A stretch of DNA of 64,000 bases from Diadema setosum. Lineage: Eukaryota > Echinodermata > Echinoidea > Diadematoida > Diadematidae. Below the pieces are notes generated by a model that made no database searches, was not told the origin of the DNA, and was given only the letters and a program-made list of their open reading frames with translations. Numbering within the stretch: position 1 is the stretch's first letter; the number at the start of each line of letters is the position of its first letter. The translations under genes and the position numbers were made by a program. The stretch covers positions 47,237,748-47,301,747 of the forward strand of contig NC_092688.1 in NCBI RefSeq assembly GCF_964275005.1, written 5' to 3'. This document shows positions 1 to 64,000 of the stretch, one piece after another.

Positions 1-303
1 AGTAACACGTAGAAGCAAGAAGTTATTTTCCAGCAGCAGTAGCATTTTAAGCGTGTGTATACTCTTCAGAAATTGTAAATGGCCTTGCTGTTTCTGACTG
101 GCTGCAAGTGAAATGTGTCTTTCCACAGTTTCTCTCCAGTGCTTCTCACTAAAGAAAAACAGTTCAAAGATGTTGTCATTTTGCAAGCCAATCTCTGTGG
201 CGGCAGTGTTTGCATCTTAGAAGAAGAAGAAGATGTGAAGTGAGACACCCACATTCCCCAGTGAGTGTGATCACCTTTTAACTATGGGTTTTCTGTTTGA
301 CAG

Positions 304-419
304 GGTTTCACGTATGTAGCGCCCTCAGTGCTGGAAAGCATGCATCAGAAGGTCCAGTTCACCAAAGTGCGATCACCTCGAAAGATTCCAGGGAGCATCA
401 GCCCTCGATCAGCACTCAG
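304..419 (+). CDS. RPS6KB1: p70 ribosomal protein S6 kinase, penultimate coding exon (hydrophobic motif)
   Basis: Internal exon between a pyrimidine-rich acceptor (ttctgtttgacag) and a gtgagt donor. It reads GFTYVAPSVLES, then QFTKVRSPRKIPGSISPR. GFTYVAPSVLES is the diagnostic S6K hydrophobic motif; the Thr (codon 310-312) corresponds to human T389, the mTORC1 site needed for kinase activation. Downstream RSP and ISPR match the Ser-Pro sites of the autoinhibitory tail (human S411/S418 area). The exon ends with two bases (ag) of a split Ser codon completed by the exon at 2551, giving an SP dipeptide across the junction like human S424. The kinase domain must lie left of the window. RPS6KB1 and RPS6KB2 orthology cannot be separated here. 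Sequence from 1 to 303 reads as intron. Confidence 0.93.
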
Positions 420-581
420 GTGAGTCTGTAATGATCCCACGTGTGTTAAGAACGTAGATCAATGAGGACGTAAGTGAAGCTACCTTTTTTTATCTTCTTT
501 CATTGAAATTTAGACCTCTTAATCCTTCTGACTTGGAAGAAAATCGTTGCTTTTCATTCCTACTCAGCCAGTTTGATTTTT

Positions 582-2014
582 AGCTCACCTGAGCCAAAGG
601 CTCAAGTGAGCTATTGCGATCGCCCTTCGTCCGGCGTCCGTCGTGCGTCGTGCGTCGTCCGTCGTGTGTCGTGCGTCGTGCGTCGTCCGTCGTCCGTCGT
701 GCGTAAACTTTTTACATATTCATCTTCTTCTTGAAAACCCCAAGACCGATTTTCATCAAACTTGGCAGGTAGCATCCCTAGGGGGTCAGGAACTCAATTT
801 GTTAAAATGGGCACCATGCCCCACCCAGGGGGCCCCAAGGGGGCCCAAACCCCCCAAAATTAAGGAATCTGTAAAAATCTTCTTCTCTAGAACCAGAAGT
901 GATAGAGCTAAGTTAATACTATGAGTTAGTACATTGATGACTATAGTTTCAAGTTTGTTCATGGCAGAATCAGGGGTGCCCCCCTTGGGACCCAGGGGAG
1001 GGGGGTGGGGAGGGGTCCTAATGGGGCCTAAATTGTACATTTTCATCTTCTTCTTGAGAACCCCATGACCCATTTTCACCAAACTTGGCAGGTAGCATCC
1101 CTAGGGGGTTAGGATCTCATTTTGTTAAAATGGGCACCATGCCCCACCCAGGGGGCCCCAGGGGGGCCCAAACCCCCCCCCCCCCCAAAAAAAAAAAAAA
1201 AATGAAGGAATCTTTAAAAATCTTCTCTAAGATAAGCTAAGATAATACTATGAGTGAGTACATTAATGACTGTAGTTTCAAGTTTGTTCATGGCAGATCC
1301 AGGGGTGCCCCTCTTGGGGGCAGGGGGGGGGGGGGGTTGGGAAGGTCCAAATGGGGGCCTGAATTGTACATTTTCATCTTCTTCCTGAAAACCTCATGAT
1401 GGATTTTCGTCAAACTTGGCAGGTAGCATCCCTAGGGGGTCAGGATCTCAATTTATCAAAGTGGGCACCATGCCCCACCCAGTGGGCCCCAGGGGGCCCA
1501 AACCCCCCCCCCCCCAAAAAAAAAAAAAAAAAAAAAAAATGAAGGAATCTTTAAAAATCTTCTCTAAGATAAGCTAAGATAATACTATGAGTGAGTACAT
1601 TAATGACTGTAGTTTCAAGTTTGTTCATAGCAGATCCAGGGGTGCCCCTCTTGGGGGCAGGGGGGGGGGGGGGGTGGTGGTTGGGAAGGTCCAAATGGGG
1701 GCCTGAATTGTACATTTTCATCTTCTTCCTGAAAACCTCATGATGGATTTTCGTCAAACTTGGCAGGTAGCATCCCTAGGGGGCCAGGATCTCAATTTAT
1801 CAAAGTGGGCACCATGCCCCAACCAGTGGGCCCCAGGGGGCCCCAATGCCCCCAAATTAAGGAATCTTAATTTTGGCCCTTATTGTACATTTTCATGTTC
1901 TACTTGAGAATGCCTGGTCAAATTTTAGTAAAGCTGTGAATAATTTAGATTAGTGACTGCGTGAAAGGTGAACTTGCGATGCTCAGGTGAGCGCTAGACC
2001 CGCGGGTCTCTTGT
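582..2014. mobile_element. CTCACCTGAGC-ended nonautonomous element with ~330-bp internal repeats, copy 1
   Basis: Starts AGCTCACCTGAGCCAAAGG with an immediate inverted echo CTCAAGTGAGCT, then a GTCGTGCGTC-rich stretch. It ends GATGCTCAGGTGAGCGCTAG followed by CGCGGGTCTCTTGTT, so CTCACCTGAGC is inverted at the two ends. The interior is four to five imperfect tandem units starting near 714, 1037, 1366, 1708 and 1883. Each begins ACATTTTCATCTTCTTC and includes AAACTTGGCAGGTAGCATCC and GGGCACCATGCCCCA, with poly-C/poly-A tracts between. It lies inside the S6K intron. No transposase frame is visible. The short open frames here are repeat artefacts. Confidence 0.75.
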
Positions 2015-2550
2015 TAAGTTTAAGTTTCTACCTAACAGTAGTATCTGTTTATGGCATTATTTCCAGTGTCAGTGTGTATAAAAACATGCTGGTATTGCTA
2101 TATACTCACTTATTCATAGTTACTACCCTGATATGTATGGTTGTACTGTCATCCAACATTTTTGCTGGGACTTGCCAGTAAATTGGATAATTATAATTTG
2201 TGGAGCCATTTATAGTGCTGCTTTTACAATGTAGTTTTCTGCTTTTGTTCTTTTATTTGAAATTCAGGGTTTTGTATATAAACATTCATAGTCTTCAATA
2301 TTCAATATTAGAAGCTCTGGAAATGTTGACAAAAATAATTAGCTCAAAGGAAATTGACAGTCTGCCACAACTTGAGGGTTTTCACAACAAATCAACCCAT
2401 CTCTTGGTGTTAAAGCCTAAAAAAGTGGTAGACAGTCAGAATATGTTTCTTTTTATGTCATGAAATGACCACGAATACATTGGTAACTCATCAGATCAGG
2501 TGTACCAAAAGTTTATACAAAGTTTTCCTGTCTCATTTCCTTGGCAACAG

Positions 2551-2704
2551 TCCATCCAAGACACCCCAAACCCAATTTGCCTTCGATGAGGACCTCATCT
2601 CAAAGCCCTCTTCTGCTTCCAGTCCGGGCGTTGCACCCATAGAGGAAGCAATGGACACCAGCGATGCCACCAATGCCACGGCAACCGCATCCGGCTACAG
2701 ATGA
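2551..2704 (+). CDS. RPS6KB1: p70 ribosomal protein S6 kinase, last coding exon
   Basis: Follows acceptor ttccttggcaacag. Joining ag+t gives Ser, then PSKTPQTQFAFDEDL and, after a Ser-rich stretch, PIEEAMDTSDATNATATASGYR-stop (tga 2702-2704). Phase matches the upstream exon exactly. The SPSKTP start fits the S6K autoinhibitory SP/TP cluster, and the low-complexity Ser/Thr/Ala tail with an EAMDTS patch resembles the divergent C-termini of animal S6Ks (human has PMETSGIEQMD). The remaining tail is shorter than the vertebrate one. The intron is about 2.1 kb and is mostly filled by the repeat at 582-2014. Confidence 0.88.
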
Positions 2705-3622
2705 GGATAACAGGATGGGAGTAGATAGACACAGACAATTTTAAAAGTGATTTTTCTCTTGAATTATTATCATTATATTAACTAGATAGATATGAACGAT
2801 ATGAACAATGAATATACCGTGTGGAGTGGACGATGAAGATGATGTATTCAAATTTTTGCCTGAGTTTACGTTGGTCATCGGCATGCATCCGCGTGCTCCT
2901 GCGCGGCTGGCGTCCTCTCTTCAACTCTTGCTCTGAGCTTCCATCATGTTCAAGCTTGATCTCCTGTTTCCTGTGTAATGTGGGTAAAGGTAGGCTACCC
3001 CTCCCCCCACATGCCATGTTGGGATGCCATATATGAACCATGCGCAGATGTCATGAGTCCTCTTCAGTTCATCTGTGAATGGATGCTAACATCGCTGTGA
3101 TGCGCTCATATCTTATACTGAATTGTTGCTTGCTGTCATAAAGCTTATTTCAGGAGAGAAGTATCAATCAATCCAATTCATCAGTCACTATTCGTTTCAA
3201 TCTCGCTGTATGCGAATCAACTGCTGTATCATGTTGAGACGCCCTACTCATTTAAGTCATCATAGCTTTGCAACAGAACAGATAAGCCACCCTTGTACAT
3301 TCACAAGCATTACTTAATTCTTTTGATTTCACCATGAAATGAATTTGTCATGATAGCATTACAGGTATTAGCTTTGAATGGGAGAATGATGCTCTCAGGT
3401 CCATTCTTGAGTTGTCATTGCAAAGTCATTACAGTGGACTTGCCTGTAACCCTCAGCTTGTCGTGTTCAAGCAAACATGAATTCAATTGCATACAGACTT
3501 TCTTAAATTCCAGCCTGTGATAAGTGCCATGTTCATATGATATACAGGTGCAATCATTGTTTAGAGTAATGATGCCAATTGTGCTGCAGGGGATTACATT
3601 GTTACACTCAAGAATTCCTATA

Positions 3623-4211
3623 CAGTATGACCATGATTATCCAACCACGTCGGGACCAGCGGGCCTCCACCTAATCAATTTGGCCAGATAAGAGAGATAT
3701 GCTCAAATACAGCACTTTCTAGCATATCATGCCAAGTATATACACATGTTATTACCAATTTACTAATATTGTGATTATCTGCGAGGCATTGTCATGTTTC
3801 ATACTTCATATGATATGGAAATAAAATGAAATATAGGCCTAAGTAAAATAACCCTTCATGTCCCTTCATGTATTGTTTGATTGATATTGACCGACAATGA
3901 GACTTAGATTGCGACTCGTCGAATAATGCCGCTGGATTGTACTGTAACCACTGCTGTGCATTCAGTGTCAGTGACAAGCACGGCTCCAGTCATTGACATT
4001 GTCTCACGAACTGACTTTGAAGTTACAGTCTGCTGGGATAATTATAATATGTCCTGTCATATATCCGCACGATAACCGTTCAACATGTGTTTGTATTGAG
4101 TGAGATAAGGCACTGAAAATACATGGAAACATTTTGAAAATTGTCAGCGAGTCGACGTCTGGATAACGGAGAATGCGGATAATCGATGGCTGGATAATCG
4201 AGGTCCTCCTG
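3623..4211. mobile_element. pogo/Tigger-like MITE, older copy
   Basis: Ends CAGTATGACCATGATTATCC and GGATAATCGAGGTCCTCCTG are imperfect inverted repeats, flanked on both sides by TA (3621-3622 and 4212-4213), the Tc1/mariner-pogo target. The interior keeps GTCGGGACCAGCGGGCCTCC, matching the better preserved copy at 14986. No transposase is present. Confidence 0.72.
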
Positions 4212-4947
4212 TATGTCACTTTATAGGCTTCTGTATCTCTTGTGTTCACATCATGCTGAGTGTGATTGAAGTAATGCTATCATCTGCTGCTTTAGAATGT
4301 CTCTGACAGAGATAGCTGATACAACTCTCTTGGCAAGGTGAGGGTAAAAGCTTGTCCACTTTTTGTTCCTCTTCTTTGACAAGAGTGACTTACGAGAGCT
4401 GACTCCCAGTAGCATACACTGTATCATGTAAGCAAAGTAACGCCCTACTCATGCTTTGAAACCGGGTATAACTCGTAATTCACAATACCGGACAGAGGTA
4501 CATGTAGACCATTATATGCATGGCTGTATCCACACGTGATTGCAGTCGTAAGTTAGCTGTAGATACCAGTCTGTGGAAATTGCAATGCATGCAGCTTTGT
4601 TGATGCGACGGAGACAAAGTCGTATTAGAGATATGAGGGTGTGAGCAGAGAGAGGCAAGGTCTGGAAAATTTGAAACAGATTTTGTGCATGTAACATAAT
4701 TATGTAAATCTATGCAGACTTCCATGATCACTTGGAGTTTATATATTAAATTATTATATGATGAGGATACAGTGTACAAAGGTTAATGTTCTTGTAGGAG
4801 AAATTGACTGAGAGAAAACAGCAAAGCAGGAGGATATTTGTGGGTAGTTTTCTCTTGTGACAAGAAATGGAGGATTGTGTATGCTAGACATGCATGTGAC
4901 TGACAGTGTGTGACATACTATGTTGATTATACTGTAATATTTGACTG

Positions 4948-5003
4948 AAGGAGGGGCCGGGGAAGGGGGGGAGGGGGAGGGGGAGGGGGAGGGGAAGGGA
5001 AGC
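4948..5003. repeat. G-rich purine tract, (GGGGGA)n-like
   Basis: Simple repeat of GGGGGA units with potential to form G-quadruplex structure. It lies in the S6K 3' flank. Confidence 0.8.
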
Positions 5004-6644
5004 ATTCTGGGAGGGGTACAGTGTAGGTTCTGTTCTTTCTATAAATCTTAGCCATGAATGCATCAGCAACAGTTGGTGGGGGCATATGGTAACTTACTTC
5101 GGATTTAAAAAAAAAGGTAAATATAAAATTGATGTTATGAGTATTTTCTGAGAGATATCTAGACTATGTGAAAGCTTGTGATATTTGTAAACATGATTAG
5201 CATGTATTAAGGAGAAAATGTCAAACTTAGAACTTTGTGGATTTCAAGCAGGAACTGATATGTTGGACAAATGTGTTGTCAACAAAAAAAAGAAAAATTC
5301 TTAAGTGATTTAGACATGTAGATATCTCTGAAGGACATTACCATTTTTTAATCCTTTTTTTTTTTTCTTCACGGTAGCAATAATATGTAATATTCAGTTA
5401 TGGTATAGCAGGCTTGTACATGGTCAGTTGGAAATTTTTTATGAGAGTACTGTAAATGTCGGTATTTTCCCACAATTAATTTTACGCTCTGAATGGCTCA
5501 AAAACATATTCGCCTGTTCTTGAATTGATCTGCGCAATTGTCAACCCATTCAAAATGTTCAGAGAAAATTGTGAAGATACTTTCGGAGATTTTAGAATTC
5601 GTACTAACCAGAAGTAGTGGGAACTACGTGAGAATCAATGTACCTCAAAAATTTATGCATTTACAGTATGAAATTTTGAGAACTGGGACCAACTGGCAAC
5701 TGTTTCTTTCCATTACTAGTGACCCCTCCCCCTTCTACTCCCCCCCCCCCCCCCCCCCCCATCCTGGCCAAGTGAAGGAAAAGCCTGAATTGTTCTACAC
5801 TATTGTCTTTGGAGAGAATTATTTGGAGAAGGCAACTCAAGCCTTACCCAGCATGTTGTCAAACACGTCACTTTTATTTTAAGCAGCGCACAATCGACAG
5901 TGGGACTGATTCTGACTTCAGTGAATCATACCAAGGACAAGATGCCAGTTGGTAGATTCCAAGGCTGTCCCACGATGTATTTTGTTTTCTTGTTCTTCTT
6001 CTTGTTATTGTATCTAGGGGCAATGCAGAACATCTGTGTAGACTCTAGAGATGCAGATGATGCAGAGATGTAAATTGTAAAGCTGGCCGTCGATGCCGGT
6101 ACTATGATGCTGCCAATCTAATGTAATCTTGTCAAGTAATGCTTGTTAGTGTGTATTGTGACGTACGTATTGTCTGTTATGTTTCTGATCATCCATGTTC
6201 AGTACATGTGTGTCTGTGTTGAATTTTACTATCTCTCATATACCTCTCCCCTGCCCTGTAAATTCATTTTACCTCTTTTTAAAAGTAGCAGTTGAAAGGC
6301 ACTGTGTCAAGTTAAACGAGTCTCAGTGAGGTTCAAGTTTTAATTTTCTGATTTTACCATTTTTTAACTGGATCCAAACTTTTGGCTGAGTGCCAGGGAT
6401 GCTCCTGTATGTAAGAGAGCATCAGTGATTTTAGCAGTTTGTTTAACAAATTTTAGGATTGTAGCACTTTCGAGGCTATTTTATGAGCATTGTTGTCGGC
6501 TAGTATAAAGACTAATGTCGTAAGATGTGAGATAGATATGAATATTTTTTTAAAAGAAAATTTCTAAAGAGACATAAAGTTAGCTTGGTTTTCATGTAGT
6601 TCTTTCTGTTTTGTCATGATCAAAGCTGCTGCTAGTTTGGATAT

Positions 6645-7935
6645 TTCATATCTAACTGTGCGTCACAAAACCAACAAAAAGTTGCACACCCTGATTATAA
6701 GCGAGGACTCAAAATAGGTGTGATGGATCAACCTAGTGAAGCTGTAGTTTTTATATTTTCTGAAAGAGCACTTTTTCTTCTACATTATCCTAAAGTTCAA
6801 GATCATAAAGCAAATGGGAAAATGTGTTATGAGCAGTTTTTCTAGAATACTTTTTTTTTTGGTGGAATAATGTGCTGTGGTATGTCTTCGAAGCCCCCTT
6901 TCATTTCTCACAAACCCTTTATGTACTCTTCACTTTCAGTGCTATTATTTTTTGAAAAGATGATGCTTCTGCTTTCAAAGTTGATATTAGTCATGAATAG
7001 AGTGTGCTCAAACAGCAGGCTCAATTTGATTAGTCTGATAAACCCTGCATTGTTGTTGTTAGGGAGTTTTACATCCTATTTTTGTTTTCCATTCATTGCC
7101 CAAAACACGACTTGGTAAGATCATGGACTTACTACACTTATAGACTGTGAACGGAGATCTTTCTTTGATCCCATCATCACCGCCACCTGATTATGTGCAT
7201 CTATAACCCGTTGAAGACGAGTCCCGAGTATAGCCTACTTGGGCAGGTGTCTGTGGCAAATGCGTGTTACAGCAAAATCAGCCCATCCTCAACAGGTTAA
7301 TGAGGACATAATGATGATGTTCGGACAGTGACGATGGTCATATTTGGCTGAGGTGTCTTTTCAGACTCAAATGCCTTTGAATAAACACCAGTGATGGGGA
7401 GCAGCAAACATGACATATTTGTGTCACAAAATTGGTAATTACTGAGGTGGACATTTGTGGACACGCATGTATGTCGTCTGCCATTTTTGTCTATAATTTT
7501 ACGCTGAAACAATCTGCGAAAAATGGGGAAAAATTAGCTTGCAAATTACAATCAGCTTGTCAAAATGTTTGCTTTCTCTTGTAAAGTATGTGCATTTTGC
7601 TGCAAATGAAATTGCTTGAGCAACGATTTCCCAATATACACAACAACTGCACGTGTATTTTTCTTGATTTTAAATCAAGAAAAATTTATGTGCAGTTGTA
7701 GTGTATATTGGTAGTTCTGCGCATGTAGTTTTTGAATTTCTCGAAGCGCCGTCTTGTTTTTATCCAGGCTGGCTGTCAGCGATGATGATGATGAGATCAA
7801 AGCAGGAAAACATGTTTACAATGACATTGTGATGCTTTTGACAGAAACAGATGCCTGAATTAATTAACGAGCGATGAATGCCTATGTGTAGATCTGTGGT
7901 AAGATTAAGCACTTGAATAGAACCTATTGTGATGC
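6645..7935. mobile_element. TIR element of the GTCACAAAACCAACAAAAAG family, interrupted
   Basis: The left end GTCACAAAACCAACAAAAAG and interior match the intact copy at 35429-36127. The match breaks at 7121 and resumes at 7906 (AAGCACTTGAATAG, then GTGATGCAGGGTCACACATG). The gap is exactly the hAT-like insertion at 7122-7897. Confidence 0.7.
7122..7897. mobile_element. hAT-like nonautonomous element with 8-bp target duplication
   Basis: Flanked by identical GGTAAGAT at 7114-7121 and 7898-7905. The left end CATGGACTTACTACAC and its neighbour GTGAACGGAGATCTTTCTTT match the inverted right end of the element at 11395-11876, so these are two copies of one family in opposite orientation. An internal inverted segment near 7610-7710 (GCACGTGTATTTTTCTTGAT region) forms a hairpin. 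No transposase frame. Confidence 0.8.
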
Positions 7936-8255
7936 AGGGTCACACATGAAATCCTTTGATTATGTCCGAGAAATTTTTTCTTTAGTTCTCAGCAACCCAC
8001 AGGAATTTTGTTTGATAAGGAACTCCGTTCTTTCAGTGTCACTGAAACAGAAAGAACAAACTCAAATCTACCATTTCCTTTTTCCCTCTTCTTTTGTAAT
8101 TTTGTTGAATTCACCAGGTAAAAAAAAAAAAAAAAGGAAAAAAAAAAAACCAATCTCATTCTGAATGTCTGCTCCAGGAAGACTCTGTAAAAATTTTCTG
8201 AAGAACAGACACCTTTTAATCATTTCCTAGTTGGTTACATTTGCATGTGAATCAT

Positions 8256-8514
8256 CAGTGGTGGATATGGGGGTGGGGGTGGATAGGGGGTTCAGACAGT
8301 TTAAACCCCCTTGGGTTTTTTTTTCCCCTTTGTTTTCTTTCAGGGGGGTTAGGATTTTTGTTGTTTTTTGCTTGTCAGCAGAATTTTGGGAGAGAAGTGG
8401 CACCAAAAAATGTGAAGACCTTTCCCCCCCCCCCTGCTTGTCATGACCCATCATCGTTGGGTCAACAACTCCCCCCCCCCCCCCCACTTTAGCAAAATGC
8501 CAGATCTGCCCCTG
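8256..8514. mobile_element. CAG-ended MITE, hAT-like
   Basis: The left end CAGTGGTGGATATGG and the inverted right end CAGGGGCAGATCTGG form a 15-bp imperfect TIR. The interior is G- and C-run rich. Resembles hAT-type termini, but no clear 8-bp duplication is visible. Confidence 0.5.
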
Positions 8515-9020
8515 ACCATTTGTTGTTTGTGTTAGTGACCTCAAAATTGGACCTAGATGAGGTCAGTGCAGAGAGGCCAATTTGTAAAAATCTCTTTATT
8601 TTACAGGAGAACAAAATTGTGTGTAATGTTGCATGAATGAACTGAATGTAAGTTTTAATTATGTCCATGTTTTGATTGGCAGTCAACCATATTTTTATTT
8701 TTGTTTATTCTCTTAATATGATTTATCGTTTGTGTATTACTGTCAGTGTTTTGATTGATATACCAATGCTGGAAACTTTGCCGGTAGTTTCAGCGATATT
8801 TTCATGCAGCTATATTTTCCTCATGATATGATATCATATACACATGTATGTTTCAAGTGATGAACTTAAATTATGGAGAGTTTATACATGTCATGATGTG
8901 TTAGTAACCAATGTACTCAAAATAATAAATTGTCATGCCATTGAAGTATTTCTCTTTGAACTGTATGTTGAGTTTAAAAAAAAAAATCACGAAATATTAT
9001 TTCGTTGATAGTGCATGGTT

Positions 9021-9600
9021 TTAAAGGACAAGTTCACCTTAATATATGTGTTGATTTAGTGAATGCAGCAATACTTGTAGAATACATCAGTGAAAGTGTG
9101 AGGAAAATCAGACAATTCATTCAAAAGTAATGAATTTTTGAAGTTTCAGTGCCGTCATCGCTGGATGGGAAGATGACTGCAGTTTGTGATATTATTACAT
9201 GTGTAGAATGATATAGAGAAAATGTAAAGAAAATTCAACATATTTTCACTTTTCTCACATAAGAAAAGAGCACTTGACTTGCCTCTTTCAGAAGGCAGAG
9301 GGGCTAAAATATTACCCTTAATGTTCATCCGTAACAAGTAGAGGTAATGTGTGCTTTTCAAAAAAAAAAAAAGAGAAATTTATGGAATTCTCTTTATATA
9401 CTGTACTTTATATCGTTTTATGCATGTGGCTTCACCAACAGTAGTGGTATTCTCATCCAATGATAGCAGCACTGAAACTTCAAAAAAATTCATAACTTTT
9501 GAACATATTGTATTTTTTCCTCAAACTTTCATTGATGTGTTCTACTGATATTACTGCATTCACTCAATCCATACATACATCAAGGTGAAGTTGTCCTTGA
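9021..9600. mobile_element. TTAA-ended foldback MITE (AGGACAAG family), near-complete copy
   Basis: Begins TTAAAGGACAAGTTCACCTT and ends AAGGTGAAGTTGTCCTTGA, so the right TTAA has decayed to TTGA. Most of the two halves are mutually inverted (for example GAATGCAGCAATA against TATTACTGCATTC). Other copies or fragments: 11275-11375, 26187-26285, 40575-40680, 47440-47898 and 62027-62596. Confidence 0.8.
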
Positions 9601-11012
9601 ACTCATGCCAAACCTGACTCATCCACTCATTCAAACTGCATGCATGGACCAGGTGTTATTCTCCGTCTGCATCTCATGCGCTCTTGCCAGAATATTTCTC
9701 TGGCTTCCTCGAAGATTCTCAAATATCTGTAGACTGTGTAAAGAATTCACCATTTTTTTAAAGGAAAGTTTGATTTGTGTAAGCGTATATTCACCAGGAT
9801 ATTGTGGAGGACTGTCGTATTAACTAGGAGCGAATAAAATGCTCCATCCAGCCTTTTTGTTCTCCACATGGGGAACAATTCATCATGGCAGGTAAGAGAT
9901 TAAGTTAGGAATTAGTGGTGGTATCTACAAGTCTTCAATGACCTCCTCCTAAACCAAGCCACCAAATGTAGATATTATACCAATTTCATGGACATATTTT
10001 AGGAAAATATCTCCCCCCCCCCCCCCCCGGAAAAAAGTGAGATAATAAGAATGAAATTCATGAAATGAAGCAACAGATGTGTGAAAATCAGAGCCAACTC
10101 AAAAGACTGTTTAAAAGCATTACTGATTTGTCAGACACTGTATTTTGCCTCAACATTCTGATGCCTCATTACAATTCCTTTTTCATAAGTTTTAGGTATA
10201 CGTAATAATAAATGCTAGTGTATGCTACAGTTGCTTCATGTGAAGTAGCCACAACATTTTGAAGACTTGTGAAAAGATTGTGGTCTTGGATGCAAGGTTA
10301 CGATTTTCCTGCGATTCCTCCCCATTTCCATAGAGTGCTGTTATGCCCTTTTGTCACTGAACTAGGTAAACCATAAACCCATTTCCTCAACTACTGTAGA
10401 TAAGATGACAATCTCTTGTACCTATACCATTTTCGACTTAGCCAAATTGCACTGTACTGTGATTGTCACATTGATATTTAGTTGTTCTTTTTTTTTTTTT
10501 AGAATTGTAACATTTTCAATTATTTTCTTACAACATTTTAAGAAGTGTTAGGCATCTGTTTTCATTCTTGATCGAAACTTTGCAAATATTAGTTTGGATA
10601 ATCGTCATGTATGATTTCTTCCATCTTTACTTTAAGAGCAGCTGTACCGTAGATAAAAATGTAACCGTAGCAATACTATAGAATGTTGCAATTGTCATAT
10701 TTGGTTGCATTGTTCTTTATTATTTTAATCTGTTCATATGTACTCTGTTAAAACAAACAAACAAACAAACAAAACTGACCCAATTCAGACAGGAAGAACA
10801 TCCATGGCACAATAAGACATTTTTTTTTTTTTCGGTATAATGACTAAATGATTTCAGTCTCGTGTGTCACTTTCGTTTCTACGTCATGGTTTGATATGAG
10901 AGGGAAATTCTGACGTGACAGCGTGTGTGAATGAAAAGGGGCGTGGCTATTGGCAGCATGGCATCTGACTCCATCCCTTTCCTGGATATGATTAGTTGGC
11001 CCTGTTATATAA

Positions 11013-11290
11013 AACATAAGATCAACATAAGTAAGGAAATCAAACATAAGTCCCTGAATACTCGATTCTGATTGGCTAAAACCGGACCTATGTTACGACT
11101 TTCTGACTTATGTGTGAAGACTTACGTTTGATTTTCTGACTTATGATTGATTGCATCATTTTATGCCACAGGGAATATGTAATCAAACATTAAGTCTGGA
11201 AAAAAAAATCGAACGTAAGTCGGGTATTAACCAATCAGACCTGACTATTCAGAGACTCACGTTTGATTTTCTGATCTGTGTTTGTCCGAT
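11013..11290. repeat. Foldback cluster of AATCAAACATAAGT / ACTTACGTTTGATT motifs
   Basis: Motifs related to AATCAAACATAAGT and its complement ACTTACGTTTGATTTTCTGA occur at least six times in both orientations, with a CTGATTGGCTAA / TTAACCAATCAGA inverted pair between them. Consistent with an old foldback element. Termini not resolved. Confidence 0.5.
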
Positions 11291-11375
11291 TTTCCTCAAA
11301 CTGTCACTGATGTGTTCTATTAATATTGCTGCATTCACTCAATCCACTTGTATATTTGGGGCTAATTTCCCTTTG
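11275..11375. repeat. Fragment of the AGGACAAG foldback family
   Basis: Contains TTTTCCTCAAACTGTCACTG, TATTGCTGCATTCACTC and AATCCACTTGTATAT, matching the right half of 9021-9600. Truncated. Confidence 0.65.
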
Positions 11376-11394
11376 ATCAGTGTTTTAGTGCGAC

Positions 11395-11876
11395 CATGGA
11401 CCTACTACACGTGGACATTCATCGTATCGTTAATTAATTCATGCACCTATACATTTCAAAAGCGCCACAAAGACATTTTTAACATGCTTCACTGCTTTGA
11501 TCCCTATGATCGTCACTGCCAGCAAGCCGGGAGAAGAACAAGACGGAGATTCGAGAAATCTAAAACTATATGCGCAGAAGAAAATAACTGTGCAAATAAG
11601 CAATTATCCATCTTTTGACACAAAATTTGCCATGTTCTCAGGTTTTGCTGCTCCTCATCATCTGTATTTATTCAAAGACAATTTCCGTCTGAAAAAGGCA
11701 CATCAGCGAAACAAGACCGCAATGAGGGAAATGTTCTTTTGTTAGTGACGATGCACGATTGCACAATCGCCATTATCCAAGCACCTGAATGCACATAAAT
11801 AAATCAGGTTGCGGTGGTGATGATGGGATCAAAGAAAGACCTCCGTTCATAGTGAACATTGTGTAGTAGATCCATG
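11395..11876. mobile_element. hAT-like element, second copy of the 7122 family, inverted
   Basis: TIR CATGGACCTACTACAC at the left and GTGTAGTAGATCCATG at the right. Flanks GTGCGAC (11388-11394) and GAGCGAC (11877-11883) match at six of seven bases. The open frame at 11151-11618 overlaps it and is not a gene. Confidence 0.7.
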
Positions 11877-12593
11877 GAGCGACGAATGTTGTAGGCAGCT
11901 GATAAATAGGACCCATACTTCACAGTATCGGATCTCAGAAGGGACTTAATACATCATGCGGCAATGAGACAGACACAACGCAAACATCCGGATTGTGTGT
12001 TTTGATAGTTATCAGCGCACAAGAATCTGACAATCTAGATTATCAAACAAAAGGTAGACTGTCAACCATGAACAGCAAACTTCCTGGCTATGGTTAATGG
12101 GCCATAGGATCAGATGACACGAACATTCGGTTTATTGATTGATAGGGACGAATTAATATATCCTGCCTTTAACAACGAAGCCACTTTTTGTGGCTAAAAT
12201 CAGACTAATATTCGCTGTTGATAAGTCCTCTAATGATCAAGCTCGTATATATTATGTAAAATGTAATCTGTGTTTATCATTGCTACGAACTTCTCTTTCT
12301 ATTTTCTGTTAGACTCAAGTAATAATCGTCGCCTCAATCATCATGCACCTACGTAATTACAAAATGTACTGACATTCGGTGTGCTATAACGATTGCATAT
12401 TCGTCATATTCTTCACCGTGCAATCAACTCGTGTTGGATATGTCGGTCTCAAGTATAGAAGCGATGTGATACAGTATATCATTAGCAGATTGTCAATATA
12501 GATGACATCGCAAATCATAGATTGACAAAAATGTTTCTCAAAACATTGTCTTGTCATGAAACACACCATCATCTCGTTGTTTTCGAACACTAT

Positions 12594-12795
12594 GGCCCGA
12601 ATTCTCAAAGGTGGAATAACTTTATTACACCGCTTATTCCGCCGATTTATTACGCCTCTTATGAATGCAAATCAGGCCCTCGTGACGTAAAATGACGCGA
12701 TTTATTCCCCGGAATCTATTCTCAAAGGTGGAATAACTTATTCCCCGGAATAACTATTCCGCGGACTAGTTATTCCAGCTTTGAGAATACGGGCC
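12594..12795. mobile_element. GGCCCGAATTC-ended MITE (GGAATAACT-rich)
   Basis: Left GGCCCGAATTCTCAAAGGTG and right CTTTGAGAATACGGGCC form a TIR. The interior is built of GGAATAACTTATTCC palindromes. The outer terminus resembles the otherwise different element at 28886-29213. Confidence 0.7.
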
Positions 12796-12869
12796 CTAGT
12801 GGCAACTTAACGCCCTTTTCATTCTCACCTGACGAATTTATATCAAATTAACTTATTCCTCTTGGGATT

Positions 12870-13234
12870 GTTTGCTCCTTCATATTCAAATTTCTCATTA
12901 TCTCAAAAAAAAGTTGGAAACCCACTCTGCTGGAGAGAACACAGTGTGAACACAATGTGAACACAGTGTGAAATCTCCTCACACTGTTAAATTCGAGCGT
13001 TTTAACAGTGTGAACACATTGTGAATAATCAATTCACAGTGTGACACAGATCATTACCATGTGAACACTCTGTGAAAACCAAATCACAGTGTGAAATCAT
13101 CTCCACACTGTTAAATTCGAGCGTTTTCACATAGTTGACTATATGTGACCACACTGTGAACACACTGATGGGACACTGTGTTCTTTCCAGTAGAGTAAAG
13201 CCCCATCTCAATCCAAACTATGCCATCCCTTTAA
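12870..13234. mobile_element. Truncated TTAA-ended AGGGATGG foldback element with a nested insertion
   Basis: The right portion matches 21324-21709 and 52470-52841: TTTCTCATTATCTCA on the left of the break, CCCCATCTCAATCCAAACTA and CCATCCCTTTAA on the right. The segment 12924-13196 interrupts it. Confidence 0.65.
12924..13196. mobile_element. ACACAGTGTGAA-array MITE nested in 12870-13234
   Basis: TIR ACTCTGCTGGAGAGAACACA against the inverted right end ACTCTACTGGAAAGAACACA. The interior has about ten CACAGTGTGAACACA/TTCACACTGTG motifs in both orientations and two copies of AAATTCGAGCGTTTT. The target duplication is ambiguous. Confidence 0.7.
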
Positions 13235-13436
13235 GACAATGCAGGCAATTCCTCCTCAAGCTCGAATTGGTTTCACTCGATGGCTGTGAATCAAACAGAG
13301 ATAACCAAATGGGTTTCATTGAATTAGAACCTGAAATAAGACAGTTACGGAACTCAAAAGTTTCACATATTTTTGCCAACCACAGATATGAGTGATCAAC
13401 CCTATACTTCTTGCAAATTAGTTGAAATAATGACGT

Positions 13437-13668
13437 CATAACCTCACAAACCTCCCACTGATCTTCATACAAAACTACATAGTTCACGTTTCCATTTTAT
13501 GAAATGATATAAAAATGAAAACTTGTAACCCTCACATAAAAGTCTGTCATAACCTCACAAATCTCCCACTGATCTTCATACAAAACTACACTTTTCACGT
13601 TTCCGTTTTATGAAATGCTGTACAAAGTAAAAATGAAAACTTGTGATCCTCACACAAAAGTTAAGTTG
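13437..13668 (+). repeat. Local tandem duplication (~116 bp, two copies)
   Basis: ATAACCTCACAAACCTCCCA and the following ACTGATCTTCATACAAAACT, CACGTTTCC and GAAAACTTGT recur about 115 bp later with a few substitutions. No coding signal. Confidence 0.75.
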
Positions 13669-13893
13669 TATTGCAATGGTGTATGAGTATCATATTTTAT
13701 TGCACAAAACAATTTTGAGTTGATGACATTATAACCTCATATATTTTACTTGTATTATACCAGAATGTTTGGGACCAATAATGGTTATACCATTATCACT
13801 GTTTTGATGAAAACAATGGAAAATCAATATTCTGTAACTTTCCTGTTCTAAAGTGCGATAATGATGAACTTCTACCATGCTCTCCATTTTTAT

Positions 13894-14882
13894 TAGCCCA
13901 CCTGAGCCAAATGCTCAAGTGAGCTATTGCGATCGCCCTTCGTCCGGCGTCCGTCGTGCGTCGTGCGTAAACTTTTTACATTTTCATCTTCTTCTTGAGA
14001 ACCCCTTGACCGATTTTCACCAAACTTGGCAGGTGGGATCCCTCGGGGGATAGGATCTCAATTTGTTCAAATGGGTACCATACCCCACCTTGGGGGCCCC
14101 CAGAGGGGCCCAAACCCCCCAAAATTAAGGAATCTTAAAAAATCTTCTTCTCAAGAACCAGAAGGGATAGAGCTAAGTTAATACTATGAATTAGTAAATA
14201 GATGATTGTAGTTTCAAGTTTGTTCATGGCCGAATCAGGGGTGCCCCCCTTGGGACCCAGGGGAGGGGGGTGGGGAGGGGTCCTAATGGGGCCCAAATTG
14301 TACATTTTCATCTTTTCCTTGAAAATGCAATTGTGAATTTTCACCAAAGTTGGCAGGTAGCATCCCTAGGGGGAAAGAATCTCATTCCCATCAAATGGGC
14401 ACCATGCCCCATCTGGGGGCCCCAGGGGACCTAAATTTGGACCGAAATTGTAAATTTTCATCTTTTTCTTGAAAACTCTATCACAAATTTTCACCAAACT
14501 TGGCAGGTAGTCCCATGGGGATAAGATTTCAAAGTATTTGAATGGGCACCATGCTTTCCTTGGGGGCCCCAGGGGGTCCAAACCTCCTAAAACAATGAAT
14601 ATTCAATAACATTTTTCTCTAGTTCTAATCAAAAGTGATAGGGCTTTTAAGTCTTTTTTTGCCCAAGCTGCATAATCCAATATTCTATAAAGTACAGTGT
14701 ACTTGGTAGGTATTTTTTACCAGTGTGATGGAATGCATAATTATGTAAATGGACACCATGCCCCCACTCTCAAAGCTACCCCCACCATAAGTTTCCAATG
14801 TTCTCAGGTAAAAGTCTGCAAGAATGCATGGAAGGTGAAGTTGCGATACTCAGGTGAGCGTGTGACCCCCGGGTCTCTTGTT
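13894..14882. mobile_element. CTCACCTGAGC-ended element, copy 2
   Basis: Same ends as 582-2014: CCACCTGAGCCAAATGCTCA at the left and GATACTCAGGTGAGCGTG with GGGTCTCTTGTTT at the right. It has three internal units (near 13979, 14303 and 14451) instead of four to five, so internal unit number varies between copies. Confidence 0.75.
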
Positions 14883-14985
14883 TACATTTAGGGCCTACTC
14901 ATGCATAAAAGTAAACAAGCATAATTATTCATGGCAGAAAAATTTTCATGTTCGGTGCAGTATCTTTTTGTCATGATTTCAACTA

Positions 14986-15425
14986 CAGTTCCACCTCGAT
15001 TATCCGGCCATGTCGGGACCGGCGCTCATCCGGATAAGCTAATTGGCCGGATATGGGAGACACAATGTTCATGTATATAGCTGCCGTCCAAGCTGCCGTC
15101 CCAGTGCACTGGCAGCTAGACAGGTAGCGTACCCTGCAACGGTGGTGTAATCTATGCTAGCCTGCGCAAAATTGTAGTCCCTTCTTTACAGAAATAAAGT
15201 ATATCTTTATGTGAAAATCATACATGTTTTGCCTCATTAGATATTGTGAAACCTATTATGCACATCTTATGAAATTAGTGAAATAGATCCATGAAAAAAT
15301 GTTAAAGTCACTGTTTTTTTTTCTCAATTTTTGGATGAAAAAAAAAAAAGTCCTTCACTGCGTGAACGCGTCCGGATAATATAGATTTCCGGATAAAAGG
15401 AGACCGGATAATCGAGGTCGAACTG
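14986..15425. mobile_element. pogo/Tigger-like MITE, well preserved copy
   Basis: TIR CAGTTCCACCTCGATTATCC against the right end GGATAATCGAGGTCGAACTG. A TA lies directly left (14984-14985). Interior AATTGGCCGGATATGGGAGA and repeated CCGGATAA motifs. No transposase. Confidence 0.78.
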
Positions 15426-16605
15426 TTTATTATTATATTCATTGTTAGAGTTTCGTGAAGTAGAGTATAGAATCATATCTTTCATTTAATTTTTAGCTTT
15501 TTGTTGTTCACACGAGCATGAAGTAAAATTCAGGGTTGCCAATTTAATGAGTAAAAAAAAAACAAAAAAAAAAAAAGAAAAAAAAAACGATTTCTGCAGC
15601 ACTAATTGCACCAGGAGTGTAATGGGTTATAAATTTCTCAAAAAAGTCCTGCAATTCAAATTTGATGTATCATATTTCTCTTAAAACTACATCATTTCTT
15701 TCAAATGTGGCATCATAAGAATGCCTGATTAATTTTCTTTACAACGACAACTCACTTGTTTACATTATTCATTCCTGGAATGCACAGTGCGACTGAGTAT
15801 TGGGAAAGGTCAAATGTGAAATGTTGCAAAATGGAGCAAACGGGCTATGTCAAACAATATAATTCCCGTTTGCTTGGTCGTTTCAGGGAAGGAATGTGCT
15901 TGAAAAAAATGCATTGTGAGATTACCATTAGATTCCAGGCTTCATCCATGAATTAAAAACTGCAATAGTATCTGCAGATTAAAATCAAACATAAGGTTGA
16001 CCAAACAGTCATCTAATGTTTAGGAAGTGGGAGTTTTTGAAAGTGCTCTCATTTCAGCATTGCTTATTCCAATGGCATTTTTTCATCATAATTGTACGCT
16101 ATCAATAGCAGAATTGTTGCGAATTTTCACTTTTGATCTGTCCTCATACTCAGGTGTTTTGTACATTTCAAGAACACCAAATCATAGCAAGTGAAGTGTC
16201 ATTTCAAAGATAATTAATCAGGCTTTCTTATGATGTCATATTTAATGAAGATAATGCCACGATAAGAGAAATATGATACAGGCTGTATATCAAATTTTAA
16301 TTGCAGAACTTATTTTGAGGAGTTTATTTACCTATATACCATTGTGGTACACTCGAATATTGTACAGTATACTTAACATTTCTCTCTATGCCTTTGAGAG
16401 CCTGCAGATCTACATGGACTGAATATTTTCGCTGTTGTGTGATATGTTGATACCACGAAACAAAGAATATAACATGTCGTTGTCATAACCATTTTGCATT
16501 GTGTTACACATTTTCCTGGAATCGGAAGAAGTGCTGGTCTATATAAGCTTTATTTCTTACTCATCTATACATCAGATACAGCCCATTTTACAATGCACTA
16601 CTGCC

Positions 16606-16607
16606 AT

Positions 16608-16664
<57 letters not shown>

Positions 16665-16684
16665 ATGTATTACTGCTACTACTA
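16606..16684. repeat. (TAC)n microsatellite
   Basis: About 18 uninterrupted TAC units, then broken copies. The poly-Tyr and poly-Thr frames here are artefacts. Confidence 0.95.
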
Positions 16685-17380
16685 CGTTTGTTTCATTTTC
16701 GTTTGATTTTATTTACCACATCCAACTAATAACAGATTACTGCAAAGTAACGCTAGTCATTTAAACAAACAAGTGAAGAGGCATATTAAGATTATAATAA
16801 TGAGACAAAGAATATGTAGGCTCTACACAAAATAAATGCCAAAAAATCTAATGTATTATGTATATTAAATACGTATACATAATACATATAAACTGCATAC
16901 TATAGTATAGCCTACATGCACATACATACATGTAAATACAACCTGTATTTTGATATTCGGTTAATATACTTCTAAACTATGACAACTATAAGTGCTACAC
17001 AAATAACAATTGATTCTGCAGTATTGTAAAGGTAACACCTACAAAATAAACTTAAAACCAAAAAATCTTGATTGGGAGCATAAAAAGACATCGATATAGT
17101 AATTTTGCCATTGTCATTTCAGTGTACAGTTTAAACAATGGCATCAGTTAAAGGGAATAAAAGATATCATCATGTATAAGGCAATACGTGCATATTATTT
17201 CATGCCATAGAAATAGTGTAAAAACCACATGAGTTGCCATCTCCACCACAACGAGCTCATTAATTCTTTTCAGTGTCCCCAGCAATGTTTCGCAGAAGAG
17301 ATTAACTCACTCAAGAAGGGTTGATTTAAAACGCCATGGGACCATCAAGCACTAAGAGTTGTTACTGGTAGCGAAAGACT

Positions 17381-17613
17381 TAATTCAGTCCCATAATCGG
17401 CAAGACATGTACAGACCGGAAAGACGGTTGGCAGCTGTCTTCCGCACTGTGCTTCCTCCTCGTCTGCACTGTGTGCTCGTCCAAGTTCGAGCAGGTGCGC
17501 ACCGTGCGTGTTCAATGCCACATGCCTTTCACTGTGAATAGCTGTTGTTATTCTGCTGAGTATGATATTAACAGCCTACATGAGAGCGAAGTTTTCAGCT
17601 TGCGCTTTCAGTG
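17381..17613 (+). other. GC-richer island with a signal-peptide-like open frame
   Basis: One frame reads DGWQLSSALCFLLVCTVCSS followed by KFEQ at 17423-17494, then VRTVRVQCHMPFTVNSCC and onward to a tga near 17613. The hydrophobic core plus Cys-rich tail resembles the N-terminus of a secreted peptide, and CAG|GTGCGC at 17492-17500 could be a donor. There is no ATG in this frame, so it would need an upstream exon. No homology recognised. Weak. Confidence 0.15.
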
Positions 17614-17879
17614 AAATCGGACGTGAAATTCGTAAGGTCTGCGAGTTTCAAATTGTTTTCACAAAACTCTGAGTTTGCTTGCTTACTTGTATAATGTAGA
17701 TTACATAGAAGTGATTTGACGAGGCCCTTTTACGACATAAGTTTCTCACATCATGTTTAATTTCAATTTGCTGTATACTAATTCTTTTCATCTGATTTAT
17801 TCTATTCACCAAAGTCCGATAAGAAAATAAGAGAGAAAGATTGATCAACACTGACGTTTTCATGGGCAGCTGTCATTCT

Positions 17880-17881
17880 TC

Positions 17882-17921
<40 letters not shown>

Positions 17922-18035
17922 CATATCATTATTATTATCATCATTATTATTATCATTATTATTATTATTATTGTTATTACCATCATTATTTTCATCATCG
18001 TCATCATGATCATTCTTATCATTATGATCGTTATT
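17880..18035. repeat. (TTA)n / (ATC)n microsatellite
   Basis: Long TTA array grading into ATCATT variants. Confidence 0.95.
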
Positions 18036-18083
18036 TCTTAATTGTACAGTTATGATAGAGAAACATTCGGCTTGCAGTGAGAT

Positions 18084-18410
18084 TGACTTGATTTGATTTG
18101 ATTTGATTTGATTTATTGGTTCCTGTATTATTGTACATGTACATGTATATATACATTGTTCGTGCCATACATATACATAAACATAAGTTGTTCACAAAAT
18201 ATATATTTTTTCTTCATTGACTTTCACAATGTACAGCAATATACGTATCAGGAATACAACAGTGAATAATACAGTTGGGCTACAGCATAAGCGTGGCTTG
18301 ATTGCGTGCAGCCCCCGTACATAATACACATCGGAAAGAAAATAGGATTGGGTTCTATATTTTAAATAAATACCATCAAGAGTCAAAATTGACATCATAC
18401 TTCACATTTT
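18084..18410 (-). mobile_element. 3' end of a CR1-like LINE (or dependent SINE), minus strand
   Basis: Read on the minus strand, it ends CCAATAAATCAAATCAAATC with a short tandem tail. Upstream is GGGGGCTGCACGCAATCAAG and GCTTATGCTGTAGCCC, a GC-rich hairpin-like block comparable to GGGGCCCCATAACAAGCAC in the LINE at 57677. Only 3' UTR-like sequence is present. Confidence 0.5.
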
Positions 18411-19093
18411 CATCAAAAAAAAAAAAAAAAATCAGTGTGCTTACAATATGCCATCCAAAGAAAGGAGAATATTTTAAAAACCCTCTGCAGGGATTGCATG
18501 GTTAATATTATGTATATGCCACTGCCGATTAGCAATGACCAGTGGATATACGTGATAATTGATTTCTATGAGAGCTACTGACGTAGAATTACGTCACTAA
18601 TTATACATTTTTTTTCATCACCCTGCAGTCATGTCACATTGCATTTATATTATTTGTGTGCGTCAGTCCATGGTAAATAATGCTAATGCATGTAAAACAT
18701 ACACCAGTGCTTTCTTTACATTGATCAGACATCTACATTGGAATGTTGTGGAATATCAACTGTTTTATTTTCCATTTAAATTGGGGTAAATTAATCAATT
18801 CAGACTACGGCATCGTTATACAGAGGTGACATGTTTCAAAATCAGTAATACCTCACAGTTGAGGCGTAATCATTATGACACGAAGGCTGTAAGTCAAGCG
18901 CTCCGCATTCACTAATAGACAAAGTTGTATAACATTTTGGATTTCCTTCGTGAATATACCGTCTTTTCGGCTATACTACTTATAGAAAGCAGGATTTTAT
19001 ACAGCTGTCCAAGAGAATTCATAATTTCAGATAGAACTATGGAACTTGTCAATGGGAGATATATACTACATCTTCGTAGCTCCATACTTGAAT

Positions 19094-19466
19094 TTAAAGG
19101 GATGGTATAGTATTGATTGAGGTGTGGATTCAGCCTTTACCTTTTTGCTAGATACTTAAAAACTATGAAATGTTATATAAGGGCACACAATTCTAAAGAA
19201 AATTCAAAGTTTATTATTTGATGAAAATCAGTTTTAAAATGGCAGAGATATCCAAAACAAAGTAAAACAAAGCAATCCTAATAAAAGGTGGGTCCCACCT
19301 TTTATTAGGATTACTTTGTTTTGGGTATCTCAGCCATTTCAAAACAAATTTTGAATTCCTATTTTTTTATATGCTCCTCCTTATTTCATTAGAGGTTTCT
19401 CATTATCTTAAAAAAAAATCATCAACAAAAAATTACGTTGGAAACCTAAAGCCCTATCTCAACCGA
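19094..19466. mobile_element. TTAA-ended AGGGATGG foldback MITE, right end truncated
   Basis: Begins TTAAAGGGATGGTATAGTAT. The centre is a nearly perfect palindrome: 19-bp arm AATCCTAATAAAAGGTGGG, one base, then the complementary arm (about 19273-19311). The right half repeats the left half inverted but loses its last ~40 bp. Confidence 0.75.
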
Positions 19467-19546
19467 GAGGCTCACGGCTGTGTTATCTTTCTACATTTAC
19501 TATATCCAGGGTATGTTGCCGATATAGAAGAGCTATCCGCTATCTC

Positions 19547-19547
<1 letters not shown>

Positions 19548-19590
<43 letters not shown>

Positions 19591-19633
19591 CTAGAACAAC
19601 AGCAGCAGCAGCAGCAGCAACAACAACAACAGC

Positions 19634-19665
<32 letters not shown>

Positions 19666-19671
19666 CTAGAA

Positions 19672-19710
<39 letters not shown>

Positions 19711-19750
19711 CAACAACAGCAACAACAACAACAACAACAGCAACAACAAT
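19548..19750. repeat. (CAA)n/(CAG)n compound microsatellite with higher-order duplication
   Basis: Blocks of CAA and CAG alternate. The block CTAGAACAACAG + (CAG)n + (CAA)n + CAG + (CAA)n occurs twice in succession. Frames give poly-Thr/Ala, poly-Val or poly-Cys and are not genes. Confidence 0.95.
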
Positions 19751-20280
19751 CAAAACAAGACGAAACTGAACCCGATGTCTTCATTATCATAATACAATAC
19801 ACTTGGTCGGGAATGATGATTACGTAACTCGACACAATAATGACGTGTCATACACATTATCAATTTTTGCATACCTTGTACAGCTTGCCATGGTTATGCT
19901 TTGTGATTACATGCACTAATGTTGAATAAAGGAACAATCATTTGTTAATTATTAAGATCTGATATTGAAACTGATAGATCACTTATTACTAAAGGTTATT
20001 TGATGACTTGCCATCAGTATATTTACAGAGAGGATAAGCGTGTAATTGCTAGATTGTGTCAAGACTGGATATATCAATATTATTATCATGTTGTTGATGT
20101 TTTTCGGGCAAGACACATCACACGTGCTTACAGTCTCCCGATTCGTCATGGTGTATATGAACCTGGAGTTGGGTTTATTCAGGGAGGTGATACAGAGATG
20201 GAGTGGCAACTCTTCGTAATTCATGCAAACACATGTTAGGGTTAAAGGCGTTACAATGGGATGTCTAGCATTCCATTACG

Positions 20281-20891
20281 CTTTGAAGTCATGCTCGGCA
20301 CCGCTCTAGTTGCAAGACGAAGTTCGGAGACGAAGAACGCATTTCACCTTTCGTTGAATTACACGCTTTATTTCACCGCAAAATTTTAAATGAAATAGGT
20401 CTACTCGAATTGATTTAGAATAGTTTAGGAAAGAATTCAATATTTTTAACATGTATTTCTAGTTTCTTCGTACTTCTCAAATCGAAAGAAAATGAAAATT
20501 AAGCCCTCTCAAAAACCTAATTCTATTTTTTTTTCTATAATGCGCACATTTCCGCATGTTAATTTTCCATCTGTTAATAAGGGGATATTTAAATCTTTCA
20601 AACAAAGTACTCCGTTAAAGCGTGTTCCAGCGTGTTTTTAAACTATTAACTGTTTTTTTGCTGTTAAAATTGTGAGTTTTACACTGCATTTTGATTCGCT
20701 GCTCCAATTCAAGGTACACAAATTCATTGTTGCCATCACATTGAAAGAGAGAGCGAATTGCAGTAGGAGCAAAATTTTCTAGATGTGAGAGCGCTAGTCC
20801 CGATTATTGATGCTCTCTTTTGTCAAAGCACATGGGTAACACCTGTAGTTGAACGCGTAACTTCTCGGCGGTGCCGCGCATGACTTCAAAG
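20281..20891. mobile_element. TIR element, CTTTGAAGTCATGC family
   Basis: Left CTTTGAAGTCATGCTCGGCA (then CCGC) and right GCGGTGCCGCGCATGACTTC (then AAAG) form a 24-bp TIR with one mismatch. The interior is AT-rich without a long frame. No target duplication recognised. Confidence 0.65.
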
Positions 20892-21323
20892 GAGAGCTTT
20901 AGTTGCCTCTCCTTCTCTAGCACCTCCCTGGTGACAGGCCATGATTGCCGTGGATGCCGTGTCAGATTTTTGAATGGTCAAAAATTTGCCACGGCAGTCC
21001 CGGTGCTAATGAGGAAGCTTGTAGGCCGTAATAAAACGGGGTGAACGCAACAAAGCGAGACAGCACATAATAGGCCGTAACAAAACTTGGAGGCGGTTCG
21101 TCGTGGGACAAAACGGAAAATATTGTGTAGTCTAGCCTGACCAGACGCCGTGAGAACAGCGACTGATAGCTACATGTTCACCGTAGTAAGGACTGGAACA
21201 AACAAGGCTAGAATACGGAGGAGAACAAGCAGGAGAATGTCCCATCTACCCATGGCGCACTACGTTTCGGGGTTGCCGTCGCCACTGGGAACATGGTGTA
21301 AACGCGACATTTAGATGCTTATC

Positions 21324-21709
21324 ATAAGGGATGGTACAGTATTGGTGGAAATGAGAATTGGGCTTCTAACTTTTTGCGAGATACCAAGAAAACACTTATA
21401 ATATAGTACAGAGCATACCATTTAAAGAGGAATTCAAAGTTTATTTGATGAAAATCGGGTTTGGAACGACCGAAACATCCAAAAACAAAGTGAAATAACG
21501 CGATCGCAATTGTGGGCCCACACTTTATTAGAATATTGCTCTATTTTGGATATCTCAGCCATTTCAAAATCAATTTTCATCAAATAAACGTTGAATTCCT
21601 CATAGAATTACATGCTCTTTCATATTTTATAAGAGGTTTCTCATTATCTCACCAAAAAATGTTAGAAATCTGAAATTAGGTCTCAACCAAAACTATACGA
21701 TCCCTTTGT
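21324..21709. mobile_element. AGGGATGG foldback MITE, full-length copy with decayed ends
   Basis: AAGGGATGGTACAGTATTGG at the left and AAACTATACGATCCCTTT at the right. Interior GTGGGCCCACACTTTATTAG marks the palindromic centre. The terminal TTAA is lost at both ends. Confidence 0.7.
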
Positions 21710-23568
21710 GACAGTGTATAGTGTTACGCATATTCCCTGTCTGAGGGTGTGTTTACCCCTGTGATATGTGTGTAACGCTGACGAGTTCCGAGTTTCGTGC
21801 TGGTGTGATAGGTGTAAGTGTTAACTTCTTGATATGAATATTTGAATATTCAAATATGGAATACACCGACTGCGTTAGAATTCGGTGGTCATATCAGCAT
21901 TATATGTTTAGATTTTTAACTCCGGTCTTATAATTATGCCTGTGATATTGTGTACAAGGAAATGGTTGATTTCAGTTTGGCGTTGGTGTATGGAAGATTC
22001 TCCTACATAATTTTTACCATAATATAGTAAAACAACAACAACAATATTGACTGTTAGTTTTCTGGTGGTGGATTTTCTCTTCTATACTTGTTTACATTTT
22101 CTTTCTAAATCAAATATCAAGGGAAAAAAAACACAATTTTTTCTTGAAGTTCAACATTCAAACATTTAATAAAGTAAGTAAAAACAAAACAACAACAAAG
22201 ATATACATAACACATCAACTATTGCCTATAAACAATCGAAGTGGCTTTCTAGTGATTGTACAGCTGCATACAGAGGTTCGAATACCTGAGTAACTGAAGA
22301 TTGATTTTTCCCGCATGTCAAAATTGTTTCAGAGTTTTTAGAAATTCACATAGCATACGACGCACTGTATCTTTTAGTTATGTTTTGCCGTCTGACACTG
22401 CCACTATAAGCCAGTTCGTAATTAGCTCGTGTACACCTTGGTACAGATGACCTTTCTTTTTTCTCAGTTGGTTAGGCACTTCACTCGTTATCAAAGCGGT
22501 ATAATGCATAAGCTTGCCCGACAACAATATATTCATGGAATTCGTGTTCAAACAAATTATGAACTCGAGTTTAGACCAGGTGACCAGAATAGTCCGTCAG
22601 CTGACACTTTAGCAGGCATCTAATTCATTGTTCCGTATGATTGAATGCAATAACAACCTTTTTCTTTTGATGTTGCCAAATACCAGGTTTGCTGTCAAGT
22701 GGATGTGCTGGCAAGCACTACTTAGATAAGGATCTCATGAATAATCATCACATCACAGATGCTTATCTCAGTGAATTAATAAACCAAAATGCCTGTTGGT
22801 ACAAATGACCTTTTTCTGCTCGTGCGCAAAGTGGAATTACGAACTGGTCTATTAACCCTGTATTAGTGTATACAGTGTATTTAGAGTGGTGTAAAACAAG
22901 AAATAATGCACTTTATTTCTTCCTCCTTGTACGACAGGATTAGAGCCTTTCAAGCAATGGAAAGTATCCGTGTTGCAGCGATATCACTCAGAGCTCGACT
23001 TATTACCAGAAGACACCATCAACTTACCATTAATAACATCATGTTTTACCGCGTCAACTTATCCTATTACAATCATTTTTTTTTTATAATACATGTATTG
23101 ATTCTTCCTCTGTTATGCCAGATGGATATGAAAAGTTACCTATCCTATGATATATTGTTGGAAGATAATTTTGCTTTCATGCGAGGGTATTTGATGTATA
23201 TAAGGTTGGGGCTAAAAGCTAGCATATACACCTGGAAGGAAAACTATTTTCCTCAGATCTTCTTCTTTTTTTTTTTTTTTTTTTACACCTGTTACCCTTA
23301 TATTATATTCAAGAGGATAGATAAGATATATCTCTGCTGAATCTTCATAGCATATAACGCGTCAAAAACACCCAGAGACATAATATGGTTCACATAACAG
23401 TGAATATGATTTCAGATAATCAGGGGATCAAAGGTTTACATACAGTAACCATAAAACTTCGTGTTACTAAACCTCTATTTTCCTTTACTACCCGTAGTCG
23501 GGGTAGACAGCTGTATTGATTACATCAGCATTTTGCAGACCCCCACCATACTTACATACATACATAGA
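21710..23568. other. Nothing recognised
   Basis: AT-rich sequence with a T run at about 23266-23284. The open frames here (for example 22429-22623 and 22906-23340) show no recognisable domain and no supporting splice context. Confidence 0.4.
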
Positions 23569-23574
23569 TTTATT
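23569..23574 (-). terminator. Candidate polyadenylation signal for the tryparedoxin-like gene
   Basis: TTTATT on the + strand is AATAAA on the minus strand, about 615 bp past the stop codon. Confidence 0.3.
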
Positions 23575-23792
23575 TGACAAGAAGCGTATGAAGTGTTGTG
23601 ATAGATAATGTACTATGTACGTATATTTCAGCAATAATACAACTTGCCTGTCCCATGAAAATGTAAGCCGACAAAAATGAGAGAAGTTTTGAAAATTGTT
23701 TTCCTACCTGATGTATGAAGATTTTTGGCCTAACTCTAGATTATACATCGAATGTATATAGAACTGTGTATCAAAATATATTGCCTTTGAAT

Positions 23793-24008
23793 TTACACAC
23801 ATTTTAACTTGAATAAGTTCCCATAAACCATTTTAACCGAAAGCCAAAGTCGAAGCATGCATTTCTTCACAGAAATGGACGATGCCAATCTGACGGGTTT
23901 GCCAAGAGCTTTCTCGAGGCACTCTCGATCTACAGCATTAAGTAAAGGACTTGCAGCTATAACATAACCTATGTAACTGAAGAAAAAAATGAAGACGCGA
24001 ATACTCAT
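23793..24008 (-). other. Short minus-strand frame with signal-peptide-like start, in the presumed 3' UTR
   Basis: ATG at 24008-24006 opens MSIRVFIFFFSYIGYVIAAS, followed by PLLNAVDRECLEKALG and a Lys-rich end (71 residues). Hydrophobic residues 5-19 could act as a signal peptide. No homology recognised. It is downstream of the tryparedoxin-like stop on the same strand, so most likely chance. Confidence 0.12.
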
Positions 24009-24189
24009 CCCCAATTTAACAGAAACACCTCAAATTCGGTCAGTTTTCCTTGCAATTATACGAAGTACGAGTCTCTCTCTTCTTATGACAAGTCCTTCTT
24101 CCACATCATCATAGCGTATTGCCAAACCCTCAGCGTGTCTTGGTCGGTTCCTTCGACATCAGGCTATTACGCAAGAGGTCACTTCCGGA

Positions 24190-24333
24190 TTAGTTCGTCC
24201 ACGGGAAGTCTTCACCTTCCGGGTCAACCATGACGGCTTCCCTGCCCTGTCTGTTCACAATCTCTCCGTTGGTGCTCTTGAGAATGATGAGCGTGGGAAT
24301 ACCTGAGACGCCAAACTTTTTGCCCAGCTCCCC
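24190..24333 (-). CDS. Tryparedoxin/nucleoredoxin-like protein, C-terminal exon
   Basis: Last exon, preceded on the minus strand by acceptor CTCATTGAATTGGCAG. It encodes GELGKKFGVSGIPTLIIL, then KSTNGEIVNRQGREAV and MVDPEGEDFPWTN-stop (taa at 24192-24190). LGKKFGV-x-GIPTL with the cis-proline (about residue 116), a G-x-I...GR strand and a D-P-x-G-x-x-FPW ending are typical of tryparedoxin/nucleoredoxin thioredoxin folds. Phase 0 joins the exon at 26318 to give a 150-residue protein, the usual tryparedoxin length. The intron is 1984 bp and holds two MITEs and a tRNA-like SINE remnant. Confidence 0.92.
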   Translation of the reverse strand, partial: GELGKKFGVSGIPTLIILKSTNGEIVNRQGREAVMVDPEGEDFPWTN

Positions 24334-24564
24334 CTGCCAATTCAATGAGTACACAGAGAGAATAAATTGATGCGGCGAGGTTCAAATAACCTCAAAATTA
24401 ACTCAAAACTTACCCGTACGTCCTAATACACAGGTACAGGAAAACGCACACGCCGTACACATACACACAAAACTAATTGGCAATTGGCCCTCCAATGACG
24501 TAAATGGATACAAATCATTAGTGTTCTGAGTGAAATCTATGATGATAATAGTGATCATACATAC

Positions 24565-24640
24565 ATGGGTGGGACCGTGGGATTCAAACCCACGACCTCC
24601 TGACTACAGAGACGGGCGTCAAGTCTATATGCCTAGGGTG
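24565..24640 (-). repeat. tRNA-derived SINE fragment (3' half tRNA-like)
   Basis: On the minus strand: CTTGACGCCCGTCTCTGTAG, TCAGGAGG, then the T-arm CGTGGGTTTGAATCCCACG and GTCCCACC. GGTTTGAATCC is a B-box. The 5' half (A-box, acceptor and D arms) is not recognisable, so it is not a functional tRNA. Confidence 0.6.
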
Positions 24641-24852
24641 ATTAATCATGGCTGCTACTCCTAACAGTTGGTGTTTTAAAGGCAATGTGCGAATTAGTTG
24701 CAATTGACATTCTGTGATGAATTAGAAAAGAAGACTTTATGACGTCAGTGGCGGGTCGAATCGAGACGATGCATTGATGACGTTTGAGGTGGAGATAAAA
24801 TTGATAGAAATAATTGGCAAAGGCGTGGGAGGTATGGAAGGTGCTATATGGC

Positions 24853-25108
24853 GGTTACAGCTCGTTATTCCGAAGGTTCGTTATTCCGAAGGCTCTTCAG
24901 TCCGAAGATTCGTTATTCCGAAGGTTTGCTTTTCCGAATTTCATTTTCGGATGAACAAATCTTCGGAATAACGAACCTTCGGAATAACGCCACAAATGTT
25001 CGGATTAACGAACCTCTAGGTATAGGGAATTTGTGTGTTTCGGATTAACGAACCTTCGGAATAACGAACCTTCGGAATATCGAACCTTCGGAATAACGAA
25101 CAGCACCC
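24853..25108. mobile_element. MITE built of GGTTCGTTATTCCGAA units with 9-bp target duplication
   Basis: Flanked by identical CTATATGGC at 24844-24852 and 25109-25117. TIR GGTTACAGCTCGTTATTCCG against inverted GGGTGCTGTTCGTTATTCCG. The unit GGTTCGTTATTCCGAA (or its complement) is repeated about eleven times, pointing inward from each end. An 8-9 bp duplication suggests hAT, Merlin or Mutator-type mobilisation. Confidence 0.85.
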
Positions 25109-25280
25109 CTATATGGCAATGCGTCATCAATTCCAATTTGCATAATGTGATTCTGAATAATGTGCAATGTTTATGAAAACACTAGAAAAAATATATCAGC
25201 TTCATTGTGTCGAGAACCTTTACCAATTGCATGCAATTGTATATAGATCACCGAGGGAGAAGCTCGTAATTCTCTATGTG

Positions 25281-25895
25281 TTAAAGGGGAAATCCAGTTA
25301 AAATTCAAGTTAGTCCGATATGAAAGAGTAAAATATTACTAGTGCAACGGTAAAATTTTGATCGAAATTGAGCGAAAAATAAAGAAGTTATGACATTTCG
25401 AAGTTTTGCTAATTTTTCAAGAAATAGTTCTTGAACGGTCAATATGAATATGCAAATGGCAAAGTGAGCATGTCATTCCCTCACAACTTGACACATGGTT
25501 TGTACATAAAAATTTAAAATTTCCAGTTTTCATTCAAATGCAATTATGCCCGTTCAAATCCTGGTATATAGCTGATCACTATTCTGAAGTTATTCAACCA
25601 GGAATTACATCATCATGTTTCAGACTTCAGTGACAGAAACATTGAATTTTCGTCATTTTCTTGTACAAGATAAATGGAAAATTGTGAGGGTATGACATGG
25701 TTAGCTCACTCATTTGCATATTCATATCCACTGTACAAGAACAGATTTGCAGAAATTAGCAAAACTTCAAAATGTCATAACTTCCCTATTTTACAATTAC
25801 ATCCGATTTCAGTCAAATCTTTACCATTGTACTCGTAAGATTTTACTCTTTTTCATCAGACTAACTTATATTGGGAATGGATTTTTCCCCTTTAA
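25281..25895. mobile_element. TTAA-ended foldback MITE (AGGGGAAATCC family)
   Basis: TTAAAGGGGAAATCCAG at the left, GGATTTTTCCCCTTTAA at the right. Internal inverted pairs include AAGTTATGACATTTCGAAGT with ACTTCAAAATGTCATAACTT, and GAATATGCAAATG with CATTTGCATATTC. It lies in the tryparedoxin-like intron. Confidence 0.82.
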
Positions 25896-26186
25896 GGACT
25901 TTGGATAGAGGGTCATTCCACCAAAAAAAAAAAAAAATCATTTATATGAAAATAACACACATTGCATCAACTTGATACTGACATAATATGTTAAGGGTAG
26001 GTATTATTCCCCCTGTTTTTCCGAAAGCGGTTAGTGAAGTGCTCTTTACGCTATTAGTGAAAGCATGTCGAATTTTCTTTGTATTTTGTTATATTATGTC
26101 CACACATGATGTCATAAAATCAAGTAATCTCCTTATCCAGTGGTTCTAACACCAAAACTTCTGAAATTCATATCGTTTGCATCGAT

Positions 26187-26285
26187 TGACCGATTTTCCT
26201 CAAACTTTCACCGATGTGGTCTACTAATGTTGCTGCTTTCACTCAATCAACATTTCTCTTTGGTTGTTGGTTTCCTTTAAGGTTC
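26187..26285. repeat. Fragment of the AGGACAAG foldback family
   Basis: GACCGATTTTCCTCAAACTT and TGTTGCTGCTTTCACTCAAT match the right half of 9021-9600. Inside the tryparedoxin-like intron. Confidence 0.65.
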
Positions 26286-26317
26286 AACTGTCATAGGAAA
26301 GATTAATTCAAGCTTAC

Positions 26318-26626
26318 CTTCTTGGCCCTGTCTGCAAAGGGTAACATCAGCCAGGGCATCTCGGCGAAGTACTCCTTGCACTGGGCCTCGTCCTGGTCCG
26401 AACTGATGAAGACGATTTCAAACTGATCTTTCTTCTCGGGCTTCGCTTTGAATTTCTTGTAAAATTCTGCGAGCTTTGGAGTGAAAGCTCGGCAAGGCGG
26501 GCACCAGTGGGCCGAGAAGTAGAGGCCCACGTACTTGTCGTCTCCGATGAGAGTCTGGGTGTCCACGGAGGCCCCACCTTGACCCTCCAGGGTCGGTCCG
26601 AGGAGTGCGACCATGCTGTCCGACAT
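26318..26626 (-). CDS. Tryparedoxin/nucleoredoxin-like protein, N-terminal exon with WCPPC active site
   Basis: 103 codons from ATG (26626-26624, A at -3) to a GTAAGC donor. It reads MSDSMVALLGPTLEGQ, then GDDKYVGLYFSAHWCPPC at residues 29-45, RAFTPKLAEFYKKFK, FEIVFISSDQDE and WLMLPFADRAKK. The catalytic pair is C42/C45. YFSAHWCPPCRAFTP and VFISSDxD are the signature of the Thioredoxin_8 group (nucleoredoxin, tryparedoxin). The product is predicted to be a cytosolic thiol-disulphide oxidoreductase with no signal peptide. An upstream in-frame GTG at 26653 is less likely as start. At 150 residues it has one thioredoxin domain, unlike full nucleoredoxin, so I give no symbol. Confidence 0.93.
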
Positions 26627-26755
26627 ATTGAGGTTGTGATTGAGTCGTTTCACAGGGTAAACAAGAGAGATGTATGGTGGAGGAAGTCAAACAGTGGAAG
26701 TCGTGTGTAATAGTCAATCAGCGTTCCAACTGAATAACGCTCACTCGGATGCCTG

Positions 26756-26764
26756 CCTTTTATG
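26756..26764 (-). promoter_or_regulatory. Possible TATA box of the tryparedoxin-like gene
   Basis: CATAAAAGG on the minus strand, about 130 bp upstream of the chosen ATG. It would place transcription start near 26725-26735. Positional inference only. Confidence 0.3.
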
Positions 26765-27504
26765 CGTTCATCAACGTTTTCGGTCTGCAGAGAATGACTT
26801 GCTCATAATAGATTACGTCAGAGGATGTAAATAGATTTAAGCTGCCTCCACATGTAAGGTATTACACAGTACTGTTGCAATACATGTAGGCCCTACTCAT
26901 TTACTAGTCTGCTATCTAGACTTAAAATATAACGGATTCGTCTTGTTGTCCTGTACTCATAACATGCGGAGTAAACCGTAGTAACATTTTTTCATGTAAC
27001 ATAACATAGTAATCTCCAGGGTCTGCTAACAACCAAACAGGCTGGTGAACTGCAGCCTCTGATGAAGTGTACGTTTATGAATAATGAAGAAATTAGCGCA
27101 CACTATATTTACCCCCTTTTTTTTTTTCTTGTTCTTCCATGCGTGGATGATCACTGATAGCGTTCACATGCACTTAAATTGTTTAGTGGTATTCTGGGAT
27201 TCTTATCCCGTCATATTGCCTTCATGTTTTATAGCATGCTGCTAATAATCCGCAACCCCGGTTTACCGTCCCTCCTCTCCCCCTCACCGTCCCTCCCCCC
27301 CCCCCCCACCGTCGCTCCCCCCCCCCCCCCCACCATTGCTGCATGATTTCAGTTTTACGATGAAAATCATAAACAATACTCAATCAGTGCGAAAGAATAG
27401 GTAGGCCTATAGTCCATCTTCGATATCTGAAGAAAATCTATTCCCTGTGTGTATCGAATTAGGCTCAGATGCTCCAGTATTTTTTCCCGTTTGCAGGTGA
27501 TTGT

Positions 27505-27906
27505 GCTATGTTATGTTATGTCATGTCATGTCATGTCATATTATGTTATGTTATGTTATATTATGTTATGTCATGTCATGTCATGTTATATGCTATGTTT
27601 TGTTATGTTATGTTAAGTTATGTTATGTTATGTTATGTTATGTTATGTTATGTCATGTCATGTCATGTTACGTTATGTTATATTATGTCATGTCATGTCA
27701 TGTTATGTTATGTTATGTTATGTTATGTTATGTCATGTCATGCCATGTTATGTTATGTTACGTTTAATGCCATGTCATGTCATGTCATGTTATGATTTGT
27801 CACGTTATGTTATGTCATGTCATGTCATGTTATGTTTTGTCATGTTATACCTTATGTCATGTCATGTCATGTCATGTCATGTCATGTTATGTTATGTTAT
27901 GTTATG
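27505..27906. repeat. TTATG/TCATG pentanucleotide array with block structure
   Basis: About 80 pentamers. TCATG units are mostly grouped in runs of three, separated by runs of TTATG. Repetitive frames reading as Cys/Tyr/Val/Met strings are artefacts. Confidence 0.95.
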
Positions 27907-28460
27907 TATCCCAAGTGACCGTCTGCAGTCTGCTGACCATTACCAGCGATTAAGGACTAGGAATGTAGACTAAGTCTGTCCCAGGTAAATCGATTGGAAG
28001 CAGTGCTGTGAGTCAGTTTTGTTTGAAAGTGAAATGACAAGGGGCGACATTACACAAAAGGCGAATTCCACGTCACTTGCCGACTAACACAATAGTGTGT
28101 GCGCAACAGGCTAACAGGGAAACAGCTTGTTATTTACTGCTGATGTATTTATGGAGAAATGGTCATCTGTTTAATTTAGCCACCCCCTCCTCACGACCCT
28201 TTTCGCCTTTATTCTTTCATCGTAACATTTTAACCCTGAAATTGCAACAATCTGTATAATCATGATGCCAATATGAGTTCCCAGAATATGTAAGGCCGAT
28301 AACAGCCGAAACTTACGACTCATTCAAGAAAAAACATTTCTGATCCAAGTAGCACGCCCCCCCCCCCATAGGTGCGTTCACACTAATTCACTGATATATC
28401 AAAAGTAGGAATGTTTTGCTACAAACCAAAAGCTTCAACCACAGACTGTGGGGAGAGTCC

Positions 28461-28495
28461 CTAATGCCAGGGAGGTTCCACCTCCCTGCTAATGC
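28461..28495. mobile_element. Nano-hairpin element, 21 bp, exact 7-bp direct repeats
   Basis: Palindrome CAGGGAGGT-TCC-ACCTCCCTG at 28468-28488 between two CTAATGC copies (28461-28467 and 28489-28495). Confidence 0.8.
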
Positions 28496-28532
28496 CTATA
28501 CAATGTACCGAGAATGGTTGTTTTAGTGGTTA

Positions 28533-28575
28533 GTTTACACAGGGAGGTGGAAAGAGCCCACCTCCCTGGTTTACT
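28533..28575. mobile_element. Nano-hairpin element, 29 bp, 6/7-bp direct repeats
   Basis: Arms CAGGGAGGTGG and CCACCTCCCTG around loop AAAGAGC (28540-28568). Flanks GTTTACA (28533-28539) and GTTTACT (28569-28575). It is 51 bp from the previous hairpin. Confidence 0.75.
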
Positions 28576-28885
28576 CCCTATGATCTCCTATAGTAGCCCT
28601 GCCTGTCTGTGTTAACCAGTTTCCCAATTGTCTGTACAAGTGCTAAGTTTTTCCCCCATCATCATCATCTTCGTGTCAATATGTCAGTTAATATGGAGAT
28701 CACCAGTGTCACGCAGTGGCCTGTGGAATAATCGTGGTCTGTATCCGTTTCATTCTAATTTGAATCCTTTACTGAGTATTTTGAATACTGCAGGCTAAGC
28801 CCCTCCTTCTAGTATAGCTATAGAGGTGACTAGGCGCTTGATATAGAAGAGTTCTCTCTTTCACCCTTTCGGGCAAAGACTAATT

Positions 28886-29213
28886 GGCCCGAATTCACGA
28901 AGGTGGTACAAATGAAACCATGGTTTAAACCATGGACAAAAACCATGGAGCGCCAAGTGTCGCACGGAATATTTCGTTACGAAATCGGATCATTTCGTCG
29001 ACAAAATGACCGTTTCGTTAACGAAATTATCATTTCGTGGAGGAAATGTTCATTTAGTTACAAAATGTTGTCATTTTATTGTCAAAATAATCATTTCATC
29101 GTCGAAATGACTGATTTCGTAACGAAATATTCCATGGGACACTTGGCACTTCATGGTTTTTGTCCATGGTTTAAACCATGGTTTTATTTGTACCACCTTC
29201 GTGAATTCGGGCC
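28886..29213. mobile_element. GGCCCGAATTC-ended foldback MITE with ATTTCGT palindromes
   Basis: TIR of about 60 bp: GGCCCGAATTCACGAAGGTG then GTACAAAT and CCATGGTTTAAACCATGG, mirrored at the right end. ATT flanks both sides (28883-28885 and 29214-29216). The centre is a ladder of ATTTCGTNACGAAAT-like motifs. The frame at 28903-29403 crosses it and is not a gene. Confidence 0.82.
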
Positions 29214-32200
29214 ATTGCGTTTGTCTCCCTTGCCATCCCTATTTAGGGAAATTACATGGCCGTTAGATGGAGAGTGCCTGTCATATCCAATACTGTTTCT
29301 GTTAAATCTTACATCCCTCACAGTAGCCTGGAATATTGTAATAAGACTGCTCTGCAATCTTTTATTCATATATGACTTTGGAGCAAATATTCCATTGGAA
29401 TAAATAAAGCACATTGAAATGGATACTATTTTGAATTTGTATGTCCGTCTCTTCTGTTGAGCTGTCGGGGAATATCATTTATTGTCCATTTAACACCGAC
29501 ATCGAACATCGACATCAAGATATGCTAAGGCGTTACAATACTTATCATGTAGAGGGAACACTTCGTAAAACCAAGGAGGTTCTAGAGAATAGAGTCACAA
29601 CCGTCTTATTTCCTTTGCTAGATGTTCGAAGCCGCCGCTCAAAAATATTTGAAGCATGTGCAAAACAGGATCTGCCGCGCAGATAGGAAGACAATTATTG
29701 ACTCGTGTCTCATTGCATAATCACTATAGCCACTTTCAAAGGAAGATATTTCTTTGTGATGGTAATTACTTTTCGCTATCCCTTCTTATAAAAGGTTATA
29801 GGTGATACAGACATGAGGATGCGCGAATAGAAATTGAGCAAAAAATGCTGAAATGAAGATGAAAATTACTCGACTGGGCATATGCGGGCACTAATCTGAT
29901 ATATCTATGGGCATTTCCACGGTAACTCACGTTACATTTTGAACTCAAAATTAGGTCGTAGAGATCAATATCCTTAAAACCTAATTAGTGATATGAGTTA
30001 CTATATGTGAATGAGTATCATGCACCTCCATCCTACCTCACAGCAACATTACATCCACAAATTCTTATGAGAACTATGAGAAAAAACACTACAAATGTTG
30101 GTAACTCACGTTACATAATTTAGACATGCAAAAATTTGGCATGTCTTATATTCAAAAGTTTCCTCAAACAAGAAACAGAGAGACTTTAAAGTCTATTGTG
30201 TCAAAGTCATGGACTAACAACATACATCACCGAGTATGGTAAAAATTCAAATTGTCTTACATTCTCCAGCTATCGTCATGTGAAGCGGTAACTCACGTTA
30301 CGATAACTCACGTTACAGTTTGTCCACATGATCACAAGACGATTTTTTGTATTAATAATCCAAAGAAAACTTACCAAGACAACTTTTTTTCACAAACAAA
30401 CTCCATGAATAAAGAATCTAAATTGATTTGAACATTGATCTGACAGTAATTAATCCCATTTTATCCATGAGATTACCAAAAGGCAGGAAACTTTACATTT
30501 AGAATACCAACTTGAAGATAAATTTCATTTTTAATTGAGTCGTGTTCCAAGCTTTCATTTGTACTGAGACAAAAATTGTATTCAACAAAATGATATGAAA
30601 CAGAGTCTATTTCATTAAATTACACTCTTTTCCAGTTAACAAATGCATCAGAAATTGAAGATTTGATTGAGAATTTGATTTGATTGTTTTTTTTTTTTTA
30701 TTTTTACTAAATGGATTTCAGGCTATCTAGATAAAACAAGTCATCCATAAACTATTCCATTTAATACACTGAGTCACGAGACTAGAGACCTGTCCATGTA
30801 GTCTGTGGAGAGTTTAAAGGTTCAGAAATGAATATTTCAATAAATCTTTTAACTTTTAAACAATGCAATTTATATTCCAATTATTTGATAATTGTTTGAA
30901 TTACTCAATAATCAATTGTTTGTATGTTTGATTTGTTTACAAATTCTTATACTAAACTGGTACAGAAATTAGAATTGAATTACAGAAACTGCAGATAAAT
31001 TTTAGTTATCTGCTACCAGTATTGATCAGTTTAATAAAACATGTTCATAAATGTTTAAGCCTTAAAAAGCAATGGTTTTGGTCTATGAAATGTCAAGTAC
31101 CCATTATTTGAATTGTACATACATGTAAAAAGTATACCAGTATCTTCTAGAGTAATCAAGCAGACTGAAGCAGTAAATCCCAATGAAAAACATGAATCAA
31201 TAGTAAATATTTTGTGATCAGGAGGCTAACTATTAATATCACAAAATGTTGATAGTTTGCTTTAAGGTACATTTTTGTACATGACTGTCCAGCTCTTAAA
31301 GAAAATGTCTGATAATGAGGTTCACATTCAACAGGTTTTTGGTAATAGATCAGCATGTAAAGTAAATTACAGAAAACATGGAAAAGTTTCATTGTAGGAT
31401 TTTGCAACAATATAGCTAAAACCTCAGAGTAGAATAGTATAAAACACATTTAAAAGCGTGTCAAATTCACAATGTTCAGTTCTCAAAAATCTCAGAAAAA
31501 ACAGCAGGAAGCGAGCTCCAATCTTAAAATTCTGTTCATACATGTAAATGTTTCAGCCTCATAAACAATGGCTTTGGTCTATATAGGTAGGTATAAACTA
31601 TGAAATGTCAAATAGTAATCACTTGAATTACAAAAACTTTTCAAGAATAATCATGCAGTGATTATCCCAATCAGGAGGCTATTAATAGTTATCACAAAAT
31701 TTTGATAATTTGCTGGAACAAGGTCCATGCAGCTTTAGGAGAATTGCAGGCTTTCAAGTGGCCCTACTTTTCCTACTTTTTCCTACTTTTTTACTGCTGT
31801 CCCTACTTTTCCTACTTTTTTGCTCAAAATCCTACTTTTTCCTACTTTTTCCTACTTTTTTGGTGAAAAATCCCGCCAAAAAAAAAAAAAAAAAAAAATG
31901 TGCAAGGCTACCCGGTACTTGAATAGTTTATATTCAGAAATGATGAGTAGACTCTAGTTGCAGATTCTTACTGGTGGGGAGAGCCTCTTCAGCATGAAAG
32001 AGGGATAACACAAACCAATCAACCACAAGACTGCTGCCAGCCTCAGTTTTTGCTCCTGTGCAGATGTGATTGATCCCACTTATATTGCAGCCTAGGACTT
32101 GGAGCAGCGCTCAACAAGCTCTCATCATCACTCAAAATTACCAGGTAAGCTTGCCATATACTTAAAAGTAGAATTTGACATGTGACTTCCAAAGAATACA

Positions 32201-34604
32201 ACTGAGGGAAAAATGCTGCCTACAGCCAGTTTTAATGGATGTAGAGTTCAAGCATATCATGTCTAATGCATGTGCTGGAATGCAAATCCTCAGAAACCAG
32301 AAATTTCCTTTGCTAAAATATGGTTTACTACGTAAATCGTAAAGGTCATGTCAAAACAAGAAATGACACCTTCAGATCCCCTTTGCCTGAAATCCTTCAA
32401 TAATATATGTTTTGATAACAATTAACAGTGATTGCAATATGAAAAACTTAATATAAAAGTAAGTGTTTCACCACAGAAACTAGATCTGGTTGATGTGAGG
32501 ATGAGTTATTCCCAAGAAAGCATGGATTGGTAGGGACCCATTTGTATGAAACTTGCATATTACTGAGGCTAAATCAAAAGCACTGCTCCCAAAGGTAAAC
32601 TGGACCTTTAACATGAGACATATGACTTGTGATATCTATTTGAATCATGGGCAGATGGTAGATATGACTACTAAAAACCTTAATTCATCTGAAGGTAAAC
32701 AGCTGAGGAAAGTTAGTTGCTGAAATCTCAGATGAACAAAAAAGAAATGTTTAATTAACAGATCCCACAAATTGTTAACAAGGAGTGAGAACAACAGTGA
32801 TTACTTAGCCATCGTGAAAGATAAAGACTAATAGAGCAGAAACCTCTTTATGGACAATCTTAAAAGTTGATGGCGTGTATACATCTTGCAAGTATTGTTT
32901 AAGAGGTTGAATTGCATCATAGGTAAGACATTCTACCTCGAAGAACTTAAAAGAAAGTAGGAAATGGAGGAACTTCACAGAAAACGAACACAAAAATAAT
33001 AATTCAGTAACGTTTAAAGATTGATTGAAGTTTAAACCATGAGACTTTGAAGTTCACTTCCTGACGACACTTACAAACTATCAGGAATATGTAGAGAGAA
33101 AAACCATCTAGAGCATTTAGGAAAGATAATGAATGCATATTCCACAAATAAGAGCAAGTGTGTGGATGTTTTAAGTTGAACCGCCAAGAACAGTTTGTTA
33201 AGTTTGGAGGAAACAACTTACAGAAAAAGTAGAAGCCATGATGTCTTTTTATTCCACAGATCTTGCAAATTTTAGTTAACGCTGAACATCTTTTTATTAC
33301 CCAGCTAGTTTGAACAAGATGTGAGAAAATGGTAGCACAGAAATCTCGTAATGAAAGTAGTCAAAGTGTGATGAGTCATTTGAAGTGACATATCCAAAAT
33401 ATTGAACCGTCTGAAAGAGTCTTGGTAAAATGTGAGACAGGGAAACTTTTTAAAGAAGAAAAAAGTGAATGGATGGATGTGTATGCCAATTGTGTCAACA
33501 TACAAAACTGTAAGTTGAAGGTGAAAACCAACAGAACAGTGGAGAGTATCAAAATTGAAAGTGCACAAATACACTGTATTTAAGGGGGGGGGGGAATGGG
33601 AACTGCATGGTAAATATACAGATTTTCTAGAGTGTATTTGCTCTCAAACAACCAGAGAAATCAGAGAAGCTAGCAAGGACTAAAATGATAATGACAGTCA
33701 CTGTTTATTTATTCTCCAGATCTTGCAAAGAGTAGTTTATAAGATTAACATGCTGAAATACTGAGCCAGCAAAATATCTGGAGAATGAAAAGCAGAATCT
33801 CAACCATGCAAAATTTCAAAGGCGGAAGGATGTAATATTCTCAAAATATATGAAGAAGTTTGATTTCAAGAATATTGAATGAACTTAAAAGTGCCTGGAA
33901 TAATTGCAAAATGGAGAATCTTCTTGAAAAGGTCAAATAGCTGTATGTGTATTCAACAAAAAGGGTCATGATGAGCTGAAAAAACAGTTGAATGTAAAGA
34001 ACTATTAACTATCTCCAGTAAATGTGGCAAATATTGCAAACAGTAGTAAGTCATTGGAAAGTACAGAATGATTATTTTCTACACCTCTTTCTAAATTAAC
34101 AAATGTAAGTTGATTCAAGAATTGATGGAATCTAGCATCAACAGAACACCAAAGAAATGAAAACATATTTATTTGTTATCTACAGAAAATTATCAAAAAA
34201 TAGAGTCATTTTTGCTCCCTATAAAGTCGGTAAGACTACAGATAGTGAGAAACAAAAAGCAGTATGTACATGTATGCTCCTCACATCTTGTAAAGTGGAG
34301 TCATTTGGTTATATTGCAGTGTTATGTTACTCTACATGCAAGAATACTACATTTCCCTGATGCTGAAATGTAAAGTATTTACTTTTTCTCTCTCTCTCTC
34401 TTTGGATATTTTGTATTCTATTGGTTTAAGTGTTTTAAATTGAGCTTGCCTTGTGTTTCCATCTATATCATATGATTATGAAGATAATCTATATCACTTG
34501 AAATTCAGCTGTGGACACTGTGCCATAAACTCACAGTATCTGAGTGTGTAGATTTGTAGTGGGCCAGGATTTGCAAAATAAAGATGTCAATGCATTGGTA
34601 GATC

Positions 34605-35046
34605 TTTCACTTCGTAAGGCCTCACTGTCATGAGACAACCCATTCTTCATGCATGTCTTGCTAGAAATGTAATATGATAACACATGCTCTCAGAGACTAA
34701 TACTGAGTGCTACATATAAGTAGTTTAAATTATCCTGTTATTTTGAAATGTTTGAACACATGTTAAGTGCTTACATGTATTTGAAATTGAAAGTCTCTTG
34801 GAAAGATATAATTTCACTTCATAAGGCCTCACTGTCATGAGACAACCCATTCTTCATGCATGTCTTGCTAGAAATGTAATATGATAACACATGCTCTCAG
34901 CATGGAGCTACTGTTAGTAGCTCCATGCTCTCAGAGACTAATACTGAGTGCTACATATAAGTAGTTTACATTATCCTGTTATTTTGACATGTTTGAACAC
35001 ATGTTAAGTGCTTACATGTATTTGAAATTGAAAGTCTCTTGGAAAG
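34605..35046 (+). repeat. Recent tandem duplication; second copy carries a hairpin insertion
   Basis: Copy 1 is 34605-34805 (201 bp) and copy 2 is 34812-35046 (235 bp). I see three substitutions. The only length change is 34 bp, equal to a 27-bp hairpin plus a 7-bp duplication. Confidence 0.92.
34894..34934. mobile_element. Nano-hairpin element, 27 bp, exact 7-bp direct repeats, empty site known
   Basis: Arms CATGGAGCTACT and AGTAGCTCCATG around a 3-nt loop at 34901-34927. CTCTCAG sits on both sides (34894-34900 and 34928-34934). The empty site with a single CTCTCAG is at 34687-34693 in the sister duplicate. Confidence 0.88.
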
Positions 35047-35123
35047 TAAGTATATTTCTTATCTCATGGTCATTCAGCTGGAACTTGAAAGCATACTAAG
35101 TTGTTGTGAGCATCACTTAATAG

Positions 35124-35345
35124 CTTTGTCAAACATCCTTCTATCCTTATATCCATTATATCCACACTTTTAAAGGAAACATATCTCCACAACTTCAAAT
35201 GAATGTAGATAAAAGTGTCATCTTTTTTAAAATTGCTTTTGTCAAATATCCTTATTTCCAATCTTTTTTACATTTTGGAATGAAACACATATCTTCACAA
35301 CTTCAAAACATTCAAATGAATGTAGATAAAAGATGCCATCTTTTA
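35124..35345 (+). repeat. Degenerate local tandem duplication (~110 bp)
   Basis: GCTTTGTCAAACATCCTT and CATATCTCCACAACTTCAAA with ATGAATGTAGATAAAAG recur about 112 bp later with scattered changes. Confidence 0.65.
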
Positions 35346-35428
35346 ATTATGGAAGTGTATAACATACCTTTGGCATAAATGTATAACTTACACATCATGG
35401 AATGTTTATGTCATATTTTGTGGGATGA

Positions 35429-36127
35429 TATGTGACCGTCCATCACAAAACTAACAAAAAGTCGCATGCACTGATTTTGTATTAGGACTGAAAATAGATG
35501 ATATGGGCCAATCCAGCCAGTCTTGAGTTTTTCATATTTTCTGAAAGGGCAAGTCTTCTTATATATTATAATAAAGTTTGGGATCATAAAACGAAAAGGA
35601 AATTGTGTTTTTTAGCAGTTTTTTTTTTCTGGAACATGCACTTTTTGGTAGAATAATGTGATTAGGTGTTTCTCATAGTCATCTTTTCATTTCTTAAAAA
35701 CCCTGTCCATACTTTTAACTTTCAACTCCAATAACTTTACAAAGGACGATGCTTCTGCTTTAAAAGTTGGCATTGATCACCTACAGAATGTGTTAATAAA
35801 GCATGCACAGCTTAATCTGATAATCTCTTCATTGTTGTAGCTCCAGTGGTTAACATTCTGTTATTTGTTCCATTCATTGCACAGCTAGCACGGCTTGATA
35901 AAGATTGAGCGCTTGAATAAATGCTATACTCCAGGAGCCCCTTTTCTCAGTTCACATTTTCCGGAGTGTGTGCTTTCATTCCAATATTAGGATCGGTTAG
36001 GAGAGTCCATTTGAATCGAGATATACATCATTTTCATCTTTAAGTTTGTTCTTTCAGAATCTGCTCTTAATTAAAAATCCATGTTTGGCAACTTTTTGTT
36101 GGTGTTGCGATGCAGGATCACATATAT
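35429..36127. mobile_element. TIR element of the ACTAACAAAAAGTCGC family, intact copy
   Basis: Left ATATGTGACCGTCCATCACA and AAACTAACAAAAAGTCGC. The inverted right end reads ATATGTGATCCTGCATCGCA and ACACCAACAAAAAGTTGC. The ~38-bp TIR matches the interrupted copy at 6645-7935. Confidence 0.78.
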
Positions 36128-37916
36128 GGTAGGTGTTCATGTCAATCACAAAATTATGTCTTTTCTATGTAAGTATTGTAATAAGTGATCAAGATTCATA
36201 CTGACTGTACGGTTGAACATGCATTTGTGCTTGTTACCTGACATTGTTCTAACGAACGTCTGCCTTTCTTGTATTTTTCAGGCTCTCCCAGGAGCAATAG
36301 TGAGGCTGAGGCAGCAGGGTTGTGAGTACAAATTAAGATTTACATGTAACATCAAGAGTTCTGGTGAGTATTGACGAAAACTACTCCAAAAAGCCTGCAC
36401 ATGTCCTCATTTATTCCTACTTTTTTTCTTTAATGCCCTACATTTTTCCTCTCATGTCCTACTTTTTCCTACTTTTTGAAAGATTTTGTTCCTACTTTAT
36501 TCCTACTTTTTTACGTTATCCTGCTTGAAAGCCTGGAATTGTCTTTTAACAACTTTCGTAACAGATCAGTATACATGCACTGTAATATTAAATAGTAAAT
36601 ATGGAACAGTTTCTTTCGGAAGTTAACATTAACGATGAACAAGTGATGTGTAATTAATACATTGTACATGTAGACCAGTTGGTTTGGTGACAGAGAGAGA
36701 GACCAAGAGAATGACAATCTACTGGAAATAGACCACAAGAGTTCAGTAATCATGTACTCATTGGTTACTTACAATCACAACCTTCATATCATTTCTTGGT
36801 ATTAAAGAAAAATCATGTCGGTAACTCACATTACATTGTGGTAACTCACGTTACATGGTAACTCACGTTACAATTTTAAGACCTCTGTTATGAGAATTTG
36901 AAGCAAAGACTATAAGTCCCATCATATTTCTTGGATGTGTGCTGCATAGTCATTTGATAATCCAAAATACCACGTCTCAGTTGGGCATAGTAAAATTGCT
37001 AGGTTAAAAAGTTCATGTTTCGGTAACTCACGTTACAGCAGCTTCTCGAGCTATGTAAGAGCACGCTGGTGTCCGAAGTAATATCTTATATCGAGGTCTC
37101 CACTTTATTTACTGCTAGATTGATATATTTTTGATTTGTAAAACCAAACAAAGTTTGATTTGAGCCTCAAATATAAAAAATAATTGCAAAGAGCAACAAA
37201 AATGCATTTTTAGGGATTTTTAGGTCAAAAAATGCTTTCTGGTTTCAAAAGGTATGAAAATGCACAAAAGAGAACTTTTCTTAAATGTAAAGTTGGTTTC
37301 ACACACTTCAAACTATGGCTAACAAAGTAAGATCATCAGTTGTCCTGAAATATGTGGGTAAAGTTTTGGTGGTCATGTCGCACAACTCACGGAAATGCCC
37401 CTATACGTGAAGATTATTCCATATTAGTTTCATTTGTGGAAACTAAGCGGAAAAGTGATAAAACCAGCTTTCCAGGATGGTACAGTTTTAAACATTTTCA
37501 CATGATACAGCTCAGATTTACACTTTTGCGCAAATTTCTGGACGGAAATGTCTTTTGTTTTAGATGCTTTATCATTAATTGAAATTTCATTTCATTTAAT
37601 AAATAGATAAGCAAAATATGGCCAAAATTATGATAACATTCAAAATTAATCTTCAGAATGCTGAGCAAGACGGTGGCAAGGAACATCGATCATCAAAGGC
37701 ACAAGTGCACCTGTGGAATTCCTTTGTACATCAATAGAAATCTGACAACTGTTTGAATAATCACAGCCAGTTGGAACTCCAATGTATAAAACCTTGGTAA
37801 AACTGAAGTCGTACATTGTAAATGCCATATGCTTTGTAATGTTGTCCTATTACGGCTTAATGTAAATCTGGGAAACGTCAAAACGAAATGCAGTCATAAA
37901 GCGTGTAGTAATCTTC

Positions 37917-37917
<1 letters not shown>

Positions 37918-37963
<46 letters not shown>
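37918..37963. repeat. (AT)n microsatellite followed by T run
   Basis: About 22 TA units followed by about 13 T. Confidence 0.95.
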
Positions 37964-37971
<8 letters not shown>

Positions 37972-38025
37972 TTTTGTGATGATGATGATGTTACAAGACA
38001 TTGATGGAAAGTAATGGTCTGAAAC

Positions 38026-38386
38026 TTAAAGGTCCTGTTTACCTTTGGGAGCAGTGATTTTAAAAATTTTTAAATATCACATTTGATGCATATGCGTAGG
38101 TCTGTTGTATCACAAAACATCCTACCATAATATAAGATTTTCGCAATAAAGTCTAAGATGTAAGGAGATATCAGTATTTTTCTCAATAAACCATAACTAT
38201 AGACGGTTTAGTCTGGAAACATGTTCATCATCATGATTATATAGCTATTGTTCACATTTTTGTTTGTATTTAACTAGATTACGGATTCAATTTTTTTACA
38301 GGGGTTGTTTCTATCCCTAACTCACATTTTAGAACTATTTTAAAGCACTAATGCTGGGTTATGCAAATGGTAGATTATGCCTGTAA
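38026..38386. mobile_element. TTAA-ended MITE (AGGTCCTGTTTACC / AGGCATAATTTACC family), reverse copy
   Basis: TTAAAGGTCCTGTTTACCTT at the left. The right end ATTATGCCTGTAA is the complement of the AGGCATAATTTACC end of the copies at 58418 and 61770, with TTAA decayed to GTAA. Confidence 0.75.
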
Positions 38387-38639
38387 TGACGGTATTATGT
38401 CAGAATTTATTCTCATATGCTATGCCCCAAACCATAATTGGTCTGCAATCTTGGCGTTGTATTCGATGCAAAATAAAAATCTGTCATTCAAAGATTATAC
38501 TTTATATAATTATCCCAATCTGTAAGATTTCATCTGCTTAACCTGGGTTCAGTTCAAAGATATAACTACATCAGCGGCAGAAAAATTGACGCATGCTCTT
38601 ATTCTTCTTCTTTTTCTTCTTCATTATTAATTTTTTCTT

Positions 38640-38709
38640 CTCATTAGTATTATTAATATTATTACTACTATAATTGTTGATATGATTATCATTATTATTA
38701 TTATTATTA

Positions 38710-38749
<40 letters not shown>

Positions 38750-38889
38750 CATCATCATCATTATTATTATTATCATCATCATCATCATAGTCATCATCAT
38801 CATCATTATAACAAATAACTGATTGTAGCATCTTTGGGAACGAGCTCGGTATGGGCATCGGTTTCTATATAAATTACATGTGTATGCGT

Positions 38890-38929
<40 letters not shown>
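38640..38929. repeat. (ATT)n/(ATC)n and (GT)n microsatellites
   Basis: TTA/ATC arrays at about 38680-38810, and (GT)n at about 38889-38929. Confidence 0.95.
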
Positions 38930-38930
<1 letters not shown>

Positions 38931-39253
38931 ACGAGCTCTTTATGTAACTATTTCAAGTAATCATCTTAATTCCAAACAATAGTCAAGCTGATTTTGATAA
39001 ATAGACTAAATTCAAAATATAAAAAATGTTGGAAAAGACCCCGAGAACAACGAATCATGAAATATCAAAGGTTTCACGCGTTTTCAAGGCTTTGTAAAGG
39101 CTCAAGGCTTTGTAAAGGCTCTTTACAGCCACCATGTGAGAGAGGAATGTAAGCGACATTCACCTCAGCTATAGCTTCGCTCGTAATTGTCGTTAAATAC
39201 ATGTCATGGTGTGTACAGCGAACAGTGCTGCTGGTCGGAAGCAGACGTGTATA

Positions 39254-39343
39254 TTAACCCTTTGTGTGCCACATTACCTGCCCATATAGGTTTGTGCATC
39301 AAATTCGTGCACTAGATTTTGACTCATTGACACAAAGGGTTAA
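39254..39343. mobile_element. 90-bp TTAA-ended MITE
   Basis: TTAACCCTTTGTGTGCC at the left and GACACAAAGGGTTAA at the right. TTAA at 39254-39257 and 39340-39343, with an 11-bp inverted repeat inside. Very short but well formed. Confidence 0.7.
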
Positions 39344-40574
39344 CAGATGAAAATGATATCGACGCCTCACCACTCTCCCAATGCATCATAATTATCTCTG
39401 AAATAAGTGCTTAATCCAAGACATTTGGTGACAGGGCTTTAGGAAAAACGTATCGCCCCGTCCTAATGGAGCTGCACTCTCCCCCTCAGCATTAGATGAA
39501 TTTGGGATTTCGATAAATTCAAATCTGTGTTATTATTTCTATACATGGATGAGATTCATATTTTTGCTTTTATAAAGCTAACCCTGTAGCCTTAACAAAA
39601 TGCCGTATATCGTTGTTTTGTAGTTCTTAAACAACGGTGATTACTGATGTGGAGGATGCAAGTTTTTCTTTTGATTTCACCCCCCCCCAAAAAAAAAAAA
39701 AAAAAAAAACAACCAACAACAACAACAATCCCCAACAATTTACAATAAGAAGATTTTTCTTAAGATTAAGATATAATGTAAAACATAGGAGACCATGCCA
39801 TCACAACGTCGTTGAATACTGTATGCGTGGTATGTAAAGTAACGTGCGTTTGCAACTGCTGAGCTGTTTCCTGAAAACATGTGAAATCAAAATGTTAAGA
39901 TATCCCCTAATTCGTGTCAAGACTTCGGTTGAATACTGCAACACCACAAGTAGTAACTCGACTTGATGTAAGCAATATAAGGGAAACGAAATGTCGCCCT
40001 CTACAGCTGGCCGCAAATGCAGATGCTGCAGTGTAAAAAAAGTGACACGATATTACATCTTGCTCATCCGTATCAGCCTGGACAATATTGCCCCCTGCGA
40101 CAATATTGCTCCGGTCTTATTTTCTCCAAGGATCCCATCACTGTACATGCAAGCTAACCTGGAAACATTAAACTGCACATTAATTGAATATGAGACCACT
40201 CTGAAGTAAATAATTTTCACAACAATAGTTGTTATTATGTACTCTTAAATGAATCCCACAAGGATTGGAACAATCATCCCCCAGCATTCCCACTGATTCC
40301 CACTGATCAGTAACTGTTACTAGCCATCTCAAGGGTTGTGATAGGATATTAGGTTTAGTTTGATGTGAGGATTATAAAGTTAGTGTCTTGGTTGTGGGTA
40401 GAATTTATGTTTGCCTTAGCGTGCAGATATTTCATGGGAGCAATGAATGTCGCAGGAGCAATGATATCATGGAACCCTCAAACACAGAACTGTTGAATTC
40501 TGTGAGAGTGACAAGGCCTACATAATTCCATCTCTGGATGAGAAGACTACACCGCTTTGTGATGTCACGTATGT

Positions 40575-40680
40575 ACAACAATACAAAGAAAATATAAAAG
40601 GAATTCAACAGGTTTTCATATTTCTAACAAAATAGAAGAGTGCTTGACTTACCTCTTTCAGAAAGCATGAGGGGGGACAA
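40575..40680. repeat. Fragment of the AGGACAAG foldback family
   Basis: ACAATACAAAGAAAATATAA, AATTCAACAG and ACTTACCTCTTTCAGAAAGC match the central part of 9021-9600. Confidence 0.6.
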
Positions 40681-40694
40681 TACTTTTACCATAG

Positions 40695-40739
40695 ATATAC
40701 ACATACACATACACATACATACACACACACGAACGCACA

Positions 40740-40816
<77 letters not shown>
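40695..40816. repeat. (CA)n microsatellite
   Basis: About 50 CA units with an imperfect start. Confidence 0.97.
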
Positions 40817-40817
<1 letters not shown>

Positions 40818-41051
40818 AAGGAGGTGTTAGTGTACATGTAGCTCCTTTAGACTATGGGTTGAAATGGAAAAATCAGCCTCGTTTTGTTTTGTTTTTGTGT
40901 GTGTGTGTATAAGCTTACCATGCCTTATACTGCTTGTTAGTCTCGTCTTTGCTAGATAATTACTTTATCTAGATTTATCAACCCCTTAACGATATGACGT
41001 ACTTGCTATAAGGATTATGTTTAACTTGGTCAATATAATGTGCTGTATGTG

Positions 41052-41581
41052 CACTGCAAAAAGTCCGGTGTTGAATATGAAACACCGAGCTGGTGTTAAA
41101 TTTCCGATGCTCATTCATGGTGTTAGATTAACACCTCCGGGTGTCATTTCAAAACTTAAAATTGTTTTTTGAATAGTTTCTTAGTTACTGCACTTCTTGT
41201 TAATTTTGAAATTCAACAAGACGATAAAGAATTTTCCGATAAAGTACTTGATTTTTGAAAAAATCTGTAAATACATTTACACCACAGTAACACCAGTTGG
41301 TGTGGTCCCCTATTGAAGCTGGACGGGTGTTATACCATTGAAATTAACACCACCAATATCATATCAACACCATGCGGTGTCATTATTGAGTTAACTCTAG
41401 CGCAGTGTCAAAAATATCACCAGCCACAGTGTCAAATTAACACCACGAAGTGCCAGGCGAGCACTTTTAACACCGTCACAATACATTTTCTACACCTGTG
41501 GGTGTGGTCCTCTATTGAAGTTTGATCGGTGTTAGATTTAACACCCATGGTGTTATATCTAACACCGATGATTTTACAGTG
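41052..41581. mobile_element. CACTG-ended MITE with GGTGTTA/TAACACC motif ladder
   Basis: Left CACTGCAAAAAGTCCGGTGT, inverted right end CACTGTAAAATCATCGGTGT. About fifteen GGTGTTA or TAACACC motifs lie inside, plus two copies of GGTGTGGTCC(C/T)CTATTGAAG. The CACTGTAAAA termini resemble the CMC (CACTA/Chapaev) superfamily. The target duplication is not clear. Confidence 0.65.
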
Positions 41582-42094
41582 TGGTGACCACATCATTTTA
41601 TTGTACTAGTATGTGTATCGATTGTAACGTGTGGGACCCTCAATCTACAGGCTTTGCTTTTTAGCGGATCCCCAATCTACACTCCCCAAATTTTCTAATA
41701 TCCAAATGTTTTACTTCTTTACTTGTCGTCAAAAGTACAATGTACCCTGCTTTTTGATTGACATTTTGACTTGTTGACATTTCTCTGCTTTTATTCACAT
41801 TAGGAATGTGCTTTCGATTGTGTTGGAGATTGAGGAAAAAAAAAATGAGTTGAACATGAATAGGTGCGGCAGTGCATGTAACAGTGGCACGTATAAGCAC
41901 GGATGCCTTGGCGATACATGTTACATAATAATATTTATGCACGCATGACTAATTTCCCACCACAGTAGAATAATCACGCACATTTTGTTCTGTAGCGGGT
42001 GCCAAGATTGATTCCAAACATGTGCGACCGAATCACGTGTCAAGAATACCTCTCATAACGTGAGTATACGATGAGGTACAATACACTATATAAT

Positions 42095-42099
<5 letters not shown>

Positions 42100-42154
<55 letters not shown>

Positions 42155-42167
42155 GGGGGGGGGGGTC
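42100..42167. repeat. (AT)n, T run, G run
   Basis: Simple-sequence block. Confidence 0.95.
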
Positions 42168-43779
42168 AATTCAAGTTTTACATTGTTTAATGATTTCCTT
42201 ATTTACAGAACTTCCCATAAAGAATTCGACAAATCATAGTGTGTGACAATCACCTTGATTACGGATTTGCTAATCCGACTGACTATACAAGTTTCATTTC
42301 CAGTTTGCTTTATTTTTTAAACTTGTACAAATGAATTATATTGTATGACAAATAAAAAAGCAAGGTCCTCGTCCGATGATAGGTAATAGAGAGTAAGGAA
42401 TGCCACGCTTTATGTAGAAGAAAATGGACGATAATTCTTTATTTGCGATGGGTCCTCTATTTCGTTGGTATAACCTTGCCTATTTTTAGCGAGTCTACAT
42501 TGTCCCGATAAAGGAGATACGGTATTAATAGAATATGAGACAATGTATCAGATAAGTAATGAATCATCTGCTTTACAAGATTTACGTTGAATCCATCATG
42601 GATTGATTTGGTTGGTTTGAGTTCCCTATTACTAAATCAATGGTTTCATGACGACTGGTAGGAGTAATTTAAGAAATAAGGAACTTTTGCATGATTTGGG
42701 TAAATTCTTAGTATAATAATTATTGTCATTTCCTGTCATCTGTGGTGGAGGACCCAACACGACAAAGAACGTGTTGAATTCTTCTTACATCATTATTGTG
42801 CAAATTTAATGTCTAGTATTTCAGATTTTTTTTTTTTAAATTTGAATATCATTAACAGATATGCCAAAGAACGTTTATATCATTCTTTTGAATATCTTGA
42901 AAATCTAATTTTCAAAATGTAGAAATTTTGAAATTTTGAACATTTTGAAAATTTGAATATCTTTCACAGTATGGCAATGAGCGTTTATATCATTCTTTTT
43001 CATTCTTGTTTCTGAGAGTGATAATATTTTTTGGAGAGAGTCATAACTTGTAGTCAGTTTGTTTCTTGTGTCATATTGGGAAGCTGATATGATTTTAATT
43101 TACTTTTTAGAGCAGATTTGTGTGATGTATCATCCGCGAGTGTTTATTGATCGCATTATACATTTAGTTGTCCAGGGTTTACTACTCATCATGTTTATAG
43201 TTAGAGTATATTGTTTGATAGACGAACCTATCCATAAACATTAAAAGCCCTGTTATGGCAGTCGACTCATGACACACATTCTACCCCGGATTCGACCAGT
43301 CTCTTTGAATTCGGTTACCAAATCTGAAACAAGCTGGTTCATTCGAGGGCGTTTCTTTCCTTTATGTATTCATTCATTTGTGTTATAGGGTCTGGAATTG
43401 ATCAATGATAGAGAATAGTTGGGATATGGCCTTATTTGTTACAGCACACGATTCCACTATGAGAGGTGTCTGCCGATGGTTTACTTGAAATTAATCAACA
43501 TACATGATCAAAAAAAGTTTGTGATGTCGTCGAAATGCTAGTTTGGTTGGTGATGAATGAATGAAGGGTAAATGAAATGAGGATGACTAGCAAACTAGCA
43601 AACTAGTGAAATATCAGTATATCCATTTCAATAAATCGATGTCACATTGTCACCCATTATAAACGTATCTATATTTTCTCGTGAGATGGAATATAAACGA
43701 GTGGAAACGGCTGCAATGTGCATTGCAATATACTTGATCTGTTTTGCAAGCATGCAGTGTTGAATGGATTTCCCGCCGT

Positions 43780-44040
43780 GACGATTGTTTGTTTGTTTGT
43801 TTTATTTCCGTCATAAACATACATACAGATATAAAAGACAACATAAGGTACAAGGAAAATGATACATCATGCATTTTTATGAAACATACATACATAGCAA
43901 ATGAATAGTGTGACACATCATCGATATACGAAAAAGAATAGAATGTATAGGATTAGAGAAAGATGACAGTTGGATAGCCCTAATCAGCTGCACTTTTCTG
44001 GTGCCGCTGGTCTTCCATGCGGGGACCAGTTAGAAAGAGG
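43780..44040 (-). mobile_element. 3' end of a CR1-like LINE/SINE, minus strand
   Basis: Minus-strand tail AATAAAACAAACAAACAAAC. Upstream is a hairpin CTGGTCCCCGCATGGAAGAC then CAGCGG. The arrangement matches the LINE 3' UTR at 57677 (GGGGCC block, then AATAAA and a short tandem tail). Confidence 0.45.
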
Positions 44041-44750
44041 TAAGAAAGAAAAAGAGTAGAAGATTGCTTATGTGTATAGTCTCATGAAATATTGTTTTAT
44101 ATTGCAATATTATACAAAATCTCAAGGTAATATGCACTTTCTTGTGATGTGTAAATACATTTCTTGTGTATCAGAAAAAAAAAATAAAGATGGATTTACA
44201 CAGATAAAGGGTACAACTAAAGCATAAGAAAAGTTACATTATGCGGGGAGCATTTTTCTTTTGTTTGTTTGCTGCAATGTAGGCCTACCTTAAACTATGT
44301 GTAAACATGTTGTCATGTTTGCACAACAGTTTACTGTTCCATGTCATGCTTGAAACAACATACGGAGAAGCGTATAACCTTCGACTCAGCAGAGCATTTA
44401 TAAGTCAGATAAATCAAGAGACGTATTTCCTGCTAGGTAAACTGAAAACAGAAAGAGGAAAGAATAATAATGGTGATAAAAACAACGATTTGGGTGCTAC
44501 ACGCAGTTTGGACTATATGAGATTTAAATGCTATACATTCCTGAATAGTGCCCCTCGGTGCATTATACCGTCACTTTTTACTTCTATTTTCTGTTCAACT
44601 GAGATTTATTTTCATTCGTTCGCCAGAACCTAACAGAATACAAAAGTATATTGTTTTTCATCATTTTCTAGAAAATACATAATAAAAGTATCATGGAGTA
44701 TAATGATCTATACTTATAATTTCATTACATAACGCCCCCCCCAAAAAAAA

Positions 44751-44751
<1 letters not shown>

Positions 44752-44785
<34 letters not shown>
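44752..44785. repeat. (CA)n microsatellite
   Basis: Simple repeat. Confidence 0.95.
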
Positions 44786-44786
<1 letters not shown>

Positions 44787-44854
44787 ACACACACAACAAC
44801 GTACATTACTTCGAAGATTGACAAAAAAAAAAAAGCTTTAGGGGAAAAACTCAT

Positions 44855-44990
44855 GACTGGTTTTGGTTTGGTTTGATTTATTCTTATTATCATTATTGTT
44901 ATCACATAACAATTCAATACAAATTTCGAAGAAACAAAGAGAGAATGTAAACAAGTGCAATGATTTCAAAATTATAACATAACATCACAC
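44855..44990 (-). repeat. Probable LINE/SINE tail, minus strand
   Basis: Minus-strand AATAAATCAAACCAAACC preceded by an ATAATAAG-rich stretch. Only the tail is recognisable. Confidence 0.35.
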
Positions 44991-45379
44991 ATATAGATAA
45001 ACATAGTTATTGTGCAATGAACACACAAAACATGCAAATCAGATCCAATTTGGGTTTTGCTGAGATAGAAGAGGGGAAAAAAACCTTCCGATCAATAAAT
45101 AGCTCACGGGGAAAAGCATACTTTTATTAACTCATTTTCACCTCCCGACAATAGGCCTACATCGACAATTCATTAGAAAGAGCGTCTTTTTATAGTTGGT
45201 CCCTCCATTTTTCGAAGTTTGCGTATTGTCTTTATCACTTCAGTTCTCATGACAATGTATCATTACTACATCACTGGGTTCCATTTTATACTCTTTTCAG
45301 TTTATTTTTGTTTTGCTTATGTAACATTATTCTCTGTCACCAAAGAAAGTGAAATGTCTGTTCTTTTCGAAAAAATGAA

Positions 45380-45605
45380 ATGAATTCGAATTGAATTGAA
45401 TGGAATTGAATTGATTTGAATTGAATAGAATTGACTTGACTTGACTTGGATTGGATTGAATTGAATTGAATTGAATTGAATTGAATTGAATTGAATTGAA
45501 TTGAATTGAATTGAATTGAATTGAATTGAATTGAATTGAATTGAATTGAATTAAATTGAATTGAATTGAATTGAATTGAATTGAATTGAACGGAATTGAA
45601 TTCAG
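45380..45605. repeat. (TTGAA)n microsatellite
   Basis: About 40 TTGAA units, imperfect at the edges. The minus-strand frame of NSIQF repeats is an artefact. The unit resembles the ATTGAA tail of the LINE at 57786. Confidence 0.95.
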
Positions 45606-45624
45606 TTGAACTGAATAACATAGA

Positions 45625-45692
45625 CATAGACCAAGGAGTCATCCTGTGTCTGTTGCATAGACCAGGGAGGGTTCCCACGTCCCTGCATATAA
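45625..45692. mobile_element. Two adjacent nano-hairpin-like units sharing CATAGAC flanks
   Basis: CATAGAC (45625-45631), a degenerate 24-bp unit starting CAAGGAG and ending GTTG (45632-45655), CATAGAC (45656-45662), a 23-bp palindrome CAGGGA...TCCCTG (45663-45685), then CATATAA (5/7 match). Confidence 0.55.
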
Positions 45693-46981
45693 GACGTACC
45701 ATGGCTGTGTTACGTAATATTACACAGCCTGCATTCTTACAAAAGGCAAACAAATTAACTTTCTCCCACTTCTCTATACACAGGGTACCCCCAACTTATG
45801 TAATCATCATCTTATGCCCCCAAAACGACATCTATTTCTATACTCTATTTTTCGTTTACCCCGTAAAAATACTTGTGTAATTTAAGGTCGTTTTCCGATG
45901 CTGTTTTTCAAGTCCACGTGTTCCGATTATAAAGTCTTTGGGGGGACTTGTCGGAAAAGAACTAACGGCCGATAGCCTGAGACTAAAACGCTGCACCGTT
46001 ATATGCAACGACCCTCGCGAGAGCCTTTGGAACTAGGCATACTCGACAAAACCCCAGTTCGCTATTCAAATATCACAAATACCACAAAATATCACACAAA
46101 AAAAGAAAAAAAAAGAAGAATGACCAGAAACTAGACTAATATCCTTACCTTCTCGTGTGCAATGTTTGTCTACGAATAATCTCCACATGTAATGCTTGGT
46201 TCACGATAATTCGGTCACGAAAAGAAATATCCCACTCAAGTACCGCATTTTGTCCTGAAATGTTCCGGTGACCAAATGAACCAACCATTACCTGGTGTCC
46301 AAACAACTATGGATAAAAATTACGAGGTGGCGTGAGCTGAGACTGTTTATCACCAAGTTATAATTCTTATAGGCCTGCCATGCACACGTACTAATTAAAT
46401 GAGCAAAGTTAACTGAAATTTAGTAATTTCTTTATTAATAACAAATAGGCCAACAATACAAATTAATAAACTGAGTTTAAATGACTATAATTCTTATAGT
46501 CAAATAATTTACAAATGATTGGAAGAATAACAATCGGATGAATTTAGCAGAATGGAGAAGAACAAAATATGATAAGATAGAGCGTCATCGACAGGTCAAC
46601 CAAAGGAGCAACCAAATCGAACTTATATAGCCATCCAGTGGTTCTGGAGAAGAGATCTACTAATATAATTATTATGATTGAAGAACAAAACACGTTTTTT
46701 CCAGATTTTCTCGAGTGATTTTCTTTTTATTGAGTCACTAAAGTGTGTGTGCGAGAGTTTTTATTTACAAAAGCTCCTATGGCATTCATGGGTTTCAGCA
46801 ATAGGAATTAGAGGGGAAATTCCAGAAATAGTTATGTAGTTTGAATGCTTTTTAAGAGCAGAAAAGATCGGGAACATCTAATTTAAAAATATCGCAAAGA
46901 AGAGATAGCCTTATATACCATAGTTCATATTCAATTTTGGTAATCAAGCAGTCAGCTCGTCGTCTTGTGCTAGTACTAAGC

Positions 46982-47018
46982 CGATACAAAATAAGATGAG
47001 AGAGAGAGAGAGTGATAA

Positions 47019-47073
<55 letters not shown>

Positions 47074-47155
47074 CACAGACAGACAGATATTTAGATATTG
47101 ATAGATAGAGAGAGAGAGAGGAAGAGATAAAGGGAGAGAGAGAGAGAGAGAGAGA
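46982..47155. repeat. (GATA)n and (GA)n microsatellites
   Basis: GATA array at about 47023-47071 flanked by GA-rich tracts. Confidence 0.95.
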
Positions 47156-47439
47156 GTATATGTATCGGCAATGTTTTGCCTGCCGGGTATGCCAGTGTAA
47201 CGTTGTTTTGGAGCTCTTTGGAGCACTTTCTTCTTTGACCTTATTTTCTTTCTTTTTTTCGTACGAGGGTGCTGCCTATATGCCAACACTATCCATCGCT
47301 TATATTTTCAATGATAAACTTTCCTTTAGCTTTTGTTATGGATTACGATAACTTAGATGATTACGTAACTTGTTCAACCACATCCAATCTGCATGTAGGA
47401 CTTATGATTTGGAAGTTTGGTATGCTTTTTCCGATAGGT

Positions 47440-47898
47440 CCTAATAAGGGATTGATAGAATGTAGCGATAGGAACACACCAGTCAATAAAAGTTTGAGGA
47501 AAATCGGGCAATTCGTTCAAAAGTTATGAATTTTTGACGTATCAGTGCGGCCACCACTGGATGAGAAGACTGCTATACAGCTTGTGATGTCACAATGTGT
47601 AGAACGATTTTAAGAAAGGGAAAAAAGAATTTAAAATGCAACATATTTTCACTTTTCTCGCATATGAAAGAGCAATTGACTTGCCTCTTCCAGAAGACAG
47701 AGTGATGAATAATATGTAGTCTTCTCAACCAGCAGTCATTTATAACAGAAACTTCAAAAATTTATAACTTTTGAACTCATACTCCCATTTTCCTCAGAAA
47801 CTTTCGCTTTAGGGTGACAATAATCGTTCTCCTGATATATTGCTGCATTCACGCAATTCACATAAGATGTAAATTTATGAACTTAATTGTGCTTTAAC
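47440..47898. mobile_element. AGGACAAG-family foldback MITE, truncated ends
   Basis: AAGTTTGAGGAAAATCGGGC, AAGTTATGAATTTTTGACG, TTCACTTTTCTCGCATATG and GCCTCTTCCAGAAGACAG match 9021-9600 in order. The terminal TTAA is not preserved. Confidence 0.7.
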
Positions 47899-48360
47899 AT
47901 CCACAAGTTCTTTTGCCCGGCAAAGAGTTTTTCTTTTCCTCTGTGTGCATGCAATGAGAATCTATAGTCTTCTGTTACCAGACATCGTACTTATGCTTGT
48001 TGAGGATGTCCCCTGTAAGGTTTCATCACAGGAAAATAAAATAATGAAACTTGCTGGCCAGCGAAGAATATTACGTCCAGATATGCTATAAATTTAGTTC
48101 AGTGATGATGTAAATTGGTAATATGGATAGAAATTAAATGGACATTTTTGTAAATCCTCATGCCTCAGTCTGTGGTCAAGATCAATTCATTAGCTTCGAA
48201 AAATATAGGCCCTAAATGAGGGTTCATGGCCTTTAATCAGAAATGACAGGTATTAAAAAAAATAAGACAGATAGGTTGAGAGCAGAAGCATCCTGCAATC
48301 TTTGTGTTCTCTTCATGCTTGCCGTTCCACAGGTTTTCATTGATTTGCAGATGTTATGTC

Positions 48361-48666
48361 CAGAGACTCCAACCCAAAGCACCTTCTGATCTGGAGATTC
48401 TCCCGCCTGAAACCCCTAGCAAATGGGAGACTCCAAGTTGGTGTGTGTGAAGCTCGACGTTCCTAGGGTTCTAGATGCTTCCTGGTGCTATCTAAGGCTT
48501 ATTTTTTCACCATACGATAGCAATAAGTAACAAATCCTTTCCAACGGGAGACACAGAGCCAGGGCGGGAGAAATTAGATCTCCAGCGGGAGAACGGGAGA
48601 TTTTGCAAAAATGGGTTTTACCCGGCGGGTGATCTCCCGTCGAAAACGGGAGAGTTGGAGTCTCTG
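48361..48666. mobile_element. CAGAGACTCCAAC-ended element, copy 1
   Basis: TIR CAGAGACTCCAAC at the left and GTTGGAGTCTCTG at the right. Interior GGGAGA/TCTCCC motifs. The sequence is the approximate reverse complement of 48705-49150. Confidence 0.75.
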
Positions 48667-48704
48667 CATGTCATCTCTGAAAGACATTGCGATAAAAGTG
48701 TTGA

Positions 48705-49150
48705 CAGAGACTCCAACTATCCCGCTTTCGACGGGAGATCTCCAGCCGAAATCCCATTTTCACAAAATCTATCTCGGGACCGTTCTCCCGCTTGAGATTT
48801 AATTTCTCCTGCCCGCACCATGGCTCTTTGTCTCTCGCTTGTATGGTTTTGTAGATGCCAGTCGATTTTATATGCATGCATGTATATAGCATCTGCATAA
48901 AATATGATAATAGAAGATTGTGAAATGAAGCTTTATTAAGCCAAAATATATGATTTGAATCATTTAATTATTTCTTGCTTACGATGGCACTAAGTTTAGT
49001 GCCATCGTATATTGAGAAATAAGCCTGTGAGACAGCACGGTATACGGTATCTAGAACCCTGACCCAAGGGACTTCGCGCACATCAAGTTGGAGTCTCCCG
49101 TTTGCTAGGGGTAGGGGTTCAGTAGAAGGTGCTTGGGGTTGGAGTCTCTG
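48705..49150. mobile_element. CAGAGACTCCAAC-ended element, copy 2 (inverted)
   Basis: Same TIRs. TGTTGA on both sides (48699-48704 and 49151-49156) is a 6-bp target duplication. It shares AAGGTGCTTGGGGTTGGAG and CGTTTGCTAGGGG with copy 1 in opposite orientation. Confidence 0.78.
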
Positions 49151-49162
49151 TGTTGATTGTCG

Positions 49163-49198
49163 GTTATTTCATGTTCGTTTGTAGCTCCATGGTTATTT
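49163..49198. mobile_element. Nano-hairpin element, 22 bp, exact 7-bp direct repeats, one arm decayed
   Basis: GTTATTT (49163-49169), unit starting CATG and ending GTAGCTCCATG (49170-49191), GTTATTT (49192-49198). Confidence 0.65.
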
Positions 49199-49654
49199 CT
49201 AGCCGTTCTTTCAATAAATTCGCTGTTCTATAAAACACTTGAACAGTCGTTTTCTCAGAAAAATCAAATTAGTGTTACAAGAAGTGCGACAAAATAGTGT
49301 GCATGCGCACGCGCACTCCGTATTTTGCTGTGTGTAGTTAACTCCTTGGTAATTATGTTGGTTGTGTCGTGTGAAAATTGTGTGCGTCGTTTGATGACGA
49401 TTGATTGGCACACACACCGCGCAGGCAGCATCCCCATCCAAACCACAGAACTCTTACACAGAGTTCTGTGCATCCAACGTGTACAACATACAATTCAGCG
49501 TATTATTTACATTCAATTCTGGCTTATCCGGTTGGTACTACCCGTACCCGTACGGCCGTACCCTTATAGCGCACGCACCGCAGGTGTAACGTAACAAACA
49601 CGAGTACCGTCAAGAGATCTTTCGTGTTGGAAAAACCTCAAACATATGCATGTA

Positions 49655-49997
49655 GATCGTCTACACTGTACATTCTAGCCGTCATTCTGTTCTGCAAGAG
49701 CGGTGATTCAAGAACGCTTTACTGGAATTAATAAACCTTTCCCGCGTATTTCAAGTGAGAGTTTATCATCTGCTTGCATACCAAGAAATTTCACGGCACG
49801 GGTGGTAGTGACTTGCCTACTACGAGTGAACGTGCTTCAGCTTCGTGGACTTGCGTGGCGTGGGCGACCGTCACCCAGCGCAGGCAGGGCTGGCCGACCC
49901 GTGTGAATTTTGCCCGGCTTGGACTTGTGTCTAAACTCTTCTTTGTGCTAGTTCTACCACTATTCGAACCGTTTTCAGTGTCTCTTGGATATCTGGA
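49655..49997 (+). promoter_or_regulatory. Candidate promoter / 5' leader, CpG-rich and ATG-free
   Basis: About 340 bp without an ATG on the + strand, richer in CG dinucleotides than the surroundings, leading directly to a well-placed ATG at 49998. Inference only. Confidence 0.35.
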
Positions 49998-50034
49998 ATG
50001 GGTAGCTTCCAGAACGCTACCATCGAAAGCATTG
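49998..50034 (+). CDS. Candidate first coding exon, unknown gene
   Basis: ATG in context GGAATGG (G at -3, G at +4), encoding MGSFQNATIESI and one further base before a strong donor (ATTG|GTAAGC). The peptide carries an N-A-T sequon. No family is recognisable from 12 residues. If real, the next exon would lie downstream, possibly beyond the window, since no phase-compatible acceptor exon was recognised to 64000. Confidence 0.3.
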
Positions 50035-50184
50035 GTAAGCCGGCTGTGACAAATTTTCCCAACATGTCGGTTCTAAACGTTAGAGGTTCAAGACCCGTTT
50101 ATCAGTGTCCAAATATCAGTGTTTATGAATGAAGTTGAAATGGACCGTGTGACCTTGCACATTTGCAATTGCAGTTTGCACTGA

Positions 50185-50208
50185 CATGGAGCTATTTATA
50201 GCTCCATA
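50185..50208. repeat. Nano-hairpin-like palindrome without clean duplication
   Basis: CATGGAGCTAT-TTATAGCTCCATA fits the family arms. Flanks TTTGCACTGA and TTTGCATTTGA are only roughly similar. Confidence 0.4.
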
Positions 50209-52469
50209 ATTTGCATTTGAAGCAAGCAACTGTGTGAAATGCACAGTGTATGGACTCTTTAACAGTTGGGCCTAGTGTAAAATTCAATAGGGAGCTGGAA
50301 GAGAGAGTTCATAGATCTACTTCCAGAGAAAAATTAATTAAATTTAGATCCTAACCAGTTAACCTGTAACATGTTAGTAGATTAACAAGGTTAGTGATCT
50401 TCTGTTGTACTACTAACGTTAGACTTCGAGAACAGGTCTTCTCTTTGACATCAATGTTAATAAGCAATTTGGTTCAAAATCCTACAAAGCCTGAGTGGTT
50501 GTTCTTGTAAATTCAACATGCTTGTAGAGTTCTACCTACTTGGGTCCTCTTTAGCTGTAACCAAATGTTAAATTTATATGCAATTAGACAGAAAGTCCGG
50601 AGGAGTCTTTTATATTTTTTTTTACGTTACCGCTCACTGCCGCTCCGTAGAAAGATGGAATCGAGTCCCATACATGTACATCGCTGTAGTGAAGTTCTTT
50701 TAGTCTTTTTAACCACTGTCTCCATAGAGAATTTGGTGACTGAGGTACCACACCCTTCTCTATTGCGTCTATATTCACAGCCCTAACGTTAGACTGGCAA
50801 ATTCAAACTCATATCATAAAAATCAACATTTCATGATTATGCTCACCAGATATTTGATTTGTCCAACATTTTGGTTGAATTTTCATGGAAAACACAACTA
50901 CCAGCCTGTTGATACAATCGTCACAGCTCTCTGCAACACATGAATCTGTTAGCCAGTCACATGTGATGTACCTGCAATGGGAATGGTCCCTTTCTGGCCA
51001 AATACAATTTTGCAGAGCACAGCTTTTCTACGTACAACTGTATGTATTTCATGGCGACTTACAGCTAGTGAACAGTCATGTTGCGATATCGCTACAGATT
51101 TCAGTGATCTAACCTAGTTACTGTATTTCTAGTGCATGATGTGGAAAAGTTACCCCAAATATTGCTGCATGATAATATGCCATGTCATGTCAAACTTGTT
51201 TGAATGTAAAAAAGCTGTGCATGGTAATCTTTGGTCCATGTGCGACAGTGGGCAAAGCAGCCCCACAGGAGCATCATCACTACAGGAGCCAGTACAGTGT
51301 ACCTGGTAGGTTAGCCTTCGGTCTGTATAGGAGGGGATCCGTGAAGCCAGATGCAATCTCCCGGCCCCGCAACATATCCCTGATAACCAGATACAGACTG
51401 ATCTTTCAGTCAAACATGTAATTATGAGCTATTATTATTGTTATGGTGTACAAAATGTAGGTAGGCCCCCTATTTCCCGTTTTAATATTTTGGTGCAATT
51501 GGAATTGGTTGTGGCAAACTTGTAGATGTGATGCTGTGCAACATTAGCACTTAGATTGTCTATCTGTGTAGATACACTTGTTCATTTAAAATTTTGGTAG
51601 TGGGAGTTGTACAGTGTATAGCTACATGTACACATACGTAGTAGGCCCTATTTATGATTGAATTCTTGCCACATTAGCTCTCAGAAGAATCCTTTTTGAG
51701 TGAATGAAGTGACATGAATGATAATTTTCAAGGGAAATTTGACGCATTGTCTTGGAAATGCAGTGTTTGTGAAATTGAACTTTTGAAACTTTGATCCATT
51801 AAAATGTTGTGTCCCTACAAGATTCAGCATGAGGTAATTGGAAGATTGGTTGCTAGCATTTTTCCCCCATTGCCTTCTGTAGAGGTACATACATGCATTT
51901 CACATTGACAACATGCCTTTGGTCAATATTTGGGATAACATTCTACATACAACTACGTACGGTGTATATGTGTAATCTGCCTCATCGTGGGGACTCTTCA
52001 CAAGGTCCAAAGGTTGTCAGCTAAGTGTAGACTTTGTGTCTGCACAGAGGTGATCAATGAGGATCTACGTCTGTAAACGTGTACAGTGTAGGAATGTTCA
52101 GACTAGGAAGCCATTTTCTTTTCACTTGCCTTTATCGCGGATCAGTGATTTCTTTGTTTTTTTTCATCCAGGTTTTTTTTTTCTCAATTATTTACAGATT
52201 CTTATTTTTTTCACTGCTCTTGTTTGAGATGACATTCTCTATTCTGATATGATATCCTGCCTAGTGTCAGTAATGTCAGTACTGCATTATGTACAGTACA
52301 ACAATACAAGTCATGCTCTGTATCGTTATGTACAGTTGTAAGAATAACCGGAGACTTACTGTGTACAGTTGTACATAACTGTACCACTTCACTTTCCAAA
52401 ACAAGGTTATGGTCTGCTATATTCCATCATTGTAAAGAAGATTATTGGTTACTGTTCAAATTAACTATT

Positions 52470-52841
52470 TTAAAGGGATGGAACAGTATTGGTAGAGATG
52501 AGAATTGGGCTTTAACTTTTTGCGAGATACCAAGAAAACACTTATGAAATAGTATAGAGCATACCATTTTAAGAGGAATACAAAGTTTATTTATTGAAAA
52601 ACGGGTTTTGAATTACTAAAATTAACCAAAAACAAAGTATAAATGTACATGTAAATCAAAGCGATCGTAATAAAAGGTGGGTCCCACACTTTATTAGCAA
52701 ATCCAATTTTCATCAAATAAATGTTGAATTTCTCATGGAATTTACATGCTCTCTCATATCATACGAGGTTTCTCATTATCTCACCCAAAAAAGTTAGAAA
52801 CCTGAAATTAGGTTTCGCCCTAAACTATACGATCCCTTTAA
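52470..52841. mobile_element. TTAA-ended AGGGATGG foldback MITE, intact ends
   Basis: TTAAAGGGATGGAACAGTAT at the left, AAACTATACGATCCCTTTAA at the right. TTAA at 52470-52473 and 52838-52841. Confidence 0.82.
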
Positions 52842-54667
52842 GGGCTGAGGCCTTTTCATGTAGGCCCTACTCTAAAAAGCAAATGTGCAGATCATGTAAG
52901 GATCTTCTAGCACAGATTCACCACAATATTTCTGTAATGAACTCACTGCCAATGCCATGATGCAGGAATGTGTAAAAATTTCTGTCTCAGTCATTAAATG
53001 AACATTACTTCCATCAACGACCATAAAAAAGTTTAAATTGCATCCCAGTAATTTCATAAGGTAAACTTTATGTACATGTACAGTACATGTAGCTGTTACT
53101 AAAAGAATGCAATTCTTTTTTTTTTTTTTTTTTTTGGTCTTCTTCAAAACTAACACTATCCAACTATGACATCATACAATGTAGGACATAAAAAATCAGT
53201 TGTGTGGAGCCAAAGGTGACTGGAGTTTATTAAATACAGCACAGCGGGATTGCCTAGCTGTTCACTCCAAAGCAATTAGGGCCTACTGTAGGGATGGAGT
53301 GGGAAGCTTTCTTTACTGTTGACAGCTCTCAAATGCATCGTAGGCCTACATGTACATACATAATTTGTACATGTACTGGAAAAGATGTTGTGAAGGAAAG
53401 AACTTGAAAGGATTGAACCCAGTGAACTGAATGAATCAGGCATGATTTTTATATCTTATATATGTTGACAAGGTCCCTTTCAGATGGTATTCCACTAAAT
53501 ATTGGTTACCCATACTCATGATGGATCTATGGGGCTGAATTCTGTTTGTTTTCATTGACACATGTCTGTAATCATTGGTCAACATTGGGAATGTCAAATA
53601 TCACGTGTAAAAACATGAGTCCCTCCCTTGCTAGTGTTGTGTCCATGTTACCTTCACAGCAAGGGCAGTCAGCCTTGCTACCATTTAGCCTGTGTTTTCT
53701 TGTTTTGTTTTGTTGCATTTTTCTGCAAAAGAACTTCCCAGATATACAACCTATAGGAGTCTTTTGACAGTTCATTGAGCTGTCAAGGGATCTGGGGGGG
53801 GGGGGGTAACTTTCATTCCAAAGGTTTGTCAGTGTTTTGGTTTGAGCAAGAACTTTTGAAGACAGATACAGTGTATCAGCCTTCAAAAATCCAGTGTATC
53901 CATCCTGGAAAATGTCCCCGTAGGAAAAGAGTAAGCTGTATACTTGTCATCTGAAGGATTTTCCTTAGGATAAAGCTACAAGAAAGCATACAGTAACTCC
54001 AACAATGCACAATATGACAAAACATGTACCACTGGTATGTGTTACATTAGCATAACCCTGAGATTTCCAAGGTACATTTTGTACTGATACTCTGAAATTG
54101 TAGTATCAATTTGTGCATTGTGTCATTCACATTGATTGTTCTAAACATAGATTTGAACAGTGTTCATCAAGAATGTCAGAGCAAAATGGAGGGTAGAATA
54201 CACAATACAAATTGTACATTTGTACCACTGTACAACCACAAAATCGAGGAATGAATTCCTGGAACCTATTGTGTTTACATGATGTCATGATGCTGCGTGC
54301 AGTATTGCACGTAGATAATGCACTTTGCTTGTGCTTGTGTTAGAGGCAGGGACAGTGAGTATTGCAGTGCACTGGAGCATGGTGTTAGCATGGCACCCTT
54401 GCCTTGGCTTCACACACACTCCCAGGCGGTGAATGGGAGAATCCTGCTTGCTGATTGGTCCATTTGGAGGGGAGTGGTGAAGGTCTGTCCTTGATCCCTT
54501 ACAATGTACTTTTGGTTCCCATAAGTGTTCCCGTACTATGCTCACCTTCTAACTGACATTTTGTTGAAATCTGAGAAGAAAGGGGGCCTCTGTTCAGTGT
54601 GCAGGATGCATGCTGGGGATACAGAGCAATGATGCATGCACTTGTACACTGTACATGCTGGGGGATA

Positions 54668-54710
54668 CCAAGACCAAGGAGGTACTAGTGTAGTACCTCC
54701 TTGCCAAGAC
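54668..54710. mobile_element. Nano-hairpin element, 29 bp, exact 7-bp direct repeats
   Basis: Arms CAAGGAGGTACTA and TAGTACCTCCTTG around a 3-nt centre at 54675-54703. CCAAGAC on both sides (54668-54674 and 54704-54710). Confidence 0.82.
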
Positions 54711-55964
54711 AACGCACTGTCAACTCTGTGCATGTTTCAGTGTACCAGGCTACAGTACACCCCATATCCAGTACTTTTAGTAGGGCTCGTAGGTATGAAT
54801 TCATGGACTTTTTCAAACCCAGCCATTAAACTAATGAAAGATGCTGAATACATTGAAATACAGTGTAGATTACATGTATGAAACCAGGGATGTTGCATGT
54901 AGGCCTGCAAATGTAGTTACAATTGATATACAGTACCAACGTGAAAACAAGAAGAAAAGTAGTAATAAAAATATAGCAAATGAAATTTTGGTGTTTTTTT
55001 GTTTGTTTGTTTGTTTGTTTGTTTTTTTGTTCATCTAGCCAGTAGCCAGGCCTTGTAAGAGTTACGTGTATCTTCTATCAAACTGTGACTTGCATTTATG
55101 TGCGCAGTTGTGACAACAGTAGCCAATATTGTCCTTGAGTTGTCAGCAGAAATACTCTGTAGACAGGTACTGGGTACAGTGCTCCCAGGGTAGTACCGTG
55201 TACCTCAGGTGGTATCTATAGTTTCTAATGTGTTGATTTGTAGAAATCATCTTGGCTAAATGCCATAAATTTGTGCTCCTGTGTGGGAACATGAACTACA
55301 TGTATGTAATGAAGTGATTCCTGCTGTTCAACAATGTTACAATAAAGCAGTATAAGTTTGATATGTGTGATGTTCCCTGAAGACTGATACAATTGTAGAT
55401 TAAACCATGAAAAGTAAATCATTTTTTTAAGGCCATCCCTACAGAATGAAGACTGATAATTTCAACCATGAAGCCTGATGAACAGTAAATTAATCCTGTA
55501 GGCCCTACAGTGTATTTGATGGTATTCTCATTGATTACTGAATTATCGGAGAGTGGTAAATTATTTGTCTCAGTTTGAATTAAGATTCTGTGTCTATTTG
55601 ACTATTATGTTTTCAAACCTGACAGGAATGTAGACAGAATTGTATAAAAACTTACTGGTTTATGAAAATTAAATCTTGATATCAGTATTCTTTGATATGT
55701 AAATGAAAAATATGGAATGAATATTAAATATTAAGGACAATGGTGCACCAGTAGTTCACAAAACTTTAAAAAAAAAACTTGCTGGAGGTCACACTCTAAA
55801 AAAAAAACGAAGAAAAATACTGATAATGAAAAAATAAATAGGGTTTACCGCAGATAAAGTGAAGGACACTGTATTGAAAGTATTGTGACAAGATGACAAT
55901 TGACAAATGATGATAAGAGTACATGTAGCACAAGGCAAAAAAAGAAAAAAAGTAATTTCAGTAC

Positions 55965-57806
55965 TGGCAAGTGGCAAGTGGGCCTGATGATATATCCCCT
56001 CGTGTTGTCAAGGATTGTATACATTACATAGTTGACCCCTTATGTGATATTTTTAATAAATCTTTAAGCACTGGCTTTGTACCCGCAAAATTAAAGACAG
56101 TGAAGATTGTACCTTTGCATAAAAAAGATGATCCAAAATATATTGATAATTATAGACCTGTTGCTCTTCTTTCAATTTTTTCTAAACTTCTAGAAAGACT
56201 TATGTATGACAGGCTCTATGAGTTCCTTACTAAAAATAATATATTAATTTCTGAGCAATTCGGTTTTCGTAAAAATTATTCTACTTCACTCAGTGTTATT
56301 TGTTTTACTGACTACATTCTTCAAGAAATTGACAAAGGTAATTATTGCTGTGGTGTATTTATGGATCTCTCAAAGGCGTTCGACACCATCGACCACCACA
56401 TCCTGCTAACGAAACTACATCTCTACGGAATAAGAGGTTTACCTCTGCAATGGTTTGGTAGTTATCTATCAAATAGACGGCAGTATGTGGTGGTCGATGG
56501 TGTCGAATCCACTCAATTAGATGTAACTCTTGGCGTACCGCAAGGTTCTGTACTTGGGCCCCTTTTATTCCTTGTATATGTAAATGACATAATCAACTGT
56601 TCAAAAATTTTGAGATTTTCACTTTTTGCAGATGATACTGTGGTATTTTACTCTCATGAAAATGTTACTTCACTTGTACTTACATTGAATAAAGAACTTT
56701 GTATGTTAAATGAGTGGTTTAAATGTAATAAATTGTTTTTGAATTTTAAGAAAACAAAGTATGTTTTGTTCCATTCCAAAAGAAAGAAAATACCACAAAA
56801 TCTTTCTCCAATACAAATAGAAAGTGCTGTTATAGATAGAACTGAATCAATAAATTTTTTAGGTATTTTAATCCATGAGTCTCTCGATTGGAAGTGTCAC
56901 ATTACAAACATCACCGCTAAAATATCGAGAAGTATAGGAATTCTATCTAAACTTAAATCTTTTTTACCAAGAAAAATATTGCTTTCTATTTACAATGCTT
57001 TGATATTACCTCACCTTAACTATTGCAGTGAAATTTGGGGCAAGACATACAAAGTTCATATTGACAAACTGTTCAGATTACAAAAACGTGCGGTACGGCT
57101 TGTAACAAAAAGTGATTTTCGAAGTCCGAGTCTACCTCTTTTCATTAAAAATAAAATCATTCCTATATTTGAACTTGTGCAACTTAATGTATTGGTATTC
57201 ATGTTTAAGTATCATAAAGGGATACTCCCTTCCATTTTTCAAAACATGTTTAGAACAAATTCGTCATTCCATGCATACTCAACCCGTTCTAAAGATAATC
57301 TTCGAGTTCCAAATTGTCGCTTAACAACAAGGTCTCATTCTATTCGATTCACAGGGGCGCATGAATGGAATTTAATTTCTTCTGATCTTAAATCCAGTAC
57401 TACACTTACTCGTTTCAGAACCCTATTCAAACGTATTACATTTAAAAAACTATCATCCTTGACTGAGTAGACTTCAACAGCTGTACTTTTTCTTCTTTCT
57501 TTATCTTTGTTTCTTCACCCTCTTACCAATCTCTTGCATTGCATTTTTACTGAGTGTATGCTTGCGTATGTCTATGTGTATATTGTAACGTAATTCTGTA
57601 TTTTCTAGTTTACTACTTATGACAGAAATTTCGATATATGCTTAATTGCATTTTTGTTATTGATTGTTTGATTGCTGCAAAGGGGCCCCATAACAAGCAC
57701 TAGTTGCTTACAAGGGGTCCCGGCCTTTGAATGTTATGTCTTTTATAATGTGCATTTTTTATGTTGTATCATACAGTTGCCGAATAAATTGAAATTGAAA
57801 ATTGAT
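55965..57806 (+). mobile_element. 5'-truncated CR1/Jockey-like LINE
   Basis: Starts abruptly inside the reverse-transcriptase domain with no endonuclease or ORF1. The full remaining ORF is followed by a ~330-bp 3' UTR with a GC-rich hairpin block (GGGGCCCCATAACAAGCAC ... TACAAGGGGTCCCGGCC), then AATAAATTGAAATTGAAA. The short tandem 3' tail in place of poly-A is typical of CR1/L2-type LINEs. Confidence 0.88.
55971..57470 (+). CDS. LINE reverse transcriptase ORF (5'-truncated, otherwise open)
   Basis: About 500 codons without a stop, opening at an in-frame GTG rather than a genuine start. Motifs in order: NYRPV at 60-64; motif A MDLSKAFD at 131-138 with the first catalytic Asp; GVPQGSVLGPLLF at 188-200; motif C FADD at 219-222; then SINFLGI and a thumb/connection region with LPHLNYCSEIWG. 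The C-terminus ends FKKLSSLTE. The enzyme would perform target-primed reverse transcription. This copy lacks the endonuclease, so it cannot be autonomous. The open frame implies recent insertion or little time for decay. Family level is judged by motif style. Confidence 0.9.
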   Translation: MASGPDDISPRVVKDCIHYIVDPLCDIFNKSLSTGFVPAKLKTVKIVPLHKKDDPKYIDNYRPVALLSIFSKLLERLMYDRLYEFLTKNNILISEQFGFRKNYSTSLSVICFTDYILQEIDKGNYCCGVFMDLSKAFDTIDHHILLTKLHLYGIRGLPLQWFGSYLSNRRQYVVVDGVESTQLDVTLGVPQGSVLGPLLFLVYVNDIINCSKILRFSLFADDTVVFYSHENVTSLVLTLNKELCMLNEWFKCNKLFLNFKKTKYVLFHSKRKKIPQNLSPIQIESAVIDRTESINFLGILIHESLDWKCHITNITAKISRSIGILSKLKSFLPRKILLSIYNALILPHLNYCSEIWGKTYKVHIDKLFRLQKRAVRLVTKSDFRSPSLPLFIKNKIIPIFELVQLNVLVFMFKYHKGILPSIFQNMFRTNSSFHAYSTRSKDNLRVPNCRLTTRSHSIRFTGAHEWNLISSDLKSSTTLTRFRTLFKRITFKKLSSLTE

Positions 57807-57815
57807 GTTAGTGAT

Positions 57816-58034
57816 CAGGGCTCAACTATTAGTGGTGGCAGGACTGGTTACCAATTTTCCAAAAAGGCTATCTTTTGGTGGTCGAATGCGGCCTTTAAGA
57901 TTCAAAATAGATCGTTATGTTTCCTCTAACAAATGTATTTCAGGCCACCAAAACTTCAGATTGAAAGATTCTAGTACCAATAGTAGCCTGAATGGGCCAC
58001 AAGAAAAAAAAAAAAAAGTTAGTGTAGAGCCCTG
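57816..58034. mobile_element. CAGGGCTC-ended hAT-like MITE
   Basis: CAGGGCTCAACTATTAG at the left, GTTAGTGTAGAGCCCTG at the right. The CAGGGCTC terminus is common in hAT elements. No exact 8-bp duplication seen. It abuts the LINE tail. Confidence 0.6.
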
Positions 58035-58417
58035 CTGATGCTGATACTATCTGGATGACACTAATTTGGTACTTCCCCTTTAATAATGTTATTGTCATAT
58101 AATCATGACTAAGTAATTGTTTTCAGAGTAAAGAGAAATGTGAGAAATACCATGGACATATTTGTACAATTGTAGGTCTGTGGTATTGAATATTAGTGTG
58201 GTCACAGGAAGGCGGCACAGAATTAAACACTGCCCCCATTGGTCAGAAAACTCACCAAACATCAATGTTGAGTGAAGTAGAGACCCCAGGAAGCCTCAAA
58301 GAAGCCTCTTATCTCTTCCATCCTAAAATTAAAGGTCTTTTTGAAACACCCTTGAAAGTACCTCAACTGTGGTTACGTAATTGCTGGTGGAATGTGTTTT
58401 TGGGCAACGTTCCATAT

Positions 58418-58790
58418 TTAAAGGCATAATTTACCATTTGCAGATGAAACAAAAACCCAGCATTAGTGCTTTAAAATGGCTCTAAAATATGAGTTAAGGA
58501 TAGAAACAACCACTGTAAAAATTTGAATCCGTTTTAGCAATGTTAAGTATCGTTTAATACATGAAATGTAAACAATAGTTCTGATAAAAATGTTTCCAGA
58601 CTATTAAAATCGTCTACAGTTATGGTTTATTAAGAAAAATGCTGATATCTCCACATTTTAGGCTTTATTGCAAAAGATTTTATATGGTAGAATGTTTTGT
58701 GATACAACACACCTACACATACACGCATCAAATGTGATATCTTGAAAATTTTTTAGATAAGTGCTCCCAAAGGTGAAACTGGACCCTTAA
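58418..58790. mobile_element. TTAA-ended MITE (AGGCATAATTTACC family)
   Basis: TTAAAGGCATAATTTACCAT at the left, AGGTGAAACTGGACCCTTAA at the right. TTAA at 58418-58421 and 58787-58790. Confidence 0.8.
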
Positions 58791-58979
58791 AGGTCAGCAG
58801 GCACTCATTTAATTTGTCCAGCATTCAAATGAAGAGCAAGTCAGCTTATCATCTTGTAGAAACATGTTTTCGAAATTCAAAATGAATAAAACCTTGGGCT
58901 TATAGATTCATAACAATCATAAAAGATGCAATATTTGGTATCATTAATCAAGGTTTCTAATCAGTTTGTCTCCTTTTCT

Positions 58980-59375
58980 TGATTTTTTTTTTTTTTTTTT
59001 GGGGGGGGGGGGGGGTGTGGTCCCCGTGATGCGGGGAAAGTCCCGAGCTGTGGGACTTTCTCCTCAAAAACCATAATGTGAACGCTCGCTGGGACTTGTC
59101 CCCTCGTCCCCGCAAAGCAAGTCGGGTACGGGGACAAGATAGTATTTGGAGGGGAGAGTGACCTTGGGGCGAAATTGATAGCGTCCAGCTGTGGTCATCA
59201 AATGTGCGCATGCGCTATGCCTGGATTCAAGTGGCAGAGCTCGCTCCAAGCCCCCAAATGCCCCCACAGCTCGGGGACAGATGAGATACCAATGTGAACG
59301 GTCAGTCGTAAAAAACATAAGATCTCTTGTGGCTGTCCCCACGTCGCAGGGACCAATGTGAACGCGGGGATAGTG
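58980..59375. other. GC-rich repetitive segment with TGTGAACGC motifs
   Basis: T and G runs at 58982-59016, then GGGACTTTCTCC, repeated AATGTGAACG(C/G) at about 59076, 59291 and 59349, and GGGGACA/TGTCCCC motifs. Probably an old MITE. Termini unresolved, no gene. Confidence 0.35.
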
Positions 59376-59823
59376 GGATGGAGGCCCTACCCATAGTTCA
59401 TTCCTGAGTACTTGAGATGTGGTATGATTGAGGTATAATTTTCTTACTTCGTTATCTAGTAAAATTTGATCTTTCGTGCTGAGAGTCACAAACAGGCAAT
59501 CAATTGACTGAAAGAATGTCCAACCTCCCAGATGGTTTGATATGGCGGAGGATCCATCCTCATTGATTGTAGCTGAATAGTTCTTGCCAATTTAGCAATC
59601 TATCCAAGGTTAATTCCCCAAACTTGTTATTTCCACTATCAAAAACTCTGGCATGGAAAGGGTTTGCTGGAATAGGCATGGAAATTATGTTACTGATAAT
59701 TTAATGTACAATACAGGTATGAAGCATAAGAAAAAAAAAAGCTGGGGAAAAAAGGGTGGCACCCATGTATCTACATACGTATGTACACATGGCATCCGGC
59801 CAGCTGCAGTGTTGTTTACATGC

Positions 59824-60291
59824 TTAAAGGGGACCTCCAGATGATTTTCAGACTTTTACATTTGAACAACTATAAATTAGTCAAACTGAGTACAGAGTTT
59901 CAGAATTTATAGTGATTTGGATAAGTAATGAAAATGTTTTCAAAATTTATAATTAATTGCAATGAACAAGGATGATGACATGGCAGCCTCACCATAAGAA
60001 TGCATGAGTTGGGGCTCAAGGAAGCAGAACAAAAGAAGAAGGTATGCATGGATTTTTCACAGGTGAACTCGTTGAGCAAGCGGTATTGTAATGGAATTAC
60101 ACTGCTACATTTCTGAAATATATGAGGCTCTGATGTCATCATCACTGTTCAGTGTAATTTGTTTAAGATTTTCAATTTATTGGTTTCTCTGCTCAAGGAC
60201 CACAATAAATTCCAAGGATCTATACATGGAGCTGTTGATTTATGTACTACATGATGTGAAATTATGAAAATCGTCCGGAATGCCCCTTTAA
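59824..60291. mobile_element. TTAA-ended MITE (AGGGGACCTCCAGATG family)
   Basis: TTAAAGGGGACCTCCAGATG with ATTTTC at the left; GAAAATCGTCCGGAATGCCC then CTTTAA at the right. TTAA at 59824-59827 and 60288-60291. Confidence 0.75.
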
Positions 60292-60580
60292 GTTTTATCA
60301 GGTGACAAGCTGGCTGGGATGCATGCAACAGCCACATTTGGTTTCCTGAATGGTAGAGATCCCCTTCCTCTACGCTGCACAATTCCTCCAAGCACCAGAC
60401 CCCAGGTATCTCATGAAGCACAGTGCTAGCATGGTTCAAACAGTTTACCCTTTGCTCCCTCACGTGTGCAGACATCTGCACCCACTACATGGTCATGGTG
60501 TACGGGTATGTAGGCCTACATAGTTTGCCCCTACCAGACCCAAGGACACAACATCTCTTTGTTGAGAGAAAAGGATGATA

Positions 60581-60966
60581 CAGGGATGCCAAGTTCAAAA
60601 AATTTTTATGAGTGAGATTTTCATGACTCGGCATCTCGGCGAGCGAATGTGCGCGCGAGCGAGGGTGTGGGAGGGTTTTTTCCCCCTGTGGCCTCCCACG
60701 GTAGGGAGCTTTTTCAATTCTTAGCTCTTAATGGTGCGATCAGGTGCATACTTAAGTGACTATTCTTTACTTATTTTGAAAGACAAAAGGAAAATATACC
60801 TTCAATTGCAACTACCACTCTAATCCTTTTAGATATGCTCCTTATTATAGGCCCAAGTTGCAGACTTCGTCCGATGAGTGAGAAAAATGGGTGCCATGCG
60901 TGAGATCGTGAGACGGCCCCTAAATGCTTGAGTCTCACGCAGAATGCGTGAGACTTGGTAGCTCTG
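60581..60966. mobile_element. CAGGGATGCCAAG-ended MITE
   Basis: Left CAGGGATGCCAAGTT, inverted right end CAGAGCTACCAAGTC. ATGATA flanks both sides (60575-60580 and 60967-60972). Interior GAGTCTCACGCAGAATGCGTGAGAC hairpin in two arms (GTCTCACGC / GCGTGAGAC). Confidence 0.6.
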
Positions 60967-61769
60967 ATGATAGAAATACAATTTTTACAAGTAAGTCCTT
61001 GACCCCGGACAGAACATTCCCCCTGTGTACTTGAATGATCGGGTGATATGCACAGTGAGGTTTTTCCTGTAGATATTTGATAATAAGCCAGTTCACATGT
61101 GCAGACAAAGGTCATTGCAGACCGTCTCTTGAAATGGATTGCAATTGAGGTATTCAAAACCTTAGATAGGGCTTCATGACAACTGTGTTATAAATGAACC
61201 AGGTGCAGATTGGTATGTACAGGTGAATGTGCGTTCTTTTCAGCAGCATTAACAAAAGCCATTCATGCAGCACTGATATGTAAATTACAACTTCCTGCAT
61301 GGCTGCTTTCAACTGCTCTTCTTGAAGACTATTCCATGTATTGCAAAGTCTGTGGTTGGAGAGGTCATTGCAGACTATTGCTAACTGTGAACTGGCTTAT
61401 CAGAAATGCACAGAGATCGAGCTTGCCCCATTCTCATTATAAATTCTTGCCATTGTTTACACACTGAATATGATGCGTGGCAGCCATCTTGCATATCGTT
61501 CTGTTAGCTGCATTAAAACCTAAGCTCTCACATTGCCCTGGCACTCCCATTCCAGACTCTGTGCGTACACGCTCCCCATTTGTTCCGTCACGTGTGTGAG
61601 CATCTGCTCTCTGCTCTGCTGCGATGTTCCCCCAGGCGTAGTGTTTGTCGAACCCACTTTTGTCAGAGGTCACTGTACACAGAAAGGTCATGGTCTCAGT
61701 ACACATAGGGAAGATCAACGGCAGTGTAACATTGTATTTTGTACCTTACGATGAGGTATCTAGCCTACT

Positions 61770-62749
61770 TTAAAGGCATAATTTACCATTTGCAGATGAA
61801 ACAAAAATCCAGCATAAATGCTTCAAAATAGTTTTAAAATATGAGTTAGGGATAGAAACAACCAATGTAAAAATTTGAACCAGTATAATCGATGTTAAGT
61901 ATTGTTAAAGTATACAAAATGCGGACAATTTTTTAGTTTTAAATAATAGAAATGTTTCCAGGTTAAACCGTCTACAGTTACATGTAAGTGTATGGTTAAT
62001 TGAGAAGAATGATGATATCTCCTTAAAGGACAAGTCCACCTTCATAAACATGACGATTGAGAGAATGCAGCAATATTAGTAGAACACATAGGTGAAAGTT
62101 TGAGGAAAATTGGACAATCCGTTAAAAAGTTATGAATTTTGGAAGTTTCAGTTCCGCGATCGCCCGATGTGAAGACTACTACAGCTTGTGATGTCATATG
62201 AGTACAACCATACAAAGAAACTATAAAGAAAATTCAACATATTTTCACTTTTCTCGCATAATAGACGAGCACATGACTTGCCTCTTTCAGAAGGCAGGGG
62301 AAGTAATATTACCCTGAACATATCTACAGACTGTATCAGTTACAAGTTGAGGGAATGTGTACTTTCTTCAAAAAATGAAATTTTGTGGAATTCTCTTTAT
62401 ATTTTCCTTATATCGTTGTATGCATGTGACATCATCAACTGCAGTAGTCTTCTCATCCAGCAGTGACTGCACAGAAACTTTAAAAATTCATAACTTTTGA
62501 ACGAATTGTCCAATTTTCCTCAAACTTTCACTGATGTGTTCCACTTATATTGCTGAATTATCTCAATCCACATGTATATGAAGGTGAACTTGTCCTTTAA
62601 TAAATATTTTAGGCTTTATTGCAAGAATGTTATATGGTAGGTCATGTTTTGTGATTTATAAACTGACCTGTTTGTACACATGACTGCATCAATTGTGAAA
62701 TCTTTAACATTTTTAAATCACTGCTCCCAAAGGTAAACAGGACCTTTAA
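61770..62749. mobile_element. TTAA-ended AGGCATAATTTACC MITE hosting a nested MITE
   Basis: TTAAAGGCATAATTTACCAT at the left, GGTAAACAGGACCTTTAA at the right. Compared with 58418-58790 it is interrupted after GATGATATCTCC by the element at 62027-62596. Confidence 0.8.
62027..62596. mobile_element. AGGACAAG foldback MITE inserted at TTAA
   Basis: Between TTAA at 62023-62026 and 62597-62600. AGGACAAGTCCACCTTCAT at the left, AAGGTGAACTTGTCCT at the right. Comparison with the uninterrupted host family shows the insertion directly. Confidence 0.87.
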
Positions 62750-62758
62750 TATTGGACT

Positions 62759-62761
<3 letters not shown>

Positions 62762-62793
<32 letters not shown>
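62762..62793. repeat. T homopolymer
   Basis: About 32 T. Confidence 0.97.
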
Positions 62794-62794
<1 letters not shown>

Positions 62795-63277
62795 GTGACC
62801 TTTGCAATTGGGTCAACATTCAGCCACTACGGTATATGTATAAAGCCCTATAACCTCTTGTGTGTGGGTAGTAAGTTATGGACCAAATGACTTCTGTTTT
62901 AATAGAGGACAAAATATTATGTACCCCATTGACTACATACTACAGTTTATACATCATGTTGTACATTATCATGCTAACATGTATGAACTAAACTTTTAGC
63001 ACCATACTAGGTAGAGTGATGACATAAGACTGTACCGAATTCTGTTTGCATATCTTGAAGATGCACTAGTCGTGGATGCAAAGTACAGGGCCGCTGTGTA
63101 GTGGCTTACAGTCCGGTGTGCACGTCCATGATATACGATGGTCGATGTTCAAGGAGGAAAGTATTGGTACAAAGAGCCCCTTTCCACCCCCAGGCCTGAT
63201 TGGAGCATTCCTACAACTGCAGATCCACATGTTGTGGCATGTGCACATGTAGGGTACTAGTACATGACTTCCAGTGT

Positions 63278-63305
63278 GTCTGTACATGGAGCTCTATGGT
63301 CTGTA
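63278..63305. mobile_element. Minimal nano-hairpin element, 14 bp, exact 7-bp direct repeats
   Basis: CATGGAGCTCTATG at 63285-63298 (palindromic except one pair, no loop) between GTCTGTA copies (63278-63284 and 63299-63305). Confidence 0.68.
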
Positions 63306-63601
63306 GAAGTACTATGCATCCTTTGTATGATGAGGTGCCCTGAGAAGGGAAGTGTAGCCGAAGGTACATTGTAGGCCTACTGCTTTCACGCGCTGACAAA
63401 TGTGACTGTTTGGCTCTCAGCCAAGTAATGTAGGACCACATTTACTAGAGTTATGCAAACTAAAGGGATGGAGTACCAGCGGTTTATCAAATAATGAATA
63501 AATGCCTTGCCCAATCTCCAAAGCATGTTTGCACTGTAGGTACACAGTATTAAACTTCAGGTGTCCCTGAACCCTGCAGTCAGAAGTACAAATTTATGTA
63601 T

Positions 63602-63638
63602 GCGGTACCAAGGAGTAGGCCTAACTCCTTCATGGTAC
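63602..63638. mobile_element. Nano-hairpin-like palindrome, degenerate flanks
   Basis: CAAGGAGTAGGCCTAACTCC then TTC at 63609-63631. Flanks GCGGTAC and ATGGTAC agree at five of seven positions. Confidence 0.45.
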
Positions 63639-64000
63639 ACACAAGCCAGTTCACAGTTAGCAAAGGCCTCTGCACCACAGTGAAGAGCCAAGTAGAAAGT
63701 GGTATTCAAATTCACATGGAAGTACTGCATGAATGGCTTTGGTTGAATAGTTTGGTTGAAAAGAATACATTCATGCATACATTGTACATCACAATAGCAG
63801 CTACAAATTAGTTCAAACATACAGAGATGTGTTCACAATGTACAACTTTAGTTTTGTTGAAGAACCTAGAGGTTTTCATATGTACATGTGGGTGGAGGAT
63901 GTGGGAGGGGGGTGTCCCCCCTTCGACGGTATGGATTTTTTTTTTGTATTTCAATATCAAAATATGAGATTTGGTGCATGCTTTTTAACCTTTTTAAAGG

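Follow-up and report, generated by a model that had tools for sequence, protein, structure and literature searches.

Short palindromes flanked by 7-bp repeats in the sea urchin Diadema setosum are probably excision footprints of larger transposons

A 64-kb stretch of the Diadema setosum genome (the window) contains a series of short palindromes of the CANGGAG family, several of them lying between two copies of a 7-bp sequence. The question raised by this locus is whether such palindromes are themselves mobile or are the remains of something longer. The initial annotation read them as inserted "nano" elements. The results presented here do not support that reading, and the palindromes are probably excision footprints of larger cut-and-paste transposons rather than miniature mobile elements.

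Six palindromes in the window have exact 7-bp flanking repeats, and all six repeats are different. Each was found where the initial annotation had placed it. The scar at 28461..28495 consists of the 21-bp palindrome CAGGGAGGTTCCACCTCCCTG between copies of CTAATGC. A 27-bp palindrome lies between copies of CTCTCAG (34894..34934), a 29-bp palindrome between copies of CCAAGAC (54668..54710), and the 14-bp sequence CATGGAGCTCTATG between copies of GTCTGTA (63278..63305). The remaining two have only one good arm. Copies of CATAGAC enclose 24 bp (45632-45655) in the scar at 45625..45662, and copies of GTTATTT enclose 22 bp (49170-49191) with a good right arm in the scar at 49163..49198. The CATAGAC repeat at 45625 overlaps a short tandem just upstream.

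Other palindromes in the window have imperfect repeats. A 29-bp palindrome of the CAGGGAGGTGG type (28533..28575) is flanked by GTTTACA and GTTTACT, which agree at six of seven positions. The palindrome CAGGGAGGGTTCCCACGTCCCTG (45656..45692) abuts the scar at 45625, and its repeat, CATAGAC/CATATAA, agrees at five of seven; the same target was possibly used again. Both values are those given before for the palindromes at 28533 and 45663. The five of seven claimed for the palindrome at 63609 (63602..63638, decayed) holds if its mutated right end is accepted and fails otherwise. The decayed palindrome CATGGAGCTATTTATAGCTCCAT (50185..50207) has no clear repeat. None of these scars and palindromes is assigned a strand. 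Searches of the window with Rfam at gathering scores and for tRNAs gave no matches.

The 7-bp repeats are far more frequent than coincidence would produce, as the initial annotation had argued. After masking of tandem repeats, the window has 12 insertions with CA...TG ends and exact 7-bp repeats, compared to 1.9 (maximum 6) in 20 simulated order-2 Markov sequences. There is no excess at 6 bp (8 observed, 7.0 simulated) or at 8 bp (1 observed, 0.5 simulated). The CANGGAG family accounts for six of the 12. The other six may be chance, which is the one point in favor of an origin of the palindromes by chance or slippage.

The family is found throughout the genome. Palindromes with three exact tips were counted in 912.7 Mb, along with reversed-pattern controls. 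The genome has 735 palindromes of 20-40 bp of the form CATGGAGCTA...TAGCTCCATG (control 0), 282 of the form CATGGACCTA...TAGGTCCATG (control 0), and 3,615 of the form CAGGGAGGT...ACCTCCCTG (control 1), the flanks of the last type having been read only at 28461, at 28533, and at one palindrome in L026 (exact, six of seven, and exact). CAAGGAGGT is a further palindrome type. Flanks were read for 41 palindromes on one contig, namely 21 of the first 22 listed of the CATGGAGCTA type and the first 20 of the CATGGACCTA type. The 7-bp repeat is exact in 27 and has one mismatch in seven, so that 34 of 41 have at most one mismatch. The other seven are worse, and three of these are one palindrome that copies of a 1,021-bp transposon carry internally. 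When flanks of different palindromes were paired as a control, exact 7-bp agreement occurred in 3 of 1,640 pairs. The simulations and the mismatched-flank controls rule out chance or slippage as the origin; for the family this explanation is already refuted and has practically no probability left. The earlier proposal that these sites go back to a single activity whose target duplication is always 7 bp is borne out.

The density of palindromes in the window is unusual, with seven in 64 kb compared to one in 20 other stretches totalling 200 kb. A pattern scan of viral contigs found one palindrome, in L001, with no visible 7-bp repeat.

An empty site is present in the window. The filled site at 34894 lies in a copy (34812-35052) that is longer by 34 bp, equal to 27 + 7, than its tandem paralogue on the forward strand (34605-34811), which has a single CTCTCAG. 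Sites of this kind, with a single 7-mer, are what the initial annotation had proposed to look for. Within the retrieved sequence, no empty-site paralogue was seen for the other window palindromes.

Longer transposons carry the same kind of tips. The window has an internally shortened transposon copy of 482 bp (11395-11876; 11388..11883 with its target repeats, forward strand) with a 16-17-nt terminal inverted repeat (TIR), CATGGACCTACTACAC, and the repeat GTGCGAC/GAGCGAC (six of seven). At least 75 matching stretches belong to its family (40 of 798 candidates scored). They mostly start at positions 5-8 and end at positions 489-490 of a query whose tips are at 8 and 489. Both ends were recognized at four of eight loci, including the window copy, and all four have 7-bp repeats that agree at six of seven positions, none exactly; these four, all from this family, are the only full-element target repeats that were read. 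The 482-bp element is thus a MITE, being short and present in many copies with a TIR and a target duplication.

Two other candidates in the window, both on the forward strand, are longer. The transposon at 20180..20930 has a TIR of about 31 nt (CAGGGAGGTG...GGAGTGGCAAC) and a 24-nt subterminal inverted repeat (20281-20304/20868-20891), a feature known from this one element; its flanking 7-mers do not agree. A candidate 8.2-kb transposon (29565..37803) has ends CAAGG.../...CCTTG with GAGTNNCAAC inside them, the exact 7-bp repeat GTAAAAC, and GTAACTCACGTTAC repeats close to each end. No transposase was recognized in it, and no Pfam family scored above the cut-off in 10 of its 34 listed frames. 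Relaxed-motif pairing over long range in the window picked up numerous pairs in addition to the 482-bp element, in about the number expected by chance, and the pairs anchored at position 6 are window-edge artefacts. Genome-wide, a 31-34-nt TIR pattern, beginning with CA, has 47 exact ends, of which 38 form 19 facing pairs, and 17 of these pairs are spaced 1.02-1.06 kb apart. There are also 375 A/G-type ends.

The amount of transposon tip that is kept has a ceiling. From 67 sites with a 20-nt tip, 20 were picked by hand, and 17 of these are scars: 14 have an exact 7-bp repeat, two have one mismatch, and one has an exact repeat 3 nt away. Another, L101, continues into a full element end. The selected tip is kept for 20 nt in 12 scars, 21 nt in four, and 22 nt in one; since the sites were selected for at least 20 nt, only the ceiling of 20-22 nt is informative. 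The opposite tip is kept for 0-17 nt. L084 and L090 have exact repeats and retain no more than 4 nt of the opposite tip, while L087, with one mismatch and no second tip, may be chance. One scar-like palindrome is a counter-example to the ceiling and retains 29 nt.

The centers of the palindromes mostly differ. Among listed palindromes, 39 of 50 and 34 of 50 have distinct junctions. Total length is also limited, with 735 palindromes at 20-40 bp and 25 at 41-71 bp; eight of the 25 contain a shorter match, and two keep 20-21 nt on both sides. The targets have the motif GTNNNAC, with T2/A6 at 0.81 among 43 distinct repeats.

These observations can be accounted for by insertion followed by excision. 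A transposon with inverted ends CANGGA... makes a 7-bp staggered cut in its target and becomes flanked by two 7-bp copies, as the sequence itself records. On excision, the transposase would cut the 3' end of the element at the junction and the opposite strand roughly 20 nt further into the element. This staggered deep cut would leave a tip of the inverted repeat on each broken chromosome end, and end joining would then trim and join the two complementary tips. The product seen at the scars is a 7-bp repeat, a tip, a variable junction, a tip, and the second 7-bp repeat, so that two target copies enclose nothing of a longer transposon except its terminal letters. The existence of longer transposons with such tips, the 20-22-nt ceiling, the differing junctions, the length limit, and the near absence of some second tips are the reasons for regarding the palindromes as footprints. 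Excision is also the best answer to the earlier remark that the palindromes have no room for transposase binding.

Two other origins have to be weighed against excision with end joining. The palindromes could be MITEs of 14-30 bp whose insertion depends on a transposase supplied in trans, as first proposed. The 7-bp target duplication and the empty site would be expected of them, and some palindromes recur, such as CATGGACCTACGTAGGTCCATG in 7 of 50 listed. However, the frequent recurring forms are short symmetric joins, which could result from complementary tips being joined repeatedly, and another form (4 of 50 listed) always falls between two paired ends belonging to the 1.02-kb transposon family. 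MITEs would have both TIRs and copies alike inside, whereas here the tips are unequal and the centers mostly different. In some palindromes the second tip is almost absent, and these could hardly have moved as units. Given also the length ceiling and the tips shared with longer elements, insertion as miniature units is improbable.

The second possibility is that homologous gap repair after excision was interrupted, leaving internally deleted transposons. Internally deleted P elements arise by gap repair. They are common according to passages of PMC7776569, and both the shortened 482-bp copy in the window and the palindrome with 29 nt would fit this origin. Breakpoints from gap repair would be expected anywhere, yet the kept tip ends at 20-22 nt in all 17 scars, and counts drop sharply above 40 bp. 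Interrupted gap repair is therefore as unlikely a source as inserted miniature units, and end joining after excision is preferred.

The responsible transposase is most likely a member of the P-element superfamily, judging by anatomy, with a 7-bp target resembling that of Galileo and ends resembling those of P. The genome has 52 matches to PF21787 and 34 to PF21788, and two P-type transposase frames, of 767 and 770 amino acids, have four P domains each. None of the 52 PF21787 matches is within 10 kb of the 47 TIR ends or of the first 100 of the 375 A/G-type ends, and the nearest is at 11.4 kb. Two long TIR pairs (3,716 and 5,258 bp) contain no match to PF21787 or PF21788. Four P loci, consisting of two near-identical pairs, have no such TIR pair and no convincing ends of their own in the 8 kb read. 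In two P frames, which could be missing an exon upstream, no THAP domain was matched; no link connects these genes with the parents of the scars. Since no P transposase gene was found inside an element with these ends, a deep-cutting transposase from outside the superfamily is a lesser but real possibility, and one compatible with the palindromes being footprints. The combination of a 7-bp duplication, a palindromic GT...AC target, 31-nt ends beginning with CA, subterminal repeats, and a deep cut argues for the P superfamily; no other superfamily is known to have all of these traits.

Diadema may well harbor a P-superfamily lineage that is as yet undescribed and has 7-bp duplications, an unusually deep stagger of about 20 nt, and very frequent end joining at the donor site, although the case for this fuller picture is only somewhat better than even. 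Several thousand excisions would then be logged at base level. DNA transposon excision is mostly studied by laboratory assay. With hundreds to thousands of scars and recognizable parents, excision, the position of the cut, and germ-line repair could be read from one genome, which would serve as a natural assay of what end joining produces in the germ line of a deuterostome. The depth of the cut is a directly testable biochemical prediction. These results also caution against taking every short palindrome with a target duplication for an element, and a footprint class is suggested for repeat annotation. Among the literature matches listed, the portions available describe no such palindromes in sea urchins, which is weak evidence of absence.

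The Diadema palindromes resemble several known systems in part. The mitochondrial hairpin elements of sponges and algae are also short dispersed palindromes, while those of Diadema are nuclear and have target duplications and parental transposons. Excised Stowaway/mariner MITEs likewise leave end letters and the duplication at the donor site, but these end sequences are short in the passages of PMC4561436 that describe them, compared to up to 22 nt of one end in the scars read here. Zebrafish Pdre2/THAP9 has ends starting with CAT and a short TIR with subterminal repeats, and differs in its 13-bp TIR and 8-bp duplication (excerpts of PMC10983969). Galileo, a member of the P superfamily, makes 7-bp duplications at GTANTAC within a 15-bp palindrome (in part of PMC4168063), comparable to GTNNNAC in Diadema, but its TIRs are long and internally repetitive (in part of PMC3573991), in contrast to about 31 nt. 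The P element of Drosophila has a 31-bp TIR, 11-bp subterminal inverted repeats, local hopping, and a cut 17 nt inside the element that can leave tips at the donor site, with repair by end joining or homology (sections of PMC7776569). It differs in its 8-bp duplication and 17-nt stagger; the 20-22 nt kept in Diadema suggests a deeper cut, probably of about 20 nt. Also unlike P excision products, the Diadema scars are present in hundreds to thousands for each tip within a single reference genome.

The short palindromes are real and abundant, and they represent a known kind of event, read here as the excision footprint, or scar, of larger cut-and-paste transposons. The initial annotation had described them as inserted 'nano' elements, palindromes of 14-29 bp with 7-bp direct repeats. 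Against this stand one-ended units, which could hardly transpose as such, and a ceiling on the length of tip that is kept, as expected if end joining follows a staggered cut. The underlying observations stand: all six exact 7-bp repeats reported for the window are in the sequence, as is the 6/7 repeat, while one of the two 5/7 cases is present as described and the last holds only if a mutated right end is accepted. Once tandem repeats are masked, direct repeats in the window that enclose CA...TG-ended insertions are over-represented at a length of 7 bp (12 vs 1.9 simulated), with no excess at 6 bp (8 vs 7.0) or 8 bp (1 vs 0.5). Half of the 12 are of the CANGGAG family, the palindromes originally annotated, and the remaining six are indistinguishable from chance. 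At 54615-54667, adjoining the scar at 54668, 39 bp of the form CAG...CTG lie between two copies of GGGGATA, possibly a scar of another family, possibly chance.

An empty site is seen directly. The segments 34605-34811 and 34812-35052 are tandem copies of each other, the second longer by 34 bp made up of a 27-bp palindrome and one CTCTCAG; up to the final few bases the two differ at three single positions. In the simplest reading of these sequences, duplication would have come first, followed by insertion at a single 7-mer. An empty site with a single 7-mer had been predicted, and here it takes the form of a paralogous copy.

The palindromes are numerous across the genome, and a 7-bp target duplication is seen directly in the flanks compared. 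Exact patterns, leaving out mutated tips and the CAAGGAG type, matched 735 CATGGAGCTA...TAGCTCCATG palindromes of 20-40 bp (first type), 25 further ones of 41-71 bp (8 containing a shorter match), 282 CATGGACCTA...TAGGTCCATG palindromes up to 50 bp (second type), and 3,615 CAGGGAGGT...ACCTCCCTG palindromes up to 48 bp, not all necessarily independent scars because some are carried within longer repeats; reversed-pattern controls gave 0, 0, 0, and 1. Flanks were compared for 41 palindromes on contig C1: taken in listed order, 21 of the first type (C1:19546595, within the first 22, was omitted) and 20 of the second. An exact 7-bp repeat flanks 27 of them, and 34 have at most one mismatch. Exact matches at lengths 4, 5, 6, and 8-12 are absent, and there is one at length 3. 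Mismatched-flank pairs agreed exactly over 7 bp in 3 of 1,640 cases and with at most one mismatch in 17. Three of the seven palindromes without a good repeat (L047, L056, L061) are one palindrome within 1,021-bp transposon copies, and another belongs to a twin copy in which the partner is flanked by an exact repeat. Flanks of the CAGGGAGGT type come from three places only (28461, 28533, and locus L026).

Tips lying between the two target copies are seen directly, and the length kept is limited. Twenty sites were hand-picked from 67 carrying the first 20 nt of CATGGAGCTACTAACAGAGATGGAGTAACAAC, the tip of a second parent family. Seventeen are short insertions enclosed by 7-bp repeats: at the position expected, the repeat is exact in 14 and has a single mismatch in 2, and in 1 an exact repeat lies 3 nt off. 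Of this tip, 12 keep 20 nt, four keep 21 nt, and one keeps 22 nt; the length kept of the other end is 0-17 nt, for which L091 and L102 scored low because their right ends are mutated. L084 and L090 have exact repeats and at most 4 nt of the opposite tip; in L087 that tip is absent, and its 6/7 repeat may be chance. The other three sites continue into a full element (L101), into another TIR (L086), or, ambiguously, into sequence that looks tRNA-like by eye (L085). L099 has 3 extra nucleotides between an exact target repeat and the tip, which suggests filler added outside the tip. First-type palindromes drop abruptly from 735 up to 40 bp to 25 longer, 2 of which retain 20-21 nt per side, the full double tip expected. 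The observed 20-22-nt ceiling has one exception, a 45-bp palindrome with 29 nt of one tip (G000:C16:27576646-27576690). The CAGGGAGGT type is at most 37 bp long in 47 of the first 50 listed. Among those listed, 39 of 50 first-type palindromes (strands collapsed) and 34 of 50 of the second type are distinct, and the commonest form accounts for 7 of 50. Compound scars, one tip within another, occur at G000:C2:16080557, C12:20321028, and C11:181938, perhaps because templates were switched during joining or one site was used more than once.

Longer elements share this kind of tip. A relaxed long-range search found a 482-bp copy at 11395-11876 with inverted ends of 16-17 nt (CATGGACCTACTACAC) and flanking 7-mers matching at 6/7. 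Its genomic relatives match mostly from query 5-8 to 489-490, with tips at 8 and 489, and commonly form two blocks flanking a longer middle. Both ends were recognised in four of eight fetched loci, including the window, all four with 6/7 repeats. The second tip, taken from L101, fits a pattern that has 47 exact ends genome-wide, 38 of which form 19 facing pairs, 17 spaced at 1.02-1.06 kb and two at 3.7 and 5.3 kb. An A/G-type tip has 375 ends in the genome, and the A/G-type transposon at 20180-20930 has a 24-nt subterminal inverted repeat and unmatched flanks. A candidate 8.2-kb transposon (29572-37796) carries GAGTNNCAAC as an inner motif at either end, together with the repeat GTAAAAC, the sole exact 7-bp repeat in 1,894 long pairs with CAAGG-, CATGG-, CAGGG-, or CACGG-type ends, where about 0.1 is expected by chance (1/16,384 each). 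Eight copies of the 14-mer GTAACTCACGTTAC, none with more than one mismatch, lie on the + strand close to the two ends of this candidate (29922-30303 and 36821-37023); the rest of the window has none at that threshold, and the copies are possibly transposase binding sites.

The surroundings include a gene and other repeats. The window spans G000:C4:47237748-47301747 in an assembly of 102 contigs totalling 912.7 Mb; for comparison, 22 chromosomes and 885.8 Mb are given for a published D. setosum assembly (PMC11066563). At 26303-26686 (-) lies a coding exon that matches a D. setosum tryparedoxin-like protein at 97% identity and a D. antillarum protein at 84% (106 aa compared). A 504-aa open frame at 55956-57470 looks LINE reverse transcriptase-like by eye, and repeated G/C-rich ends recur at about 325-345-bp spacing at 826-1816 and 14092-14562. 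The 102-nt arms at 28885-29214, 95% complementary and 126 nt apart, are a separate foldback or MITE-like element.

It is well supported that the parents work like a P element, and we infer that they belong to the P superfamily. One strand would be cut about 20 nt inside the element by a P-superfamily enzyme, and end joining would make the junction between tips. No description of such scale and cut depth emerged from the titles and abstract openings listed by full-text word searches of open-licence papers, in lists of limited length, which is weak evidence of absence. The genome has 52 matches to PF21787 and 34 to PF21788, and four P domains occur in each of two frames (767 and 770 aa), neither of which shows a THAP domain when scanned. 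No P gene was found within 10 kb of the TIR ends (47 of 47 of one pattern, the first 100 of 375 listed of the other), neither domain matches within the 3.7- and 5.3-kb pairs, and among ten frames of the 8.2-kb candidate that were scanned, no family exceeded the cut-off. Conversely, no TIR pair of the scar-parent kind was found at four P loci (two near-identical pairs, 8 kb each). P-type transposase genes lie in paired stretches on different chromosomes (L040/L041 and L042/L043), 94-99% identical to the limits of the sequence compared, and these are either very large P elements or duplications.

For the assignment of the enzyme, the target motif is informative. The consensus of 43 distinct repeats is GTNNNAC, T2 and A6 standing at 0.81 as both-strand averages, in which a motif present on one side only and randomly oriented could hardly pass about 0.65; weaker symmetric positions extend to about 15 bp. 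Galileo, a P-superfamily transposon, likewise makes 7-bp duplications, of GTANTAC, inside a 15-bp palindrome (PMC4168063). P elements are described as having a 31-bp TIR, 11-bp subterminal repeats, and local hopping across 50-150 kb (PMC7776569), and such hopping might explain why the window has seven scars versus one in 200 kb elsewhere. The Drosophila P element differs in its internal cut, reported at 17 nt in the same source, whereas the depth here would be about 20 nt.
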